Positions 1-64,000 of a DNA stretch of 64,000 nt are shown here, piece after piece. The stretch's first letter is position 1. Each line of letters opens with the position of its first letter. The notes under the pieces are model-generated. The model did no database searches. It saw only the letters and a list, made by a program, of their open reading frames with translations, and had not been told where the DNA came from. The DNA comes from Methylobacter sp. GTDB lineage: Bacteria > Pseudomonadota > Gammaproteobacteria > Methylococcales > Methylomonadaceae. The stretch lies in NCBI GenBank assembly GCA_030699385.1, contig JAUYMY010000012.1, positions 1-64,000 on the forward strand, read 5' to 3'. A program made the translations under genes and the position numbers.

Positions 1-2
1 GC

Positions 3-33
3 GAACAGTTCGCGGCCGGGTGGCCGCTCCCAC
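3..33. repeat. R1 (REP-like) arm at window edge
   Basis: The core is the reverse complement of GTGGGAGCGGCCACCCGG and lies just downstream of the head-protein gene. Only one arm is visible; a partner arm may lie outside the window. Confidence 0.8.
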
Positions 34-47
34 GAATTAATCAGACC

Positions 48-953
48 TTAGCCTGCGCCAGTGCTGCCCACAGACAGCTGCCAGAAGCCGTAAATGCCGG
101 TAGCCCTGGCTTCCGCCCCGAATTTGTACTCGGCCTTCATAAAAACATCATCGTTTTCAGTCGAGGTCTGCGAGACAAAAGTCGGGCGTTTGCGCATTTG
201 CACGATGTGCGGCTTGACCGCTTTGCTGGTTACATACAGATACCAAGCGGTATCTGAAGTCAGCGCCGGATTGACCAGCAACTTGGCTGTGCCCTTGTAC
301 GGATTCGGGCTGTTGTCGTCCAACTTGTCGGCCTCCAACAGCTTTTTAGCGGTCGCCTCCAGCGCGGGCGGCACTTCCAGCGTGTCCGGCATCAGCCTGA
401 GCGGCATGCCTTCATCATCGGTAAACTTCATGATTTTGATCCGCGCCGCCCCGTATCCCGCCGCCGCTAGAGTAGGCGTGGCCGAGCTCAATACCGCCGT
501 CAGCTTATTCGACACCGAAGCGCCGTTGACTTCATGGTCAGTATCATAAAAATACTGGCCGTCGATACCGGGGCTGGTAAACGCGCCGTTTTTTAAACTA
601 TCGACAATAATGTCATGCAGCTCCCCGGCGCTATCACCGGCCATTTGCGCCTGGGTGTTATAGATACCCAGCCGGTCGTCTTCGATGTCGTTTCGGCTCA
701 CGGCAATGGTGGTTTCCCAGTCTTCATTGACTGCGGTATAGCTGCCTGCGGCCAACGATTTGATGTGTTTCTCGCCGACCCACTTGCGCAGCATCGGGAA
801 GCGGCTCAACCAGGCGTAATCCTCGCTTGCCCCGGAACTTGGCACCTCCATGGCGGTAGCCTGCCAATTGCCCGTCTGGGCTTTCAGCGCGTTATTGAAA
901 ATTGTCTTTAACCCGGTAAATATGGTGTTGACGGTTGAAGCATTGACTAACAT
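48..953 (-). CDS. T: Mu-like major head subunit gpT
   Basis: Major capsid protein of Mu-type heads, 301 aa. The N-terminal half (LVNASTVNTIFTGLKTIFNN, then a tryptophan-rich TGNWQATA segment and a DWETTIAVSRNDIEDD segment) is what I know of the Mu gpT family, and the length is normal. It starts at ATG, 14 bases after the decoration protein stops, and is the last gene before the window edge. Being last in the I, decoration, T block fits Mu order. No damage is visible, so the head module looks intact. Confidence 0.93.
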   Translation of the reverse strand: MLVNASTVNTIFTGLKTIFNNALKAQTGNWQATAMEVPSSGASEDYAWLSRFPMLRKWVGEKHIKSLAAGSYTAVNEDWETTIAVSRNDIEDDRLGIYNTQAQMAGDSAGELHDIIVDSLKNGAFTSPGIDGQYFYDTDHEVNGASVSNKLTAVLSSATPTLAAAGYGAARIKIMKFTDDEGMPLRLMPDTLEVPPALEATAKKLLEADKLDDNSPNPYKGTAKLLVNPALTSDTAWYLYVTSKAVKPHIVQMRKRPTFVSQTSTENDDVFMKAEYKFGAEARATGIYGFWQLSVGSTGAG

Positions 954-966
954 AGTGGGCTCCTAA

Positions 967-1818
967 TTAAGCGCTTGGGGTAATAAGTAAGGTGACATTG
1001 GCAAACTTGGCCGCGTCATTGGTGCCGCCCACAGTGATCGAAATCACGTTGCCGACTGCCACCGTTTTTGCCGCCGAGGGCGTCACGCTGTCCACATCAC
1101 CAGCCGCAGAGCCCGCCTGGGTCACGGTAATCGCACCCGTGGTCACTGCGACCGCGCCGATTTTTGCGGTTAGCGTGGCGTCGCCGGTGGTCAGTGCGCC
1201 GTCGATCACGCTGTAGATCTTGTCGATGGTGCCCGCGACCGGCGACACGATGCGCTTGACCTCGGTGTTTGCGCCGATCAGGTCAATATCATGGAGGGTC
1301 ATCACGATTTTGTTGGCACCGCCGCCCAGGTTAGCGCGTGCTGTGGCCGCCGTGTCCAGATCGGACAAATTGCTGGCCGCCAATAACGCGCCCGCCGGAG
1401 CCACCAGGGCGTCTTGCCCCATGCGCACCCACACGCCGCCGGAATCGACATCTTCAATGATGCCCGCCGGTGAGCGGGTGCCGCCGCCGCTGGTCTTGGC
1501 TACGGTCTGGTCGTCTACGATGTAGCAGACTGTGCCGACCTCGGCCAGGGTGATAGCATCGCCCGCCGCCGAATTGGCCCACTGGAACACGCCGTTTTCG
1601 ACATTCCCGGTGACATCGCCTGCATTGCCTGCGCTGTTGTCGACCTGGCCGCTGATGCGCCCCACGCATTTAAGGCCGGTGGCCGTTGCGCCCTTGGTCA
1701 AATAGCCGCTGGCATTGATAACGCCGATGCTGCCCGCATAAACCAGCGCCGCCGCCAGCGGGTAGGTAAATTGCTGCCCGGATCGTGCCGGGGTGTGTCT
1801 GTCTTTTGCCAGTGCCAT
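967..1818 (-). CDS. DUF2190-type head decoration protein with fibre-like extension
   Basis: 283 aa. Residues 1-130 resemble DUF2190 capsid decoration proteins (basic N-terminus, then small beta-rich GVINASGYLTKGATA and GGVWVRMG segments). Residues about 145-165 carry SNLSDLDTAATARANLG, a motif typical of phage fibre and tail spike proteins. The rest is a Thr/Ala/Val-rich beta segment ending in ITVGGTNDAAKFANVTLLI. The start ATG overlaps the stop of the protease gene (TGATG), so the two are translationally coupled. I infer a decoration protein displaying an adhesin-like domain on the capsid. Confidence 0.75.
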   Translation of the reverse strand: MALAKDRHTPARSGQQFTYPLAAALVYAGSIGVINASGYLTKGATATGLKCVGRISGQVDNSAGNAGDVTGNVENGVFQWANSAAGDAITLAEVGTVCYIVDDQTVAKTSGGGTRSPAGIIEDVDSGGVWVRMGQDALVAPAGALLAASNLSDLDTAATARANLGGGANKIVMTLHDIDLIGANTEVKRIVSPVAGTIDKIYSVIDGALTTGDATLTAKIGAVAVTTGAITVTQAGSAAGDVDSVTPSAAKTVAVGNVISITVGGTNDAAKFANVTLLITPSA

Positions 1819-2363
1819 CAGTTAGCCCCTTTGGTCAGTTTAAATTCGTCAGGATCGACGCCCATGGCATTGCAAACCGCCAGCTCATCAGCGGTCAAAT
1901 GAGCGCCGCCGGTGTCAATCACAGGCGCTATGCCCCCGGTCTGCATCCCGCGCGGCACAATTTCCGGCGCTTTTTCAAGATAGGCGCTCAATACCGCCAG
2001 GGTCTGTCCGGCCGCCCAATTTTGTAATTCGGGTGTCGGTAGCTTACGGATGTTGTCCGCAATCAATTTGTCCCGATCAACTTCCGCGCTGGTGGCCGAC
2101 AGCGCCGCCAGCTGGGATTGCAGCGACAGCACCACGGCGACCGGCATAAACTGCGACATATCCGGCGCGGCTGCCACTTGCGCCGACAGTGCCACCAGTT
2201 CTTGGTCCTTGGCCGCCAGCGCCGCCGATAACGCGGTCACTGTGCCGTCAGGTGCAGTCAATTGCGTTTTCACCAAGTCCAGCGCCGGGGTAATGTCGGC
2301 GACGGTGGCGGTACTGGCTAGGCCAAGCACCGCGCACAGCGCCGCAAGTAGTTCTTTGTCCAT
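1818..2363 (-). CDS. Z: Candidate internal scaffold protein Z (in frame inside I)
   Basis: In Mu the scaffold Z is made from an internal start within I. Here an in-frame ATG at 2363 is preceded by AGGA with a 7-base gap (CAGGATGACACT then ATG). It opens a 181-aa product starting MDKELLAALCAVLG that covers just the Ala-rich, coiled-coil scaffold part. The position and ribosome site are seen directly; that it is used is inference from Mu. Confidence 0.6.
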   Translation of the reverse strand: MDKELLAALCAVLGLASTATVADITPALDLVKTQLTAPDGTVTALSAALAAKDQELVALSAQVAAAPDMSQFMPVAVVLSLQSQLAALSATSAEVDRDKLIADNIRKLPTPELQNWAAGQTLAVLSAYLEKAPEIVPRGMQTGGIAPVIDTGGAHLTADELAVCNAMGVDPDEFKLTKGAN

Positions 2364-2885
2364 AGTGTCATCCTGTGGGGTTGAGTAAATGAGAGCCGCC
2401 GCAGCAGCCAGGTCGGTTAAATCGTCTAAAGCGGGGTAATTGGTCAGCGCGGCCATCTTTACGCTGGTCACTGCGCCGCTTTGTTTGTCGTACAGAAAAA
2501 CAGGGCTTATGTAGCGGTATTCTTTGGCCGCAATCGCCGACAGCGCCGCCGGTGTCCAGTCCATGTCAACGGCATACAAGCCATCGCCGGAACGCCATTC
2601 CAAACGTCCGCCCCAACCGGCGGCCGGTGCAGGCTGGCCGTTCTTTTCGGCGCGCAGGGTTTGGTGGTCGTAATCAAGCAGAAACTTGCCTTTCAGCGCC
2701 GCATGAGCCGACAGCACCGACGCCGCCACAGCATCATCCATGACCCAGGCAGGCACATCGACCGGCCGCGCATCGCGCGCAGACCGGAACGAACCGGCGG
2801 GGATCAGTTTGATTTCAGACGGCGCACCGCCTGCCAGATCGACCAGCAGGGCGGATAACGCGACTAAGGTAGTGGGTTTGGGCAT
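1818..2885 (-). CDS. I: Mu-like head maturation protease gpI
   Basis: 355 aa, Mu I-family protease that processes the prohead. The N-terminus IKLIPAGSFRSARDARP, the FLLDYDHQT segment and EYRYISPVFLYDKQSGAV are characteristic of Mu-like I proteins. The C-terminal half is Ala-rich with coiled-coil character and should act as scaffold. I choose ATG 2885: a longer frame from 2918 would start at the predicted transcription start of the late promoter. The leader is short and no strong ribosome site is visible for this start. Confidence 0.88.
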   Translation of the reverse strand: MPKPTTLVALSALLVDLAGGAPSEIKLIPAGSFRSARDARPVDVPAWVMDDAVAASVLSAHAALKGKFLLDYDHQTLRAEKNGQPAPAAGWGGRLEWRSGDGLYAVDMDWTPAALSAIAAKEYRYISPVFLYDKQSGAVTSVKMAALTNYPALDDLTDLAAAAALIYSTPQDDTMDKELLAALCAVLGLASTATVADITPALDLVKTQLTAPDGTVTALSAALAAKDQELVALSAQVAAAPDMSQFMPVAVVLSLQSQLAALSATSAEVDRDKLIADNIRKLPTPELQNWAAGQTLAVLSAYLEKAPEIVPRGMQTGGIAPVIDTGGAHLTADELAVCNAMGVDPDEFKLTKGAN

Positions 2886-2918
2886 GGGTTTATGCGCTGA
2901 TGTTGGGAAACAGCGCAC

Positions 2919-2961
2919 AGCTTAGCCAAGGAAGCGGGCGGGAGAAATTAACGCCTGTAAA
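2919..2961 (-). promoter_or_regulatory. Late promoter PI-like (activator dyad plus -10)
   Basis: The plus strand shows TTAACGCCTGTAAA at 2948-2961, an imperfect dyad. On the minus strand the dyad is followed after exactly 23 bp by TAAGCT (2919-2924) as a -10-like hexamer. No -35 is present. The same layout occurs before the lysozyme gene. It sits directly upstream of gpI, where Mu has PI. Confidence 0.7.
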
Positions 2962-3132
2962 AAAATACCGGGCAGGGCGGGGGAAGGTATGGGAGCGGCG
3001 ACCCCATTGAACAGCGCAAATAAGCACCCAAAATAGCGCTGAGGCTGTCGAGGCACTATGTTAAATTGGTGTTAAATTTTTTTCCGGCTCGATGTGTGGG
3101 GTAACTAAAAATCGGCGCTTAAATCGCATTTT

Positions 3133-3576
3133 TTAACCCGGCGTCAAATAATCCCGCAACACGGCAAGAATGCCATCACGATCCGCTTCCGACACGCCAA
3201 AAAACGGCCGCGCCGGAATATCGCCCCACAAATGGGGGAACTCGTCTTTTGTACCGCCGAACTGCATCATGGCGGCATAGTCCGTAATCGGACTGCCGAC
3301 TTCCAGCGTGTCGCCATTGACTTGATAATCGATAGTGCTGCCCAAGATGCCGCCGTCGGTCAAAATCGGCTTAGCGCCTTTTCTGTCCACCGTGACCGGG
3401 CTATTGGCCGCCCATGCTGCGCCTTCCGGGGATTGCTGACTACCAAAGCGCTGCTTAGTCGATTCTGTCAAATCCTCGCCGATTTCAAGCAAGGCAGGGC
3501 GCAAGTTGCCGGTGTGTTGTGCCAGTTCACGCAGGGCGTTTAACACGGCAGCGTCGTTATAGTCGATGCTTATCAT
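3133..3576 (-). CDS. G: Phage virion morphogenesis protein (Mu gpG-like)
   Basis: 147 aa, phage virion morphogenesis family that completes tails. Recognisable parts are LRPALLEIGEDLTESTKQRF, the PILTDGGILGSTIDYQV segment and IPARPFFGVSEADRDGI. It lies between the F-like head protein and gpI, as G does in Mu. Its ATG overlaps the stop of the preceding DUF2513 gene (ATGA), so translation of the two is coupled. About 250 bases between it and gpI hold only the late promoter. Confidence 0.88.
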   Translation of the reverse strand: MISIDYNDAAVLNALRELAQHTGNLRPALLEIGEDLTESTKQRFGSQQSPEGAAWAANSPVTVDRKGAKPILTDGGILGSTIDYQVNGDTLEVGSPITDYAAMMQFGGTKDEFPHLWGDIPARPFFGVSEADRDGILAVLRDYLTPG

Positions 3577-3929
3577 GCCAATGCCCCGGTAATTAACACC
3601 TTCGCCACATCCTTAATCACGCTAAACGATAAATCAATGCCTTTGCTACGCGCGGTGGCTTTAATGCGCTGCCACAGGGTTTCATTTTTAATCTTGTCCA
3701 AAAATTCATGGCCTTCCCAAGTCAAGCGGTTGGCATGGCAACTGGGCGGACCGAGCGCGTCGCGACAGCCGCCGATGATTAACCCGGCTTCCAATAATAG
3801 CCGCATGTGATAGGCGACCGTTTCGGCATCTATTTCGGGCAATTCATGCGAATAAAAGTCGCTGCCCTCGGTGGGCAGCGCTTCGACTTTCAGCAGGATT
3901 TTTCGGATAATGTCCCAGTTGCGTTGCAT
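3573..3929 (-). CDS. DUF2513-family protein
   Basis: 118 aa. The sequence matches my knowledge of DUF2513: MQRNWDIIRKILLKVE at the start, a winged-helix-like YHMRLLLEAGLIIGG segment, LTWEGHEFLDKIKNETLW, and a C-terminal amphipathic to hydrophobic helix (IKDVAKVLITGALA). Its function is unknown. It is not part of the Mu head module but is inserted between the F-like protein and G and coupled to G by an ATGA overlap. AAGGA lies 5 bases before ATG. Probably a moron or immunity-type cargo gene; that role is a guess. Confidence 0.8.
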   Translation of the reverse strand: MQRNWDIIRKILLKVEALPTEGSDFYSHELPEIDAETVAYHMRLLLEAGLIIGGCRDALGPPSCHANRLTWEGHEFLDKIKNETLWQRIKATARSKGIDLSFSVIKDVAKVLITGALA

Positions 3930-4079
3930 GATGTTCCTTGGTTGATGTGTGGGCTTGTTATTGTCCGGTTTTGGGCTATACTCGGATTAAATGAGGGCGA
4001 GGCGTAGAAAATCGGCTTCTACGTGTCGTGGCCAATATCAATTGGCAGCATGAATGGAGGAACGGCCGACCTCCCGCCC

Positions 4080-5351
4080 TCATTTCACTTCTTTGTACAA
4101 TCCTCCCCTAATACGCTCGTCAATGGTTGTTGTTGCTTGCCTGAAGCCAGACACAATCATGTTAATCATTGGGTCGCCTTTTTTCAAATAATCAAACTCA
4201 ACGGCCAGTTTAATGCCTGCGTCAGCCGCCGCGACAATATAAAGCAATTTCCCGCTCTCCACGTCAAACAAAATACGCTCAGGATTGCCCACTATGTCCG
4301 GCAGTCTTCGCCATTCCGCTTCAAGCAGGCCATCGCCTTTTTTATCGTGCCGAGTTTGTTTTTCCCCGCGTAATAAGCCCTCACGAATGGCAATCTCGGC
4401 GGAGGCCGGACTTAATTGTTGTTCTTGCCTTAACCAGGACAACGTTTTTGGGGCAATGGCACCGACAACGGCAGACCGTCCTTTTTGCGCAGAGCCCAAC
4501 CATTCGCTTAATGTTGTCGTCCATTGCAGCTGCGTTTCCATAGCCAATGCAGGCTTTAGCGCCTGCCACATGCCCGCACCGATTTCGGCAGGAAAGCGTA
4601 TCAGTTTCTGGTCGATCAGGTCTTTTAGCGGCGTCGTGCGACTCGCCCCCGGCGCATAGTCCCAGCCGTAATCGATACCCTTAGGCACGGTGTGGGTCAC
4701 GCCTTCGCGGTCTGTTTTGGTGTAAGTGCCGTCATTCGGCGCTTTGTCGCCTTTAAATTCACTGGCCCGCACCGCTGTCACCCGGCAACGACAGCCCCAG
4801 CCGTTGGGCGGGTAATGCACTTTCCACCACGGGTCGCTATGATGCAACACTTTGCCGTTCCAGCTGAGATGCAAGGGCCTTGGGTTTGCCACCGTGTCGT
4901 TATGGATATATTTCCAATATGGCCGTGCCTTGAGCAGATCGGGGTCGGTCAGCTGGGCATAGCGCCCGGCGCTGTAGCTGCTCATGATGTTGGTGTTGTA
5001 AATCACCCGCGTGCGCCAGTCACGCCCCGCCTGGGTGTCTGAACCCGTCCAGCCTTCCCAGCCTTGTTTTTGCACGATGGCCGCAAACTCTTTTCTAAAC
5101 CAGTGGATGCTTTTGCCGTCAGCAATGGCCTTGTCGACCGCTTCGCGCAGATCGTTCAGCAGATCGGCCTTGGTTGCGCCGGCCACGACAAAGGCGCGGT
5201 CATGCGCGGCTTTTAAAATATCGTCGTAGGCTTCAGTGGGCAGGTTGAGTTTTTGCCGGAAGAAATTGATTTGTTCCTGGAATGGCAGGTTAAACTTGCC
5301 GTCGCCACGGGCGTTAAAGGCAATCTGGGTGGGGGATAGATTTAACGCCAT
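4080..5351 (-). CDS. Mu F-like minor head protein (gp30) with C-terminal extension
   Basis: 423 aa. Residues 1-200 are the Mu F/SPP1 gp7 minor head family: helical N-terminus, WRTRVIYNTNIMSSYSAGRY, then DTVANPRPLHLSWNGKVL and the HYPPNGWGCRCRV motif. The last 170 residues (about 255-423) are extra: LRQEQQLSPASAEIAIREGL, RRLPDIVGNPERILFD, KLAVEFDYLKKGD, VSGFRQATTTIDERIRGG. This looks like a PBECR-type (barnase/EndoU/RelE-like) nuclease domain, reported at the C-terminus of such head proteins; that domain call is moderate. The start ATG overlaps the 92-aa membrane protein gene. Confidence 0.87.
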   Translation of the reverse strand: MALNLSPTQIAFNARGDGKFNLPFQEQINFFRQKLNLPTEAYDDILKAAHDRAFVVAGATKADLLNDLREAVDKAIADGKSIHWFRKEFAAIVQKQGWEGWTGSDTQAGRDWRTRVIYNTNIMSSYSAGRYAQLTDPDLLKARPYWKYIHNDTVANPRPLHLSWNGKVLHHSDPWWKVHYPPNGWGCRCRVTAVRASEFKGDKAPNDGTYTKTDREGVTHTVPKGIDYGWDYAPGASRTTPLKDLIDQKLIRFPAEIGAGMWQALKPALAMETQLQWTTTLSEWLGSAQKGRSAVVGAIAPKTLSWLRQEQQLSPASAEIAIREGLLRGEKQTRHDKKGDGLLEAEWRRLPDIVGNPERILFDVESGKLLYIVAAADAGIKLAVEFDYLKKGDPMINMIVSGFRQATTTIDERIRGGLYKEVK

Positions 5352-5620
5352 GAATAACGAACTTTAAATATCATGCAACCGGCCTTTAACGTATAAATTA
5401 ACCGTTTGTCACGTAGATCCCGTGTAAATCCAAAGCCAAAAACAGACCAAGGATGATACCTAATTAGCAACCATTCAAACGGCCACCAACAATAACCAAG
5501 AGATGATTTTTTTTTATCACCGAAAACTATGACTACAAAATTAATAATCCGAAATATTAACAATCCGAGCAATACAAAAAAAACAACACACCCGAAATAA
5601 AGAATATATGAGTTAATCAT
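5342..5620 (-). CDS. Small membrane protein, head-region insertion
   Basis: 92 aa, not recognised. Residues 5-35 are a long hydrophobic helix (YILYFGCVVFFVLLGLLIFR, then IINFVVIVFG) followed by KKK and a Trp/Tyr-rich domain, so it is likely an inner-membrane protein with the C-terminus in the cytoplasm. The DNA is clearly more AT-rich than the flanking portal and F genes. It starts 3 bases after the portal gene stops and overlaps the F gene start by 10 bases. The composition and its absence from Mu suggest a recently acquired moron, perhaps for superinfection exclusion (guess). Confidence 0.65.
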   Translation of the reverse strand: MINSYILYFGCVVFFVLLGLLIFRIINFVVIVFGDKKKSSLGYCWWPFEWLLIRYHPWSVFGFGFTRDLRDKRLIYTLKAGCMIFKVRYSWR

Positions 5621-5622
5621 CG

Positions 5623-7200
5623 TTATTCACCCTCCCGCACATCAAACCGCCCAGACAAATCCGCAGCTGCAAAGGCCAGCGCCATCACACTGGTCAGTCT
5701 GTCGCTGTCCAAATCGCCGAAGCCATGCAGCAGCCGGTCGCGCAACGATTCCAGACTGTCGGCCTGTTCGACCTGATCCCGGATGCTGTCCACCATACTT
5801 TTGACCGACGCCCCGGCCGCAACGGCCAGCACATCGGCTTGCACCTCAGTCACATCCGCCGTGGGAGCGGCCACCGGGCCGCGAATAGCGGATAGCGCCG
5901 CCAGTGCCGTGCCTGCTCCCACAGTGTCTGCTCCCACAGTGGCCGCCACTTGCAACACCTCTTCGTCACCCTCCGGCTCAGGAATTTTTAACCGCGCATA
6001 GGCATAACGCGCCGGAATGCGCAACCCAACACCCGCCAATTTGGGCAGTGCATCGGCATACAGCGCCAGATCGTCCGGCTCCTGCGTATCGCTGACCCAG
6101 CTCGGACAGCGGTTATCGGCGAAGAGGCCGTTCAGCATTGCCATTGGATAGACCAGATAACTGCTCAGCGTCTGATCCAGTTGCACCGCGTCATCGTCGC
6201 GGATGTCCATGCGTACTTCGTTATGCACCTCGCCCAAGGAGCGGTTGCCGTTGGCGGCGGTCGAACTGGTCAGGGTGCCGCCTAAAATCGCTTTGGACTG
6301 ACTGGCCTCGCACCAGTTGACCATGGCCATAAAACTGTCGGCATTGCCCGAGGCCATCACCTGCTGCAACTCCAGCTGCATGGTGTCGGGGATAATCCCG
6401 GCCGCATTGTGGCCGATGCTCAATACCGTCCTGAGCAAATCGCGTTTTTCCTTGTCGCTGGCAGTCGGCGGGTATTTGCCCACCCTAATCGGCAATCCGT
6501 AGATTTCCAAAAACTCGGCCAGATCGCGCACTGAATAATTCTTGTACAGATACGGCCACGCCAGCGCCCGAAACAAGCCGGTTCTGGCAATATACCCCGC
6601 CCTGGACTTGTGAAAATGCGGAATCCAGCCGAACGGCTGCAACGGCGTGCCGATCATGGAACCGCCATCGCGCAGGTGCAGCACATTGCGCTGATCCGGC
6701 GGACAGACAAACCAGGTCGGCGGCCGGTGCTCAATCTGGTTAGGAAACCACAGCCCCGCCGCCGTGCGCCCCCAGCCCAGCTCGATACATGAATAGCCGT
6801 GACCGATCGCGTCCAGCGCATCCATGCGCAAACTGCCGATGTCCAACTCGTCGTTAATCAGATCCTGCAATTTTTTGGTGTTGGCTTTTTCGGCGGCCGA
6901 CGCGTCGCGCGGCGGGCGCAATTCCCAATCCAGCTTCTTGACCGCCATCTCGCGCTTGCTCAGCTCTGCGCCAATGTGGGTGTCTTTTTCGCGCATGTCC
7001 ATAAACAGCTCGGCCTGTGCGGTCAGATCGCCCTGTTCGGCACGGATAAAAATATCCGCCAGCCGCGCCGGTGTCAGGCCTTTGGACGGGTGTTCGGCAA
7101 ATTCACGGTGCAGCATGGCCGCCTGCGGCGCATCGGTTTGGCGCTGTTTAACCGTCGCCGGGGTTAGTTTTGCCGTAATCCAGTCAGTCAGAAAATTCAT
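5623..7200 (-). CDS. DUF935 portal protein (Mu gp29)
   Basis: 525 aa, portal through which DNA enters the head. Mu gp29/DUF935 features: HPSKGLTPARLADIFIRAEQ near residue 40, LFMDMREKDTHIGAELSKRE, WELRPPRDAS, then FIPHFHKSR-like and LRVGKYPP-like segments and GEVHNEVRMDIRDDDAVQLD. Its ATG overlaps the terminase stop (TAATG). The C-terminal region around 5861-5886 contains a degenerate R1 repeat read in frame (IRGPVAAPTADV). Confidence 0.93.
   Translation of the reverse strand: MNFLTDWITAKLTPATVKQRQTDAPQAAMLHREFAEHPSKGLTPARLADIFIRAEQGDLTAQAELFMDMREKDTHIGAELSKREMAVKKLDWELRPPRDASAAEKANTKKLQDLINDELDIGSLRMDALDAIGHGYSCIELGWGRTAAGLWFPNQIEHRPPTWFVCPPDQRNVLHLRDGGSMIGTPLQPFGWIPHFHKSRAGYIARTGLFRALAWPYLYKNYSVRDLAEFLEIYGLPIRVGKYPPTASDKEKRDLLRTVLSIGHNAAGIIPDTMQLELQQVMASGNADSFMAMVNWCEASQSKAILGGTLTSSTAANGNRSLGEVHNEVRMDIRDDDAVQLDQTLSSYLVYPMAMLNGLFADNRCPSWVSDTQEPDDLALYADALPKLAGVGLRIPARYAYARLKIPEPEGDEEVLQVAATVGADTVGAGTALAALSAIRGPVAAPTADVTEVQADVLAVAAGASVKSMVDSIRDQVEQADSLESLRDRLLHGFGDLDSDRLTSVMALAFAAADLSGRFDVREGE
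5861..5886. repeat. Degenerate R1 repeat inside the portal gene
   Basis: GTGGGAGCGGCCACCGGG continues to GCCGCGAAT and matches the R1 core except around the loop. It is read in frame by the portal gene. Two further GCTCCCACAGTG pieces follow at about 5914-5942. Confidence 0.65.
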
Positions 7201-8813
7201 TAATAAGCCCCTTTGCTACCCAGTTCTAAATCATCATTGCCCCAATAGCGATCGTCTTTGCTGGGAATGGGGATATATTCGATCATGCCGCCAGCGGCCA
7301 ATGTCGCAATAAATGACATCAACCCGGAAATAGCACTATCGCCATGCCGAGGCTGCCCATCAGCGCCCTTATCATGGCCGTCATCCATCGTAGGATTACC
7401 CTTACGCAACACTACCCGGCGATGATCCGAAACCGTATCCTCATGCCGCGCAATCAAAAACGACCGTTCTTCCAGGCATTGTTTATATTTCGGGAAAAAG
7501 TCCATATACATCTGCGCCGTCGCCATCATGCACGATACCCGTGCTTGGCCGAACAGCTGCAACGCACCTTCGGCATGGGATTGACCGTTGCCACGCGCAT
7601 CAAACGCCGCATGGTGCAGCATGGGTATATTTTTCAAAATGTAGTCGCGAATTTTGGCTTGCACATCAAACGGAATATTGCGTAGCTCAAGTCTGAAGGC
7701 CATTGTCCAACGACTGGGATCGCGCTGTTGCAGAACATCCACTACTGACAAATCGCCTGACCGTCCAAAATCCTGGCCGTATACCGATCTATGCGAAGTC
7801 ATGTTGTCGATAACCGGCTTCAAATTATCCTTAATCCAAATATCTGTTTCCGCTAATCGGTTAGGGTCGGTAACCCATTCGCCTGGCTTAGACCAGATAA
7901 TCACCGGCACCCCATCAATCATGCATTGCTCAAGCAGCATCCGCGTAAAATAAGCGCCGGAACCGCGCTTGGCGATGCACCCCAGCTCTTCGTTGGCATC
8001 TTCCTGACTGGGATAACTGGCATACTGTTCATCCCGCCAAGCCTGTTCTGCTTTCTTGCTCCATTCGCGGCCGGTAACCAGACAGATCCGCTGAAAAAAG
8101 CCCTCGCGGATCGCCTGATCAAAATCAATATGATGCAGGCTCCAAGTCGGCAACTTGCCGGTCTTCACATCGCGGATCAGATCGAAAAAATCATTCTCTT
8201 CGGAATTATGCGAGGAGATGATATCGACCCGGCCGCCCCACATCAGAAAAGCCAACGCCCCTTTAATTACCTCGCGCAAATTACGATGAAACGCTGCCTC
8301 ATCGATCAACGCATGGCCTTGGCGACCCCGCCAGTTCCAGGGCGATGACGATAGCGCCTCATAAATATGGCCGCTGGCGAACGTCAGCCGGAACCGGGTA
8401 ATATCCTGCCGCTTTTCGCCGATCACCTCGCGCTCTCGGCTGATATCGATAGCCGAGCAAGCCATGCCATAAGCGCGGGCAAAAGTCAGCGCATCGCCGA
8501 TATTCTCAGCCGCCATGCCCATGTTGTAGCCCATGTAATACTGATTCATACCGTGTTCGGCCGCAGCTTCCAAAGCGCCTTCAGCCGCTATGCAACCCCA
8601 TGACCAGCCAATCCGGCGCGACTTTTCCGCAATGCGGACATTAGCTTGATCCAAATGCCAGCGGATTTGATAAGGCAGTAGAATTTTAGGCACTTGCTCG
8701 GGCGGCAACTTGCGCGTAGCGCGCAAGGCTTGCTGCTCATCAACCAAGTCAAGCAGGTCTTTTTTTTCTCCTGCTGAAACCTCGATAGGCTCTACGCTGA
8801 CGGATTCGCTCAC
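7200..8813 (-). CDS. Terminase large subunit (Mu gp28)
   Basis: 537 aa packaging ATPase/nuclease. The ATPase half has a deviant Walker A, SRRIGWSWG (residues 65-73), and Walker B ALIDEAAF (168-175). The RNase H-like nuclease half has VYGQDFGRSGDLSVVD and HAAFDARGNGQSHAEGALQ, supplying acidic residues. The start is GTG at 8813, overlapping the stop of the small terminase gene (GTGA). Normal for Mu-like phages that package by headful from host-flanked ends. Confidence 0.94.
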   Translation of the reverse strand: MSESVSVEPIEVSAGEKKDLLDLVDEQQALRATRKLPPEQVPKILLPYQIRWHLDQANVRIAEKSRRIGWSWGCIAAEGALEAAAEHGMNQYYMGYNMGMAAENIGDALTFARAYGMACSAIDISREREVIGEKRQDITRFRLTFASGHIYEALSSSPWNWRGRQGHALIDEAAFHRNLREVIKGALAFLMWGGRVDIISSHNSEENDFFDLIRDVKTGKLPTWSLHHIDFDQAIREGFFQRICLVTGREWSKKAEQAWRDEQYASYPSQEDANEELGCIAKRGSGAYFTRMLLEQCMIDGVPVIIWSKPGEWVTDPNRLAETDIWIKDNLKPVIDNMTSHRSVYGQDFGRSGDLSVVDVLQQRDPSRWTMAFRLELRNIPFDVQAKIRDYILKNIPMLHHAAFDARGNGQSHAEGALQLFGQARVSCMMATAQMYMDFFPKYKQCLEERSFLIARHEDTVSDHRRVVLRKGNPTMDDGHDKGADGQPRHGDSAISGLMSFIATLAAGGMIEYIPIPSKDDRYWGNDDLELGSKGAY

Positions 8814-9358
8814 GCCGTTTCGACCTCAACACCAAGGAATTTGGCCCGAATCGCCGCCCAATCGGAATCGGATAAACCCGCTTTTTTAGCGATAGGTTCA
8901 GCCTCTGCCGCTGCCGCTTGCAGCTTAGCCTTGGCTTTATCCGCCCATTGCTTTTGCAATACGCTTGCTTTGGTCATATCCAATACCGACCGCGCACATT
9001 CTTTAAGCAAACCAACCCTCTCACCGGGTTCAGCTTCATCCAGATCCTGTAACGTCACCATTACATCAAACAGCTCCGACTGCACCAGCGAAATCACCGC
9101 CGCACTGCGCAGATCAGAATCATCCGGTGCCGCTTCGGCTATCATCCTGGCCGCATCGGTGCTGTTTTTCACCGCCTGGATGCGTCGCTTCAGCTTGACC
9201 CCATAGCGGCCGACTGACGAACGGGCTATCTCCAGCCCGTTGTCCTGCATCCAAATCAGCAGACCGTCATAATCGGCAAAGTTGCGCCGTATCATCTCCC
9301 GCTCCAGCAGTTTTCGCTGCTCTTCCGGCAAGCTGTCTATCGCGCTCGGCTTAGGCAT
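8810..9358 (-). CDS. DUF3486 protein, small terminase subunit (Mu gp27)
   Basis: 182 aa. The N-terminus MPKPSAIDSLPEEQRKLLER and the HTH-like segment FADYDGLLIWMQDNGLEIARSS are the DUF3486 signature. The C-terminal helical part (KLQAAAAEAEPIAKKAGLS) is typical too. It acts with the large subunit to recognise and package DNA. I choose ATG 9358, which overlaps the end of the preceding gene; a longer frame from 9382 has no support. Confidence 0.92.
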   Translation of the reverse strand: MPKPSAIDSLPEEQRKLLEREMIRRNFADYDGLLIWMQDNGLEIARSSVGRYGVKLKRRIQAVKNSTDAARMIAEAAPDDSDLRSAAVISLVQSELFDVMVTLQDLDEAEPGERVGLLKECARSVLDMTKASVLQKQWADKAKAKLQAAAAEAEPIAKKAGLSDSDWAAIRAKFLGVEVETA

Positions 9359-9662
9359 CGAAATACTTCTCCGGCCGCGCAATGCCCGGCTCTACGGCTA
9401 CCGTGTATTCGACCACGTCAACCCCGTAGCGTTCCAATTTGCAGAACCAGCGCCCGTCAGGCTTGCGCGCTATGCTGATCAAATCGCGCATGTCCAGATA
9501 ATCCAAGGCCTTCCGCACCTCGGCCTGGGTCGCGTCCGGGTATTCCGCGCGCACCACCGACAGCACGATGCTTTCAAACGCACCGACCGGGCTGGCATTG
9601 TTCAGCGTTAAAAGCACCATCCAGCGGATGCTCTCTCTTCGTATGGTGGCCATGTCAGCCAT
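9351..9662 (-). CDS. Mu gp26-like winged-helix protein
   Basis: 103 aa. MATIRRESIRWMVLLTLNNA, VRAEYPDATQAEVRKALDYL and DMRDLISIARKPDGRWFCKL form a winged-helix-like fold common at the gp26 position of Mu-like phages; the exact role is unknown. GGGG lies 6 bases before ATG 9662, supporting this start over the internal ATG at 9653. The gene overlaps both neighbours. Confidence 0.8.
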   Translation of the reverse strand: MADMATIRRESIRWMVLLTLNNASPVGAFESIVLSVVRAEYPDATQAEVRKALDYLDMRDLISIARKPDGRWFCKLERYGVDVVEYTVAVEPGIARPEKYFDA

Positions 9663-10038
9663 ATTTATCCCCTTTCAACAGTGCATTTTCAATGCGTATC
9701 GCCAGCCCGTCGATCTTGCTCTCGATCACCGTCTGGTTGCGTATATAGTCGTCGCGGCGCACATACTGGTTGGGCAAATCCGCTTTCATCAGCAAAATGT
9801 CCCGCTCCACCCGCGCCCATTCTTTCGCCTCAGCGTTGGCCGCCTGTTCCAGCGCCATAAAGCGCTCGTCCCAATGCCGCTGCATCGCCTTTTGCGCAGC
9901 GTCCTGCACATTCATCCGCTCGTGCAGCCGCGCTTCGAACTGCCCGACCAGCAACTTGCCGACGCTGAACATCACCGACGCCAGCGCACTGATGACCCCA
10001 CCGGCCAGCCCCAACAACTGCCAAATATCTAGCGCCAT
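9655..10038 (-). CDS. Membrane-anchored coiled-coil protein (Mu gp25/DUF2730-like)
   Basis: 127 aa. One N-terminal membrane helix (residues 3-32, WQLLGLAGGVISALASVMFS) is followed by a long helical region with charged heptads to the end. This shape and its place before gp26-gp27 fit Mu gp25 (DUF2730). It may act at the membrane during lysis or packaging, but no function is proven for the family. It overlaps the zinc-finger gene by 10 bases. Confidence 0.7.
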   Translation of the reverse strand: MALDIWQLLGLAGGVISALASVMFSVGKLLVGQFEARLHERMNVQDAAQKAMQRHWDERFMALEQAANAEAKEWARVERDILLMKADLPNQYVRRDDYIRNQTVIESKIDGLAIRIENALLKGDKYG

Positions 10039-10259
10039 AAGCGCGACTCCTGTTCAATCGCCTGCTGACAGCCAACACAGCGCCCGCAACCGGGCAGCGC
10101 CGCCAAGCGTTCCGGCGGAATGGCAAAACCGCACTCAGTGCAATACGCTTTGCCATCCTTCCAAACCTGATGTTGCGAGGCCCGGTCTTGATGCTGCCTG
10201 AGCGCTACATCGGTCATCAGCTCAGCCGTGGCATTGGCATCGTCAATCAAATCTGTCAT
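10029..10259 (-). CDS. TraR/DksA-type C4 zinc-finger protein
   Basis: 76 aa. Four cysteines in the pattern CTECGFAIPPERLAALPGCG then RCVGC form the DksA/TraR zinc finger. The N-terminal helix (DLIDDANATAELMTDVALRQ) is the TraR-like part that enters the RNA polymerase secondary channel. Such genes are common at this place in Mu-like phages and may redirect host transcription. ATG 10259 overlaps the previous stop (TGATG). Confidence 0.9.
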   Translation of the reverse strand: MTDLIDDANATAELMTDVALRQHQDRASQHQVWKDGKAYCTECGFAIPPERLAALPGCGRCVGCQQAIEQESRLWR

Positions 10260-10489
10260 CAGCGCTGTTTCGCCCACACCAGCGCCAACTCCAGACCGGT
10301 ATTAACCAGGGAGCCTGCCAGCGAATAGCCTAAGCTGGCGAACTCACTCAACACCGCATCGCGCTTTTCTGCGCCGGTCAATTGCTTGTCCGGGGCCACA
10401 TCCAGCACCAGGCGTTTCAGCGCCGCAAACGCCGCGCCGCCGATCAGCCATTTGGCAAAACTTTCGATAATCGCTTGTCTAATATTCAT
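10259..10489 (-). CDS. Small phage protein of the lysis region, unknown
   Basis: 76 aa (MNIRQAIIESFAKWLIGGAA...). It has a weakly hydrophobic N-terminal helix and a second Ala/Leu-rich helix (YSLAGSLVNTGLELALVWAK) split by a charged middle. The position between lysozyme and the TraR gene is where Mu-like phages often carry holin or lysis accessory genes, but hydrophobicity is marginal, so I do not call a holin. Confidence 0.7.
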   Translation of the reverse strand: MNIRQAIIESFAKWLIGGAAFAALKRLVLDVAPDKQLTGAEKRDAVLSEFASLGYSLAGSLVNTGLELALVWAKQR

Positions 10490-10522
10490 TTTTTAACCCT
10501 TATTTATGTGATGTGATGTGAT

Positions 10523-10660
10523 GTGGGAGCGGCCACCCGGCCGCGAACCGGGCTGGACGGGGCATGTTGCCCCGTCCGGAACGTTTTAACATGCCCCCAT
10601 CAAAACGTTGCAACGGGGTAGATACCCCGTCGCGCGTTGCGGCCGGGTGGCCGCTCCCAC
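10523..10660. repeat. R1 pair with an R2 element between its arms
   Basis: The left R1 arm is 10523-10548 and the inverted right arm is 10638-10660. A full R2 element (GGACGGGGCA/TGCCCCGTCC hairpin, AACGTTTT/AAAACGTT, CGGGGTA/TACCCCG hairpin) fills 10552-10636. The layout looks like R2 having inserted between the arms of an R1 REPIN. Confidence 0.85.
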
Positions 10661-10674
10661 AAGTAGATACACGC

Positions 10675-10920
10675 CTACGCGCCGTCAACCTCGCGCAAAA
10701 ACGCCAAAAACTGCCCCGGCGTACTGTGCAGCAGCAAATCAAACACCGCCTCCCGCCCCCGCTGCTTAATCACCAGCAGCTCTGCCGCCAGCACTTTATC
10801 CACCAACCCAGGCGGCGCACTGTAAGCCACCGACGCCATACGGCAACCCAGGCAAACCTCCCGCCGCTCCGCCAAACCCATCAATTTTTTTATAGCCGTA
10901 ACGCGCTCTCGATAATTCAT
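10675..10920 (-). CDS. Small protein overlapping the lysozyme gene
   Basis: 81 aa, not recognised: MNYRERVTAIKKLMGLAERR, a CLGC pair, and LVDKVLAAELLVIKQRGREA. Soluble, helical, without a membrane segment, so it is not an obvious Rz. A GGGGG ribosome site lies 4 bases before ATG 10920. Its first 125 bases overlap the 3' end of the lysozyme gene in another frame. Confidence 0.7.
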   Translation of the reverse strand: MNYRERVTAIKKLMGLAERREVCLGCRMASVAYSAPPGLVDKVLAAELLVIKQRGREAVFDLLLHSTPGQFLAFLREVDGA

Positions 10921-11395
10921 TTTCCCCCTCATTGATTGACAAACCCAAACACAACACCCGTTCCGCCTCGCGCCGTTTCACCAGCCCCGGCAACACCCGC
11001 CCGCCCGCTTTAACCCAGCGCGGCAACTCATTGCAGCCGCCCTCATAATCGCCGGCGTTCCATTTTTTCACCAACGTCGAGCCGCAAAACGCCGCCGCCC
11101 CCACGTTGTAAGAAAACGACACCGCCGCATCGTACTCATGCTGATGCAACGGCACTTTCACGCATTTTTTCAGCGCGCCTTCAAACGCCTGGATGTCGGT
11201 CAACGCCCTGGACAGCGCCTTTTCAGGTGTTATCGTGTCGCCTAATTTAACGCCTGCCGTGCTGCCAAAACCCAGCGTCGGCACATCGCCCTTGACCGGA
11301 ATATGAGCGGTTTCGCGATAGCCCTCATGGGCAGTGATGCCGACCAAGGCCGCCGCCGACAGCGCCAGCGCCGCCAGATTGCTGCGTTTTATCAT
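10796..11395 (-). CDS. Phage lysozyme (GH24 endolysin)
   Basis: 199 aa muramidase that degrades peptidoglycan at lysis. HEGYRETA (catalytic Glu24), GDVPTLGFGST, and YDAAVSFSYNVGAAAFCGST and GLVKRREAERVLCLG are GH24 landmarks. Residues 6-22 form a hydrophobic signal or signal-anchor segment, so it may be SAR-type. The usual domain ends near residue 155. The last 40 residues are Gly-rich and come from DNA shared with the next gene, so the tail may be a by-product of the overlap. Driven by the Plys-like promoter. Confidence 0.93.
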   Translation of the reverse strand: MIKRSNLAALALSAAALVGITAHEGYRETAHIPVKGDVPTLGFGSTAGVKLGDTITPEKALSRALTDIQAFEGALKKCVKVPLHQHEYDAAVSFSYNVGAAAFCGSTLVKKWNAGDYEGGCNELPRWVKAGGRVLPGLVKRREAERVLCLGLSINEGENELSRARYGYKKIDGFGGAAGGLPGLPYGVGGLQCAAWVGG

Positions 11396-11457
11396 GGGTT
11401 GACTCCGCTGATGCCGCGTTGAGAGGTTTGAATTCGGTAGATAATGTTCATGCCGCC

Positions 11458-11500
11458 AGTGTAGGCGGCGGCAACGAGGCAGGAAATTAACGCCTGTTAA
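11458..11500 (-). promoter_or_regulatory. Late promoter Plys-like (activator dyad plus -10)
   Basis: Perfect dyad TTAAC-GCCT-GTTAA on the plus strand at 11487-11500. On the minus strand, 23 bp further on, is TACACT (11458-11463). The dyad centre falls near -42 from the expected transcript start and there is no -35 hexamer, as in Mor/C-activated Mu promoters. The lysozyme ATG is about 55 bases downstream. Confidence 0.72.
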
Positions 11501-11518
11501 AAGCGTAGAGGGGGGCTT

Positions 11519-11544
11519 TTATCCCCCCTTTGAAAAAGGGGGAT
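11519..11544 (-). terminator. Hairpin after the Mor/C gene
   Basis: ATCCCCCC and AGGGGGAT arms face each other just past the Mor/C stop. A short A/T run follows. It could insulate the late promoter from upstream transcription. Confidence 0.5.
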
Positions 11545-11552
11545 AGGGGGAT

Positions 11553-11885
11553 TTAATCAAACAGCCGCATCTGCCGCTTAGCCAGCTCAGACGCATACAT
11601 GCGCTTAACGATGCGGTAGATTTCTTTGGTGGTCAGGCCGTACTCGCGGTGCAGCGCGTCGTGATTACTGCCGTCGAATTTTTGAAAAATCTCCAGATTG
11701 CGCTGATGCTGAAGGTAAGCCTCGCCTTTCGGGAAATACAGCGGCGTCCCGGAATAATGCGCCCGAATCGTTTCAGTCACGCAAAAAGCGATACCCGCCA
11801 CATCCGGTTGTGCCAGCTTAGCCAGCTCAACGCACAGCAGCTGGTGCATTTCTATTAGTTTTTCCGGGTAATTTTCAGGCAACAT
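11553..11885 (-). CDS. Mor/C-family transcription activator
   Basis: 110 aa. The C-terminal HTH, DALHREYGLTTKEIYRIVKR, and the N-terminal dimerisation part (MLPENYPEKLIEMHQLLCVE) are the Mor/C family of Mu. It sits just upstream of lysozyme, where Mu places C, the activator of late promoters. AGGAG lies 6 bases before ATG 11885; a longer frame to 11912 would run into the promoter. The likely targets are the two dyad promoters at 11487 and 2948. No second Mor gene is seen, so it may do both jobs. Confidence 0.88.
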   Translation of the reverse strand: MLPENYPEKLIEMHQLLCVELAKLAQPDVAGIAFCVTETIRAHYSGTPLYFPKGEAYLQHQRNLEIFQKFDGSNHDALHREYGLTTKEIYRIVKRMYASELAKRQMRLFD

Positions 11886-11898
11886 GGCGGCTCCTGTG

Positions 11899-11939
11899 GG
11901 TTTATAAAGCAAGCTATTATAAACCTATGCTTTATAACC
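11899..11939 (-). promoter_or_regulatory. AT-rich palindromic promoter of the Mor/C gene
   Basis: The arms GGTTTATAAAGCAAG and CTATGCTTTATAACC are inverted around TATTATAA. A TATAAT -10 is embedded on the minus strand and no -35 is seen. A close relative is at 12256-12295. Probably an operator-controlled promoter. Confidence 0.55.
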
Positions 11940-11949
11940 GCGCACAAAA

Positions 11950-11967
11950 AACCCGCCGTAGCGGGTT
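11950..11967 (-). terminator. Rho-independent terminator (cassette boundary E)
   Basis: AACCCGC-TACG-GCGGGTT on the minus strand followed by a T run. It ends the 71-aa gene transcript just before the Mor/C promoter. Confidence 0.85.
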
Positions 11968-11980
11968 TGGTGGGGTTGTT

Positions 11981-12006
11981 GTGGGAGCGGCCACCCGGCC
12001 GCGAAC
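11981..12006. repeat. R1 single arm
   Basis: GTGGGAGCGGCCACCCGG continuing to GCCGCGAAC. It lies between the 71-aa gene stop and its terminator. The flanks GTTGTT and CCTTAACG are shared with the copy at 13416. Confidence 0.85.
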
Positions 12007-12015
12007 CCTTAACGC

Positions 12016-12231
12016 TTAAAACTCAAAGCGGATATGCTGCCCGCCGACCGCCGCCAACCGTTCGATAGAATCCTTAAGCAGGTGTCCGGCATGGGTCACG
12101 CACAGCGGGGCTTGGTTGCTCTGGGCAATGGCGGCCAATTCGTTAAGCGCATTGATGCTGACCGCTTTGGCATCAACAGTGATGCCCGCCCCGGCGGACA
12201 AGAGGGTTTTTAAAGTGTCGGTGCTGTGCAT
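12016..12231 (-). CDS. Small accessory protein, unknown
   Basis: 71 aa: MHSTDTLKTLLSAGAGITVD, AVSINALNELAAIAQSNQAP, a CVTHAGHL segment and AAVGGQHIRFEF. It resembles small alpha/beta proteins but I do not recognise a family. GGAG lies 7 bases before ATG. It forms its own cassette: the palindromic promoter at 12256 in front, terminator at 11950 behind. It shares its promoter type with the Mor/C gene, so it should be made at the same time. Confidence 0.75.
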   Translation of the reverse strand: MHSTDTLKTLLSAGAGITVDAKAVSINALNELAAIAQSNQAPLCVTHAGHLLKDSIERLAAVGGQHIRFEF

Positions 12232-12255
12232 GGATTTTCTCCGGTGGCGGGTGTG

Positions 12256-12295
12256 GGTTTATAAAAGGTCGTATTATAAACCATGCGTTTATGAC
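12256..12295 (-). promoter_or_regulatory. AT-rich palindromic promoter of the 71-aa gene
   Basis: Same layout as 11899-11939: GGTTTATAAAA, central TATTATAAACC, then TTTATGACC. TATAAT lies on the minus strand and no -35 is seen. Confidence 0.55.
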
Positions 12296-12306
12296 CGGCA
12301 CAAAAA

Positions 12307-12324
12307 AACCCGCCGTAGCGGGTT
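12307..12324 (-). terminator. Rho-independent terminator (cassette boundary D)
   Basis: AACCCGC-TACG-GCGGGTT hairpin followed by seven T on the minus strand. It ends the transcript of the 12361 gene. Confidence 0.87.
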
Positions 12325-12360
12325 TAATGGGCCGGGGGAGTTTACAGCACGCCGCATTCA

Positions 12361-13296
12361 TTATGGCTCGTCGCCCTGATGTTCAAATAAGTCAATTTGA
12401 CGGTGCGCCAATCGATGCTCTATCACTTCCTGAATGATATAGTCAGTCCGCATCCCTCTTGAAGTCAGCCATTGGCTGATGCGCAGCTTTACTTTCAAAA
12501 TGTCGTTTTTAGCAAAGACCTCTTCGCTAGACTGAACGCGACTGATAAAGCCTTCATCCAAAATATCGGCAAAAAAAGTATTTGAACCGTCTGAAAACCG
12601 CCATTTGTTGCCTTCTGCAAAAGAGGCGTTGACGACTTGCAGGCTAACAATAGTGGTGTGGTCGTTTATTTCCTCATCGGCGGGGGCGGGGGCAATAAAA
12701 TAAAGGGCTTCGCTGCTGTCAATATGCAGTATCGGCTGTGTTGGATTTTCGGCGCTCAGGATAGAAAACGAGTCAATGCCCTCGCGTGTTAATGGGGCGT
12801 GTATTAAGGCCTCAAACGCCTTCCTTATTTTGAAGTTTTTAAGCATCTCCAAGGCCTGCTGTTCAATATCGTAGTGTTCATTATCGATAAAGACCCTGAC
12901 AATACCGTCATCCATGATTTCAGTCTTGGACACTTTACGGTTTTTAGCCCACCTTAAAAAGCCGATTAAGGTGCCGCCACCCCAGTTAACCAAGCCAATA
13001 ATACCCGCCGCATTTAAAACAGCGCTGGTGCTGCCGTGGTTAAACACATCCATTGCGTCAACAATAATGTTTTTGGCGTGAGCCACCATGTCAACGCCAA
13101 AACAACCGGTTTTAAACGACCCTTTTACACTAACGGTTATTTTAAATTTGTCACCCTGTAAGACGTTGCCCACAGCTTCCATCAGCCCGCCTATCGCCAA
13201 AAGCGCAGGCGCAAGGTCGTTAACATCCATTTCATGGAGGTCTAATGCGGGGCCGTCATACACTATTTGAAAATGGGCGTTGCTCACTTTGTTCAC
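12361..13296 (-). CDS. Accessory cassette protein, unknown (about 311 aa)
   Basis: Not recognised. The N-terminus HFQIVYDGPALDLHEMDVND is followed by an alpha/beta region. A hydrophobic stretch around residues 95-125 (LNAAGIIGLVNWGGGTLIGF) could cross a membrane. The C-terminal half is beta-rich (IVSLQVVNASFAEGNKWRFS). A start at TTG 13353 is ruled out because that TTG is the -35 of the cassette promoter, so I use GTG 13296; GTG 13287 is also possible and neither has a strong ribosome site. It is a single-gene cassette with its own promoter and terminator, typical of a lysogenic conversion or defence moron (inference). Confidence 0.7.
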   Translation of the reverse strand: MNKVSNAHFQIVYDGPALDLHEMDVNDLAPALLAIGGLMEAVGNVLQGDKFKITVSVKGSFKTGCFGVDMVAHAKNIIVDAMDVFNHGSTSAVLNAAGIIGLVNWGGGTLIGFLRWAKNRKVSKTEIMDDGIVRVFIDNEHYDIEQQALEMLKNFKIRKAFEALIHAPLTREGIDSFSILSAENPTQPILHIDSSEALYFIAPAPADEEINDHTTIVSLQVVNASFAEGNKWRFSDGSNTFFADILDEGFISRVQSSEEVFAKNDILKVKLRISQWLTSRGMRTDYIIQEVIEHRLAHRQIDLFEHQGDEP

Positions 13297-13324
13297 CGAA
13301 GTCTTTGCAGGTTTCTTTGCCGCC

Positions 13325-13353
13325 AATCTACAAGCACAAGCCCGCCCTGTCAA
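13325..13353 (-). promoter_or_regulatory. Sigma70 promoter, cassette copy A
   Basis: TTGACA (13348-13353), 17-bp spacer, TAGATT (13325-13330) on the minus strand. The same two hexamers and spacing recur at 13970 and 14684. Confidence 0.82.
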
Positions 13354-13379
13354 CCAACCCTAACCCACGGGCAACAAAA

Positions 13380-13398
13380 AACCCGCTTAAAGCGGGTT
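13380..13398 (-). terminator. Rho-independent terminator (cassette boundary A)
   Basis: AACCCGCTTTAAGCGGGTT followed by T run and GTTGCC on the minus strand. It ends the DUF1640 transcript. Confidence 0.87.
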
Positions 13399-13415
13399 GT
13401 GTGGGGCGTGTTGTT

Positions 13416-13441
13416 GTGGGAGCGGCCACCCGGCCGCGAAC
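13416..13441. repeat. R1 single arm
   Basis: R1 core between the DUF1640 gene and its terminator. It is flanked by the same GTTGTT and CCTTAACG as the copy at 11981, so this roughly 38-bp block was duplicated together with its surroundings. Confidence 0.85.
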
Positions 13442-13452
13442 CCTTAACGGGG

Positions 13453-13755
13453 TTAGACAGGGAAAAAGGCGCGCAGCACCAGCGCCAAAATACCGCCCAA
13501 GACCAGACCCAGCATCCACTTTAGCAGGGTTAGTTCACCGGAAAGCCGGGTGTCAAGACGGTCAATTTTGGCGTCGATGCCATCTAGCCTGCGCTCCAGT
13601 TTAATCAAGTCGGTTTTGGTGGCCAACTGCGAGTCGAGGGTTTCAGCCAATACGCCTTGCAAGGCTTCCGATTCCGCTTTGGCTTGTTGGTCGGAAATGC
13701 CGGCGGCTTTAAGTTTTTCCACAAATTTCAAGGTGTCGAAGGTGATGGTGGTCAT
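13453..13755 (-). CDS. DUF1640-like coiled-coil membrane protein
   Basis: 100 aa. FDTLKFVEKLKAAGISDQQA at the N-terminus, a coiled coil (TKTDLIKLERRLDGIDAKID) and one C-terminal membrane helix (LKWMLGLVLGGILALVLRAF) give the DUF1640/CCDC90-like layout often carried by mobile elements. The function is unknown. Its ATG overlaps the stop of the 56-aa gene (ATGA), so both are translated together. Confidence 0.85.
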   Translation of the reverse strand: MTTITFDTLKFVEKLKAAGISDQQAKAESEALQGVLAETLDSQLATKTDLIKLERRLDGIDAKIDRLDTRLSGELTLLKWMLGLVLGGILALVLRAFFPV

Positions 13756-13922
13756 GGCCGTCCATTCCGGTAAGTGACCTCAAACCTGCCGAAGTCATTA
13801 TCGCCCAGCTTGGGTGGGATAAACCTTGATTTCTCTATGTTGTGCGACTTGCCGCTGACCCTTAAAAACTGCACGGCCGTTAATTGCTCGGTCTTCACCG
13901 GCCTTAAAATAAGCTTGTTCAT
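13752..13922 (-). CDS. Small protein coupled to the DUF1640 gene (56 aa)
   Basis: 56 aa: MNKLILRPVKTEQLTAVQFL, then SGKSHNIEKSRFIPPKLGDN and FGRFEVTYRNGRP. AGGAG lies 9 bases before ATG and the end overlaps the next ATG. It looks like a small basic beta-rich protein and I do not recognise it. Promoter copy B lies about 50 bases upstream, so this is the first gene of a two-gene cassette. Confidence 0.75.
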   Translation of the reverse strand: MNKLILRPVKTEQLTAVQFLRVSGKSHNIEKSRFIPPKLGDNDFGRFEVTYRNGRP

Positions 13923-13969
13923 GAGTTGCCGCTCCTAAATGATGGCTCTAACAGCCGTTTCTTAACGTT

Positions 13970-13998
13970 AATCTACAAACTAATTCATACCCTGTCAA
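13970..13998 (-). promoter_or_regulatory. Sigma70 promoter, cassette copy B
   Basis: TTGACA (13993-13998), 17 bp, TAGATT (13970-13975). The spacer GGGTATGAATTAGTTTG is identical to copy C. Confidence 0.85.
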
Positions 13999-14026
13999 CC
14001 AGACTGCCACCACCCAGGCAACAAAA

Positions 14027-14045
14027 AACCCGCTTAAAGCGGGTT
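14027..14045 (-). terminator. Rho-independent terminator (cassette boundary B)
   Basis: AACCCGCTTTAAGCGGGTT plus T run on the minus strand, after the DUF2335 gene. About 45 bases on its upstream side match the flank of boundary C. Confidence 0.87.
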
Positions 14046-14093
14046 TAATGGGGCGGTGGGCTAACTCACCCATTCCGGCAACAGCGCGGCGGC

Positions 14094-14477
14094 TCATTTA
14101 CTTTTTCCACTTAAAAACACCCCTGCCAACCCAGCCAGCGCCGAAGTCGCTATGATGCCGCCCGCAGTGGGCTGGCCGTGCAAAGCAACATAAGAACCAA
14201 AGCCAACGCCTGTCAAGCCGATTAAAAAGGCAAATATCTGCCCCAGTACGCGCTCGATAAAGGTGTAATGGTTGACTCTTCTGTTTTCGGCGCGCCGATG
14301 TTCGGCTTCTATTTGGGTTTGCTTGATAACCCAGTCAACCGCGTCAGGTTTAAATTTTTGGAGCTGCTCAAGCTGGGGGACAGGGAGAATAGGACAGTCG
14401 GTTTCATGTTGTTGGAATGATAGCTGATGCCCGTTTTTTCCGCTATTGACGTTAGCGGTGGTATGTTTGTTCGCCAT
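14094..14477 (-). CDS. DUF2335-family membrane protein
   Basis: 127 aa. A hydrophilic N-terminus (residues 1-75, with PVPQLEQLQKFKPDAVDWVI) is followed by two membrane helices (VLGQIFAFLIGLTGVGFGSY and GGIIATSALAGLAGVFL), the DUF2335 layout. Function unknown. It overlaps the 65-aa gene by 26 bases, so the two form one cassette driven by promoter copy C. Confidence 0.87.
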   Translation of the reverse strand: MANKHTTANVNSGKNGHQLSFQQHETDCPILPVPQLEQLQKFKPDAVDWVIKQTQIEAEHRRAENRRVNHYTFIERVLGQIFAFLIGLTGVGFGSYVALHGQPTAGGIIATSALAGLAGVFLSGKSK

Positions 14478-14649
14478 ACGGGTATTGCTTAATTGATTTA
14501 TTCATATCGCAAGCAACACGCCTTGCATCGCCTTGCAGCAAAGCCATATCCTTAGAGAAATCATTACGCGAAGGCCGCACGTAGGCCGATCTTGTGTCTA
14601 AAACGAGCACCTGCCTTGCCCCTGCTAAAAAGTTTTTAAGATGATCCAT
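14452..14649 (-). CDS. Small protein coupled to DUF2335 (65 aa)
   Basis: 65 aa: MDHLKNFLAGARQVLVLDTR, SAYVRPSRNDFSKDMALLQG, VACDMNKSIKQYPYGEQTYH. Similar short proteins with YVRPSRNDF are common in mobile elements, often beside DUF2335, but have no known role. I start at ATG 14649; the longer frame from TTG 14712 begins in the -35 of the promoter. Confidence 0.78.
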   Translation of the reverse strand: MDHLKNFLAGARQVLVLDTRSAYVRPSRNDFSKDMALLQGDARRVACDMNKSIKQYPYGEQTYHR

Positions 14650-14683
14650 GATGCTTACCCCTTTATTGGTATTTCTTAGCGTT

Positions 14684-14712
14684 AATCTACAAACTAATTC
14701 ATACCCTGTCAA
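14684..14712 (-). promoter_or_regulatory. Sigma70 promoter, cassette copy C
   Basis: TTGACA (14707-14712), 17 bp, TAGATT (14684-14689). It drives the 65-aa and DUF2335 genes. Confidence 0.85.
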
Positions 14713-14739
14713 CCAGACTAAGCTAAGCAGGCAACAAAA

Positions 14740-14758
14740 AACCCGCTTAAAGCGGGTT
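14740..14758 (-). terminator. Rho-independent terminator (cassette boundary C)
   Basis: AACCCGCTTTAAGCGGGTT plus T run, on the minus strand. It separates the cassette region from the remnant and R2 element upstream. Confidence 0.85.
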
Positions 14759-14775
14759 TAATGGGGCGGTGTGGG

Positions 14776-14851
14776 CTAACCCGCCAATTCCGGCAACAGC
14801 GCGGCGGCCAATTGCTCGCGAGCGGCGCGCTGTTCCTGCCGAACGCGCGAC
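14776..14851 (-). pseudogene. C-terminal remnant of a lost gene
   Basis: The frame reads RQEQRAAREQLAAALLPELA then Gly and TAG with no start; an R2 element abuts its upstream side. A diverged copy of the last third lies at about 14062-14093, after the DUF2335 stop. I read this as the tail of a gene cut when R2 arrived or when cassettes were exchanged. Confidence 0.4.
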
Positions 14852-14950
14852 GGGGTATATACCCCGTTGCAACGTTTTAATGCGACCATAAAACGTTTCG
14901 GACGGGGCAACATGCCCCGTCCGGCCTTGGGGAGAAATACCCCGTCGCGC
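14843..14950. repeat. R2 element with extra half copy
   Basis: CGACGGGGTA/TACCCCGT hairpin, AACGTTTTA/TAAAACGTT, then GGACGGGGCA/TGCCCCGTCC. Positions 14928-14950 repeat half of the first hairpin. It lies just after the DUF2786 stop. Confidence 0.85.
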
Positions 14951-14964
14951 CTAGGCGAGAAATA

Positions 14965-15663
14965 TCAGCATTTATGCGTCAAAGCTTGGCCGCGTTTGCG
15001 TTGCACGGGCTTATGGAGCGATACGTCGCTGGCCGCATGTCTACCGGCAATCAGGGCATCATAATCGCGATAGCCTTGCGGTGTGTGGCCGGTGCGGTCA
15101 TCTGTCTTTAATTTGCTGCCGAAGCGTTGCTGCTTATATGCGGCAATGGCTTCTTTTTCGGCCGGACTGCCAGCAAATGCGCGGACTTGCAAACTGACGC
15201 GAGAAACCCAAGCATCGCAAAACAGATCGGCCATACGGATTTTATTAGCACGTTTGAAGCGTTTGAGGGTTTTACTGTACTCAGTACGGTCGTTATTAAT
15301 CTGGCGACGCAGTACGTCGAAGGTATACGAGGCCAGTTCCGGCTTGATGCCGATGCCGATAAATTTCATAACGCTATCGCGCCAGCCGCCGCCAGGCTGA
15401 AATACCGCTTGGCAGCCAAAGGCTGTGGCGACAACATCACTCAAAGCGCATAGATACAACGGCGGGTTGTACTTGCCGCCGGATTTGCTGATTTTTTCAT
15501 GCACGTTGGCGGCGGCTACGTCGCCGCTGGTCAGATTGTATTTAGCCATCAACGCTTCGGCTTGGCGTTTGGCCGTTTCGGCTTCGGCGGCATTGTCGCT
15601 GTTGGCCAGCGCCAAGCATTTGGCGATTTTTAGGGCGATTTTTTTTAGTTCTGCTTCGGTCAT
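14965..15663 (-). CDS. DUF2786-domain protein
   Basis: 232 aa. The N-terminal DUF2786 region (IALKIAKCLALANSDNAAEA, QAEALMAKYNLTSGD) is followed by the usual companion domain (KFIGIGIKPELASYTFDVLR, FCDAWVSRVSLQV) and a basic tail (RHAASDVSLHKPVQRKRGQA). Common in Mu-like phages and plasmids; the function is unproven. Flanked by R2 elements on both sides. Confidence 0.88.
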   Translation of the reverse strand: MTEAELKKIALKIAKCLALANSDNAAEAETAKRQAEALMAKYNLTSGDVAAANVHEKISKSGGKYNPPLYLCALSDVVATAFGCQAVFQPGGGWRDSVMKFIGIGIKPELASYTFDVLRRQINNDRTEYSKTLKRFKRANKIRMADLFCDAWVSRVSLQVRAFAGSPAEKEAIAAYKQQRFGSKLKTDDRTGHTPQGYRDYDALIAGRHAASDVSLHKPVQRKRGQALTHKC

Positions 15664-15714
15664 TAGAGTGTCCTGAATTGTGGTTTATTAAGCGACTGCG
15701 GCGGTTTGCCCCCG

Positions 15715-15799
15715 GGCTGGACGGGGCATGTTGCCCCGTCCGAAACGTTTTAACGCACTCCCATCAAAACGTTGCGACGGGGTACATACCCCGTCGCGC
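15715..15799. repeat. R2 element
   Basis: Complete three-hairpin copy between the DUF2786 gene and the 151-aa coiled-coil gene. The middle segment is TTTTAACGCACTCCCATCAA, longer than in the tandem copies at 18.9 kb. Confidence 0.88.
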
Positions 15800-15807
15800 C
15801 TAGAGTA

Positions 15808-16263
15808 TTATTTGATAGCGTCGGCAATCTTTGCAAGGCGTCCTGATTTCTCAAGATCGCCCAGTATATCGATAGCTTTCGCCGCCCTTTCAAGCAGCTC
15901 GACATAGCGCTCCAACTTGTCGAAGTTTGCGGCCTTCTCTATCCTGAGCAGTCCTTCGGAAAGCTTGGTAGTTGACTCCCTGACGCTTCCGCTGGCTTTC
16001 TTTGATGCCAGAGCAAAGCTCTGCTCTGCTGCCGTTAGCTTTCTTAGGCTTTCGGAAAATTTCTTTTCCACTGAATCTGTTAGTTCTATTGCTTTTTGTG
16101 CGTCTGTAGTCATTTTTTTTGCCTGTATTAAAAAGTGTGAATTTGCGTTTATCCGCCGCATAAATACCGGATACAGATCCTCTAATGGGTACGCTGGCCC
16201 ATATTTGTCGGTAAACGCGGGTTTTAGTCCTGTCTCAGTCTCTATTTTGCCTATAATTGACAT
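15808..16263 (-). CDS. Coiled-coil protein, unknown (151 aa)
   Basis: Residues 1-45 form a short domain (MSIIGKIETETGLKPAFTDK, YPLEDLYPVFMRRINANSHF). The rest is one long helix with heptads (AQKAIELTDSVEKKFSESLR, ESTTKLSEGLLRIEKAANFD). No membrane segment. GGGAG lies about 8 bases before ATG 16263, better than the ATG at 16278. It follows the hydrolase gene closely, so it is probably in the same operon. Not recognised. Confidence 0.72.
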   Translation of the reverse strand: MSIIGKIETETGLKPAFTDKYGPAYPLEDLYPVFMRRINANSHFLIQAKKMTTDAQKAIELTDSVEKKFSESLRKLTAAEQSFALASKKASGSVRESTTKLSEGLLRIEKAANFDKLERYVELLERAAKAIDILGDLEKSGRLAKIADAIK

Positions 16264-16278
16264 ATGTCTCGCTCCCAA

Positions 16279-16656
16279 TTACAAATCCGCCATCACATAA
16301 AACGTATGCCTGCCGATGCGGCGGGTCACATCGCCTTTGAATGCGGGTTTTTTGCCGGTGTTCCAGCTGTCCGCCTTGCCAATGATAGGCTTTTTGCGGT
16401 CGGTTAAGATGCTGTCGGCCAGCGTGATCCAATAATGCTCAAGCCGTGCCGGCGGCTGTTTCCGGGTCACGCCTTTGATCTTGCAAATCGCGGTTTTACT
16501 GCGCTTGGCCCGTGCCTTGGTCGCCTCACCCAGCGCAATAACACCCTCAATCGATTCGCCCCGGCCTTCGCTATACAGGATTTTAGACAAACATTTGGCC
16601 TCATCAGCCTGCGCTACAGGCATGGAAAGCAGCAGCGTTAATAACAGTCTTTTCAT
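16279..16656 (-). CDS. Secreted SleB-like cell wall hydrolase
   Basis: 125 aa. A signal peptide (MKRLLLTLLLSMPVAQA) is followed by AKCLSKILYSEGRGESIEGV, the start of hydrolase_2/SleB domains with the catalytic Glu in YSEGRGE, and by a conserved SWNTGKKPAF-like part. It should act on peptidoglycan, in addition to the GH24 lysozyme 5 kb downstream. It sits in the early/middle block rather than with lysozyme, so it may serve entry or early remodelling (guess). Confidence 0.78.
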   Translation of the reverse strand: MKRLLLTLLLSMPVAQADEAKCLSKILYSEGRGESIEGVIALGEATKARAKRSKTAICKIKGVTRKQPPARLEHYWITLADSILTDRKKPIIGKADSWNTGKKPAFKGDVTRRIGRHTFYVMADL

Positions 16657-16660
16657 CAGA

Positions 16661-16753
16661 TCACCTTTTTGTTAATAATTCGACCGACACAAGCAGCGCA
16701 ATGATTACCAACTGCACCACCGACACCTGCCAGACCAACGTTATTGCATCCAT
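16661..16753 (-). CDS. 30-aa membrane peptide
   Basis: MDAITLVWQVSVVQLVIIAL then LVSVELLTKR: one membrane helix with a charged C-terminus. The ATG overlaps the previous stop (TGATG), with AGGAG 6 bases before, so translation is well supported. It lies just before the secreted hydrolase, the place for a small holin-like or spanin-like partner (inference). Confidence 0.65.
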   Translation of the reverse strand: MDAITLVWQVSVVQLVIIALLVSVELLTKR

Positions 16754-17124
16754 CAGACTCTCCTGACCGCAGCCTTAATCAGCGCGGCAATCTTTTCCCG
16801 ATTCGCCCGCGCCTTGTCCTCGGGATACGCTGGGGCATCCAGGGCGGGATCTTTATATACTCTCGGCGGCAACAGCGGCCGCAATTGGCTGGGGCTCGGC
16901 CAGCGCTGGCTTTGCGCGGCCAGTTGCAAAAACGCGGCTTTCAACCGTGGTTTGTCCAGTTCTTCGTTCCAGGTGATAGGCCATTGGCTAATCACCCGCA
17001 CCCAGATGGTCGCGGTCTTGGTCACGGTTTCAGCAGCGGGGCCGCCGTCCAAATGCAGCACCACCAGCGCCTGCAAACATTCGGACACGGTTTTTCTAAG
17101 CCAATCCAAGTCATCAGTAGCCAT
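16753..17124 (-). CDS. Early-region protein, unknown (123 aa)
   Basis: MATDDLDWLRKTVSECLQAL, then IWVRVISQWPITWNEELDKP, RLKAAFLQLAAQSQRWPSPS, QLRPLLPPRVYKD and a basic helical tail. The central pattern of a Trp-rich segment followed by WPSPSQL resembles phage replication-associated proteins, but I cannot name the family. GGAGG lies upstream of ATG 17124, inside the end of the previous gene. Confidence 0.75.
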   Translation of the reverse strand: MATDDLDWLRKTVSECLQALVVLHLDGGPAAETVTKTATIWVRVISQWPITWNEELDKPRLKAAFLQLAAQSQRWPSPSQLRPLLPPRVYKDPALDAPAYPEDKARANREKIAALIKAAVRRV

Positions 17125-17590
17125 TGCCGAAATCCTCCAGGGCTTGCAGGGCTTGCGCGGTCTTGCTGGTGGCACCTGTGGGAGCGGCCACCCTGCCCCG
17201 ACTTGGGTTAATCGCGGCCGGGTGGCCGCTCCCACACGGTGAGTCGCTTTCGCTGACCAGTACATAATCCTCCAGCACCCGTTTTAAATAATTATGGTTG
17301 GTCAATGCCCTGCCGCCCTTGCCCTGCAAGCTGTCCACGGTCTGCCGCATGGCCTGGGCGACATTCCCGGCATGGCCCAAACCCAGCGCATCTTTTGCCA
17401 GTTTCAGCGCCCGATCATTAGCCAGATCGCGGCTGGGTGAGCGGAACAGACCCAGATAACCGACCAGCGCGCTGCCGGACTCGATGTCCAGCCGCACCAG
17501 CAAGCCCAGCAATTCCCGCCCGGCCTCATCCTGTACCAGCGCGTCTACGCTAATCCGGCTGTGGCAAATGGGGCATCGGTTAAGCTGCAT
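17114..17590 (-). CDS. Zinc-ribbon early protein, unknown, with in-frame R1
   Basis: 158 aa. It begins MQLNRCPICHSRISVDAL (a CPxCH knuckle), then EAGRELLGLLVRLDIESGSA, VGYLGLFRSPSRDLANDRAL, and ends with ATSKTAQALQALEDFGNGY. Similar proteins sit in the early region of Pseudomonas-type Mu phages. AGGAGG is 5 bases before ATG 17590. Positions 17178-17235 are an R1 pair read in frame as about 20 extra residues (CGSGHPAAINPSRGRVAAP), after which the normal C-terminus resumes. Confidence 0.8.
   Translation of the reverse strand: MQLNRCPICHSRISVDALVQDEAGRELLGLLVRLDIESGSALVGYLGLFRSPSRDLANDRALKLAKDALGLGHAGNVAQAMRQTVDSLQGKGGRALTNHNYLKRVLEDYVLVSESDSPCGSGHPAAINPSRGRVAAPTGATSKTAQALQALEDFGNGY
17178..17235. 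repeat. R1 inverted pair inside a coding region
   Basis: GTGGGAGCGGCCACCCTGCC, a short linker, then CGGCCGGGTGGCCGCTCCCAC. The left arm is slightly decayed. It lies in frame near the 3' end of the zinc-ribbon gene. Confidence 0.85.
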
Positions 17591-18068
17591 CATCGCCTCC
17601 TGCCTCGTGGGAGCGGCCACCCGGCCGCGAACTGTTCGCAGTGTTCGTGGCCGGGTGGCCACTCCCACGCTTCGCCGCATCTTTCGCCAGCGCGGCAATG
17701 ATCCCGGCCAATTCCCGCCCGTCGCAAAATTCCAGCGCGTCCTTTTTATACATGCGCTTAGCCAGGGCAAGGGCATACGCCCAAGGCCGTCCGGCGTCGG
17801 CCAACAGCGCTTCGATCTTGCCCAGCTGTTTGGCGTTGGCGGCCTTTGTCCCGGCATTATGCGGACGGCCTTTGTACACTTTGCTGCCGTTGAAGCCGAC
17901 TTTTTTCAGGTGTTCCAGTACGCTGGCACGGCCTGCGCTTGTTAAATCTTTGGCGCTATTAACACCGGCCACGCTCATCAGCATAGCCCGGTAGGTGTCG
18001 TCATCAAGCCCCAGTTGCTTTTTGGCAATGTGGATTTTAGCGAGTTCAATTTGTTTAATATTTTGCAT
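17580..18068 (-). CDS. gemA: GemA/gp16-family regulatory protein
   Basis: 162 aa, DUF1018 (Mu GemA, reported to affect host supercoiling and gene expression). QIELAKIHIAKKQLGLDDDT, YRAMLMSVAGVNSAKDLTSA, GKIEALLADAGRPWAYALAL and KRMYKKDALEFC are the family hallmarks. The expected C-terminus is near AALAKDAAK; the following residues (RGSGHPATNTANSSRPGGR) come from an R1 pair read in frame. The gene still ends overlapping the start of the next gene. Confidence 0.92.
   Translation of the reverse strand: MQNIKQIELAKIHIAKKQLGLDDDTYRAMLMSVAGVNSAKDLTSAGRASVLEHLKKVGFNGSKVYKGRPHNAGTKAANAKQLGKIEALLADAGRPWAYALALAKRMYKKDALEFCDGRELAGIIAALAKDAAKRGSGHPATNTANSSRPGGRSHEAGGDDAA
17607..17668. repeat. R1 inverted pair (REPIN) inside gemA 3' end
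   Basis: Two inverted R1 arms joined by AACTGTTCGCAGTGTT. Nearly identical to 20801-20861, including the linker. Confidence 0.9.
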
Positions 18069-18080
18069 GGTAATCGTCCG

Positions 18081-18350
18081 TTATTCGTCTGATTTACTGT
18101 CTTGGTCACTATCAATAACTAAGCGCCCCATTCTCGCCACCGCACCAAAATTGTGCCCTTCTTTTTGCGCTAAAATGCTCAATTTTGCGGCATTAATTTC
18201 GCACTGAATATTGTCGTTCAATACTTTCATGCTAGCCGCGATTGCCATGCCCGTTGAAACCGAAATGTTGCCGTCACGCAGCTGAATCATGGTCTCCAAA
18301 ATGAATCGGCGGGCGTCGCCAAAATTATCAATGCTAGTTATTTTACTCAT
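18081..18350 (-). CDS. Early-region protein, unknown (89 aa)
   Basis: MSKITSIDNFGDARRFILET, MIQLRDGNISVSTGMAIAAS, then a helical part ending in an acidic tail (VIDSDQDSKSDE). Its ATG overlaps the preceding stop (ATGA). Similar proteins with a GNISVSTGMAIA-like middle occur in phage early regions; no function is known to me. Confidence 0.78.
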   Translation of the reverse strand: MSKITSIDNFGDARRFILETMIQLRDGNISVSTGMAIAASMKVLNDNIQCEINAAKLSILAQKEGHNFGAVARMGRLVIDSDQDSKSDE

Positions 18351-18835
18351 AGTTGTTTACCTATCTGTCTCATCATTGCGGTTGTTAATCTGATAAATTC
18401 TTTGTTTCTATTTTCTGGCTTTGGCGAAAAAGCGTTTCCCGGAAATATCGGCTCCCAGCCACGAAAAGCCTGGTTCACCCCCAAACAACCACCCTGATAA
18501 TAGGCACCGTTACGACCATACGTACAATTGTCGTTCCATGCTCTTTTCGAGCTAAATTCAGGATGCTTTTTCGTAAATAACTCATAAAACGCACGAAACT
18601 CATCCGGCCAGACTACCGATTTCATCCTGACCCAGCGCGACATAATCTTTGTCCACGCCGATGCTTGTGAGTCATATCGCATCGCTAAATACCCAGCAAA
18701 AGGGATATAATTTTTCTGCCACATCTCTTTTGCGGGCATAAAACGCACCTCGACAGGAATGCCTAAATATCGCGGCTTATTGATGGCAATGTGGATTTTT
18801 GCCAGCTGTTGTTGTTTGGTTTGTGGTTTGTGCAT
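18347..18835 (-). CDS. Early-region protein, unknown (162 aa)
   Basis: MHKPQTKQQQLAKIHIAINK at the N-terminus closely resembles the start of GemA (QIELAKIHIA). The rest differs: a Trp/Tyr/Arg-rich domain with SRWVRMKSVVWPDEFRAFYE and CTYGRNGAYYQGGCLGVNQA. GGAG lies 6 bases before ATG 18835. A phage-type enzymatic or DNA-binding role is possible but I cannot assign it. Confidence 0.75.
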   Translation of the reverse strand: MHKPQTKQQQLAKIHIAINKPRYLGIPVEVRFMPAKEMWQKNYIPFAGYLAMRYDSQASAWTKIMSRWVRMKSVVWPDEFRAFYELFTKKHPEFSSKRAWNDNCTYGRNGAYYQGGCLGVNQAFRGWEPIFPGNAFSPKPENRNKEFIRLTTAMMRQIGKQL

Positions 18836-18865
18836 TAATCTCTCCAGGTTAAACATGATCGTCAC

Positions 18866-19103
18866 GGGCTGGACGGGGCATGTTGCCCCGTCCGAAACGT
18901 TTTAAACGTTGCAACGGGGGACATACCCCGTCGCGCGTTAAAATCAATAAAACCACGGGCTGGACGGGGCATGTTGCCCCGTCCGAAACGTTTTAAACGT
19001 TGCAACGGGGTACATACCCCGTCGCGCGTTAAGCATGTTGCCCCGTCCGAAACGTTTTATGTTCGCTCAAAACGTTGCAACGGGGTACATACCCCGTCGC
19101 GCG
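18866..19103. repeat. Three R2 copies in tandem
   Basis: Copies at 18866-18937, 18958-19029 and 19031-19103. The first two lack the spacer inside the middle hairpin (AACGTTTTAAACGTT only); the third lacks the outer part of the first hairpin. They fill the gap between two early genes. Confidence 0.9.
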
Positions 19104-19108
19104 GTAAA

Positions 19109-19435
19109 TCAATAAAACTCCAGCCCACGGCCGGTGTTGACGTTGACCGCCTTACCGGTCAAAAACTGCCGGGCCAACGCCAAATCCATCGCCCGCGATG
19201 GTTGCTGACGCTTATCTTCAAATGTCGCCGCGCGTTTGCGCTTAGTCAGCGCCCGATGCCGCCCGACCGGATCACTGGCTATCCACGCCAGCGCCGCCTC
19301 GGCACGATACGTAAAGCCCTTTCCCTGCTTGGCGACCGGTTGCGGCGCGTCTTCGTATTGCAGCAAATCGCCGAGAAAGGCACGCGATATGCCCAGCAAT
19401 TCGGCCATCTGTTCACGCGTCATCAGATCTTCCAT
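19109..19435 (-). CDS. Excisionase/MerR-like HTH protein
   Basis: 108 aa. MTREQMAELLGISRAFLGDL, then APQPVAKQGKGFTYRAEAAL and AWIASDPVG form a winged helix as in AlpA/Nu1-type DNA-binding proteins. The C-terminal half is basic. The start overlaps the stop of the 76-aa gene (TAATG). Likely a DNA-binding early regulator; target unknown. Confidence 0.78.
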   Translation of the reverse strand: MEDLMTREQMAELLGISRAFLGDLLQYEDAPQPVAKQGKGFTYRAEAALAWIASDPVGRHRALTKRKRAATFEDKRQQPSRAMDLALARQFLTGKAVNVNTGRGLEFY

Positions 19436-19665
19436 TAGTGCATCCTCTTTTCTACCATATTGGTTATTGTTGGCTCGCCGCTTTCAATGTCGTCAATGGC
19501 AGCCTGTAAAAATCCTGCGACAAACTCATCGCCCATCAAGTGCCTAAACAAATCTATCAGCAGAATCAATACGCGCTGTAAAAAATCAGAAGTTTCCTCT
19601 TTGCTACGGCCGCCAAGATCCATTAACTGATTAACGCGTTGTTTTATAAATGCCATGTCCATCAT
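19435..19665 (-). CDS. Small early protein, unknown (76 aa)
   Basis: Helical: MAFIKQRVNQLMDLGGRSKE, then DFLQRVLILLIDLFRHLMGD and AAIDDIESGEPTITN. The middle helix is amphipathic to hydrophobic. ATG 19665 overlaps the DUF3164 stop (TGATG) with GGGG 5 bases before. Confidence 0.72.
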   Translation of the reverse strand: MMDMAFIKQRVNQLMDLGGRSKEETSDFLQRVLILLIDLFRHLMGDEFVAGFLQAAIDDIESGEPTITNMVEKRMH

Positions 19666-20288
19666 CACAACCCCGCCAAATCCAGCGCCAACTGGTCGAA
19701 CTTGCCGGAACTGTTGCGCCGGTAGATGCGCAGATAAGCCTTAGTGCTGACCACTTGCATCGAGTCGCGCAAGGCCTGCATCGCCGCCATCCATTGCTCG
19801 TCATCAATATCCAGTTGCAGCAGGGTATAAATGCGCCCAAGGCTGATCTTGCCCTCTTTATCCGTCTGAAAAGCGTGTTCGACCAGCGCCTTAACTTCGT
19901 TGCCGCTGCCCTCAGTCCAACGATGAATACAGGCATCGACCAGCTCTTTCGCCGCTTGCAGGCGTTCGTCGAAAATCTTCACGTCGGCCTGCGAGAGCTT
20001 GATTTGATACTGGCCGTCGAAGCTGCACAAGGTGATGTTGCCCTTGATACCGCCCAATTTCAGGCCGTATTTTTCAGCGGACAGCTCGACAAAGGCCTGG
20101 ATGTCGCCAAACGCTTCGTTTTTAAAATCGCCCATAATCGTCCGCAAGTCGTTGGCTTTACTGACAATCTCCAGCACCAGATTGTCGCGGGTTTTGTCGA
20201 TCTCGCTGACCAGTGCGCTGGGCACCAAATGGCCTGCGCCGTTGCGTAAATAGCCTAAGGGGATTTCGTTGCGGGTTAATTCGTTCAT
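19665..20288 (-). CDS. DUF3164-family protein
   Basis: 207 aa. GYLRNGAGHLVPSALVSEID, EAFGDIQAFVELSAEKYGLK, GGIKGNITLCSFDGQYQIKL and ELVDACIHRWTEGSGNEVKA are diagnostic of DUF3164, a near-universal early gene of Mu-like phages downstream of B. The role is unknown; sometimes called a sulfate transport-like protein in databases without basis. It starts a tight run of coupled genes down to 19109. Confidence 0.93.
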   Translation of the reverse strand: MNELTRNEIPLGYLRNGAGHLVPSALVSEIDKTRDNLVLEIVSKANDLRTIMGDFKNEAFGDIQAFVELSAEKYGLKLGGIKGNITLCSFDGQYQIKLSQADVKIFDERLQAAKELVDACIHRWTEGSGNEVKALVEHAFQTDKEGKISLGRIYTLLQLDIDDEQWMAAMQALRDSMQVVSTKAYLRIYRRNSSGKFDQLALDLAGL

Positions 20289-20336
20289 GTGTGTACCTAT
20301 TATTAAGAGTTAATTGTGTGTTACTGCCTAACCAAT

Positions 20337-20416
20337 GCGCGACGGGGTATGTACCCCGTTGCAACGTTTTGATGCGGACATAAAACGTTTCGGACGGGGC
20401 AACATGCCCCGTCCGG
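20337..20416. repeat. R2 element
   Basis: Full copy in the gap between the 20480 gene and DUF3164, in the opposite orientation to the 18.9 kb copies and the same as 14843. The CTCTGCGCCGACCTCTGCGC stretch beyond it looks like further repeat debris. Confidence 0.87.
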
Positions 20417-20479
20417 CGAAGCTCTGCGCCGACCTCTGCGCGCCTCTGCGGTTAAACCTTTACCAAGTCCGCCAAACTA

Positions 20480-20881
20480 TCAATGCGTCCACGGCAATGG
20501 CCTGATCGGCTTATGCCAAACCACCTTCACGCCATCCATGACCGCCGCATAATCGCGGTACATCTGCCCACCCGCGCCGCTCTGGCCGGTGCAGACCGAC
20601 ACTAAGCGCACCGTATCAGCACAGGGTTTGATAGTGATAGACGGGCAATCGCCAAAGCGCGCGGTCAACACGCTAAAGCCCATATCCTTGAGCTGTCCCG
20701 CCACCAAAGCCACTTGCCCAATGGCCACCGGTTCAACCGGCCGGTTAAGCATTTGGTAGCTCTTCATGCTGTCCGCCTGACGGGAGCAGACGCTCTCCTC
20801 GTGGGAGCGGCCACCCGGCCGCGAACTGTTCGCAGTGTTCGTGGCCGGGTGACCACTCCCGCCCAAATTAAACAAACTCAT
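20480..20881 (-). CDS. Early protein, unknown, with REPIN near its start
   Basis: 133 aa if started at ATG 20881, which has GGGGG 5-6 bases before it and overlaps the previous stop (ATGA). After MSLFNL the frame runs through an R1 pair (20801-20861), then reaches MKSYQMLNRPVEPVAIGQVA, AGQLKDMGFSVLTARFGDCP, SITIKPCADTVRLVSVCTGQ. ATG 20767 is a second possible start (95 aa) with a weak ribosome site. I think the older gene began at 20881 and the REPIN entered in frame. Family not recognised. Confidence 0.72.
   Translation of the reverse strand: MSLFNLGGSGHPATNTANSSRPGGRSHEESVCSRQADSMKSYQMLNRPVEPVAIGQVALVAGQLKDMGFSVLTARFGDCPSITIKPCADTVRLVSVCTGQSGAGGQMYRDYAAVMDGVKVVWHKPIRPLPWTH
20801..20861. repeat. 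R1 inverted pair (REPIN)
   Basis: Two inverted R1 arms with the same linker as 17607-17668. It lies six codons after the start of the 20881 gene. Confidence 0.88.
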
Positions 20882-21081
20882 AAATCCCCCGCCTTATACA
20901 CATCGGCCAGATGCACCGCCGCCTTCAGCACTAAAATCAGCGCATCGCACTCGGCGGTATTGAGCACCGCCGCCTGCACCTGACCATCAACCTCCATTTC
21001 CAAGCGAATCACCCGGCTGGACATGTCCGTCATCGTGGTTACGGTATCGCCGCTTAACAAACCTAATTTATTCAAAAACAT
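20878..21081 (-). CDS. Small early protein, unknown (67 aa)
   Basis: MFLNKLGLLSGDTVTTMTDM, SSRVIRLEMEVDGQVQAAVL, NTAECDALILVLKAAVHLAD. Two beta strands followed by a helix. Coupled to its downstream neighbour by ATGA. Not recognised. Confidence 0.7.
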   Translation of the reverse strand: MFLNKLGLLSGDTVTTMTDMSSRVIRLEMEVDGQVQAAVLNTAECDALILVLKAAVHLADVYKAGDL

Positions 21082-21083
21082 CA

Positions 21084-21389
21084 CTATTCCCCCTTGTGGT
21101 GACAGGACTGGCAGGCTTCCCACCAGACTAATTTAGACGCGCCGCCGAAAGGACGGGGCGCGGTGGAGCGGTTGCGGCACACGTCCCGACCGATGATTTC
21201 ACCGGCATACGGACACTGCACCACGTTGACAAACTTCCGCGCAAAGGCGTTCAGGATCGGCGTCGGGTTTGGATAATGCCCGGTGCAGACCATACGCACC
21301 GCCGATTTTTTAATCCCCAGCGTGTCCGCCAACACATGAGTGCCGACTTCTTCGCGTTTGCTTTTAAACTGCATCAATAACTCATCCAT
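21084..21389 (-). CDS. Early protein with zinc-binding C-terminus (101 aa)
   Basis: MDELLMQFKSKREEVGTHVL, ADTLGIKKSAVRMVCTGHYP resembles an HTH. The second half has cysteines at CPYAGEII, CRNRSTAPRP and CQSC(HH), as in small phage proteins with a treble-clef-like finger. It overlaps the 111-aa gene by 8 bases, so ATG 21389 is preferred over the longer frame. DNA-binding role likely, target unknown. Confidence 0.75.
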   Translation of the reverse strand: MDELLMQFKSKREEVGTHVLADTLGIKKSAVRMVCTGHYPNPTPILNAFARKFVNVVQCPYAGEIIGRDVCRNRSTAPRPFGGASKLVWWEACQSCHHKGE

Positions 21390-21717
21390 GACCCAACTCC
21401 TGCTTGCTGTTCGGGTCAAACACCACCCCGTCAGCCCTGACGATAGGCGGCAATGGCCCCAGATTGCGCACCAGCACATAGCAATAACTGCCGTTGCTGG
21501 TCAGGATCCCGTCGTCTTCGCGTTCAGCCTCCAACACGCCGACCGCGACCAAGCGCAACAACCAGCGCCGCAGGTTGGAATCGGCGCTTTTCTCCTCGCC
21601 GGTGCAGATCGAGCGCTGGATTTCCACCAGCGTCATCGCCTTATTTTTCCGCATCACCCACCACGCTTTAGCCCTAAGGCCGCGCGTGGCTTTTATTTTT
21701 CTTCTTCGTACTGCCAT
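21382..21717 (-). CDS. Winged-helix early protein (111 aa)
   Basis: Basic start MAVRRRKIKATRGLRAKAWW, then VMRKNKAMTLVEIQRSICTG and NLRRWLLRLVAVGVLEAERE, a winged-helix pattern; the C-terminus SYCYVLVRNLGPLPPIVRAD is typical of Mu-like phage proteins found just after B. Probably DNA-binding. Confidence 0.78.
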   Translation of the reverse strand: MAVRRRKIKATRGLRAKAWWVMRKNKAMTLVEIQRSICTGEEKSADSNLRRWLLRLVAVGVLEAEREDDGILTSNGSYCYVLVRNLGPLPPIVRADGVVFDPNSKQELGHG

Positions 21718-21743
21718 TATCTCTACTCCGGTTTTTATGATGG

Positions 21744-22472
21744 CTACTTACCGCGCCGCAATGACTTCATCGCGTCCTGACACAACATCACCCCTTTCAC
21801 ATCGGCCGCCGTCAGCGTGGCAGTGCCCTTGGCCTCGGCAATGTCCTCCAAAATCCGCCCGGCATTCGACAGCAAACGGTAACGCCCCCGCGACTGGGTC
21901 AACGCCTGCTGCACAATGGCCGCATCGACCGTCACCTCGCACAATTCCTGCAAATACAGCTTGCAATCATCAAACGTGGCCGGCACAAACTCGACCAGGG
22001 CGCTGATGCGGGTCGCGATATGCGCCAGCTTGTGTTCACCAAATCGATGCTTCTCACTGGCATGGCACACCAGAATCAACACACTCCCGGCTTGCTCACA
22101 AATACGGCGCAGGTATTCGATACAGTCCGCCTTGCTCGCCAGCCCGTGCTGCGCTTCATCTAAAATCACCGTCGGATGACGTTGGTTAAAGGTATCGACA
22201 ATGGCCTTTTGCTGGGCAAACTTGGTGCCGCCCTGGCAACCCAATTCATAGGCCAACAAGTCACGCAAATACGCCACGGTCATTCCCGGCATCCCCTCAA
22301 TATGGATGGCATTGCGTTCCGCGCCGATGTTGTCGACACAGCGTGATTTGCCGGTACCGGGCTCACCGGCCAACAGCAAAATCCGCGCTTCCCGTGGTGC
22401 GCGTGTTTCCACGCCCTCCAGCATCGCCATAAACAGGCGGTGATTGCTGGTTTTCACATAGTGGTTTTTCAT
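21744..22472 (-). CDS. B: Mu B-like target-selection ATPase
   Basis: 242 aa AAA+ ATPase that binds target DNA and activates the transposase. Walker A GEPGTGKS (residues 36-43), Walker B TVILDEAQ (101-108), sensor-like LILVCHASEKHRFGEHK. I choose ATG 22472 (AGAGGATT before it), because family members begin with a similar M..H..TSN motif. An open frame extends to GTG 22622 through a REPIN and an unconserved stretch. Confidence 0.93.
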   Translation of the reverse strand: MKNHYVKTSNHRLFMAMLEGVETRAPREARILLLAGEPGTGKSRCVDNIGAERNAIHIEGMPGMTVAYLRDLLAYELGCQGGTKFAQQKAIVDTFNQRHPTVILDEAQHGLASKADCIEYLRRICEQAGSVLILVCHASEKHRFGEHKLAHIATRISALVEFVPATFDDCKLYLQELCEVTVDAAIVQQALTQSRGRYRLLSNAGRILEDIAEAKGTATLTAADVKGVMLCQDAMKSLRRGK

Positions 22473-22548
22473 CGTATAATCCTCTTGCTTTGTTTTAAAA
22501 ATGCCGTCCGGTTGCAGCCGAACAGCGTGTTGTAGCATCTGCCACCTT

Positions 22549-22610
22549 GTGGGAGCGGCCACCCGGCCGCGAACAGTTCGCATTGTTCGTGGCCGGGTGG
22601 CCACTCCCAC
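22549..22610. repeat. R1 inverted pair (REPIN) between A and B
   Basis: Arms joined by AACAGTTCGCATTGTT. It lies in the 146-base gap between the transposase stop and the B start; the whole gap is open in the B frame. Confidence 0.9.
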
Positions 22611-22618
22611 TTCCTCAC

Positions 22619-24823
22619 TCACTTCCCCTCTTTCATCTTTTGCAGCATCAACACCGTGTCTTCATAGCTGCCCTCCTCATCCTCTTGCTTGTTAAATTTC
22701 CCCACCAAAACCGGTGCCTTTAACGCTTCCTCCTTCTCCCTAAATATCACCGGCACTTCAACCAACTCCTCCTCTTTCTCCCGAAAAATAACCGGTACCG
22801 GCGTCAACACTTCGCCCTCAAGGTCATAGCCCAATTCCGCATAAGCCTGGTCAATCTTGGCCTGTCCGCGCTTGGCCATGCCCTCGATCCGCTCGTCCTT
22901 AATCCTGTCCTTCTTCGACTTGGCAAAGCCATCCACCTTGTTGCCGTTCCACACTGCGATACAGATAAAAACCCCCTCCAAATCACTGATCCAGACATGA
23001 TCGGCATGGTGCAGGTCGTAAGCCACCCGCACCTTGCTGTTGCTCGGCAGTTCCGCCAGTTGCGGGTGGTAATAAATGTTATTGATCCAGCGCACCTCGC
23101 CGCGATCCGGTTTCCTAATGACAAAGGGCCGGAATAAATTAAGCGCCTCGTCCTCAGTCAACGGGCACGACCACGTTGGGTCAAAGTTGGCAAAATACAC
23201 CTCAGCCGGGGTCTTGCCGCCCAAACTACTATGCTTGTGGTCACTGTTATAAGTGTCGAAACGTTCCTCACACGCCGCCATAAACACCTGCCAGGTCGGC
23301 ACAAACGCCGGGACTTCGCCTTTCAGCTTGGCGCTGTTAATCATATTGGTGTGCTTGCGCAACGTGTCGCCATCCATGCCGGTGCCCTGAAACGTCGGAA
23401 AGGTCTTCGCCACCGCAATCGCGGTAATATCCCAAAGCCCCTCAATCAATCCGCGCCCCTGCGCATTGCCCGGAATCCCGGTCTCGTGGCGCACCCCCAG
23501 CCTCGCCAGCATCCCGCCCACCTTGCAATCGATGATTTTCGCCGTCTGCCCGGAACCGTTGTCCGAGTAATAAATCAGCGGCTTGCCATGCTTCAACATG
23601 CCTTGCCCCAGCGCTTCCGACACCGCCAGCTGGTTCTCGGAAAGACTAAACGCCCAACCGACAATAAACCGGCTCGCCGCATCGATAATCACCGTCACTT
23701 CCGGCGCAAACGCCTGACCGGTTTCAGGGTGGCGCACCTTCGCCTTAAAGGTATGGCCGTCGCCGACCCACACTTCATTGCTCGATCCCGACCAGTCCCG
23801 GCGGATAAACGGCTTCATCGCCGCCAGCGCCGAACCGGTGCAGCGCCCGGTTTCCCGCACCAAGGGCGGCATCAGTTTTAACACCCTATTGACCGCCGAA
23901 ATGCTCGGCAACCCGGCCAAATCAAGCCCCTGTTCCAGCCAGTCCTGCTTGAACACCGCATAAGCCTCAGTCTGTTTCGGCTTTTGCGGCTTGCGGTAGG
24001 CCGCCAAAAACAGCGGCAACCAAGTGACATCCTGCCAGCGCTCCTTAACCCGCGTTTTCGCCGGCAGACAATGGCCGGTGGCCTTTTTCAGCGCCTTCCA
24101 TTTGGTCACCGTACTGTCCGACACCAGACCTCTGCGGCAATCGTTCAGTTTGTCGTTGCACTGCTCGATGGCCTGCGCCATTTCAGGCAACAACGCCCCG
24201 GCGGCGTAGCCCTGCGTCAAAAACCCACACGCCGCCTTGGTCGACCCCGGATAAGCCTCGACAAACTGCAAGATCAGCTGCCGTGCGCCATCGACCCGGC
24301 GCTGTTTGTCGTCGGCCAGGCTCAAACTAAGCCCGCGCCCCTGAGGTCTGACTGCAACAGCGCTGTCCACAGCTTTAGCGCTATTCCGGCCTTTTCGGTC
24401 AACTGCAAGTGCGGTTCCAGCGTTATCAGGCCGTATTTTTGCAATTGGAGCTGATCCGACAGCGGCAACGACAGCGCCTCCCCCGACTTCATCAACAACA
24501 GTCCCCGGAATTGGTATAAGCTGACTTCCCGCGACAGGGCTAACAGCTCCGTTTCCAGCGTCCGCGTTGATTGCGCTGCTGGGTTGATGGCTTGATTCTT
24601 TTCCATGATTGACTCCTAAATTAAATCGATAAGTAAAAACAGCGGTTTGCACCGCCTTGGGCAAGCTCTTCAGCGCATACAGGCGTTTTTTGTGTCGGCT
24701 GTGTGTCGCTTGTTCGGTGTAAGGCCAGTTACTCTTGTCGGCCTTGCGTTCAGCCGAGCGTTTCGATAAGCCCAGCGCGGCGGCAATCTCCTCCGTCGAC
24801 GCCGGGCGGTTAATGTCGTCCAT
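22619..24823 (-). CDS. A: Mu A-like DDE transposase
   Basis: 734 aa (MuA is 663). Order: N-terminal Mu-type HTH (residues 1-68, STEEIAAALGLSKRSAERKA), an Ala/Gly/Val-rich linker (about 75-165), a helical DNA-binding part, then the RNase H core with Asp in GDGHTFK (about 354), Asp in SDNG (about 416) and Glu in GLIEGLWD (about 459), and the C-terminal barrel. The tail holds a direct repeat (VPVIFREKEEELVE, VPVIFREKEEALK). GGAGGGGG precedes ATG. Intact. Confidence 0.95.
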   Translation of the reverse strand: MDDINRPASTEEIAAALGLSKRSAERKADKSNWPYTEQATHSRHKKRLYALKSLPKAVQTAVFTYRFNLGVNHGKESSHQPSSAINADAGNGAVSPVAGSQLIPIPGTVVDEVGGGAVVAAVGSAPIAKIRPDNAGTALAVDRKGRNSAKAVDSAVAVRPQGRGLSLSLADDKQRRVDGARQLILQFVEAYPGSTKAACGFLTQGYAAGALLPEMAQAIEQCNDKLNDCRRGLVSDSTVTKWKALKKATGHCLPAKTRVKERWQDVTWLPLFLAAYRKPQKPKQTEAYAVFKQDWLEQGLDLAGLPSISAVNRVLKLMPPLVRETGRCTGSALAAMKPFIRRDWSGSSNEVWVGDGHTFKAKVRHPETGQAFAPEVTVIIDAASRFIVGWAFSLSENQLAVSEALGQGMLKHGKPLIYYSDNGSGQTAKIIDCKVGGMLARLGVRHETGIPGNAQGRGLIEGLWDITAIAVAKTFPTFQGTGMDGDTLRKHTNMINSAKLKGEVPAFVPTWQVFMAACEERFDTYNSDHKHSSLGGKTPAEVYFANFDPTWSCPLTEDEALNLFRPFVIRKPDRGEVRWINNIYYHPQLAELPSNSKVRVAYDLHHADHVWISDLEGVFICIAVWNGNKVDGFAKSKKDRIKDERIEGMAKRGQAKIDQAYAELGYDLEGEVLTPVPVIFREKEEELVEVPVIFREKEEALKAPVLVGKFNKQEDEEGSYEDTVLMLQKMKEGK
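24322..24606 (-). CDS. Overprinted 94-aa frame inside the transposase linker
   Basis: Same strand as the transposase but another frame. AGGAG lies 6 bases before ATG 24606, inside codons for FNLGVNHG. The product (LETELLALSREVSLYQFRGL, DQLQLQKYGLITLEPHLQLT, GIALKLWTALLQSDLRG) looks like an ordinary helical protein. The transposase reading of the same DNA is low-complexity Ala/Gly/Val, as expected if the linker tolerates whatever the inner gene needs. No family recognised. Confidence 0.5.
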   Translation of the reverse strand: MEKNQAINPAAQSTRTLETELLALSREVSLYQFRGLLLMKSGEALSLPLSDQLQLQKYGLITLEPHLQLTEKAGIALKLWTALLQSDLRGAGLV

Positions 24824-24851
24824 ACCCCCTCCTATGTGGGCGTGTTACCCC

Positions 24852-24877
24852 GTGGGAGCGGCCACCCGGCCGCGAAC
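24852..24877. repeat. R1 single arm upstream of the transposase gene
   Basis: GTGGGAGCGGCCACCCGG continuing to GCCGCGAAC, between the transposase start and the 51-aa gene. Confidence 0.85.
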
Positions 24878-24883
24878 AAGCCG

Positions 24884-25039
24884 CTATTCAACCTGCACCA
24901 AGAACTCAACATCACAGTCCTCGCAGCAGGTCGTCACCTTGGCAAAATAGAGCGAACTGGCTTCAAACTCCCAGCCGCCAATCATCACCAACAACCCGCA
25001 CTCAGGACACGGTGCCTCAACATCAGGAAAGGGCGTCAT
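24884..25039 (-). CDS. Small zinc-finger early protein (51 aa)
   Basis: MTPFPDVEAPCPECGLLVMI then LYFAKVTTCCEDCDVEFLVQ: a CPEC...CCEDC pair spaced as a small zinc ribbon. ATG 25039 overlaps the end of the previous gene. Not assigned to a family. Confidence 0.7.
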   Translation of the reverse strand: MTPFPDVEAPCPECGLLVMIGGWEFEASSLYFAKVTTCCEDCDVEFLVQVE

Positions 25040-25346
25040 GACCGTTTTCACACACCCCCCCTTCAGCCTTGGCTTGAGCATCCCCAAGTCTTAGGCTAGA
25101 CTCTAACCGTCGCATCGTTTGCAGCCGATTAACGGCCGTCAACAGCTCCGCCGGACACGGAAAATGGTCTATCTCCGTCAACAACATATCGGCGGCCTGT
25201 ATCAGCGTCGGCGCGTCCAGCCCATATAAAGCGGTATTCCACGCCTTAAACAAAGCCCGGTTGGCGGTTTCCCCCTCAACCGGCCACGCGAATACCGCGC
25301 TAAATTTTTTTAATACTGTTTGTGTACTTTTAAGGATCATCGTCAT
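25023..25346 (-). CDS. Early protein, unknown (about 107 aa)
   Basis: ILKSTQTVLKKFSAVFAWPV, then ETANRALFKAWNTALYGLDA, PTLIQAADMLLTEIDHFPCP and AELLTAVNRLQTMRRLESSL. The pattern of an N-terminal helical domain and FPCPAEL resembles phage helicase-loader or replication-accessory proteins. ATGs at 25358, 25346 and 25340 are all possible. The C-terminus shares a repeated stretch with ner (see findings). It overlaps a divergent plus-strand gene at the start. Confidence 0.68.
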   Translation of the reverse strand: MTMILKSTQTVLKKFSAVFAWPVEGETANRALFKAWNTALYGLDAPTLIQAADMLLTEIDHFPCPAELLTAVNRLQTMRRLESSLRLGDAQAKAEGGVCENGHDALS

Positions 25347-25560
25347 GTCAAATTCCATAAAATCAGTGTCTGTCAGTGAAATGCAAGAGGCCATCGCTAA
25401 GGCGTTATCAGAGCTAACGGGCAGCTCTTGCGCAGTATCAATATCCCAGGCCAGCTATGATGATTCGTCGCTGAGTGGTCTTGGCATGGAAAGTGTATCG
25501 TTCACGGCGCGGGTAGAGTTTGAGCACCCTCACACCCCACCCCCTTCCGCCTTGGCTTGA
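25345..25560 (+). CDS. Plus-strand small protein between ner and early genes (71 aa)
   Basis: MSNSIKSVSVSEMQEAIAKA, LSELTGSSCAVSISQASYDD, LGMESVSFTARVEFEHPHTP. AAGGAT lies 8 bases before ATG 25345. It runs against the early operon, overlaps the start of the 107-aa gene and meets the 3' end of ner. It is bounded by two copies of an imperfect direct repeat, so it may be an insertion. No family recognised; composition looks protein-like. Confidence 0.5.
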   Translation: MSNSIKSVSVSEMQEAIAKALSELTGSSCAVSISQASYDDSSLSGLGMESVSFTARVEFEHPHTPPPSALA

Positions 25561-25871
25561 GCTTTCGCCATTCTTCGGCTAGACTCTATTGCTCTAAAGC
25601 CTTGCAGTTTGCGGCTGCCGTCTTCGTTATAGCGGCTCGGCCAGATCACTTTAGGATGGACGCCGATAGCGTCGGCAATCCGCTTCTCGGCAATAGGAAA
25701 ACTGGAGGTCAACGCTTTCGACAGCGTTGCGCCGCCTTTTAAACCATGCTCTTCGGCCAGTGCCGCGAGCGTGTAACCGGCTTTAGCCAGCGCCGCCTTA
25801 ACGTCGGCGGGGTGCCAGTCCTGCGCGGGTTCCGCGTCTTGACTGGCTTTTTTTGTGTTTAGGTCATTCAT
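25530..25871 (-). CDS. ner: Ner/Nlp-family DNA-binding protein
   Basis: 113 aa. DWHPADVKAALAKAGYTLAA, LAEEHGLKGGATLSKALTSS, AEKRIADAIGVHPKVIWPSR, YNEDGSR is the Ner (SfsB/Nlp) HTH. In Mu, Ner turns down the early and repressor promoters. AAGGA lies 7 bases before ATG 25871. First gene of the early operon; the promoter at 25908-25936 is directly upstream. The C-terminal 35 residues beyond the usual Ner end lie in the repeated segment. Confidence 0.92.
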   Translation of the reverse strand: MNDLNTKKASQDAEPAQDWHPADVKAALAKAGYTLAALAEEHGLKGGATLSKALTSSFPIAEKRIADAIGVHPKVIWPSRYNEDGSRKLQGFRAIESSRRMAKAQAKAEGGGV

Positions 25872-25907
25872 AGTCTTTTCCTTCATCAAGTTAAATAACG
25901 AGTGATT

Positions 25908-25936
25908 ATTAGACTCCTAATTAGGAGTTCAGTCAA
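25908..25936 (-). promoter_or_regulatory. Early promoter Pe with operator in the spacer
   Basis: On the minus strand TTGACT (25931-25936), 17 bp, TCTAAT (25908-25913). The spacer is mostly the perfect palindrome ACTCCTAATTAGGAGT (25913-25928), so a bound protein would block RNA polymerase. Confidence 0.75.
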
Positions 25937-25944
25937 ACAAAAAA

Positions 25945-25960
25945 AATCCTAATCAGGATT
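25945..25960. promoter_or_regulatory. Second operator of the early promoter
   Basis: AATCCTAATCAGGATT, related to the palindrome at 25913. The two centres are 32 bp apart, three helical turns. Probable Ner or repressor site. Confidence 0.65.
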
Positions 25961-25971
25961 TATTTTATTTT

Positions 25972-26102
25972 TGTCGCAACAGAGTCTGGAGAACAAACCA
26001 ATGATTTTTAATTTTATTTATTATTATCAAATGCTTACTGTTGCGACAGTGTCGCAACAGAAAAAAGTGAGTGTGTCGCAACAGACCGCATTGGTTGCGA
26101 CA
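25972..26102. promoter_or_regulatory. Operator cluster of TGTCGCAACAG half-sites
   Basis: Five copies of TGTCGCAACAG: 25972-25982 (+), 26038-26048 (-), 26050-26060 (+), 26074-26084 (+), 26093-26102 (-, partial). The second and third form a perfect inverted repeat with one central base. The last touches the start codon of the repressor gene. Likely the repressor binding region. Confidence 0.75.
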
Positions 26103-26572
26103 TGACTATCGGGGGCAGATTAAAACAATGGAGGGAATATAAGAAGCTTAAACAAGATGAAGCAAGCTCCTTATTAGGAATCCCGTTTAGCACGATTCAA
26201 AAGTATGAGATGGATATTAGCAAGCCAGGCGCTGACGCTATCATTCGCTTAATCAATGCTGGCATCAATGCTACATGGCTATTGACCGGGCAAGGCCCGA
26301 TGTTGGTGGCGGACACCGTCAGCCAGCCCAGCGCGCCCATCGGCGACTTGGTGGAGCCGCTGGTGGTGCTGGACATGCAGCGCCTGCAACTGGCCATCAA
26401 GACCCTGGAACAAGCCCTAGCCAAGCACAGGCGCGCCCTACAGCCCGACAAAAAAGCCGAGGCGATAAAATTGATGTATTTAATGCTTGAAGAAGAAGAC
26501 AAAAAAAGAGCCGAAGCCGGACAAGCCCACGCCTCAGCCATTCTAGAACAGCTGGTCAAATCAATGACCTAA
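26102..26572 (+). CDS. XRE-type prophage repressor (c-like)
   Basis: 156 aa. The N-terminal HTH_3 domain (MTIGGRLKQWREYKKLKQDE, LGIPFSTIQKYEMDISKPGA, NATWLLTGQGPML) is followed by a helical C-terminal part (QRLQLAIKTLEQALAKHRRA, then an acidic region). It is divergent from ner across the operator cluster, the place of Mu c, although Mu c itself is a different fold. There is no ribosome site before ATG; an operator half-site occupies that space, so it may be leaderless or autoregulated at translation start. Confidence 0.88.
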   Translation: MTIGGRLKQWREYKKLKQDEASSLLGIPFSTIQKYEMDISKPGADAIIRLINAGINATWLLTGQGPMLVADTVSQPSAPIGDLVEPLVVLDMQRLQLAIKTLEQALAKHRRALQPDKKAEAIKLMYLMLEEEDKKRAEAGQAHASAILEQLVKSMT

Positions 26573-26589
26573 ACCAAAAGGGGAAAAAA

Positions 26590-26766
26590 ATGCTTGAAGA
26601 AAAACTAGACGCCATCCTAAGCCAAACGCAGACGACAGAAACGCAAAACACCGTTACCTACAATGTCTCAATAATCGACAACAGCAGACAAAATTCCAGT
26701 GACAGTTATACTATATATATAGGCGAGAAACGAAACGCAGAAAAAAACCAAGAAAGGAGCCGTTAA
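26590..26766 (+). CDS. Small protein downstream of the repressor (58 aa)
   Basis: MLEEKLDAILSQTQTTETQN, TVTYNVSIIDNSRQNSSDSY, TIYIGEKRNAEKNQERSR. AGGGG lies about 7 bases before ATG and the gene follows the repressor stop by 17 bases, so it shares the lysogenic transcript. Mostly polar; not recognised. Confidence 0.65.
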   Translation: MLEEKLDAILSQTQTTETQNTVTYNVSIIDNSRQNSSDSYTIYIGEKRNAEKNQERSR

Positions 26767-26798
26767 ATCCGGCCAAAGCAAGAAAACCAATAACGCAG

Positions 26799-27013
26799 AC
26801 ACCGCCAAATATCGCGCAAAAAAAACAAAAAACCGAAAAAACACCGCCAAATATCGCGCAAAACCAAAAACAGCCAAAAAACCCTAGAACCCGCATCCCG
26901 TCTAGGCTCCAGTCATCCCCGCTAGTCCCAACACCTTGTCCAAATATCGCAGGTCTTCACACAGTCATCCCCGCTAGTCCCATCACTACAGCGGAATATC
27001 GCAGGTCTTCACA
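26799..27013. mobile_element. Prophage end region with repeated transposase-binding sites
   Basis: Four same-oriented AATATCGC sites: two in ACACCGCCAAATATCGCGC (26799, 26841; 42 bp apart) and two in an exact-length 52-bp tandem unit (26910-26961, 26962-27013). The 42-bp step equals the L2-L3 spacing I recall for Mu. Both tandem units end in TTCACA, and a terminal CA is expected. The boundary is therefore either 26961 or 27013; the other prophage end is outside the window. Confidence 0.6.
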
Positions 27014-27072
27014 AGTGTTGCGGTTGTTTTTTTAAAAGTGCGCCAAAATTGCGCCATTTTAAATTCCAGGCA

Positions 27073-27105
27073 TAAAAAAAGCACTTGGTTTTCACCTAAG
27101 TGCTT
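27073..27105 (-). terminator. Terminator after tRNA-Met
   Basis: AAGCACTTAGGT and ACCAAGTGCTT pair, followed by seven T on the minus strand. Host side of the prophage boundary. Confidence 0.85.
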
Positions 27106-27113
27106 GTTTTATA

Positions 27114-27190
27114 TGGTGGCGATAGGTGGACTTGAACCACCGACCCCGGGGTTATGAATCCCGTGCTCTAACCAGCTGAGCTACATCGCC
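27114..27190 (-). tRNA. tRNA-Met (CAT)
   Basis: Cloverleaf with acceptor GGCGATG/TATCGCC, D-arm GCTCAGCTGGTTAGAGC, anticodon loop ATTCATAAC with CAT, T-arm GGTTCAAGTCC, and CCA encoded (27114-27116). Elongator type, since the acceptor pairs fully. Confidence 0.95.
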
Positions 27191-27243
27191 TTTTAATCAG
27201 GTCTAATAAAGAGCGGGAATTATAATTAGCACGCCTCTCTTTG

Positions 27244-28335
27244 TCAAACGTTGAATCTAAAATGGACGACGTCGCCGTCTTTGACGATGTAGTCTTTGCC
27301 TTCAAGCCGCCATTTTCCGGCGTCTTTGGCACCTTGTTCGCCTTTGTAATCGATGAAATCCTGATAGGCGATAACTTCGGCGCGAATAAAACCTTTTTCA
27401 AAGTCGCTGTGAATAACGCCAGCCGCCTGCGGTGCAGTTGCGCCGACCGGAATTGTCCATGCCCTGACTTCTTTGACGCCTGCGGTAAAATAGGTAGCCA
27501 GATTCAGCAGTTTATAGCCGGCTCTTACGACACGGTTCAAACCGGGCTCTTCGAGACCCAGATCATCCAAAAATTCCTTTCTTTCGTCGTCGTCGAGTTG
27601 GGCTATTTCGGCTTCGATGGCGGCGCAGATCGGAACCACCATGGCGCCTTCTTTGTCGGCCAGTGCCTGCACTTTATCCAGCAAGGGGTTGTTGTCGAAA
27701 CCGTCGTCTTGGACATTGGCAATGTACATGGCCGGCTTCAGCGTCATCAGGCACAGGTCTCTGACCAAGGCTTTTTCATCGAAGGTTAAGGGCAAGGTAC
27801 GCGCGGGTTCGCCTGCATCCAGTTGTTTGAAAACTTTTTCCAGTACGTCTTTTTTTGCCTGTTCGTCTTTATTGCCGGTTCTGGCCGCTTTGCTGGCGCG
27901 CAGCAGGGCTTTTTCTACCGAGGCCATGTCCGCTAAGGCCAATTCGGTGTTTATGACTTCGATGTCGGAAATAGGATCGATTTTTCCGGCAACATGGATG
28001 ACGTTATCATCATCAAAGCAGCGCACGACGTGGGCAATGGCATCGGTTTCGCGGATGTTGGCCAAAAACTGGTTGCCCAAGCCTTCGCCTTTGGATGCGC
28101 CAGCAACTAATCCGGCAATATCGACAAATTCAATGGTGGTGGGCAGTATGCGCTCGGGTTTTACGATCTCCGCCAGTTTGTCCATGCGGCTGTCAGGCAC
28201 GGGAACGACGCCTACATTGGGGTCGATAGTGCAAAACGGGTAATTTTCGGCGGCGATTTTCGCGCGGGTTAGTGCATTAAATAAGGTCGATTTTCCAACG
28301 TTGGGTAAGCCAACGATTCCACAATACAGCGCCAT
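27244..28335 (-). CDS. ychF: YchF redox-responsive ATPase
   Basis: 363 aa Obg-related P-loop ATPase that binds ribosomes and affects oxidative stress response. Walker [10 protein letters not shown] (residues 8-16), [20 protein letters not shown] (switch region), the coiled-coil part ([20 protein letters not shown]), and the C-terminal TGS domain ([20 protein letters not shown]). ATG 28335 gives the standard MALYCGIVG start. It is followed by the tRNA-Met gene on the same strand. Confidence 0.97.
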
Positions 28336-28653
28336 AGAGTTCTCTGTGATTTTAAAAAAGTGAGTGCGGCAAGAGGGGCAAGCCGAAACAAAACGGCGAT
28401 TATACAAGCTATGATGTTAATTGTTAGCCTGAATCTTAACTACGCCAAAGCAAGCCGCACTCACAACACTTTAAAAACAACAGACTAATCAGGCGAGCTG
28501 TAACTTCTCATTCAATGCCGCGCTAAAAATTACTGAGCTCCCGTGTTAAACATGAATTCTTATTGATATTCAGTTAAAATAGCCGACGCTAATAAACATC
28601 CGTTTTGACTTAGCGGTATGTCATTTTGTTTCATGTTTTTCTGAGGTCATCCT

Positions 28654-30387
28654 ATGCGTAAAAATGTTCTCCCTTTGGTTTGGGGTGCTGCACTGCTTCT
28701 AGTGCATCCTTTGAGCCAAGCAACCAGCGATTTACCTCCTACCGCAAAAGTAGACATGGGGCCGGTAGAAGAAGTTTGTTCCGATTTTACTTCACCTAAA
28801 TGGCGCGACGAACAAGTCATTGACGGCGTCAAAATACAAGAATCCCGGCTATGTAACCCGGATAATCCCGCCGATATTGCTGCCTTTGTTAAAGGCACGA
28901 ACGGCATTTCCATGGAAACACTGATGCAAACGCAGTTGGCTGCGGATGCGATTACGATGTCCGATGATGTCGACGGCGACGGCGATCCTGATAAAATCAT
29001 TATCAAACTGGAAATTGCCGAAATCAACGGCCATTCGCCAGACATGAAAGACCCCACCACCACGTTTGATATTGCACCGGGCATACAGCCGACTTTTTGG
29101 GTGTTTGCACCGAAAACCCGCGATATGTCGACCTTAAGCATTTACGAGCCGGTAGCGAACCCGTTGCTGCGCGCACCGTCTCCGGTGATTCGTGTCGAAC
29201 AGGATGATGTCATTTGGCTGGTTGTGGAAAATACCCATTATTTGCCGCACTCCCTGCATTTACACGGCATTGATCATCCGTTTATGGATCACAGCGGCGG
29301 CGGTAATGATGGCGTCGGTCAAACCAGTGGCATGGATATTATGCCGGGCGAAAGCAAAACTTACGTGATCAAGCCGCGCCAACCGGGCACCATGTATTAC
29401 CATTGCCATGTTCAGCCGCATACCCATATCCCAATGGGCTTACAGGGTATTTTCATTGTTGAGGAAAACCGCCCTAATAACTGGCCGCAAACGCTGAATG
29501 TCGGCGCAGGCCAAGTTCGCCATCCGTCGGTCGCGGTACTGGAAAAATATGCCCGTGAGTACGACCTACATTATCAATCGGTCGATAAGGAATTGCATGA
29601 ACTGGTGGCTCGCTCGGCCAACGATCCACGCCTGATTGCCAAGCACATGAACATGGAATACGACACTACCGATGCCACTGACGATTATTTTATGCTCAAT
29701 GGCCGGTCTTTCCCTTATACCTTAAGGGAATCGTTGATTGAAATGCAAAAAGATGAAAAGGTTAAACTGCGGATTTTGAATGGTCACACCGAATCTTTTG
29801 CCATGCATATCCACGGTCATAAACCCACGATAACCCACTACGACGGCGTTGATAACGGCCCCGGTTCGTATATTCAGCGCGATGTACACGGTATGGTGCC
29901 TGCGCAGCGTATTGACCTGGAACTGAACGGTACCGATGACGGCTTAAACAGCTTTGGCCAAGGCATCTGGATGTTCCATGACCATGTTGAAAAATCATTT
30001 ACCACTGACGGCATCGGCGAAGGCGGCGACATCAGCTTAGTGGTTTACAAGGACTTTATTGATGAAAAAGGTATTCCTAAAGCACACGGCATGAGCCTTG
30101 CGCCTTATTTTACCAAAGGCATGTGGAAAGGTAATTACCCCATTTGGCAAGATTATGACGCTTGGCATAGTTTAGGCTTACCTGATGTCAAAGGTGATTA
30201 CAAAGCGTCTAAAGTGGCGGTACAAACCGTGCAAGCGCAATGGACACCCGAAACAGCACCCGCTCAACAGGAAAGTTCTGCTTTTGGAAAATTGTTTTTC
30301 GGTTTGATACTCGGTTTATTCGGTTATGTCCTTGTCATTAACCGGCAAGCGATTATTGACCGTATCCTTAAGCTGCTGAAGAAATAA
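28654..30387 (+). CDS. Membrane-anchored multicopper oxidase
   Basis: 577 aa. Signal peptide (residues 1-23), an acidic DDVDGDGDPDK loop near 105-115 (Ca-binding-like), then two cupredoxin domains. Domain 1 has HSLHLHG and YYHCHVQPHTHIPM, giving type 2/3 histidines plus a type 1 site (Cys, His, Met). Domain 2 has MHIHGHKP and WMFHDHVEKS without a Cys, so the type 1 site is only in domain 1. A C-terminal membrane helix (LFFGLILGLFGYVLVINR) tethers it with the active domain in the periplasm. Substrate unknown; copper or phenol oxidation is possible. Confidence 0.88.
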   Translation: MRKNVLPLVWGAALLLVHPLSQATSDLPPTAKVDMGPVEEVCSDFTSPKWRDEQVIDGVKIQESRLCNPDNPADIAAFVKGTNGISMETLMQTQLAADAITMSDDVDGDGDPDKIIIKLEIAEINGHSPDMKDPTTTFDIAPGIQPTFWVFAPKTRDMSTLSIYEPVANPLLRAPSPVIRVEQDDVIWLVVENTHYLPHSLHLHGIDHPFMDHSGGGNDGVGQTSGMDIMPGESKTYVIKPRQPGTMYYHCHVQPHTHIPMGLQGIFIVEENRPNNWPQTLNVGAGQVRHPSVAVLEKYAREYDLHYQSVDKELHELVARSANDPRLIAKHMNMEYDTTDATDDYFMLNGRSFPYTLRESLIEMQKDEKVKLRILNGHTESFAMHIHGHKPTITHYDGVDNGPGSYIQRDVHGMVPAQRIDLELNGTDDGLNSFGQGIWMFHDHVEKSFTTDGIGEGGDISLVVYKDFIDEKGIPKAHGMSLAPYFTKGMWKGNYPIWQDYDAWHSLGLPDVKGDYKASKVAVQTVQAQWTPETAPAQQESSAFGKLFFGLILGLFGYVLVINRQAIIDRILKLLKK

Positions 30388-30400
30388 GTTAAAATCTTAG

Positions 30401-30430
30401 GGGTAAAAGGCGACTACTCGCCTTTTACCC
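30401..30430 (+). terminator. Terminator after the multicopper oxidase gene
   Basis: GGGTAAAAGGCGA and TCGCCTTTTACCC form a 13-bp stem with a 4-base loop. Confidence 0.75.
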
Positions 30431-30491
30431 ACGCTACAAATGTATTTTGCATTCATTAAAATATCAATCAGAGACAGCCGCTATCCTTAAG

Positions 30492-33400
30492 ATGATGCAA
30501 GCTCGTGCCATACTTGCTATGGTACTGATATGTAGCTGTTTTTCTGTATTAGCTGAACCCATTCATCTGCAATTACGCTGGCATCATCAATTTCAATTTG
30601 CCGGTTATTATGCCGCCTTGGAAAAAGGCTATTACCAAAAAGCTGGGCTCGATGTCATCATCGATGAAGGCACGCCCGACAAAAAACCAGTACAAGAAAT
30701 CCTGCAAGGCCGCGCCCATTATGGCGTCGCCAACAGCGAATTATTGCTGGAACGCTTGCGCGGCGCGCCGCTGGTCGCCTTGGCGGCGATTTTTCAGCAC
30801 TCCCCTTCGGTGTTACTCGCCCGCAAAGATGCCGGTATCTTTTCGCCTGACGATTTAGTCGGCAAAAAAATCATGTTATTGGACAAAACCGTCGACGCCG
30901 ATTTTGTCGCCATGTTTTATAACGAAGGCGTTGACTCAAGCCGCATTCAGGTCATTCCCAGCAGTTATGACATTAACGATCTTATCACTGGCAAAGTAGA
31001 CGCATTTAATTCGTATTTAAGCAACGAGCCTTATTTACTAAAGCAACAAGGCATTGAATTTACTGTACTTAATCCGCGCAACTACGGCGCTGATTTTTAC
31101 AGCGACATCCTGTTCTGCACAGAAAATGAGCTAAAACAGCATCCCGAGCGGGTAAAAGCCTTCCGTCAAGCCAGTCTCGAAGGCTGGTATTACGCGATGA
31201 ACCATCCGCACGAAATCATTAACTTATTGCTTAACAAATACAAAGTTAACAAATCCAAAGACCATCTTGAATTTGAAGCAGAAGCCATACGCGCCTTGAT
31301 CATTCCCGACATCATTGATTTGGGACACATGAACCCGTGGCGCTGGCGGCACATGACAGAGACCTTTATCGAAGCGGAGTTGGTTGTAAATGATCAGTTT
31401 TTGCCTGGTTTCAGCTATGATCCTGAGCCGAAAGCCGATAAGGAAAAACTGCGCCGATATGTCAAGATTGCCGCCGTTATTGCGCTATCAACTGTTATTA
31501 TCACGTTAACGCTACTGGCGTCGTACCGCTCACTTAAACGAAAAAACAAAATAGCCGCACGCAATGAAAAGCTGCTGCGTCTGGCACACGAAACTGCCGG
31601 AATAGGCCACTACGTCACTAACCTGAGCACCGGAAACTGGGAAGGTTCAGACCTGCTTAATCAGATTTTCGGTATCGACGCGCACTTTGAACGGACGTCT
31701 GATAATGGCATGACCTTGGTACATCCAGATTACCGCGAGCGGGTACAAAATCATTATGAGGAAACCGTGCGTAAAGGCCAGCGTTTTACGTTGGAATACC
31801 CCATCATCCGCGCTAACGATAAGGCCGAGCGCTGGATAAGTGCCCACGGCGATGTTGAGTACGATAATGCAGGAAGGCCGGCACAACTGGTCGGTACTGT
31901 TCAAGATATTACCGAGCGCAAAGCTATCGAACAGGAATTACATAAGCGCACTGAAGAATTGACCTTACAAAACCGGATTTTGCAGCTGATTAATCAAGGC
32001 AGTGAACTGCACCCGGTGTTGCATGAGTTGGTGTGCCAAGTTGAAGCCTTGCATCCTGAAATGATGTGTTCGATTTTATTGCTGGACAAGGACGGCAAGC
32101 ATCTTCGCCACGCAGTCGCGCCTAGTCTACCGGACGCTTACAATCAAGCCATAGACGGCATTGAAATTGGCGAGGGCGTCGGTTCTTGCGGCACCGCCGC
32201 TTATTTGGGCGAACGCGTCATTGTTGAAGATGTGCAGCAACATGCCTATTGGCAACCGTTTCTTGATCTCGCTAAACTCGCTGATTTCCGCTCGTGCTGG
32301 TCGCAACCGGTTAAAGATAATCAGGGCGCTGTACTTGGCACTTTCGCCATTTATCATCGGCAACAGGCGCAACCGACCGACAGCGAAATGAGCCTGATTA
32401 ATCATTATGCCGGTTTAGCGCAATTGGCGATTGAAAAAAACCAGTCAATGCAACAAATAGCAGAATCGGTATCGATATTAAAAGCGACTTTGGAATCTAC
32501 CGGCGAGGCAATTCTGGCTGTCGATCTGAACAATAATTGGCTGCTGCATAATCAAAAATTCGCCGATTTATGGCACGTTCCCGATGACATCAGCGCCGCC
32601 AAAATCAACACTAAAAATGGCAGTGTGGAGCAGTTGTATGGGTTTAATCAAATCAAGGATTCAGAGACTTTTTCTAAAAAAGTAACTGATTTGTATGCCA
32701 CACCTGAAGCCCAGTCTTTTGATATTATTGAATTTAAAGATGGGAAAATTGTTGAGCGCTATTCTATCCCCAAGATTATTAATAACGAAGTGGTCGGCAG
32801 AGTATGGAGCTTTCGCGACATTACCGAACAAAAACAAGCCGAGGCGGAATTGCGCATTGCCGCCACCGCGTTTGAATCGCAACAAGCCATGTCTATCACC
32901 GATGCCAACCAGCTTATTTTAAAGGTCAACAAAGCCTTTACTAACGTCACCGGCTATGCCCCAGAAGAAGTAATCGGAAAAACCCACGCCTTGCTTAATT
33001 CAGGCCGTCAAGATGCCAAATTTTATAGTGCGCTACAACATGAGCTGAAACAAAACGGCTACTGGGAAGGCGAAATATGGAACAAACGCAAAAACGGAGA
33101 AACCTATCCCGAATGGCTTAGCATCACCACCGTTAGCGATGCAAATAACCGGATAACCAACTACGTTGCCACCTTCACCGACATCACCAAAGACAAGGAG
33201 GCGGAACAAACCATTCACAATCTCGCCTATTACGATCCGCTGACCGCGCTACCCAATCGCCGCCTGCTGTGGGAACGCCTAAAACATAACATCAGCGTGG
33301 GGCGGCGTGATGGCAAACAACTGGCCTTACTGATGCTCGATCTCGACCGCTTTAAAACTGTCAATGACAGCATGGGACACTTAGCAGGCGACGAATTACT

Positions 33401-34535
33401 GCAACAAGTCGCCACACGCATTAAGGCAAGATTGCGCGATGTCGACATGGTGGCTCGTTTGGGCGGCGATGAATTTGTCGTGCTGCTGGAAGACATTAGC
33501 CATCCTGAAGATGCCGGGCGAGTCGCCGAGAATATTGTCGCGGACTTGAGCAAACCGTTTCAATTGCTGAAAGTGAGCGCTAGCCATCCTGAATTAAGCC
33601 GGAACGTTAGAATTGGCGCCAGCATAGGCATTAGCTTGTTTCCAGAGCATGGCGACCGGCCGGAAACGCTACTCGATAATGCCGACATTGCACTGTACCG
33701 CGCTAAAGACGAAGGGCGCGGCTGTTTCGCTTATTTTTCTGAAGAAATTACCCTGATTGCCCGCGAACGTATCGCCTTGGAAACCCGTTTGCGCCATGCC
33801 ATTGAACACGGAAAATTATGTGTTTATTACCAAGCGCAAATAGACATTACCAGCAGCCTGATAGTGGGCGCCGAAGCGCTGGTACGCTGGCAAGACCCGA
33901 CGGATGGACTGATTTTACCCACGAGCTTTATCCCTATTGCCGAAGAAACCGGCCTGATTGTAGAAATCGGTGCCTGGGTGTTACGGGAAACCTGCAGACA
34001 AGGCCGGATCTGGCTAGACGCCGGTTTGCCGCCAATCACCTTAGCCGTCAACGTGTCGCCGCACCAGTTCCGCCGTAGCGACATCAGCGCATTGGTAGCC
34101 GAAGTGCTGCACGAAACCGGCTTTTTGCCGGAATTATTAGAGCTGGAATTGACCGAAAGCGGCTTAATGGAAAACGAAGAAAAAGCCGTCGACGTGCTGA
34201 ATAATTTGCGCGCCCAAGGTGTTCGTCTGGCCATCGACGATTTTGGCACCGGCTATTCATCGCTGTCCTATCTCAAACGCTTTCCGCTCGATGTCTTGAA
34301 GATCGACAAAAGCTTTATCGATGATATTCCTTCGGTGCAGGACGATATGGAAATTACCGCAACCATTGTCGCAATGGGCCATATTCTAGGTTTCAAGGTA
34401 TTGGCCGAAGGCGTGGAAACGCTTGAGCAACTGGCATTTTTAAAAGATAAAGGTTGCGACAGTTATCAGGGTTTTATCAGAAGCAAGCCCCTGCCGCCAG
34501 AAGAATTTGCCCAATTACTGCGTGATCAGGGCTGA
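30492..34535 (+). CDS. NMT1-PAS-GAF-GGDEF-EAL sensor of cyclic di-GMP
   Basis: 1347 aa. Signal peptide, periplasmic NMT1/THI5-like ligand domain (about 22-300, LRWHHQFQFAGYYAALEKGY), membrane helix (about 320-343), PAS (about 365-480), GAF (about 497-650), two PAS (to about 905), GGDEF (ARLGGDEFVV at about 990, with RDVD I-site five residues before) and EAL (ELTESGLM, DDFGTGYSS). Both catalytic motifs look intact, so it could make or break c-di-GMP. The ligand domain suggests sensing of a pyrimidine-like or other small molecule. Start ATG 30492 is chosen for the signal peptide; TTG 30447 is unlikely. Confidence 0.92.
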   Translation: MMQARAILAMVLICSCFSVLAEPIHLQLRWHHQFQFAGYYAALEKGYYQKAGLDVIIDEGTPDKKPVQEILQGRAHYGVANSELLLERLRGAPLVALAAIFQHSPSVLLARKDAGIFSPDDLVGKKIMLLDKTVDADFVAMFYNEGVDSSRIQVIPSSYDINDLITGKVDAFNSYLSNEPYLLKQQGIEFTVLNPRNYGADFYSDILFCTENELKQHPERVKAFRQASLEGWYYAMNHPHEIINLLLNKYKVNKSKDHLEFEAEAIRALIIPDIIDLGHMNPWRWRHMTETFIEAELVVNDQFLPGFSYDPEPKADKEKLRRYVKIAAVIALSTVIITLTLLASYRSLKRKNKIAARNEKLLRLAHETAGIGHYVTNLSTGNWEGSDLLNQIFGIDAHFERTSDNGMTLVHPDYRERVQNHYEETVRKGQRFTLEYPIIRANDKAERWISAHGDVEYDNAGRPAQLVGTVQDITERKAIEQELHKRTEELTLQNRILQLINQGSELHPVLHELVCQVEALHPEMMCSILLLDKDGKHLRHAVAPSLPDAYNQAIDGIEIGEGVGSCGTAAYLGERVIVEDVQQHAYWQPFLDLAKLADFRSCWSQPVKDNQGAVLGTFAIYHRQQAQPTDSEMSLINHYAGLAQLAIEKNQSMQQIAESVSILKATLESTGEAILAVDLNNNWLLHNQKFADLWHVPDDISAAKINTKNGSVEQLYGFNQIKDSETFSKKVTDLYATPEAQSFDIIEFKDGKIVERYSIPKIINNEVVGRVWSFRDITEQKQAEAELRIAATAFESQQAMSITDANQLILKVNKAFTNVTGYAPEEVIGKTHALLNSGRQDAKFYSALQHELKQNGYWEGEIWNKRKNGETYPEWLSITTVSDANNRITNYVATFTDITKDKEAEQTIHNLAYYDPLTALPNRRLLWERLKHNISVGRRDGKQLALLMLDLDRFKTVNDSMGHLAGDELLQQVATRIKARLRDVDMVARLGGDEFVVLLEDISHPEDAGRVAENIVADLSKPFQLLKVSASHPELSRNVRIGASIGISLFPEHGDRPETLLDNADIALYRAKDEGRGCFAYFSEEITLIARERIALETRLRHAIEHGKLCVYYQAQIDITSSLIVGAEALVRWQDPTDGLILPTSFIPIAEETGLIVEIGAWVLRETCRQGRIWLDAGLPPITLAVNVSPHQFRRSDISALVAEVLHETGFLPELLELELTESGLMENEEKAVDVLNNLRAQGVRLAIDDFGTGYSSLSYLKRFPLDVLKIDKSFIDDIPSVQDDMEITATIVAMGHILGFKVLAEGVETLEQLAFLKDKGCDSYQGFIRSKPLPPEEFAQLLRDQG

Positions 34536-34826
34536 GTTTTACCTAATTTCACGGGAGTCTTAGGCGATTTCTGAGAAAGAATATCCCCCTAATGGTCGTG
34601 GCTGTAGAAAAACAGAGTCCACGAAAATCACAAAAACCACGAAAATTTTGTATTTTTCGTGTTTTTCGTGCCTTTCGTGGACAATTATTTGGGTATGCTC
34701 TTTTCAGGAAATAGCCTTAATAGCTTTAGAATAGCTTTAGCTATTAGTTGTTTCACTCCTACAAATTGAAGAACACGAAGTTTCATTCTTCGTGCTCTTC
34801 GTGGTGAAAATATTCGACCTGTACGA
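34536..34826. repeat. Intergenic gap with host palindromic repeats
   Basis: No gene. Contains a TCCACGAAAATCAC...GTGCCTTTCGTGGA palindrome (34618-34681) and an F3 repeat (34769-34807, GAACACGAAG/CTTCGTG type) between the 3' ends of the sensor gene and hrpA. Confidence 0.7.
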
Positions 34827-37800
34827 TCACCCCCGTTCATCCCAAGCCTTGTCCATGCGCTTGACCGAAACCGGATAAGCGGTTTTAAGCTGCTGGGCGA
34901 ACTGCGATACCCTAAATTCCTCCAGCATCCAGCGAAACAGCTCCTGTTCGGGAATAATCTTATCTTTTTTGGCTTTCTTCTCTACATCGCGCCAATAACG
35001 GATGGCATAACGGCTGACTTCCTGAACTTTTTGCGGCGTGTTATCGCGTTTATCCAGCCGGTATTGAATGGCTTTCAAATAGCGAGGAATGGCTTTCAGC
35101 TGCTGATACGGCGTGTTGCGGATGAATCCGGCATAAATCAGCAAATCCAGTTGCTCGTTAATGTCTTTCGCCAACGGATCGTTCGCATTCAGGCGATTCA
35201 GTTGCGTTTTAATCGCGCCGTACAACTCCATGATGTCCAGCGCGGTTTTCCCGGCTTCATTGGCGGCACTGATTAACCCGGCTTTGTTGGCCTGCATGAT
35301 GTGTTCAAAAGCCTGTTGGGTACGAATAGTTTGGCCTTCAACAAATACGCCGTACAGCGCCACATAAAGCAGGTCGTCTTTATAAGAAGGACTAAAACCG
35401 TAATCCAGCAGCGGATGTTTCGGCAGGCGGTTATAAGTTAATTCTGCCGCCGCCGATTTGGGCATATTTTTGGCAATATAGGTGCATTCTTTGCGCAATT
35501 GCAGCTGGAACAGGCGCATTAAGCCGGCCTGATGTTGAATGGCGGCCTTTTGTTCTGTGTCGAAAATGCGCACGCCGACCGCATCGCCCTCGTCGATAAT
35601 CGCGGGGTAGCCGACAAAGGCTTGCCCGTTCTGGATAAACTGATATGTTTCCGGCAAATCGTCGAACGCCCAGCCGATGCAGCCGGTGTAATTCAGCTCG
35701 TCGGCGGCAATCTGGTCGAAGCTGTCAACCGCTTTGGCGGTATGTTTAAGCTGCAATGTTTTCAGGTCGCGGCCGTAATCGAGCAGCTGGCCTTGATCAT
35801 CGACCACACGAAAATTCATCCGTAAATGATCGGTCAACGTTTCGGTGTTCCAGGCATTGAGCGGAATCGCCTCGCCGGTTAACTTTCTTAAACGGTTGCC
35901 CAGCCATTCCTGCAACGCACCTTTAAAATCCGGCTCGATTTCGAGGCATTGTTTGACCGTTTCCGGCACCGGCACAAAATGTTTCCTGATGTTTTTGGGC
36001 AGCGCTTTAATCAGCGCGATACATTTTTCTTCGAGCAAGCCCGGCACCAGCCAATCAAACGCGGTTTGCGTGACCTGATTCAGTTGATGCACCGGAATAA
36101 TCGCAGTTACGCCATCCTCGTCGTGCCCCGGTTCAAAGCGGTATTGCAGCGGAATGGTCAGGTTGCCAACCTTTTTGCTGTCTGGGAAATCCCATTCATT
36201 GACATAATCTTCCTCGTGTTCCCGCGTTAAATCTTCCTTGGTCAGAAATAGAATTTTAGAATTGTCGCGTTCGACGGTTTTGCGCCAGGTATCCAAGGTC
36301 ACGCCGCTGAACACTTCGGGCGGCAATTTGCTGTCGTAAAAGTCATACAGCCATTGCTCATCCTCAACCAAATCGACCCGGCGGCCTTTATGCTGAATCA
36401 TGCCGACTTCTTCGAGCAATTTTTGGTTGGCGACATAAAAGCGCGCATTGCTGTGATAATCGTGATCGACCAGCGCCGAGCGGATAAAAATCTCCCGCGC
36501 AGCCTTCAGATCAACATGATCGTAAGGAATCTTGCGCCCGGCTTGCAGCGTCAAGCCGTACAACAAAGTGCGCGATGACACCATGCAGCGCGCGCCTTTT
36601 TTCGACCAATGCGGGTCGTAATAGTTTTGTTTGACCAAATGCTCGGCGCAATGCTCTATCCATTCCGGCTCAATCCGGGCGACATTGCGCGCATAAACCT
36701 TGCTGGTTTCGACCTGTTCTGCCGCCATAATCCATTTGGGTTTAAGCTTATGTAGGCCGGAACCGGGAAAGATGAAAAACTTCAGACCGCGCGCGCCCAA
36801 ATATTCGTATTGTTCATGGCGAAAACCGATATTGGACAGCAGCCCTGGCAACAGTGCGCGATGGACTTTTTCATAACCGGCCTCATCGGTGTTCGGAGTC
36901 ATTTTTAAATCGCCTTTGACCACCTGCATAATTTGCGCGTGGATGTCGAACCACTCGCGCATTCGCATATAAGACAGAAAATTATCGGTGCAGTATTTGC
37001 GCAATTTGCTGTTAGACAGATGCTTTTTCTTGTCCTCGTAGGTATTCCAGACATTAACCAGCGTTAAAAAATCAGACTCAGGATGACGGAACGCCGCGTG
37101 TTTTTGATCGGCCTGCGCCATTTTGTCGGCGGGTTTTTCGCGCGGGTCTTGCACGCTTAACGCGGCCACGATAATCGCAACTTCAGTCAGACAATGCTCG
37201 TGCGCGGCGGCAATCAGCATCCGCGCCAATTTGGGGTCAGTCGGGAATTTGGCTAACTGCTTGCCGACTTCGGTCAGTTTGCCGGCTTTATCCAGCGCGT
37301 TGACTTCATGCAGTACGGTTTTGCCGTCGCGAATCATCTTGTCTTCGGGCGGCTCGATGAACGGAAAATCTTCAATGTCGCCGAGCTTCAACGTGATCAT
37401 CTGCAAAATAACCGCAGACAAATTGGTGCGCATAATTTCCGGTTCGGTAAATTCCGGCCTCGCTAAATAATCATCGTGCGAATACAAGCGAATGCAAATA
37501 CCTTCGGCAACACGGCCGCAGCGCCCTGCCCTTTGATTGGCACTTGATTGCGAGATGCGCTCAATCGGCAAACGCTGGATTTTGCTGCGATGGCTGTAAC
37601 GGCTGATACGCGCGTGGCCGGTATCAATCACGCAACGAATGCCCGGCACCGTCAACGAGGTTTCCGCAACGTTGGTCGCCAGCACAATACGCAACTTGCC
37701 GCCTTTGGGTTTGAACACCCGCTCCTGCTCGCTGACGCTGAGTTTTGAATACAGAGGCAGGATTTCATATTGGGTCGGATGGTGTTTTTTCAGCGAATCG

Positions 37801-38723
37801 GCGGTTTCCCTGATTTCCCGCTCGCCGCTGAGAAAAATCAGGATATCGCCGCGCAAATCGCGGTACAACTCGTCAACAGCATCGAGAATGGCGTGTTGCA
37901 ATTCATCGCCGGTTTCGTCTGTGGCTTTTTCGCCATCCGCTTCCTCTTTTGGAACGATAGGCCGGTAACGCATTTCCACCGGGTAAGTGCGTCCGGAAAC
38001 TTCAATAATCGGCGCATTATTAAAATGCGTAGAAAAGCGCTGCGTATCAATAGTCGCCGAGGTAATAATCAGCTTTAAATCAGGACGCTTGGGCAACAGC
38101 CATTTCATGTAACCGATCAAAAAATCGATATTCAAACTGCGCTCATGCGCCTCATCGATAATGATGGTGTCGTATTGATTTAAATACGGATCGTTTTGCG
38201 ACTCGGCCAGCAAGATACCGTCGGTCATCAATTTAATTAACGAATCGGCGTGAGTTTTATCATTAAAACGGATTTTGTAACCGACTGATTTACCCATCGG
38301 CTCGCCCAATTCTTCGGCGATACGGTCGGCGACGGTGCGCGCCGCAATTCGCCGGGGCTGGGTGTGGCCGATAAAGCCCGCCGCGCCGCGACCTATCGAC
38401 AAACAAATCTTGGGCAATTGCGTGGTCTTGCCGGAACCGGTTTCGCCGCACAATATCACCACCTGATTGTCCTGTATCAGCTGGGCAATATCGTCTTTTT
38501 TGCCGGTGACCGGCAAATCTGGAAAGGTCAGCACCGGAAAATTGGCAAGGCGTTTATTCCTGGCCGCAACCGAGCGTTCAATCCGAGCCGCCAGCGCGTT
38601 CAGTTCTTCCGGGATTTTTTTGCTGCGGCAACGGTCTAACTGCCGCTTTAATAGCGGCCTGTCCTGATTCAGAGACTGCGCTAATTGAAGGGAAAGTTGC
38701 TTAAAAAGATCGGGGTTGGACAT
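34827..38723 (-). CDS. hrpA: ATP-dependent RNA helicase HrpA
   Basis: 1298 aa DEAH-box helicase. Walker A GETGSGKTT (about 91), DEAHERS (about 190), SAT, QRAGRCGR motif VI, then HA2 and OB domains and the long C-terminal region (DUF3418) with SGVTLDTWRKTVERDNSKIL. E. coli HrpA resolves stalled or collided ribosomes. ATG 38723 is used; the TTG before it is not needed. Full length. Confidence 0.97.
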   Translation of the reverse strand: MSNPDLFKQLSLQLAQSLNQDRPLLKRQLDRCRSKKIPEELNALAARIERSVAARNKRLANFPVLTFPDLPVTGKKDDIAQLIQDNQVVILCGETGSGKTTQLPKICLSIGRGAAGFIGHTQPRRIAARTVADRIAEELGEPMGKSVGYKIRFNDKTHADSLIKLMTDGILLAESQNDPYLNQYDTIIIDEAHERSLNIDFLIGYMKWLLPKRPDLKLIITSATIDTQRFSTHFNNAPIIEVSGRTYPVEMRYRPIVPKEEADGEKATDETGDELQHAILDAVDELYRDLRGDILIFLSGEREIRETADSLKKHHPTQYEILPLYSKLSVSEQERVFKPKGGKLRIVLATNVAETSLTVPGIRCVIDTGHARISRYSHRSKIQRLPIERISQSSANQRAGRCGRVAEGICIRLYSHDDYLARPEFTEPEIMRTNLSAVILQMITLKLGDIEDFPFIEPPEDKMIRDGKTVLHEVNALDKAGKLTEVGKQLAKFPTDPKLARMLIAAAHEHCLTEVAIIVAALSVQDPREKPADKMAQADQKHAAFRHPESDFLTLVNVWNTYEDKKKHLSNSKLRKYCTDNFLSYMRMREWFDIHAQIMQVVKGDLKMTPNTDEAGYEKVHRALLPGLLSNIGFRHEQYEYLGARGLKFFIFPGSGLHKLKPKWIMAAEQVETSKVYARNVARIEPEWIEHCAEHLVKQNYYDPHWSKKGARCMVSSRTLLYGLTLQAGRKIPYDHVDLKAAREIFIRSALVDHDYHSNARFYVANQKLLEEVGMIQHKGRRVDLVEDEQWLYDFYDSKLPPEVFSGVTLDTWRKTVERDNSKILFLTKEDLTREHEEDYVNEWDFPDSKKVGNLTIPLQYRFEPGHDEDGVTAIIPVHQLNQVTQTAFDWLVPGLLEEKCIALIKALPKNIRKHFVPVPETVKQCLEIEPDFKGALQEWLGNRLRKLTGEAIPLNAWNTETLTDHLRMNFRVVDDQGQLLDYGRDLKTLQLKHTAKAVDSFDQIAADELNYTGCIGWAFDDLPETYQFIQNGQAFVGYPAIIDEGDAVGVRIFDTEQKAAIQHQAGLMRLFQLQLRKECTYIAKNMPKSAAAELTYNRLPKHPLLDYGFSPSYKDDLLYVALYGVFVEGQTIRTQQAFEHIMQANKAGLISAANEAGKTALDIMELYGAIKTQLNRLNANDPLAKDINEQLDLLIYAGFIRNTPYQQLKAIPRYLKAIQYRLDKRDNTPQKVQEVSRYAIRYWRDVEKKAKKDKIIPEQELFRWMLEEFRVSQFAQQLKTAYPVSVKRMDKAWDERG

Positions 38724-39077
38724 CAAGAACAGCCAGATAAAAAACCGGCATTATACGTTAATTTACGGCTAAAAAGATTATCACCACGAAGAGCACAAAG
38801 AATGAAACTTCGTATGCTTCGTGCTGAATAAAACCTGTAACTGCTCAGCGGTTGTTAAAAATGACTAAAGGAACTCGGATAATCACTGATTAAAAGCACG
38901 GTCTATTTTAAAAAATCCGTGTGAATCCGTCTAATCTGCGCTTTCCGTGTTCGGTTACCCTCTTTACAGAGACAGCTTTAAGCGAGCGGCTGGGAACGCC
39001 AAGCCCCAGCTTGGCGAGCACCCTTAATGATCGATATTGCCGAGCTGGGGCTCGGCGTTCCCAGTTACTAAAAGCTT
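38724..39077. repeat. Intergenic gap with several repeat families
   Basis: No gene. F3 repeat at 38783-38822 (CACCACGAAGAGCACAAAG). F4-type piece at 38872-38945 (GGAACTCGGAT...CCGTGTTC). A long palindrome at 38985-39063 (GCTGGGAACGCCAAGCCCCA facing GGGGCTCGGCGTTCCCAG). Confidence 0.7.
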
Positions 39078-40379
39078 TCAGTAACCGGCCGCTTTCGCCT
39101 GCCCAACCCACTCGGAAATTGGCCCCAATGGGCTTAGGTTAGCGCCGTCGTAAAAGTAAAGTTGCTGATCCTCTGCGTTGTAGCCGACAGCCGTTCCCGA
39201 GGCGCTATAAAAACGCGCATAGTAAGGCGAAAGCTCAATCGAACGCTCGGTACCCACCGGTTGGAGTAGTGATGTAACGGTCGCTTCACCCCAAGCAAAC
39301 AGACGCTCGTAGGCGATTTCGGGTACCTGCTGTTCTATCCAATCAAGATAGTTGGCAACTTTGGCATAGACGCCATAATTGGTCGCGCAAGTGGCGCCAT
39401 AACTAACAATACCGATCTGCAGCCAGTCGTTGCCCCGATTATTGCGCATAAACAATGGGCCGCCGCTGTCGCCCTGGCAAGTATCCTTAGGCGTACCGCT
39501 GTAACCGGCGCAAAACATGTTGTCGGTGAGCGTATCACCGGTGCTGTCACTGCAGGTGACGTTGTCAATCAGCGGCAGATCAACTTGCCGCAATTCATCT
39601 GAACCTCCGGCAGCGTTGATAATAATGTCCGCCATATCAACAAGCCCTTTGCCATTGGCCTTGTAAGCGGCGGCTAGTTGAGCCAGTGTCGGTTGCACGG
39701 CATTACCTAACAGGCTTTGCGCTAATAACTCGCGGTAACCAATGCCTTTCCTTTCGTCGTCAAGACCATTGGCAAGCAGCAATGAGCCGACAATGTCGTC
39801 TTCACTGATACCCGCTTGCACCGCCTCATCGAGACAGCCTTCAAGATCCTCACTACACGGCACTTCCAGCGCATATTTATCCGCCAAATAATCGGCGGGC
39901 GCAGCCAGGCCGCCGCGACCGACACTGCGGGCAACAATTCCGCTGGTCAACTCATGCACAGGCGCAGCCAGTTTAACGACCTGGGCATTGGCGGCTTCCG
40001 AGAGTTCAACCAGTGCAATGTCGTTATCGTTACTGGTTGAGTCGTAGTCAGGATGCCGAATCAGGGCGGTAGCGACGATAGCCTGCCCCGTCGAGGTTTC
40101 GCTCAATTTCTGACGTCCAATGACCACCTTTACCGTACTTGCATCCTGCCCTTCTTCAAAACAATGGGCGGCGGTCAGTACGTAACGCGGATGAATCAGC
40201 GAGCCGCCGCACGAAGGCTCGTCATCACTAAGAATTGAGACAAACCACGGATATTGTTCAGCATCAGATTGAGCACCATTGACGATACGCGTCTGCTTTT
40301 CACCCGACATGGCATTGGCGGATAACAGCAGTGTCGTTGCCAGCGTCAGCGCGATTTTTTTTGTGTAGATGTTTTTCAT
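39078..40379 (-). CDS. Secreted trypsin-like serine protease
   Basis: 433 aa. Signal peptide (1-25), activation site TRIVNGAQ (30-37), catalytic His72 (LTAAHC), Asp120 (DNDIALVEL), Ser about 302 (CQGDSGGPLF). An insert of about 100 residues (150-255, GRGGLAAPADYLADKYALEV and onward) separates Asp and Ser lobes, larger than in trypsin. The last 75 residues form an extra small domain (YARFYSASGTAVGYNAEDQQ). Stand-alone gene. Confidence 0.93.
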   Translation of the reverse strand: MKNIYTKKIALTLATTLLLSANAMSGEKQTRIVNGAQSDAEQYPWFVSILSDDEPSCGGSLIHPRYVLTAAHCFEEGQDASTVKVVIGRQKLSETSTGQAIVATALIRHPDYDSTSNDNDIALVELSEAANAQVVKLAAPVHELTSGIVARSVGRGGLAAPADYLADKYALEVPCSEDLEGCLDEAVQAGISEDDIVGSLLLANGLDDERKGIGYRELLAQSLLGNAVQPTLAQLAAAYKANGKGLVDMADIIINAAGGSDELRQVDLPLIDNVTCSDSTGDTLTDNMFCAGYSGTPKDTCQGDSGGPLFMRNNRGNDWLQIGIVSYGATCATNYGVYAKVANYLDWIEQQVPEIAYERLFAWGEATVTSLLQPVGTERSIELSPYYARFYSASGTAVGYNAEDQQLYFYDGANLSPLGPISEWVGQAKAAGY

Positions 40380-40597
40380 AAAATGTCCTCAGGGGTGTTT
40401 TTACACTGTAAAAAGTAATAACGTAATTTTAATTTTTTCGGCGGTAAGATTGCCACAAATATCCGACTGATAAAATATTTTTTTGTTACTTCTGAGTATT
40501 TTATGCCCACTACCGAAAAGTTAATTTTGCTTCGGCATAGACGCTTGAGTGATTGTTTATTAAACTTAGAACAGTTCCTCTGATGTGAAGGTGCATC

Positions 40598-41161
40598 ATG
40601 ATTTCCTCCCTATCCGGCAATAGCCCCGCGTTTAAGCAGGCTGATTATTCCCAGCGCCCCCCGCTTGTTCCAGAAAATGACTTTGAACAAAAAACTCAAC
40701 AAGACACTGAATTAAAAGCGGCCAAAGCCCCCTCAGCCGACGACAAAAAAAACGGCCAGCTTTCCGACGAAGAACTGAAAGTCGTCAGCGAACTTAAACA
40801 ACGAGATGCTGAAGTCAGGACGCATGAAGCCGCCCATTTAGCGGCGGCAGGCGGCATTGCCGTCAGCGGTGCCAGTTTTTCATATCAACAAGGCCCCGAT
40901 GGCATCCGTTACGCTATTGGTGGCGAAGTCGGCATTGATACATCCGGGGTTCCCGGTGATCCAGCCGCAACGCTCCGTAAAGCCGACACCATTAGACGAG
41001 CCGCGTTAGCACCCGCCGAACCTTCCGGGCAAGATATGCAAGTTGCCGCCAACGCAACCGCAATGGCGGCCAAAGCCCAAGCCGAATTATTCCAAAAAAA
41101 TCAGGATAGCCAAAATGGTGATAAAGACCGGCAAGGTACACAAATCGACCTAGCGGCATAA
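40598..41161 (+). CDS. SprA-family putative metalloprotease
   Basis: 187 aa. Low-complexity N-terminus (1-65), then QRDAEVRTHEAAHLAAAGG with HEAAH (76-80) as zinc ligands, and FSYQQGPDGIRYAIGGEVGI, TLRKADTIRRAALAPAEPSG. This is the CJM1_0395/SprA-related family; no substrate is known. ATG follows AAGGTG at a suitable gap. Single gene between repeat-bearing gaps. Confidence 0.85.
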   Translation: MISSLSGNSPAFKQADYSQRPPLVPENDFEQKTQQDTELKAAKAPSADDKKNGQLSDEELKVVSELKQRDAEVRTHEAAHLAAAGGIAVSGASFSYQQGPDGIRYAIGGEVGIDTSGVPGDPAATLRKADTIRRAALAPAEPSGQDMQVAANATAMAAKAQAELFQKNQDSQNGDKDRQGTQIDLAA

Positions 41162-41180
41162 ATTTGAAAGGCATTTAATT

Positions 41181-41246
41181 CACCACGAAGAGCACAAATA
41201 GGCGCTTTAAGTTTCATTCTTCGTGTCCTCCGCGCTCTTCGTGGTA
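41181..41246. repeat. F3 host repeat
   Basis: TTCACCACGAAGAGCACAAA ... GTTTCATTCTTCGTG ... CGCTCTTCGTGGT. It lies between the SprA-type gene and the DedA gene. Confidence 0.75.
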
Positions 41247-41387
41247 ATAATCTTTTTATTTGTTATTAATGATAAATTTAAAAGGGCCAATTTTAATGTA
41301 TCAACACTATTTTCGGACACAAAGTTAAGCACATTTTAACTGCATTTCGTAATCCACCAGCGACCTCTTAATTTTTTTCAGTAATAC

Positions 41388-41975
41388 TCAAAAACGGTTA
41401 TTTCTTTTTTGTAAAAAATGTCGCTCAATTTTTTGAAAATAGGTATATATTCCATATATAAAAACACCTATTACCGGCAGTATAAAATACCAATATTGTT
41501 TAGCATTATTCAATAAGCTTAATATTTCTTCACCGTATAAATAAGCGGGTGTGACAGTAATTGCAGCCCAAACCCATGCGCTAAGAAGATTAATCAATGC
41601 AAATTTCTTTGCCGAATATTTGGTAATACCAATCGACATCGGAATTACGGTACGCAAACCATACATATAGCGTTGCATAAAAATAATGGGCCAACCATAT
41701 TTTTTTAGCAACAAATGCGCAATAGCAAACTTACGCCGACGACTATGTAGTTTTCTCTGAATATAGCCCTTATTAAATCGGCCAATATAAAAATAAATTT
41801 GATCTCCAGTAAACCCACCTAAACCCGCAACAAAAATTGTCATCATATATTGCATATCACCCGTATGAGACATGATTCCACCCATAATCAAGCCCATTTC
41901 TCCTTCGAATATGCTCCATAGAAATAAAACAAAATAACCGTATTCCTTAAGCCAACCAATCAATAATTCTTCCAT
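41388..41975 (-). CDS. DedA-family membrane protein
   Basis: 195 aa. Four or five membrane segments; FLWSIFEGEMGLIMGG, GGFTGDQIYFYIGRFNKGYI, FMQRYMYGLRTVIPMSIGIT are DedA/VTT motifs with the conserved acidic and RxxxxGxR-type residues. Members act as lipid scramblases or undecaprenyl-phosphate/phospholipid flippases. The DNA is AT-rich relative to neighbours, so the gene may be acquired. It runs against its neighbours. Confidence 0.9.
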   Translation of the reverse strand: MEELLIGWLKEYGYFVLFLWSIFEGEMGLIMGGIMSHTGDMQYMMTIFVAGLGGFTGDQIYFYIGRFNKGYIQRKLHSRRRKFAIAHLLLKKYGWPIIFMQRYMYGLRTVIPMSIGITKYSAKKFALINLLSAWVWAAITVTPAYLYGEEILSLLNNAKQYWYFILPVIGVFIYGIYTYFQKIERHFLQKRNNRF

Positions 41976-42529
41976 AAAACCCTTAATTTATTTTAACTGA
42001 CTGCGTAATAATTCAGCCTATTCTTTAATTTCCAGAGAACGCTTAACCCCCGCTCGGCATTGGCCGCGTTTTTGAATAATCAAATCTGCCAAAGACGAAA
42101 GCGCGAATAACCCTGATACTTTGTCGTAAGCGTAATCATGAAATATTACGCCTATTTTTTTAGTGGCCTGGACTTTCTAGTTGAGCGCTTTGTGGGTCAA
42201 TGGCGTTGATTTGCCCTGTAAGCCGCATGTGAAGAGTCTATGTTTTAAAGAGAGTAGTCAAGTTATTTCGGCTATATTCAGGATTACCCTGAAACTCCTT
42301 TTTTAGCATAGCTGAGTTCAAATAATAGTCCGTTGCCATACGATAAGGTAATCCTGGTCATGACGTGTTTCTATTGAGATTAAAGGTATCAAAATAGCCC
42401 CAAAAAGCTGTGTTATCAATCACCGGGTTTAATCAATGGTGCCTGTTTTATCTTCATTACAACTCGCTAAATCAAGTCAATCTGGTATCATTGCGCGCTT
42501 TTTTAGCCATTCGTCATCAAGGACACGCC
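41976..42529. other. Gene-free gap
   Basis: I see no supported gene. A weak inverted pair (CAGGATTACCCTGAA at about 42280 and GATAAGGTAATCCTGG at about 42340) is present. The last 40 bases carry the ribosome site for ppnP. Confidence 0.5.
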
Positions 42530-42841
42530 ATGTCAGAATTCACTAACGTCACTCTCGTCAAAAAAGCCAATGTTTACTTCGACGGCAATGTCAACAGCCG
42601 CACCATCAAGTTTGCCGACGGCAGCAGTAAAACCTTGGGCTTTATGCTGCCCGGCGAATACACATTTAACACCGCCGAGCCGGAACTGATGGAAATCATC
42701 GACGGCGAACTGGAGGTTTTATTGCCCGGCGCTGACTGGCAAGCCATTAAAGGCGGTGAATCGTTCAACGTGCCGGCGAACGCCGCCTTCACCATGAAAG
42801 TCAAAACGCCTAGCGATTATTGCTGTTCATTCCTGAAATAA
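42530..42841 (+). CDS. ppnP: Pyrimidine/purine nucleoside phosphorylase PpnP
   Basis: 103 aa cupin (former DUF1255). [57 protein letters not shown]. It phosphorolyses nucleosides to base and ribose-1-phosphate. AAGGA lies 6 bases before ATG 42530; the longer frame is not needed. Confidence 0.95.
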
Positions 42842-42842
42842 C

Positions 42843-43316
42843 ATGGAAAAAGTCGCCCTCTTTGTCGATGTGCAGAACATTTATTACACCTGCAAACAAA
42901 GTTATCAGCGGCATTTCAATTACGCGGCATTCTGGGCACAGGCGACCGCAGACCGGGACGTGATCGCGGCCTTTGCTTATGCCATCGACAAAGGCGACAG
43001 CAAACAACAAGGCTTTCAGAAAATACTGAGAAACATCGGTTTTGAGGTCAAGCTAAAGCCTTATATCCAGCGTAGCGACGGTTCTGCCAAAGGCGATTGG
43101 GATGTCGGCATTACGCTGGATGCGATTGACTACGCCGCCAAAGCCGATGTGCTTATTTTATTGTCCGGCGATGGCGATTTCGATTTATTGCTGGATAAGG
43201 CCCGAAGCGTTTACGGCGTCAGTACGGAAGTCTACGGCGTACCGGCGCTGACCGCGCCCTCGCTGATTAAATCAGCCGCCCGATTTATCGCCATCGACGA
43301 CAAGCTGTTACTGTAA
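42843..43316 (+). CDS. NYN-domain protein
   Basis: 157 aa. VALFVDVQNIYYTCKQSY, KGDWDVGITLDAIDYAAKAD, LILLSGDGDFDLLLDKARS carry the acidic active-site residues of the NYN (PIN-like) RNase fold, LabA/DUF88 type. Probably an RNA-cleaving enzyme. The gap to ppnP is one base, so the two are co-transcribed. Confidence 0.9.
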   Translation: MEKVALFVDVQNIYYTCKQSYQRHFNYAAFWAQATADRDVIAAFAYAIDKGDSKQQGFQKILRNIGFEVKLKPYIQRSDGSAKGDWDVGITLDAIDYAAKADVLILLSGDGDFDLLLDKARSVYGVSTEVYGVPALTAPSLIKSAARFIAIDDKLLL

Positions 43317-43383
43317 AACACCCGAGCGCTAAAATCTGCTAAAATAGCGCTCCGTTACACTCAAATTATAAAAAATACGCTGA

Positions 43384-43920
43384 ATGGCGCTCAAGTCAAC
43401 CATCTATAAAGCCGACTGTCAGATTTCAGACATGGACAGAGGCTATTACCAACAGCACAATCTAACCATCGCCCTGCATCCTTCGGAAACCGAAGAGCGC
43501 ATGATGGTGCGCCTGCTGGCTTTTGTCATCAATGCCCACGAACAACTGCAATTTACCAAGGGCCTGAGCACCGATGATGAGCCGGAACTGTGGCAAAAAA
43601 ATCTGACTGATGATATTGAATTATGGGTTGATGTCGGTATGCCTGATGACAAACGTCTGCGTAAAGCCTGCAGCCGCGCCGACCGGGTTGTTCTCTACAC
43701 TTACGGCGGGCGCAATACGGTGTGGTGGAACCAGATTCAGTCAAAATTAGAGCGCTTTAAAAACTTGAGCGTGATAAATCTGCCCAAAGAAGCGACCGAT
43801 CAGCTGATGCCACTGGTCAAACGCACCATGCAACTGCAAGTCAGCATTCAGGACGGGCAGATTTGGCTCAGCGACGAGCAAAATACCGCTACGATAGTGC
43901 CTGAAATTTGGCTTAATTGA
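43384..43920 (+). CDS. yaeQ: YaeQ-family protein
   Basis: 178 aa. STIYKADCQISDMDRGYYQQ, HNLTIALHPSETEERMMVRL, ELWQKNLTDDIELWVDVGMP, QVSIQDGQIWLSDEQNTATI are typical of YaeQ, a PD-(D/E)XK-related fold of unknown function (linked to RfaH suppression in E. coli). Full length. Confidence 0.95.
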   Translation: MALKSTIYKADCQISDMDRGYYQQHNLTIALHPSETEERMMVRLLAFVINAHEQLQFTKGLSTDDEPELWQKNLTDDIELWVDVGMPDDKRLRKACSRADRVVLYTYGGRNTVWWNQIQSKLERFKNLSVINLPKEATDQLMPLVKRTMQLQVSIQDGQIWLSDEQNTATIVPEIWLN

Positions 43921-43934
43921 CTTAAAAAAAACAT

Positions 43935-43986
43935 TCACCACGAACGACTTGCATGGATGCAGTCGTTCGTGAACTTCGTGGTGAAT
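43935..43986. repeat. F3-like host palindrome
   Basis: TTCACCACGAACGACTTGCA and GCAGTCGTTCGTGAACTTCG arms meet around CATGGATG. It lies before the ABC-F gene. Confidence 0.7.
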
Positions 43987-44031
43987 TAATTCTTCGACCC
44001 TCTTTTTACCTTTACTTTTCGGAACAAAAAC

Positions 44032-45618
44032 TTGATTTCTACAGCTAACATCACCATGCAGTTTGGGGCTAAACCCCTGTTTGAAAACGTCTCGGTCAAA
44101 TTCGGCGACGGCAACCGTTACGGCTTAATTGGCGCGAACGGCTGCGGCAAATCGACCTTTATGAAAATCTTGAGCGGCGATTTGGAACCGTCTGCGGGCA
44201 ATGTCAGCATCAGCCCTAACGAACGCTTAGGTAACTTGCGCCAGGATCAATTCGCTTATGAAGACATGCGCGTACTCGACGTAGTGCTGATGGGTCACGC
44301 CGAAATGTGGGCGGCAATGTCTGAGCGCGACGCGATTTACGCCAATATGGAAGCGACCGAAGACGATTATATGCATGCGGCTGAACTGGAATCGGTGTTC
44401 GCCGAATTCAACGGCTATACCGCCGAAGCCAGGGCCGGTGAATTGTTACTGGGCTTGGACATTCCGCTGGAACAGCACAACGGCCCGATGAGCGCGGTAG
44501 CGCCCGGCTGGAAACTGCGTGTGCTGCTGGCACAGGCCTTGTTCGCCAATCCTGACATCATGCTGCTTGATGAGCCAACCAACAACTTGGACATCAACAC
44601 CATCCGCTGGCTTGAAGACATCCTGAACCAGCGCGATTGCACGATGGTTATCATCTCGCATGACCGCCACTTTTTAAACAGCGTGTGTACCCACGTAGCC
44701 GATATGGATTATGGCGAGTTGCGTGTTTATCCGGGCAATTATGACGATTACATGGTCGCCGTGACCGAGGTTAGGGAACGCCTGCTGGCAGGAAACGCCA
44801 AGAAAAAAGTCCAGATTGCCGAACTGCAAACCTTCGTTAGACGCTTTTCGGCGAATGCATCGAAAGCCAAACAAGCGACTTCGCGCGCTAAGCAGCTGGA
44901 TAAAATCAAACTGGATGAAGTCAAACCGTCCAGCCGGGTTAATCCGTTTTTACGCTTTGACCAGACCAAAAAGCTGCACCGCTTAGCGCTGGAAGTTGAG
45001 AACTTGAGCAAAGGCTACGGTGAGGAACCGTTGTTCAAAGACCTGAATCTAATGGTGCCGGTCGGTGAGCGCATTGCTGTTATTGGCCCTAACGGTATCG
45101 GTAAAACAACGCTGCTGCGCACTTTGGTCGGCGCTTTAACGCCCGATACCGGTGTGGTCAAATGGTCGGAAAATTCCGAGATAGGCTATTATGCCCAGGA
45201 TCACGCCGAAGATTTTGCCGAAGACATGACACTGATTGAATGGATGGGGCAATGGCGCAAGGAATCGGACGATGACCAAGCCATTCGCGGCACGTTAGGA
45301 CGCTTATTGTTCAGCGCCGACGACATTAACAAATCGGTTAAAGTCATCTCCGGTGGCGAGCAAGGCCGGATGCTGTTCGGCAAATTAATCCTGCAAAAAA
45401 ACAACATCATGGTCATGGACGAGCCAACCAACCATTTGGATATGGAATCGATTGAGTCGCTGAACACCGCGCTGGAAAATTATCCCGGCACCTTGATTTT
45501 CGTCAGCCATGACCGGGAATTTGTATCGTCGCTGGCGACGCGGATTATCGAACTGACACCAAACGGGATTGTTGATTTCAATGGTAATTATGAGGATTAT
45601 TTGAATAGCCAAGCGTAG
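44032..45618 (+). CDS. ybiT: ABC-F ATPase, YbiT type
   Basis: 528 aa, two ABC cassettes without membrane parts. Walker A GANGCGKS and GPNGIGKT; signatures [13 protein letters not shown] and [12 protein letters not shown]; Walker [11 protein letters not shown] and MDEPTNHLD; a linker between them. TTG at 44032 is the start: it gives [20 protein letters not shown], aligned with YbiT, and no ATG is near. ABC-F proteins act on the ribosome. Confidence 0.95.
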
Positions 45619-45655
45619 GGCGGCTACAGTAACTTTTGATTAACAACAAGTAAAT

Positions 45656-45741
45656 GGAACACGGATGGCATAGATAAGATGGATTTACACGTTTTAATCA
45701 GTGACTATCCGTTTCATCAGTGTTATCCGTGTTCTATTTCC
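45656..45741. repeat. F4 host repeat
   Basis: GGAACACGGATGGCATAGAT ... AGTGACTATCCGTTTCAT ... GTGTTATCCGTGTTC. A related copy lies at 61307. Confidence 0.75.
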
Positions 45742-45761
45742 TTTTTCAGTGAGTAGTTACA

Positions 45762-46262
45762 TTATTTCAACGCATTAAACGTATAAACATAATCGTTATC
45801 TTTCATCGGCACATGACAAGCGAAACATTCCTTCGCCTTGGCCTCTTCATGCATAACCAGTTTTTCCCCTACCCAATGGGCAAAGCCCCAGCCGCCGGTA
45901 GCCGCGTATTTTTTGCTGTCTTTAATCATCGCCTCGGCCGCAGCAAACTCGCCCGGAATAATCGCTTGCGGCCAATTCGGATGCGTACTTTCTTTCCAGA
46001 CCACTTTAGCCAAAATCGAACCATCCGGCCACGGCTTGGTTTTCTCGCTTCGTGCAGCATTTATAGCCGTCTCATTGCCCAAAATAGCGCGCAATGTTTT
46101 GCTGTCTTGCCGATGCGAAACCGATAACAAGCGCCAGTCGATGTATTCACCATGAGCCGGTTTTGCGGCTTTTTCTGCAGTGTTAGTTTCTGCCACTGCG
46201 CTTGCAGACAGGCAAACAACAGACAGGAATAAGCCTAATTTAAGCTTTTGCGATTTTTTCAT
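45762..46262 (-). CDS. Cytochrome P460-family protein
   Basis: 166 aa. Signal peptide (1-24), beta-rich domain with DGSILAKVVWKEST (candidate crosslinking Lys86), and a C-terminal heme motif CFACH (146-150). P460 cytochromes oxidise hydroxylamine and possibly NO; they occur in methanotrophs and ammonia oxidisers. It could also be a cytochrome c'-beta, which shares the fold. Single gene next to hflD on the same strand. Confidence 0.88.
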   Translation of the reverse strand: MKKSQKLKLGLFLSVVCLSASAVAETNTAEKAAKPAHGEYIDWRLLSVSHRQDSKTLRAILGNETAINAARSEKTKPWPDGSILAKVVWKESTHPNWPQAIIPGEFAAAEAMIKDSKKYAATGGWGFAHWVGEKLVMHEEAKAKECFACHVPMKDNDYVYTFNALK

Positions 46263-46311
46263 AGAGCCTCACTTGTTTCATAGGTTTCAGGATGGGGTTA
46301 ATTTGCACCAA

Positions 46312-46935
46312 TTACAGCTTTTGCAGCAATTTTTGTATTTCGGCTTGAATTTTTTTGCGATAAAACAGGAACTTCCAGCGGGTACCGCCGCAGCGTCGCC
46401 ATAGAATGGCGGAACGAATACCGGCCAGCAAACAAGCGCGTATTTTATTGACAACGTCGGGTCTGGATAAATATTCCTGCTCGCCGTTGACCATGATGCG
46501 CGGTTGCAAAGTACTGATGGTGGTGTGGTAAATATCGCCAAGATTAGCCAACACATTTTCATGCATCACGCCAAAATGTTCCGATTGCGCTTGTGCGCGT
46601 TCAATGCCGGCAAAAATGGTTTTCAGCATGGCCGGTTGCTTGGCTAATTGATTCTCCAAAAACACCAGCGAGGCGGAATAACGCGCCTGCTCGGGATCGG
46701 CAATTTTAAAGCCGGTCATTTGATCGTCCAACTGCTTAATGCCGAGCTTAAGACCGGATAAACCGCCGTAAACGGCTTCCACGCCGTTTTCGTCGCTAAT
46801 AAAAAGACTGGCAATGCTGGCTTGAAGGGCCGCCGCATCGGCGCTGCCGGTACTGGCTAGTTGTTGCACCAATGCTGCGGCCTGGGCTATGCCGGCCAAC
46901 GCGATGGTTTGATTGTTCAGAGTATTTAATGACAT
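46312..46935 (-). CDS. hflD: HflD homolog
   Basis: 207 aa helical protein. QTIALAGIAQAAALVQQLAS, GVEAVYGGLSGLKLGIKQLD, GDIYHTTISTLQPRIMVNGE, VNKIRACLLAGIRSAILWRR are HflD landmarks. In E. coli it lies beside mnmA and modulates lambda lysogeny by inhibiting CII. Here mnmA is not adjacent; an EAL-HDOD gene is, two bases away. Confidence 0.94.
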   Translation of the reverse strand: MSLNTLNNQTIALAGIAQAAALVQQLASTGSADAAALQASIASLFISDENGVEAVYGGLSGLKLGIKQLDDQMTGFKIADPEQARYSASLVFLENQLAKQPAMLKTIFAGIERAQAQSEHFGVMHENVLANLGDIYHTTISTLQPRIMVNGEQEYLSRPDVVNKIRACLLAGIRSAILWRRCGGTRWKFLFYRKKIQAEIQKLLQKL

Positions 46936-46937
46936 GG

Positions 46938-48137
46938 TTATTTTATATTGCTCATAATATCTTTTGCCCAGCTGATGCTTTTAATATAAGCATCGCCAAT
47001 AAGGGATTGGTCAATATTTTTAAATTCTATTGACAAAATATCCCAATGTTCATAACTGATCACACATTTAAGCGCTTCACCACCTACGCCTGTTTTATAT
47101 AATATCGCGGAAACAATATCATCAGCCAATGGTAATTGTTCGAGCGCTTCCTTTAACGGCATATCCAGCAAACTGTCCAGATTCGACAGAATACCAATCA
47201 GGAAAAAATTGTCCGATTTATCACCGCCCAATCTAGCCAGCTCCTCGCACATTTTGCCACGGATTAAGGCGTTTTGCATGACAGCTTCCGGCTTTTCGGA
47301 TAAGGCTGATAGTGTCAATATATTAACCCAGCGCTTTATTTCTTTAAGCCCCAGACAAGCAACCGCATGTTTAATCGATGATACTTTGTTGGGTAAGGAG
47401 AAAAATGCGGAGTTAATATAGTGCAGTAATTTATAACTCAAACCAACATCCAGCGATATGATGCGGGTCAAGTCCTCAAATTCAACATCAGTTTTATTAA
47501 TGGTAGTCAATAACTCAATAGCCGCTGTTTGATTGACATTAATGCGTTTACCGGACACGATATTAGGTGTATTAAAAAAGAAGCCCTGGAAGTAATTACA
47601 GCCCAATTCAACCAGATATTGATACTCGGCGTAGGTTTCCACTTTTTCTGCGAGCAATTGCACATTGTAGGGTTTAAGACGCTGTATCAGTTCCCTGGTT
47701 TTGGCTTCGCCCATTTCCAAAATATCCAGTTTGATGATGTCGGCAAATTCCACCAGCGGCGTCCAGTCATCCGAAAAGATAAAATCGTCCAAGGAAATGA
47801 TATAGCCTAGCTCGGACAATTCTTTTAAATTGGCAATGATTCTTGAATCAATTTGAACATTTTCAAGCACCTCAATGACAATGCGGTCTTTAGGCAAATG
47901 CAACGGCGTTTTGTCGAGAATGCTTTGCGTGGTGAAATTAATGAAGGCCTTATGCGGTCCTACAATAGTGTTAAGGCCCAGCTCTAAAATAGTGTCGGTG
48001 ATGATTTGATTGGTCGCTTGAGTGGCGCCGTCCTGATGGCTCAGATCGAAATCATGACCTCTAAACAGCAATTCGTAAGCGTAAATATTCAGCTGCTGGT
48101 CAAAAATTTGTTGCCGCCCGATAAGAATGTCTGCCAT
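46938..48137 (-). CDS. EAL-HDOD signalling protein
   Basis: 399 aa. N-terminal degenerate EAL (ILIGRQQIFDQQLNIYAYEL, LFRGHDF; YELLFRG replaces the catalytic EAL motif, so probably no phosphodiesterase activity) and C-terminal HDOD (LTRIISLDVGLSYKLLHYIN, VSSIKHAVACLGLKEIKRWV). The YuxH/CdgJ layout regulates motility or biofilms in relatives. In the same operon as hflD. Confidence 0.93.
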   Translation of the reverse strand: MADILIGRQQIFDQQLNIYAYELLFRGHDFDLSHQDGATQATNQIITDTILELGLNTIVGPHKAFINFTTQSILDKTPLHLPKDRIVIEVLENVQIDSRIIANLKELSELGYIISLDDFIFSDDWTPLVEFADIIKLDILEMGEAKTRELIQRLKPYNVQLLAEKVETYAEYQYLVELGCNYFQGFFFNTPNIVSGKRINVNQTAAIELLTTINKTDVEFEDLTRIISLDVGLSYKLLHYINSAFFSLPNKVSSIKHAVACLGLKEIKRWVNILTLSALSEKPEAVMQNALIRGKMCEELARLGGDKSDNFFLIGILSNLDSLLDMPLKEALEQLPLADDIVSAILYKTGVGGEALKCVISYEHWDILSIEFKNIDQSLIGDAYIKSISWAKDIMSNIK

Positions 48138-48364
48138 TTTTATTACTTTTTTTTGTTAAATGTTAAAGTGATATAAACGGCTATCAAAACAAGGCAAAGG
48201 GCAAAAGACAAAGATGATTTTTCACCCTTTGCCTTTTGCCCTGCGTCTTTTTAGTGCTTATAACCGTTATCGACTAAATTTATACCATGATTGCTGATTG
48301 CCAGTCGAGTATGATACGGACATTACCGAATATAAGATTTTTATTAACCCGTTAGGAGAAGAAC
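48138..48364. repeat. Gap with a palindrome
   Basis: CAAGGCAAAGGGCAAAAGAC and CACCCTTTGCCTTTTGCCCT (48190-48242) are complementary, so they form a long hairpin between two divergent genes. Otherwise nothing is seen except the ribosome site GGAGAAGAAC for the chaperone gene. Confidence 0.6.
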
Positions 48365-48580
48365 ATGAGCGAATCTATCACATTAACCGTGACCGGCATG
48401 AAATGCGGCGGCTGTGAAACCAATGTCACGAATAAATTACAAGCGATCGACGGTGTGTTGTCGGTCAGTGCATCCAGCAAAAATAACGAAGTCAACGTCG
48501 ACTTCGATAGTGGTAAAACTAGCTTGGATGCCATTACCAGCACCATTACCGACGCGGGTTTTAGCGTAGAGGCGGATTAA
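48365..48580 (+). CDS. copZ: Copper chaperone (CopZ-like HMA domain)
   Basis: 71 aa single HMA domain. [20 protein letters not shown] carries the metal-binding CxxC (GMKCGGC); the rest is the ferredoxin-like fold ending in DAGFSVEAD. It delivers Cu(I) to CopA, encoded 16 bases downstream. Confidence 0.93.
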
Positions 48581-48596
48581 TGTACGAGGTGAGCTT

Positions 48597-50840
48597 ATGA
48601 GTGCAGAAACAACTGACGAATTACGCCTATCCATTTTAGGTATGCGTTGCGCCGGCTGCGTCAGCGCGGTTGAAGGCGCGTTAGCCGCCGTTGATGGTGT
48701 GACCTCGGTCAGCGTCAATTTTGCCGATCATTCTGCTGTGGTTAAAGGCCATAGCGATCCGGCGCTATTAATACAGGCCATTAAAGAAGCCGGTTTTGAT
48801 GCCGCCGTGATGGAGGGTTTTGAAGACCCTGCCGAGCAGGAGCAACAGGAATTGCAGCGTTACCGGAAGCTGATGAAAAAGGCGGCGGTCGCAGGAGCCT
48901 TCGGATTGTTGTTGATGGTGGCCGAACATTTGGCTTGGCTGCCGGAAATCGGCTCGCCCGCTGGATCATGGCTGTGGCCGGAAATCGCCCTGTTCACTTT
49001 AGGCATTTTGGTCTACTCAGGTTGGCATTTTTACAGCGGCGCGTACAAATCGTTGACGCTGGGACAAGCCAACATGGACACCCTGATTGCCTTGGGCACC
49101 GGTTCGGCGTGGCTGTATTCCTGCATTGTCATCGATTATTACGCCACCCTGCCCTCGCTGGCGAAACACGCTTATTTTGAGGCGGCGGTAATGATTCTGG
49201 CCTTTATTAATTTGGGCACCGCGTTGGAAACGCTGGCGCGCGGCAAGACTTCCAGCGCCATCCGGCAACTGATCGGTTTGCAGCCGCGCACCGCACGCGT
49301 GATCCGCAATGGTGAGGAAATCGATATTGCCATCGAGCAAGTCGGCTTGGGCGAAACCTTGCGCGTTCGGCCCGGCGAAAAAATCGCGGTCGATGGCATA
49401 TTGCTGGAAGGCCATTCCACCGTTGACGAATCAATGCTGACCGGCGAATCGCTGCCGGTGGAAAAAAGGGTCGGCGCAGAAGTCGTTGCCGGCACTATGA
49501 ACCAAACCGGCAGTTTCTTGTTTACCGCAACCCGCATTGGCCGCGATACCGCATTGGCGCAGATCATTAAAAGCGTGCGTCAGGCGCAAAGCAGCAAGCC
49601 CGAAATTGCGCGCCTAGCCGACAGAATATCCGGCGTTTTTGTCCCGGCAGTGGTCGCAGTTTCGGTGTTGACTTTTTTGCTGTGGTACGCATTTGGCCCC
49701 GACCCGTCGTTGGGTTACGCCTTTGTCACCTCGATGACAGTGCTGGTCATCGCCTGCCCTTGCGCGTTGGGCTTGGCAACGCCAATTTCGGTGATGGTCG
49801 CCGTAGGCCGCGCCGCCCAATCGGGCATTCTGATCCGCAAAGGCGAAGCGCTGCAAACGGCGGGCAAACTAACCTGTTTGATACTCGACAAAACCGGCAC
49901 AGTGACCGAAGGCAAGCCGACGGTTTCGACGCTTGAAGCCTTTGGCGACAACAGCGAGGAACAGCTGTTGCAATGGGCGGCGAGCATTGAATCAGGCTCG
50001 GAACACCCACTTGCGGCGGCCATTTTGACAGCGGCGGAACAACGGCAAATAAAACTGGAAAAAGTGCAACAATTTGCCGCCGTTGCCGGCCACGGCGTGA
50101 TGGCGACCATTAACGAGCAGCGCGTCTTGTTCGGCAATCAGGCGCTGATGGATGAGCAAAGTGTTAATATCGCCGACTTTAACAAGCGACTGGAAGAGTT
50201 GTCAGCGCTGGGTCAAACGCCGATGTTGCTGGCGGTGGATAATCAAGTGGCCGGTATCATTGCGGTTTCCGACCCGATTAAAAAGGATTCGGCGCAGGCG
50301 GTGCAAATGCTGCAAAGTCAGGGCGTGCGCATCATCATGGTGACTGGCGACAACGCCATCACCGCGCAGGCCATCGCCAAACAGGCGGGCATTTCCGAAT
50401 TGCGGGCGCAAGTGTTGCCGCAGGATAAGGCCGAAGTGGTCAAGGAACTGCAACAAGCCGGTGAAATTGTCGGCATGGTCGGCGACGGCATCAATGACGC
50501 CCCTGCCCTGGCGCAGGCCGATGTCGGTTTTGCCATCGGCACCGGCACCGATGTCGCGATAGAAAGCGCCGATGTGGTGATTTTGCAAGGCTCGCTACTG
50601 AAAGTGCCGGAAGCGATTGAATTATCCAAAGCCACGGTGATCAACATCAAACAAAACCTGATCGGCGCATTTTTCTATAACACCGTCAGCATCCCGGTTG
50701 CCGCCGGTTTGCTGTACCCGTTGTTCGGCGTGTTGTTAAATCCGATGATTGCCGGTGCGGCGATGGCTTTGTCCTCAGTGACCGTGGTCAGCAACGCCAA
50801 CCGCCTGCGCTGGATGCGTTTTGGCGTGATTAAATCGTAA
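48597..50840 (+). CDS. copA: Cu(I)-exporting P-type ATPase CopA
   Basis: 747 aa. One N-terminal HMA domain (GMRCAGC), transmembrane segments, CPC metal site in [12 protein letters not shown] (about 386), [11 protein letters not shown] phosphorylation site (about 431), SEHPLAAA (HP), [12 protein letters not shown]. Exports cytoplasmic copper, important in methanotrophs with high copper demand. Coupled to copZ. Confidence 0.96.
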
Positions 50841-50960
50841 CTACTCGACCAAAATCGCTTGAGGGGAATAAAAATTTTTCCGGGCAGTATAAATACAGGC
50901 TATAACTTTTATTTCGGCGTATTGCACGTAACTTCTCACTAATGACAGGTAAAAAAATTA

Positions 50961-51016
50961 TCACCACGAAGATTAAGAAAGACGCGAAGTTTCATTCTTC
51001 TTGGTCTTCGTGGTGA
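50961..51016. repeat. F3 host repeat
   Basis: TCACCACGAAGATTAAGAAA, GACGCGAAGTTTCATTCTTC and TTGGTCTTCGTGGTGA; the outer arms are complementary. Same family as 34769, 38783, 41181, 43935 and 59084. Confidence 0.75.
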
Positions 51017-51059
51017 ATAAAATATCATTCAGAGCTAGTAAATGCACAGCCAAGGCAAA

Positions 51060-51167
51060 GTAACGCGCGGATGCTACAGCACACAATCTATACACCGTGA
51101 ATAATCGACGTTTGAATCTGGTAGCGCGGAATTGAGCCGCAAATAAAAGCCGGCCTATCCGGTTTTT
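51060..51167 (+). ncRNA. Possible small RNA with terminator
   Basis: A stem GCGG/CCGC at about 51126-51140 is followed by a 7-bp hairpin (AAGCCGG...CCGGTTT) with a T run at 51147-51167. No clear promoter. No protein gene fits. Weak call. Confidence 0.25.
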
Positions 51168-51308
51168 TTATGGCTGAAATTTGAAAAATAGGCAGGAATT
51201 GCCGGTTTAATGTGTAACGAGGTGTAATGTGATGGAGCGCCCAGAGCGGGGCAAAAACTGTTTTTTAAAACTAATTGTGTTTTTGATCAGATACTTGAAG
51301 CGATATGA

Positions 51309-51400
51309 TGGCGGAGAGTGAGGGATTCGAACCCTCGATGGGCGATAAAACCCATACTCCCTTAGCAGGGGAGCGCCTTCAGCCTCTCGGCCAACTCTCC
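51309..51400 (-). tRNA. tRNA-Ser (GCT)
   Basis: 92 nt including CCA. Acceptor GGAGAGT/ACTCTCC, long variable arm, anticodon GCT in CCCTGCTAAGG. It follows csrA on the same strand, as serV follows csrA in E. coli. Confidence 0.95.
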
Positions 51401-51459
51401 AAATACATGGTCTATCTATTTAGACTACAGTTTTGCGCCTAAATATAATTGCGACTATT

Positions 51460-51660
51460 TTAACTTTCAGAACCTGTTAGTCCAGTCGACTCATTCTGTT
51501 CTTTTTTGATCCTTTCATAAATTTCTTCCCTATGTACAGACACTTCTTTGGGTGCGTTAACACCTATACGAACCTGATTTCCTTTAACTCCAAGAACAGT
51601 GACGGTCACTTCGTCACCAATCATTAAAGTCTCCCCTACCCGACGAGTCAAGATAAGCAT
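51460..51660 (-). CDS. csrA: Carbon storage regulator CsrA
   Basis: 66 aa RNA-binding regulator. [47 protein letters not shown]; the RNA-binding residues L4, R6/R7 and R44 are in place. It binds GGA motifs in mRNA leaders. GGGAG lies 5 bases before ATG. Confidence 0.98.
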
Positions 51661-51898
51661 GGCTACTCCCTATATATGTTAAAAACGTGCCGTTTTTAAG
51701 CAGCACCCAACCAAGACGGCAAATTATAGCAGGTTTATTTTATAAATAAAGCCCAAGATTCTATTTCCAAAAATTCAGATTATGAAAACAACACATGAGC
51801 AAAGCACATCGTGATGGTTTCGGGGGCACCTGTTCCGCACAAACCGTTAATGTAACGGACTGGCAGCCCGCCGCTTCCCGCCTTGATGCCATAAATAT

Positions 51899-52951
51899 CT
51901 ACACAACTCTGCCTAAAAATTGCGAGACTGTCCAGCTTAACGCTTCATTCGCTTTGAGTGGTGTAATGGTTAAGTCATTTTCTCCGTAACTAGCCGGCAC
52001 TGTCCAGGTTGATTTTTCCAAAGTGATCGTGCCTGAATTTCGTGGTAAGCGGTAAAAATCAGCACCGTAAAAACTGGCAAAGGCTTCCAGTTTATCCAAT
52101 GCCCCTGCCCGCTCAAAGGCTTCTGCATACAGCTCCAAGGCGGCATGGGCGCTGTAGCAACCGGCGCAACCGCAGGCGTTTTCCTTTAATGAACTCAGAT
52201 GCGGCGCACTGTCGGTACCTAAAAAGAATTTCGGATTACCGCTGATGGCAGCCTTTATTAAGCTCAATCGGTGCGACTCGCGCTTGATAATCGGCAGGCA
52301 GTAATAATGCGGCTTGATGCCGCCTGCCAAAAGTGCATTGCGGTTAAACAGCAAATGCTGCGGGGTGATGGTGGCGGCAATATGTGCGCTGGAATCTTGC
52401 ACAAACTGCACCGCTTCGGTGGTGGTGACGTGTTCGACCACGATGCGTAGGCCAGGGAAATTTTTGGCTATGTCAATCAAATAGGTGTCGATGAACACCC
52501 GCTCGCGGTCGAAAATATCGCAGGCATCATCGGTGACTTCGCCGTGAATCAGCAACGGAATATCATGTTTTTCCATCGCCGCGAATAACGGATAAACCGC
52601 CTTGATGTCGGCAACGCCTGAATCGGAATTGGTGGTGGCGCCAGCCGGATACAGCTTAAAGGCATGGACATGTTCGGATGCGGCGGCTTTTTCGATTTCA
52701 TCGACTGTCGTCGAGCCGGTCAGATACAGCGTCATCAGCGGCGTAAAATCAACACCGGCAGGAACCGCTTGCAGGATTTCTTCCCGATAAACCAGAGCCT
52801 GAGCCACTGTAGTTACCGGCGGTTTCAGGTTGGGCATGATGATGGCGCGGGCAAATTGCCGGGCGGTATGCGGCAACACGGTTTTTAAAACTGCGCCGTT
52901 TCTGACATGTAAATGCAAGTCATCGGGTCGGGTAATGGTTAATGTTTTCAT
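51899..52951 (-). CDS. pyrC: Dihydroorotase PyrC
   Basis: 350 aa, E. coli-type class II dihydroorotase, third step of pyrimidine synthesis. Zinc ligands in DDLHLHVRNG, LLIHGEVTD, VEHVTT and the Asp in FLGTDSAPH; CGCAGCYSAHAALELYAEAF is family-typical. Full length, own transcript, opposed by the fmdB gene. Confidence 0.97.
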   Translation of the reverse strand: MKTLTITRPDDLHLHVRNGAVLKTVLPHTARQFARAIIMPNLKPPVTTVAQALVYREEILQAVPAGVDFTPLMTLYLTGSTTVDEIEKAAASEHVHAFKLYPAGATTNSDSGVADIKAVYPLFAAMEKHDIPLLIHGEVTDDACDIFDRERVFIDTYLIDIAKNFPGLRIVVEHVTTTEAVQFVQDSSAHIAATITPQHLLFNRNALLAGGIKPHYYCLPIIKRESHRLSLIKAAISGNPKFFLGTDSAPHLSSLKENACGCAGCYSAHAALELYAEAFERAGALDKLEAFASFYGADFYRLPRNSGTITLEKSTWTVPASYGENDLTITPLKANEALSWTVSQFLGRVV

Positions 52952-53059
52952 TATTGAAGTTAAATTCTGTAAAATAGCCGGTTATTTTATAGTAAGTGCC
53001 TTGAAAAATTAAACGCCGCACTTATCGTAGCTATTATTTTTTTATTACCGGAGCGATAA

Positions 53060-53317
53060 ATGCCTATCTATGAATACCAATGCCAATCATGCGGCCATGA
53101 GCATGAAGCGTTACAAAAACTGAGTGCCGAGCCTTTAGTGACCTGCCCTGCCTGCAGCAAGCCGGAGTTAATGAAAAAGATTTCTGCGGCGGGATTTCGG
53201 TTAAAAGGCAGCGGCTGGTACGAAACTGATTTCAAAAGCGGCGCCAAGAAAAATGTCGCCGGCGAAGCAAGTTGCTCGCCCTCTTCCGACAGCTGTCCTG
53301 CGGGCGGCTGTAAATAA
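53060..53317 (+). CDS. FmdB-type zinc-ribbon protein
   Basis: 85 aa. MPIYEYQCQSCGHEHEALQK with Cys8/11 and Cys29/32 (TCPACSK) forms the FmdB/CxxC_CxxC_SSSS ribbon; the tail is Ser/Cys-rich and disordered. Often found upstream of aspS in gammaproteobacteria, as here. Role unknown, perhaps regulatory. Confidence 0.92.
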   Translation: MPIYEYQCQSCGHEHEALQKLSAEPLVTCPACSKPELMKKISAAGFRLKGSGWYETDFKSGAKKNVAGEASCSPSSDSCPAGGCK

Positions 53318-53348
53318 AAAGCAGGCGAAAGGCGAAAACACGCTGCAC

Positions 53349-53404
53349 CCTTTCACCTTAAACCTTTCACCTTAAACCTTTCACCTTGAACCTTTCACCT
53401 TGAA
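53349..53404. repeat. 14-bp tandem repeat, four units
   Basis: CCTTTCACCTTAAA twice, then CCTTTCACCTTGAA twice. It lies in the fmdB-aspS gap. Unit number could vary between strains. Confidence 0.85.
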
Positions 53405-53431
53405 CCTCAATATAATCAACAGGGAACATTT

Positions 53432-55216
53432 ATGCGTACTCACAAGTGCGGAGAATTAAACACACAACAGCTGGATCAAACCGTTTCAATTTGCGGCTGG
53501 GTACATAGACGTCGCGACCACGGCGGCGTTATTTTTATCGATTTACGAGATCGCGCAGGTCTCGTGCAAGTCGTGGTCGATCCCGACGTGGCTGATGTCT
53601 TTGCCACCGCTGAAAGCGTGCGCAGTGAATATGTATTGCAAATTACCGGGCTGGTTCGTCACCGTCCCGAAGGCACGGTTAATGCGAATATGCATTCCGG
53701 TGCCATTGAAATACTGGCTAAAAACATCGTCGTGCTGAATGAGTCGGAAACCCCGCCGTTCCCAGTCGAAAGCGACATCGAAGTCAACGAAGAGCTGCGT
53801 TTGCGCTACCGTTATATCGACTTGCGTCGTACCGTGATGCAGGAAAAAATGAAAGTGCGCCGCGATGTGACGCGGGTTTTACGCAACTTTCTCGATGATA
53901 ATGAATTCTTCGAGATTGAAACGCCTTACTTAACCAAAGCCACGCCCGAAGGTGCGCGCGACTACATCGTGCCGAGCCGTACCCACGAAAATTCGTTTTT
54001 CGCGCTGCCGCAATCGCCGCAATTGTACAAGCAAATGTTGATGGTGGCGGGCATGGATCGCTATTATCAAGTGGTGCGCTGTTTCCGCGATGAAGATTTG
54101 CGCGCCGACCGTCAGCCCGAATTCACCCAGCTGGATATTGAAACCTCGTTTATGGATGAAAACGAGATCATGCACATCATGGAGGAAATGATTCGCCAGT
54201 TATTCATTAAAGTGATCGGCGTCAACCTGGGCGACAAATTTCCGCGCATCAGCCATCAGGAAGCGGTGTCGCGCTACGGCGTCGACCGTCCCGATTTGCG
54301 TATTCCGCTGGAATTGGTCGATATTGCCGAGGACATGAAAGACGTTGATTTCAAGGTGTTCTCGGCTCCGGCCAATGACCCGAAAGGCCGCGTGGTCGCG
54401 ATGCGCGTCCCTGGCGCGGGCGAATTAAGCCGCAAAGACATTGATGCCTTGACCAAATATGTCAGCATTTACGGCGCACGCGGTCTGGCTTACATCAAAG
54501 TCAACGACCTAGCCGCCGGTGTCGACGGCTTGCAATCGCCTATCGTCAAATTCGCCCCTGCCGAAGTCTGGGACAGCGTGTTGGCAAAAACCGGTGCGCA
54601 AAACGGCGATTTGATTTTCTTCGGTGCCGATAAAGCCAGCATCGTCAATGAAGCCATGGGCGCATTGCGGGTTAAGTTGGGGCACGATTTAAACCTGCTT
54701 GAAGGCGACTGGAAACCGGTTTGGGTGATTGACTTCCCGATGTTCGATTGGGACGAAAAAAGCAACCGCTTCAATGCCATCCATCACCCGTTCACCGCGC
54801 CCAGCTGCTCGGTTGAAGAACTGGTCGCCAATCCGGGCGCGGCTTTGTCACGCGCTTACGACTTGGTGTTGAACGGCACCGAAGTCGGTGGCGGCTCCAT
54901 CCGTATTAACCGCACGGCGATGCAGCAAACCGTATTTGAAATTTTAGGCATCGGCGAAGACGAAGCCCGCGAAAAATTCGGCTTCCTGTTGGATGCCTTG
55001 AAATACGGCGCGCCTCCGCACGGCGGTTTAGCGTTTGGCCTGGATCGTTTGGTCATGCTGATGACCGGTTCAACCTCTATCCGCGACGTGATCGCCTTCC
55101 CCAAAACGCAATCGGCGGCGTGTCCGTTGGTCAGTGCACCGGCGGTGGTTACCGATGAGCAGTTGAAAGAACTGGGTATTCGTTTGATTAAACCTGCGGG
55201 AAAAGAAAAAAATTAA
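53432..55216 (+). CDS. aspS: Aspartyl-tRNA synthetase AspS
   Basis: 594 aa class II synthetase. OB-fold anticodon domain ([20 protein letters not shown]), motif 2 ([20 protein letters not shown]), GAD insertion domain, and motif 3 ([14 protein letters not shown]). The GAD insert suggests the non-discriminating or bacterial-type enzyme; which one cannot be told here. Confidence 0.98.
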
Positions 55217-55220
55217 ACAA

Positions 55221-55256
55221 CGTAGGTCGGATTACGCTACGCTAATCCGACCTACG
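55221..55256. repeat. Palindromic repeat after aspS
   Basis: CGTAGGTCGGATTACGCTA and GCTAATCCGACCTACG are complementary. A repeat of this kind is widespread in proteobacteria. It probably also terminates aspS. Confidence 0.8.
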
Positions 55257-55298
55257 ATTTACTTCGGACTGTTATAACTTCTGAGGGAGTTAAGGTAT

Positions 55299-55760
55299 TT
55301 GTCTCTGATGGAATATTTTTCGTGTGCAACCTTATCTGATATAGGAAGCTGGTGTTCTATAATTGGCTTGGTTATGACGATTTTCACGTTTATGTTGGTT
55401 TTTAGCATAAAGAAGAAGTTTCTATTTAAATCTAGAGTTGAAGAGCATCAGCAGTCTCTTCGTGAAATCGCCTCACAAATATCAGGGCTTTTACAGTCAT
55501 ACTCTAAAAATATGGATGATATAGATGATGCTATTGCTATAGCGGATGTAAAGCTTCGAAATATTAAAAATGGAGCTAATGGTGATTTGTTGTCAGATGT
55601 AAAAACTGCAAGATCAAAAATAAAAGCATATAGAGTAAGCGGATGGATTAAAAAGGCCGGAAATAAAAATGAAAAATCTGCTAGGGAAATAAACACAGCT
55701 ATTAACGTCGTAGTTGAAGAGATGAATAACGTTAAAAAACAGTTATTGATAGGGGCTTAA
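55299..55760 (+). CDS. Membrane-anchored coiled-coil protein, unknown
   Basis: 153 aa. One membrane helix (SWCSIIGLVMTIFTFMLVFS, about residues 16-36) then a soluble helical region (EEHQQSLREIASQISGLLQS, a coiled coil). TTG 55299 has AAGG just before it; ATG 55308 is the alternative. DNA is strongly AT-rich compared with aspS and nadA. Next gene starts one base later, so they form an acquired pair. Not recognised. Confidence 0.68.
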   Translation: MSLMEYFSCATLSDIGSWCSIIGLVMTIFTFMLVFSIKKKFLFKSRVEEHQQSLREIASQISGLLQSYSKNMDDIDDAIAIADVKLRNIKNGANGDLLSDVKTARSKIKAYRVSGWIKKAGNKNEKSAREINTAINVVVEEMNNVKKQLLIGA

Positions 55761-55761
55761 A

Positions 55762-56130
55762 ATGACTAAAGAAACGATTGAAGTAGTTGATAAGCTGATA
55801 GAGCTTACTCAGCATAATGAACTTTCTTGGGAAAGTTCTGAGCCACCTTATAATCTAACTGGCCCTGATGTGAGAATCGATCTTGTATATACTACTTTCT
55901 ATTTGAATAGATATATCAGAATTTACCAGAAAAACTACAAATACTACATTGATGAGGGTCAATATAGTTGGGATAGCAGAATAGTTTTTGAATTTATTGA
56001 CGAGTCAGGAAATTCTCTTTGGCAATTTCCTCAAACAAACAATGCCTGGGATCTTTTAAAGGCGATTCAATATCAAAACTCCAAGGTTAGTGATTTTTAT
56101 AAAGAAATTTTTAGTAAATCAGCCATATAG
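55762..56130 (+). CDS. Unknown protein (122 aa), paired with 55299 gene
   Basis: MTKETIEVVDKLIELTQHNE, LSWESSEPPYNLTGPDVRID, YTTFYLNRYIRIYQKNYKYY, FEFIDESGNSLWQFPQTNNA. The pattern resembles small alpha/beta immunity-type proteins carried by islands, but I cannot assign it. Gap of 1 base to the previous gene. AT-rich. A defence, toxin-immunity or membrane-sensing pair is possible; nothing shows which. Confidence 0.65.
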   Translation: MTKETIEVVDKLIELTQHNELSWESSEPPYNLTGPDVRIDLVYTTFYLNRYIRIYQKNYKYYIDEGQYSWDSRIVFEFIDESGNSLWQFPQTNNAWDLLKAIQYQNSKVSDFYKEIFSKSAI

Positions 56131-56215
56131 TAAGTTCTTTCATTGTGCATCTTAGCTTGATGGTGAGGCATAAGTTAGTCCTGTCTATAAAATCAGGTGT
56201 TGATTGTAGATATAG

Positions 56216-56416
56216 CCTCATAATTTAAACAATTCCAACATCCCCGAGAAAAGCAAATATTGGCTAAATGTCAGGTATGCGATTCAAGAAGACGGCAGAA
56301 TAGGTCTCTGGGCGGCAATTGAAGAAGCAAACGGTAAATATCATCTACGTGTCATTTTGCTTGCAGACGAAGAAACTGTTCACAACGCATTTTTTGATAG
56401 GTCATTTACGCCATGA
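56216..56416 (+). pseudogene. Start-less remnant upstream of DUF2283
   Basis: The frame is open from 56216 but has no start codon: SKYWLNVRYAIQEDGRIGLW, AAIEEANGKYHLRVILLADE, TVHNAFFDRSFTP then TGA. The last residues (TVHNAFFDR) are typical of DUF4258-type toxins next to DUF2283. Stop overlaps the DUF2283 start (ATGA), so the pair was an operon before the upstream gene lost its 5' end. Confidence 0.55.
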
Positions 56417-56607
56417 AAATAAAATATTTTCAAAACACCGACACCTTGTACATCGAATTTCGTCAAACAGAAATTGTTAAAACAAAAGACTACGATGAAA
56501 ATACTCTGCTTGATATTGATTGCGAGGGTAATGTTTGCGCAATCACTATCGAACACGCAAGAGAGCGCGCTGATATTCCAGTATTTTCTTACGAACAAAT
56601 CGCTTGA
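56413..56607 (+). CDS. DUF2283-family protein
   Basis: 64 aa. MKIKYFQNTDTLYIEFRQTE, YDENTLLDIDCEGNVCAITI, EHARERADIP are DUF2283 landmarks. Members usually pair with a DUF4258 protein and act as the presumed antitoxin. Here the partner is broken (see previous entry). Confidence 0.85.
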   Translation: MKIKYFQNTDTLYIEFRQTEIVKTKDYDENTLLDIDCEGNVCAITIEHARERADIPVFSYEQIA

Positions 56608-56690
56608 GGTTCTCTATATGACTATCACTGTAGAAATTAACCATTAATAATCATGCGGTTATAAAAACTACCGAACCGAGAATTAATACA

Positions 56691-57782
56691 ATGTCCCATA
56701 CCCCCATTCAAGATTACGCCTTACTCAGCGATGAGGAATGCGATACCCGGATTATCGCCGCCAAAGCCAAATTAGGCAGCCGTTGCGTGGTGCTCGGCCA
56801 TCATTATCAGCGCGATGAAGTGTTCAAACATGCTGATTTTTCCGGCGATTCGTTAAAACTGTCCCGCGATGCGGCACAATCGGACGCCGAATACATCGTG
56901 TTCTGCGGCGTACATTTTATGGCCGAAGTCGCCGATATATTGTCCCGTCCCGAGCAGATTGCGATCTTGCCGGATATGGCGGCAGGCTGCTCAATGGCCG
57001 ATATGGCTAACCTGATCAAAGTGCAGAAATGCTGGGATGAACTGGCGCAAGTGATTGATGTGGAGGCGGAAGTCACGCCGGTGACTTACATCAACTCGGC
57101 CGCCGACCTTAAAGGCTTTTGCGGCCAACATGGCGGCATCGTTTGCACCTCGTCCAATGCGCAAAAGATATTGGAATGGAGTTTTGCCAAAAAACAGAAA
57201 GTGCTGTTTTTCCCCGACCAGCATTTAGGCCGCAATACCGGTTACCGCATGGGCATTCCGCTGGAACAGATGGTTACCTGGGATTTCACCAAACCAATGG
57301 GCGGCTTGACCGAGCAGCAAATCCGCAACGCCAAAATCATCCTGTGGAACGGTTTTTGCTCGGTGCATCAGGTGTTCAAGCCGGAGCATATCGACGCATT
57401 TTTGCAACGGTTCCCGGAAACCCATGTTATTTCGCACCCGGAAGCGCCGTTCGAGGTTTGCCAAAAATCCGAATACATCGGTTCCACCGAGTATATTTTA
57501 ACCACCGTGCGCGCCGCCGAACCGAACACGCGCTGGCTGGTGGCGACAGAACTGAATCTGGTCAACCGCCTGCACGAAGAATGCAAGGCACAAGGCAAAA
57601 ATGTGCATTTTATGTCGCCAACCTTGTGCATGTGTTCGACCATGTTCAGGACTGACCCGCAACATTTGGCCTGGGTGCTGGAAAATCTGGCAGCAGGCCA
57701 TGTGGTCAACCGGATTTCGGTGCCTGCAGAGATAGCGAGCTACGCCAAAAAGGCCTTGGACAACATGCTGGGAGTGATGTGA
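56691..57782 (+). CDS. nadA: Quinolinate synthase NadA
   Basis: 363 aa [4Fe-4S] enzyme of NAD synthesis. CVVLGHHYQRDEVFKHADFS, FCGVHFMAEVADILSRPEQI, CTSSNAQKIL, VISHPEAPFEVCQ, SPTLCMCSTMFRTDPQHLAW. Cluster cysteines are in place. The stop overlaps the next ATG. Confidence 0.97.
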   Translation: MSHTPIQDYALLSDEECDTRIIAAKAKLGSRCVVLGHHYQRDEVFKHADFSGDSLKLSRDAAQSDAEYIVFCGVHFMAEVADILSRPEQIAILPDMAAGCSMADMANLIKVQKCWDELAQVIDVEAEVTPVTYINSAADLKGFCGQHGGIVCTSSNAQKILEWSFAKKQKVLFFPDQHLGRNTGYRMGIPLEQMVTWDFTKPMGGLTEQQIRNAKIILWNGFCSVHQVFKPEHIDAFLQRFPETHVISHPEAPFEVCQKSEYIGSTEYILTTVRAAEPNTRWLVATELNLVNRLHEECKAQGKNVHFMSPTLCMCSTMFRTDPQHLAWVLENLAAGHVVNRISVPAEIASYAKKALDNMLGVM

Positions 57783-58129
57783 TGTCAGTCGATTTAACGC
57801 GTTTAAAATATTTTTCCATGACCTATGTGTTTTTTGAAGACGAAGAAGACATTGCCTGCGAATACGAGCAAACAGAGCAAGATCCGCTTGTTGCCGCCGA
57901 TGGCCTGAGCATCGGTTTTAGCTTAAAAAATATCGATCAAGCTGAAGATAACGCCTGTTATTCAATGGTGCTGTTAAAAAACAGCGACGATGAGTTTTTT
58001 ATCAAATCCGATTATTTTGACGATGTCGACGCGCCCTACCCGCTCGACGTTGAAACTTCCGATGATGACGTAAAATTCACCCTGCAAGGCGAAGATGAAG
58101 TGATGTATTTGTACGGTTTTTTTGAATGA
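57782..58129 (+). CDS. Acidic protein, unknown, coupled to nadA
   Basis: 115 aa, very acidic: LKYFSMTYVFFEDEEDIACE, SIGFSLKNIDQAEDNACYSM, EFFIKSDYFDDVDAPYPLDV, QGEDEVMYLYGFFE. Probably a small beta-rich domain. ATG 57782 overlaps the nadA stop (GTGATGTGATG context). No family recognised. Confidence 0.75.
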   Translation: MSVDLTRLKYFSMTYVFFEDEEDIACEYEQTEQDPLVAADGLSIGFSLKNIDQAEDNACYSMVLLKNSDDEFFIKSDYFDDVDAPYPLDVETSDDDVKFTLQGEDEVMYLYGFFE

Positions 58130-58143
58130 ATTAAACCGCGTGC

Positions 58144-59073
58144 ATGAAACCATTGCTGGCGCTTTTGTTGCTGATGAGCCAAAGCGGCTGTATGCCGCTG
58201 ACTTACCCGCCCGGCGCAAAAAACACCGAGGCGCAACTGGGCGTAAATACTTACCGCACTGAAGATGGCGCCGGTTTGCCGTTGCGTTCTTGGCTGCCGG
58301 AAACAGAACCCCATGCCGTGCTTATCGCGCTGCACGGCTTTAACGATTACAGCCGTTTTTTCGAGGCGCCGGGTACATATTTCAGCAATCAGGGCATCGC
58401 CTGTTTCGCTTACGATCAACGCGGTTTCGGCAGCTCACCCAAACGCGGCTTGTGGGCGGGTATCGACACCTATATCAACGACCTGCAAATTTTTGTGCGG
58501 CTGGTCAAACAACGCTACCCGACATACCCCGTTTATTTGCTCGGCGAAAGCATGGGCGGCGCGATAGTCATCACCGCCATGAGCCGCCTGCAACTGCCTG
58601 AAGTCGAAGGCATTATTCTTGCAGCGCCGGCGGTATGGGCGCGCTCAACTATGCCCTGGTACCAAACCGGCTTACTGTGGACACTGGCGCACAGCCTACC
58701 CTGGCTGACCTTAACCGGCAAAGGCGTGCGCGTCACCGCCTCGGATAATATCGACATGCTGCGTGCCATGAGCCGCGACCCGTGGGTGATTAAGGCAACC
58801 CGCGTGGAAACCCTCTACGGTTTGGCCAACCTGATGGATGCCGCATTCGGCAGCGTCACCTCATTAGGCGGCAATACGCTGCTATTGTACGGCGAGAAAG
58901 ACGAAGTGATCCCAAAGAAACCGACACATGCGTTTTTACAGCAATTGCTTGCGGCGGACACAACGAAAAAAACGGTGACGATATACCCGCACGGCTACCA
59001 CATGCTGCTGCGCGATTTACAAGCGCCGATGGTATGGAAAGATATTGTTGACTGGATTGATACCGGCAATTAA
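58144..59073 (+). CDS. Serine hydrolase (monoacylglycerol lipase-like), exported
   Basis: 309 aa alpha/beta hydrolase. N-terminal hydrophobic signal with a cysteine (LMSQSGC), a weak lipobox. LHGFNDYSRFF oxyanion loop, GESMGG nucleophile Ser, GEKDEV acid, HGYHMLLRD His. Acts on acyl glycerols or related esters, likely at the membrane. Follows the acidic-protein gene by 15 bases on the same strand. Confidence 0.9.
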   Translation: MKPLLALLLLMSQSGCMPLTYPPGAKNTEAQLGVNTYRTEDGAGLPLRSWLPETEPHAVLIALHGFNDYSRFFEAPGTYFSNQGIACFAYDQRGFGSSPKRGLWAGIDTYINDLQIFVRLVKQRYPTYPVYLLGESMGGAIVITAMSRLQLPEVEGIILAAPAVWARSTMPWYQTGLLWTLAHSLPWLTLTGKGVRVTASDNIDMLRAMSRDPWVIKATRVETLYGLANLMDAAFGSVTSLGGNTLLLYGEKDEVIPKKPTHAFLQQLLAADTTKKTVTIYPHGYHMLLRDLQAPMVWKDIVDWIDTGN

Positions 59074-59083
59074 AAAATGTTCG

Positions 59084-59130
59084 CTACGAAGACCAAAAAG
59101 GGCACGAAGTTTTATTGCTTCGCACCCTTC
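59084..59130. repeat. F3-like host repeat (degenerate)
   Basis: GCTACGAAGACCAAAAAGGG, CACGAAGTTTTATTGCTTCG, CACCCTTCG. Confidence 0.55.
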
Positions 59131-59171
59131 GAAACGGTTGCTGTCAATTACACTGATGGTTGGGCATAAGA

Positions 59172-59660
59172 TCAGTCACACGAGCCATCAGTTACAGCTT
59201 CGCCAAACACCACTTCCCAGTTCATGGAATTGCCGCGCTGATTCATGATGACGTTATAAAACGCGCCATCAACATCCAAACACGGAATATCCAGCGTCCC
59301 TTTTTTCAAGTCGGCTTTAGCATCGCCTTTAGGGTTCTGCCCGGAATCATCATTAACATTCTCCCCCGATAAACAGTCGCTAATGTTAACCACATCAGCG
59401 GAAGCAGGCGTTAAACCGGGCGCCACAACGGCTTGTCCACCACTGATGACAATATCGGTGGCCGCTGGATTAATCGGCTGTCCAGCTAATTGGCTGATGC
59501 AAGCGGCTGTCGGTGATGAGGCGGACAAAGATTGCACCGTCAGGACGGGGCCGCCTAACAGAAAAATGGCGCCACCTTTTACGGCAACACTATCCGCCAC
59601 TGCCAGTGAAGAAAGGCATAAGCCGGATGCTAACATAAGGGTATTAATAGGAAATTTCAT
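59172..59660 (-). CDS. Secreted protein, unknown (162 aa)
   Basis: Signal peptide (residues 1-22, MLASGLCLSSLAVADS), then a small beta-rich domain with GGAIFLLGGPVLTVQSLSAS, an NVNDDSGQNPKGDAKADLKK segment and four Cys that may form disulfides. Resembles small secreted proteins of methanotrophs without a known role. Same strand as the propeller gene upstream of it. Confidence 0.75.
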   Translation of the reverse strand: MKFPINTLMLASGLCLSSLAVADSVAVKGGAIFLLGGPVLTVQSLSASSPTAACISQLAGQPINPAATDIVISGGQAVVAPGLTPASADVVNISDCLSGENVNDDSGQNPKGDAKADLKKGTLDIPCLDVDGAFYNVIMNQRGNSMNWEVVFGEAVTDGSCD

Positions 59661-59738
59661 AGTGACCTCTTCAAATTGGATAAGAAAAATATTGACAGAC
59701 GCAAGGTAAAAAAACCGCCTTGCGCCCTATTTTAACAG

Positions 59739-61145
59739 TCAGTCCATAACCCCGTACTCCCTCAGATTGTAGTCGCCATTCAGGTTTTTATAGACTCTAA
59801 GCTCATTATCTACCACCTTATATAACAGCGGCCAGCCACCCTCACCATACCAGTCGTTTTGCTCCCAGCTCCTGCCGCCATCGGTGCTGGTCAACACATA
59901 ATCGCCACTCCGAGTACCTATTTGGGCAGTGCCGAACAAAACATCACCGTAATAAATCAAATTGGCACTTCTGGGAAAAAGTGCGGTTTTATCGCTTTTC
60001 AGCGCGGACGCCACTTTCTGCCAGTTCTGCCCGCCATTAAGGGTTTCGTACAGTTCCAGCGTGTTCGTCGCAGTCACTTCCACCAATGCCCAACCGCGTT
60101 CAGCGTTTGCAAAGGTCAGCTGAGTCAATTTTAAACCGGCTTCATAATCCCAGGGCGCCGGTAGCGTAAGCCATTCGGGTGAAGCGGCATCGGCAACATA
60201 GTATTCAAAATGGTCATACATCGCGACATAGGCTTTATTATCGACTACGCGCAAAGTTGTCCGATGCAGCGAGGTCTTGGTGCTTTCGTCCCGGCTTTTA
60301 GCGCCGCCCGCCAGTAACCAATTTTCGCCGCCATCAAACGAGGCATACACGGTATGCCTGCCGACAATAAACACAGTATCTTCGCCCAATGTGGCGACAT
60401 TATAATTCATCGTATTGCGGGCAATACCTGCCCAAATTTCATTGACTGAATTGAGCAGTTTAGCGGTGATATCAGTCCAGGTTTTGCCGCCATCGGTGGT
60501 TTTACCGACATATTGATTGACCCCAAATGATGACGCACTGCCCACCACATAGCCAACCGCTTCATCGACAAAAGCAAAAGCATGAAGAGAAGCCAGATCA
60601 TCGCCCACTAACGACCAATTAACACCGCCGTCTTCAGAACGGAAAATCATACCGCCATTAGTAAATTGCGGATGATTGTAAACGCCAAACACAAGGTCTT
60701 TAGTGACAAAATGCAACAGCGGCGTCAATCCCAAATAACTGCCATTAGGCGGCTTCATACTAGGACTACTATCCGCCGCCGGCAGTTTAACTGCGGTAAA
60801 TGTAATCGGACAATCCCAACCGACAGCGCCATAGGCTTGAGTCAACAAATTGCCTAGTTTATCAATATAAAACGGCTCGTTACCAAAACTCCCGCCCATC
60901 AAATACACATCTTTGTCGCTATTTACGCCGGCATAAATACCGCTTTCCGGGTAAAAACGATATAGCCATGGCGCTAACGTTTCCGTGTTTGCAGAGCGCG
61001 GGAACAAGTCCTGAAAATGCGCTTCCGCCCAATTAAAAAGCAAATCGCTTTCACAGGCTAAATCTGCTTTCGCCAACGTAGCGTTAGTCAGTAAAGCCAA
61101 GGTGCAAGCGGCCAGCAGCTTATTTTTTCGATTATTTTTTAACAT
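59739..61145 (-). CDS. Secreted BNR/YCF48-like beta-propeller protein
   Basis: 468 aa. Signal peptide (1-27), N-terminal domain of about 110 aa (CESDLLFNWAEAHFQDLFPR, SGIYAGVNSDKDVYLMGGSF), then a propeller with repeated BNR-type motifs SEDGGVNWS, TTDGGKTWT, SFDGGENWL, TLNGGQNWQ, STDGGRSWE. YCF48-like proteins help assemble complexes; here the substrate is unknown and secretion suggests an extracellular role. Confidence 0.88.
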   Translation of the reverse strand: MLKNNRKNKLLAACTLALLTNATLAKADLACESDLLFNWAEAHFQDLFPRSANTETLAPWLYRFYPESGIYAGVNSDKDVYLMGGSFGNEPFYIDKLGNLLTQAYGAVGWDCPITFTAVKLPAADSSPSMKPPNGSYLGLTPLLHFVTKDLVFGVYNHPQFTNGGMIFRSEDGGVNWSLVGDDLASLHAFAFVDEAVGYVVGSASSFGVNQYVGKTTDGGKTWTDITAKLLNSVNEIWAGIARNTMNYNVATLGEDTVFIVGRHTVYASFDGGENWLLAGGAKSRDESTKTSLHRTTLRVVDNKAYVAMYDHFEYYVADAASPEWLTLPAPWDYEAGLKLTQLTFANAERGWALVEVTATNTLELYETLNGGQNWQKVASALKSDKTALFPRSANLIYYGDVLFGTAQIGTRSGDYVLTSTDGGRSWEQNDWYGEGGWPLLYKVVDNELRVYKNLNGDYNLREYGVMD

Positions 61146-61418
61146 AATTATCGCAAGGGTGTAGCCGGATTGGCATCCGGGAGAGATAGCGCCCTACCCT
61201 CACATCTCCTATAGTTTTAAGCTATCTTGTTTGGTAAATCGCCGCCTGCTAATCAGTCCAAAATGACTTGGTATTGATTTACCCAGGTGCCGATTCAATT
61301 AAACGGAACTCGGATGGCATAAATCTACACGATTTTTTAAAATATACTGTGATTTTAATCAGCGATTATCCATTTAATTCAGTGTCATCCGCGTTCCATT
61401 TCTTTTTTCACCAGGCAG
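61146..61418. repeat. Gap with F4 host repeat
   Basis: No gene. The F4 copy at 61307-61405 reads GGAACTCGGATGGCATAAAT ... CAGCGATTATCCATTTAATT ... GTCATCCGCGTTCCATTT and matches 45656 in order and ends. Confidence 0.7.
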
Positions 61419-63818
61419 TCACTCCTTATCTTTATCCTTCCCGGCAAACTCCTTTCTAATCTTGGTAAATTGCAACAACTGAGCTTCAACATACGCGTTA
61501 AACGACTCCGGCGGATAAACGCCTTGTTCGTTCACAACACCGACATCGATGCCGCTCAGCAAAGCCAGCGCCTCGTCTACGGTGCTTACCGCATAAATGG
61601 CAAACTGCCCGGCTTGCGCGGCATGTACTACATCCCAGCGCAACATCAAATGCTTAATGTTGGTATTGGGAATAATAACCCCTTGAGTACCGGTTAAACC
61701 TCTTTTGGCGCAAATATCGAAAAACCCCTCGATTTTCTCATTAACCCCGCCTATCGGCTGGACATTGCCCAATTGGTTGACCGAACCGGTAATGGCCAAA
61801 TCCTGCCGCAACGGCAGTTGGGCGATTGACGACAAAATCGCGCATAACTCAGCCAACGAGGCGCTATCGCCTTCCACATGACCGTAAGATTGCTCAAACA
61901 CTAGGCTCGCGGCGACCGAAAACGGCGCGGTTCGCGCGTAGCGGGAGGCGATGAAACTCGACAAAATCAACACGCCTTTGGAATGCAGCGCGCCGCCTAA
62001 TTCGGTTTCACGTTCAATATCCACCACTTTGCCGCCGCCTAAACGAGTCGTTGCGGTGATGCGGGACGGCTGCCCAAAGCTGAACTCACCCAGTTGCAAA
62101 ACCGAAAGACCGTTGACCTGACCTACAACCAGGCCTTCGGTGTCGATTAACACTGTGCCCCGATGGATATGCTCGTACAGCTTTTCCCTAATTTTATCCA
62201 GCCGGTGAATCTTATGGTCTATCGCTTGCTGCACATCGCTGTTGGTAATATGTTCGTGGCCGTTGTTATCCGCCCAATAATCGGCTTCCATTAATAAATC
62301 GGTGATGCTACGCAGATGGGTCAGCAGTTTTTCCGCATCGCCGCTCATTCTGGCACTGTGCTCTATCACCCTGGCGACTGCATTCTGGCTCAGCGGCCGC
62401 AACTTTTCGCGGCGGGCGATGGTCGCCAATAAGCGGACATAATCGGCATCGCCGTCTGCTCGCGCAAGCGACTGGTCAAAATCGGCGGCAATTTTAAACA
62501 GATCGTGAAACTCCGGGTCGTATTCGCACAGCAGATAATAAATCAACGGCTCGCCCAACAGAATTAGCTTTACATTCAGCGGGATGGGTTCCGGTTCCAG
62601 CGATGAGGCGCTAATCAAACTCAGTGCGCGTTCCAATGATTCAATACGGATTTCACCGGCTTGCAGCGTCCTTTTCAGCATATCCCAGGCATAAGGCTGA
62701 AACAGCAATTTTCGCGCATCGATAATCAGATAACCGCCATTAGCTTTATGCAGGGCTCCCGGCTTGATCATTGTGAAATCAGTGACCAACGAACCCATGT
62801 ACGCCTGATGGTCGATGCGGCCGACCAAATTAGTGTAACTCGGATGATCCTCATAAATGACCGGCGCCGATTTTTTGTTACAAAAATCCACTATTAAATT
62901 AACGTAATAGCGTTTAAATGGATTGGCTTCCTGCGTCAAGTCCATGAACGGAAGAAGCTTTTCGCTATGCGGCAGAAAATCCAGCACATGCTCGATAATA
63001 TCTTTTTGCGCCTCGTTCAAATAACTGAGCACTGCGTCCTGCTTTGCGTATTTTGCAATCAGATCGTCTATCGAATGATTCACCGCCTGCTCCGCCACTT
63101 CGCGGTTCAGCGCCTGCAATTTGCGCTTGGTTTCCTTACGCCAAATCGGAAAGTTTTTCAGCAATTTTGCCAGCCGTTCCTGCAAGTCGAAAATGGTCTT
63201 TTGTATCTCGTGCTGCTTGTCTTTATCAAACTTATTAAATTGCTCGGGACTGATGGCTTCATTGCTTTCATTCGCCGGTGAAAACGCGTAACCGGTTGCG
63301 GTTTCAGTGAGGATAACCTGGGCATTGGCCGCCTCTTCGCGCAACTGACTGAGCTCGTTGATTTCCCGCTGCCGCGATTCGCTTTCCAGCTCACCGGCTC
63401 TGGAGCGGTATTCATCGCCGTCAAACGCCGCCGGTATGGCGATACTCAGCTCGTCGATCAACTGCGCCATATCGTGCTTGAACACCTTGCCCTGCCCCGG
63501 CATAAATTTAATCGCCGTCGGTTTGGCAGGCTGGCTAAAATTATTGACATAACACCAATCCGCAGGAATCGCCTGCCGACCGGCCTCATGTTCGACCAAC
63601 TGACGCACTGTGGTCAATTTGCCGGTGCCGGAAGGTGCCATGGCGAAAATATTATAGCCAGGCTTAGGCATACGGATACCCAACTTAACGGCCTCCACCG
63701 CACGTTGCTGACCGACGCTAATATCAATATCTTCAAGCTCATCGGTGGAGACAAACTTTAACTGCTCAACATTACATGGTTTATAGAGTTGTGAAGGATG
63801 CAACGGCGTATCGCTCAT
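61419..63818 (-). CDS. Lon-family ATP-dependent protease (YcbZ/LonH-like)
   Basis: 799 aa. N-terminal domain, AAA core with APSGTGKLTT (Walker A, with Leu where Ser/Thr is usual), and a C-terminal S16 protease domain with EGDSASLAELCAIL (catalytic Ser) and NEKIEGFFDIC (catalytic Lys). It lacks the Lon substrate-binding N-domain of LonA. The family includes YcbZ/LonH (AAA_32 type). The ATPase may be degenerate; the protease dyad looks intact. Followed by secreted-protein genes, no operon seen. Confidence 0.93.
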   Translation of the reverse strand: MSDTPLHPSQLYKPCNVEQLKFVSTDELEDIDISVGQQRAVEAVKLGIRMPKPGYNIFAMAPSGTGKLTTVRQLVEHEAGRQAIPADWCYVNNFSQPAKPTAIKFMPGQGKVFKHDMAQLIDELSIAIPAAFDGDEYRSRAGELESESRQREINELSQLREEAANAQVILTETATGYAFSPANESNEAISPEQFNKFDKDKQHEIQKTIFDLQERLAKLLKNFPIWRKETKRKLQALNREVAEQAVNHSIDDLIAKYAKQDAVLSYLNEAQKDIIEHVLDFLPHSEKLLPFMDLTQEANPFKRYYVNLIVDFCNKKSAPVIYEDHPSYTNLVGRIDHQAYMGSLVTDFTMIKPGALHKANGGYLIIDARKLLFQPYAWDMLKRTLQAGEIRIESLERALSLISASSLEPEPIPLNVKLILLGEPLIYYLLCEYDPEFHDLFKIAADFDQSLARADGDADYVRLLATIARREKLRPLSQNAVARVIEHSARMSGDAEKLLTHLRSITDLLMEADYWADNNGHEHITNSDVQQAIDHKIHRLDKIREKLYEHIHRGTVLIDTEGLVVGQVNGLSVLQLGEFSFGQPSRITATTRLGGGKVVDIERETELGGALHSKGVLILSSFIASRYARTAPFSVAASLVFEQSYGHVEGDSASLAELCAILSSIAQLPLRQDLAITGSVNQLGNVQPIGGVNEKIEGFFDICAKRGLTGTQGVIIPNTNIKHLMLRWDVVHAAQAGQFAIYAVSTVDEALALLSGIDVGVVNEQGVYPPESFNAYVEAQLLQFTKIRKEFAGKDKDKE

Positions 63819-64000
63819 GTTATATATCCTGCGTGGAAAACTCGATTTATTGAAAATAGACTTAACAGTTTAAGCCTGGATTATGAATATATATTCGTAG
63901 CCGGATAATAACCGTTATTCAGCTCTATTTCCAAACTATTTTTCACTTGGCATTTGTGTTATTTAGCGCAATGCCTGCCTTCAAAAACCGCCGTTCTTAC
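63819..64000. other. Upstream region of the Lon-family gene
   Basis: AT-rich, no gene. It probably holds the promoter of the Lon-family gene on the minus strand, but I see no convincing hexamers. The window ends here. Confidence 0.5.

Follow-up and report, generated by a model that had tools for sequence, protein, structure and literature searches.

The 64,000-base stretch of Methylobacter DNA analysed here (the window) opens with some 25 kb of phage DNA sprinkled with a short palindromic repeat, R1, and the question raised by this locus is how a repeat with the layout of bacterial REPs and REPINs came to populate a prophage so densely. The prophage encodes the gpT capsid, the Mu protease, morphogenesis proteins S and F, portal, terminase, gp27, lysozyme, Mor, GemA, DUF3164, MuB and MuA (Table 1), and the presence of the MuA transposase, MuB and the Mu head genes identifies it, on gene content, as a probable Mu-like transposable phage. 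It shares MuA/MuB and Mu-type head genes with the Mu-like phages SuMu of Haemophilus and 3927AP2 of Mannheimia. Its MuA matches 148 phage records, the best identity being 38.9% among the 12 matches listed, all under 60%. The contig begins inside a REPIN, and another contig, C56, opens with an R1 core followed by head-tail and tail genes; the other half of the edge REPIN therefore probably lies at the start of C56, which would adjoin the prophage contig.

Table 1. Features of the prophage and its right end (positions in the window)
Feature	Position	Strand	Basis or remark
Mu-like prophage genes	48..24823	-	Pfam/PHROG matches
Half R1 REPIN immediately following the gpT gene, at the contig edge	1..35	-	exact core 16-33
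Portal gene: R1 core with decayed GTGGGAGC heads, in frame, variable linker	5857..5938	+	R1 core match; homologue comparison
R1 REPIN with R2 nested between its halves	10523..10660	.	core matches, folding
R2 element, the nested one	10551..10635	.	palindrome match
Single R1 REP directly after a terminator-like hairpin	11981..12002	+	sister phage has R3 in the same place
Single R1 REP	13416..13437	+	40 nt in common with 11975-12014
R2 element and extra half hairpin	14845..14954	.	palindrome match, folding
R2 element	15712..15799	.	palindrome match
R1 REPIN, 58 nt, in the open frame of the gene ~17593 to 17114 (-)	17178..17235	.	also in sister phage
R1 REPIN, 62 nt, within the 66-bp GemA insertion	17607..17668	.	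absent in sister phage and L054
GemA, 22 extra residues SGHPATNTANSSRPGGRSHEAG ahead of the normal GDDAA end	17580..18068	-	PF06252; translations
Three R2 elements in tandem, the third partial	18866..19102	.	none at the same place in sister phage
R2 element	20337..20417	.	absent at the same place in sister phage
R1 REPIN near the 5' end of ORF 20480-20881	20801..20862	.	internally shortened form in sister phage
R1 REPIN between MuA and MuB	22549..22610	.	no R1 at the same place in sister phage
Single R1 REP upstream of MuA	24852..24873	+	present in sister phage
Prophage right end, repeated end motifs	26800..27034	.	homology to sister stops, different host DNA; by eye

The R1 unit, GTGGGAGCGGCCACCCGGCCGC, consists of a GT(A/G)G head and an imperfect palindrome, as a REP/REPIN requires. 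Searching the window with the R1 core (GTGGGAGCGGCCACCCGG, scored at up to three mismatches) gave 15 matches, 10 of them exact and 14 with at most two mismatches, whereas 0.07 were expected by shuffling. An earlier note on this DNA had counted at least nine R1 loci in the phage stretch and four tight inverted pairs; both counts hold, as the exact sites of the prophage merge (within 150 bp) into nine loci, with a one-mismatch site in the portal gene (5,861) in addition, and the pairs at 17,178, 17,607, 20,801 and 22,549 measure 58-62 nt each. These pairs fold far better than shuffled DNA (z from -5.5 to -10.1), and fixed-spacing inverted pairs are also found outside the phage (61-64 nt in the 29 host REPINs compared). 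The copy number is high, with 150 sites at up to two mismatches in the 3.57 Mb genome and none in the reversed control. R1 is a genome-wide REP/REPIN family of this Methylobacter genome that colonises a Mu-like prophage, and head, hairpin, pairs and copy number all agree with the REPIN layout proposed earlier. The GTGG head, the hairpin, the inverted pairs of 58-64 nt and about 150 sites per genome are common to R1 and the REPIN/RAYT systems of Pseudomonas, Stenotrophomonas and E. coli, and R1 is very near P. putida REPs such as TGTGGGAGCGGGCgTGCCCGCGAA, given in a section of PMC2817692.

The 24.9 kb of prophage hold 14 of the 150 genome sites, a density 14.7 times that elsewhere when compared per base of genome (rather than per base of intergenic DNA); the enrichment falls to about 9-fold if the tail half, which would lie on C56, is counted. 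R1 occurs there (C56:1-20000) only at the junction, together with one R2. Nine of the 80 exact R1 loci of the genome lie within the prophage stretch, against three in the runner-up 25-kb window, and none of 5000 simulations with uniform placement reached nine. The dense phage population is thus confirmed, and the equal density in host DNA that the earlier note had named as evidence against it did not appear. By contrast, enrichment in the phage only is wrong, because 136 of the 150 sites lie outside the prophage stretch. All 15 matches in the window fall between positions 16 and 24,869, so its host DNA is free of R1 as first reported, and none was found in the host portion of the whole contig (27.0-80.2 kb); this absence is weak evidence alone, because the density in the rest of the genome predicts only about two sites there (probability of none, 0.13). 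In the P. fluorescens group, mobile elements map to regions without REPs, the "REP deserts" described in part of PMC3390384, whereas here the prophage has more exact R1 loci than any other 25-kb window of the genome.

In G020 (= G062, Methylobacter sp. C17 bin 6) a sister prophage, with 95% identity around site 17,607, has no REPIN there, and neither has the outgroup L054. An occupied and an empty version of the same site indicate that REPINs come into the phage as discrete units. REPIN 22,549 is likewise lacking in the sister phage, as are the R2 elements at 18,866 and 20,337; the sister shares the copies at 17,178, 24,852 and in the portal gene, carries 20,801 in an internally shortened form, and has in all two exact R1 cores and one R2 palindrome. 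The two phages adjoin different host DNA, on the side of tRNA-Met here and of tRNA-Lys in G020, with homology ending near 27,034, which indicates that the phage has moved. Mu-type phages integrate at numerous sites and pack pieces of host DNA, the host ends, with their own, and insertion hotspots of the transposable phage Ab30 adjoin REP-like palindromes, according to a passage of PMC5977238; the REPs could then have been gained by recombination with host DNA and not by REPIN transposition. We consider this very unlikely, since the two sisters differ at 17,607 by a bare REPIN plus a few extra bases and since the copies in the phage are unlike those host copies that were compared.

This last difference concerns the REPINs at 17,607, 20,801 and 22,549, which are two to four changes apart from each other and at least three away from every one of 29 host REPINs; no other trio among 4,960 behaves so. 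The host set is a sample and not the whole genome (both arms within four mismatches among chosen loci, partly picked from a list in which 40 of 164 candidates had been scored), and the sister-phage REPIN PHB42530 was left out of the comparison. Among viral contigs, the spacer pattern of the trio has a single match, L047, a contig with tail genes and two R1 REPINs. REPIN 22,549 is closer to one host REPIN, L143 (three changes), than to 20,801 (four), and 17,178 is closer to host copies of G020 than to the trio. The three best phage REPINs, though a small set, form a tight subfamily distinct from the 29 host REPINs. The 40 nucleotides that the single REP at 13,416 shares with 11975-12014 are a duplication within the phage.

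Among 20 distinct host R1 loci inspected (the first ones in the genome listing, four of them at contig starts), 15 have no ORF of at least 100 aa across the site. Such extragenic placement fails in the phage, where R1 lies within GemA, the gene after GemA and the portal gene; extragenic location is a descriptive trait of REPs and not a strictly defining one. The REPIN at 17,607 sits near the 3' end of GemA, and the reading frame and normal C-terminus are kept despite the insert. In the portal protein, the REP-derived stretches VAAPT and VGADTVGA were sought in all 120 listed homologues (70 of which were aligned) and found in one, P0001 of the sister phage. The MuB ORF can be read upstream through REPIN 22,549, but this longer N-terminus was rejected: in the sister phage a stop codon directly precedes the downstream ATG. 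For the ORF that contains REPIN 20,801, L054 appears to start at a later Met. Palindromic repeats in frame in coding genes are also known from Rickettsia; the likeness is one of description, the Rickettsia elements of about 150 bp lying in bacterial genes, as part of PMC10969869 describes, and the present REPINs in phage genes.

The intragenic loci bear on two further explanations. An old resident prophage might have passively gathered host REPs because insertions in it were harmless; several phage loci being intragenic, against 15 of 20 host loci without such an ORF, looks as if the phage tolerates insertions, and the single REPs at 11,981, 13,416 and 24,852 look decayed. Nevertheless, the genes for capsid, portal, terminase, lysozyme, MuA and MuB are still long and open, the GemA insertion retains frame and C-terminus, the best phage REPINs are unlike the host sample and the phage, beside different tRNA genes in G000 and G020, has moved, and we regard passive gathering as unlikely. 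Somewhat less probable still is that selection retains the hairpins for a role as terminators, mRNA stabilisers or gyrase/IHF-type sites, so that their spread reflects function. Several hairpins are intergenic, two follow terminator-like hairpins, and such roles have been proposed for REPs (in a passage of PMC3733652), but sites have been gained and lost between the sister phages, R2 is nested in R1, and the copies in GemA, its neighbour and the portal gene are not intergenic.

The nested element belongs to a second REPIN family, R2, which the earlier note had missed. Six R2 palindrome sites lie in the same 25 kb of prophage, out of 28 R2 places in the genome (a 39-fold enrichment), and one separates the halves of a fifth R1 pair (10,523/10,643). 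The R2 RAYT was found in the same genome, on contig C84, as a 177-codon frame with R2 copies upstream and downstream; R2 and this gene, bordered on both sides by the repeat, constitute a REPIN/RAYT system. CGTC occurs in the R2 hairpin, as it does in the CGTC-tagged palindromic repeats; as far as these are described in the part of PMC3733652 dealing with them, R2 differs in being paired, in flanking a RAYT and in its 39-fold presence in the phage.

The earlier note had advised looking for a RAYT whose flanking REPs match; such a gene was found for R2, whereas for R1 none was found among the five RAYT loci inspected in this genome (G000, 87.8% complete) or the seven matches in G020. A RAYT gene with R3, the sister REP of R1, at either end occurs in the related genomes G022, G021 and G027; a search of G000 and G020 for relatives of this RAYT gave none at E<=1e-15. 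One candidate for the R1 transposase was discarded, a truncated RAYT on C10 with its ATG some 60 bp away from an R1 core; it is related to the C58 RAYT (55% identity), and by eye another palindrome adjoins each of the two genes. An IS200-like transposase on C71 is not a RAYT by its NCBIfam score, 25 bits against a cut-off of 80.

Other viral contigs were compared with the prophage. Three R3 REPINs occur in the Mu-like contig UViG_3300025536_000039. No R1 or R3 within three mismatches was found in 21.6 kb of the G022 phage (L050), though its host has 53 sites, nor in L054 and L055. Two viral contigs with a single R1 match (L045, L046) and five further ones with GC-rich R1 look-alikes gave no match to 12 phage proteins in the stretches compared. 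A phage in a Rhodocyclaceae MAG (L048 = G061:C25) was set aside: over 30,422 bases, which extend beyond the prophage through matches to PNPase, TruB, IF-2 and NusA, it shows 99.987% identity with Methylobacter contig G062:C207, and it then runs into DNA of 59-64% GC beside tRNA genes. As this contig looks chimeric, no cross-class transfer is claimed. Neither the R1 REPIN nor an R2 element matched any of 50,697 phage records at E<=0.01, and no report of REPIN-rich phages was found in the open-licence papers searched.

Taken together, we think it probable that a RAYT, working in trans on phage DNA in its single-stranded form, copied the R1 REPINs, 14.7 times denser in this Mu-like prophage than elsewhere, into the phage and from place to place within it. 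A RAYT transposase would have done the copying, phage replication would have supplied the single strands, new phage REPINs would have arisen from copies already in the phage, and the phage may ferry them to new hosts. The phage, which the earlier note saw as either target or carrier of the element, is supported as both. Unlike known REPIN/RAYT systems, R1 is dense in a phage, lies in frame in phage genes and has a phage-type group, with its RAYT not found in G000 or G020.

A broader proposal is tentative, and we hold it to be possible rather than probable: that Mu-like phages of methanotrophs host REPIN populations of their own, parasites of a parasite that multiply while the phage replicates, by means of a borrowed RAYT, create new phage peptides and travel horizontally. 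REPINs are described as passed on vertically; the sections of PMC8049555 that treat the matter see no evidence that horizontal transfer is significant at the species level. A phage with a REPIN that its sister lacks, a phage-type group, and R2 with its RAYT in the host make a horizontal route directly testable. If the proposal is true, REPINs gain a route between bacteria beyond their supposed near-exclusive passage from parent to daughter, and palindromes named "extragenic" lengthen phage proteins in frame.

The R1 core (GTGGGAGCGGCCACCCGG) matches the window at 15 places with at most three mismatches (0.07 expected), at 14 with at most two and at 10 exactly, and every match falls within 16-24,869, in the Mu-like prophage stretch (first ~25 kb). 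The draft genome (G000; 3,566,647 bases, 84 contigs) contains 150 sites at ≤2 mismatches, divided 74 to 76 between the strands, and none for the reversed control pattern. The earlier note saw no R1 in 37 kb of host DNA; phage-only occurrence was not borne out, since 136 of the 150 sites lie outside the first 25 kb. Enrichment in the prophage did hold: R1 density is 14.7 times that of the rest of the genome per base, or ~9 times when ~15 kb of contig C56 is provisionally counted as prophage. The stretch holds nine of the 80 exact loci of the genome, the next best 25-kb window having three, and nine in one window was never reached in 5,000 uniform simulations. The window forms the first 64 kb of contig C31 (80,224 bases). 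R1 is absent from the host part of C31 (27.0-80.2 kb), where about two copies are expected. Among 60 other genomes of the same genus, family or order, only G020, of the same genus, has the exact core, in 28 copies, two of them in its sister prophage. Matches in G020 coincide in kind and place with those in G062, the genome of a Methylobacter MAG, and the genus of G000 is taken from these relatives.

An exact R1 core lies within 55 bases of the start of 13 of the 84 contigs (C5, C10, C21, C24, C31, C36, C38, C39, C41, C42, C56, C58 and C83), and REPINs (inverted REP pairs) of R1 seem to break the assembly. Separately, a Rhodocyclaceae-MAG contig (G061:C25, JAUXOM010000036.1; locus L060, ~10,420) matches Methylobacter DNA almost perfectly over 30.4 kb; it looks chimeric, because it then switches to 59-64% GC DNA at a join adjoining tRNA genes.

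The recognised prophage genes (capsid gpT, Mu protease, morphogenesis protein, F, portal, terminase, gp27, lysozyme, Mor, GemA, DUF3164, MuB and MuA) are all on the minus strand. Homology to the sister prophage ends, by eye, near 27,034, beyond which the window has tRNA-Met whereas G020 has tRNA-Lys. The left half of the prophage appears to lie on C56, an adjacency that we infer; this contig starts with an R1 core, after which come a head-tail adaptor and then a 2,539-codon gene occupying the position that the tape-measure gene has in the IMG/VR viral contig L047. Its first 20,000 bases (C56:1-20000) carry one R1, at the junction, and one R2. Within 11886-14771 of the window, the prophage has several copies of blocks of ~40-90 nt that surround terminator-like hairpins, and the R1 copies at 11981 and 13416 both lie inside one such 40-nt repeat.

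A second REPIN family, R2, consists of two hairpins, each with CGTC, linked through a spacer that contains AACGTTTT. Its palindrome occurs at 28 places in the genome at ≤2 mismatches, six of them in the prophage stretch, a density 39 times that of the rest, or ~28 times with ~15 kb of C56 provisionally counted as prophage.

The sister prophage is ~95% identical to the window over 16,280-18,046 and 91% in the portal gene, and the remaining long aligned stretches are 77-96% identical. The repeat sites of the two phages are compared in the table.

Repeat sites of the window prophage and their state in the G020 prophage
Position	Window	G020
10,523-10,660	R2 inside R1 REPIN, between its two halves	
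11,981	R1	R3 (sister REP of R1)
17,178	REPIN within open frame of gene after GemA	REPIN within same frame
17,607	REPIN	missing
18,866-19,102	three R2 in tandem, one partial	R2 absent here
20,337	R2	R2 absent here
20,801	REPIN	shortened form
22,549	REPIN	R1 absent
24,852	R1	R1
near 39,206 (G020)	none	short remnant

The R2 palindrome is present elsewhere on the G020 sister contig. By translation, the difference at 17,607 is a 66-bp insertion inside GemA of the window, the protein end reading DAAKRG-SGHPATNTANSSRPGGRSHEAG-GDDAA against DAAKRG-GDDAA in G020; GemA of the outgroup phage L054 has no such insert. Two REP-derived stretches of the portal were found in one of the 120 homologues listed, the sister's protein (P0001). 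We consider the entry of REPINs into this phage as units close to shown. Of 20 distinct R1 loci inspected in the host, 15 are not covered by any ORF of 100 aa or more. Palindromic inserts that keep the reading frame are known in Rickettsia (PMC10969869). The portal linker near residue 425 (P0001-P0070) varies greatly in length, modules such as SQPGQGDNPAQ recur across many phages, and these peptide modules may also derive from inserted repeats.

The three best phage REPINs (17,607, 20,801 and 22,549) differ pairwise by 2, 2 and 4 changes, and the 29 host REPINs compared differ from them by at least 3 (mean 8.3); among 4,960 possible trios, this one alone is so tight and isolated. A phage type of REPIN is nevertheless weakened as a reading, because one member is 3 changes from a host copy versus 4 from a fellow member, and because REPIN 17,178 groups outside the trio. 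One IMG/VR viral contig matches the trio's spacer pattern, L047; it has two R1 REPINs as well as a tape-measure gene. An ~80-base repeat of L047 (~1,423-1,506), common to phage and host, matches nine places on seven G000 contigs (C71, C14, C74, C40, C78, C38 and C11) at 84-96%.

As to generality, a search of viral contigs for GTGGGAGCG-type REPs gave 11 stretches on eight contigs. Besides L047, two of the remaining seven have Mu-like proteins: UViG_3300025536_000039 (portal match 41%, three R3 REPINs) and UViG_2517287034_000001 (Mor match 35%, one R3 site); the stretches examined of the other five gave no Mu-like protein hit. We count against generality that REPs of this type are absent at ≤3 mismatches from the stretches examined of L050 (a phage of G022), L054 and L055, and that neither the R1 REPIN nor an R2 element matched any of 50,697 phage records. 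The Mu-like contig that bears R3 REPINs also has, at L170 1,510-1,600, GGCGTCGCTCCCACA-like half-heads arrayed in tandem beside a REPIN.

The NCBIfam model of RAYT, the REP-associated transposase, has seven matches in G000, which fall at five RAYT-like loci and at an IS200-like gene on C71. R2 flanks both sides of one RAYT, a 177-codon open frame (C84:84,651-85,184); R1 as a unit flanks none of the matches. Two further RAYTs, C58:5117-5656 (L040) and C4:3128-3787 (L039), each seem by eye to adjoin a different palindrome of their own, and G000 may have at least four REP families. In G022 and G021, R3 (GTGGGAGCGACGCCYACGTCGC) borders a RAYT gene on either end, as it does in a one-mismatch form in G027. 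Different GTGGGAGCG repeats flank a relative on either end in G039 and adjoin one in G021. This clade is the likely source of the enzyme of R1. It has no member at E≤1e-15 in G000 or G020. A RAYT lying between REPINs could be missing from G000, as the draft is 87.8% complete and so many contigs start at R1; G020 is 99% complete, so that loss of the gene there is also conceivable.

In the open-licence literature searched, we found no report of a REPIN-rich phage. PMC3390384 places mobile elements of the P. fluorescens group in regions devoid of REPs, and PMC8049555 models REPINs as vertically inherited and gives no evidence for significant species-level transfer. Insertion hotspots of phage Ab30 adjoin REP-like palindromes (PMC5977238); there the phage inserts beside palindromes, whereas here REPINs lie in the phage. 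RAYTs, which are related to HuH enzymes acting on single strands, are believed to copy REPINs (PMC8049555, PMC6006769). We infer a RAYT as the enzyme and a horizontal ride on the phage: phage replication would supply single strands, RAYTs would insert R1 and R2 into the phage, and the phage copies would seed further copies.
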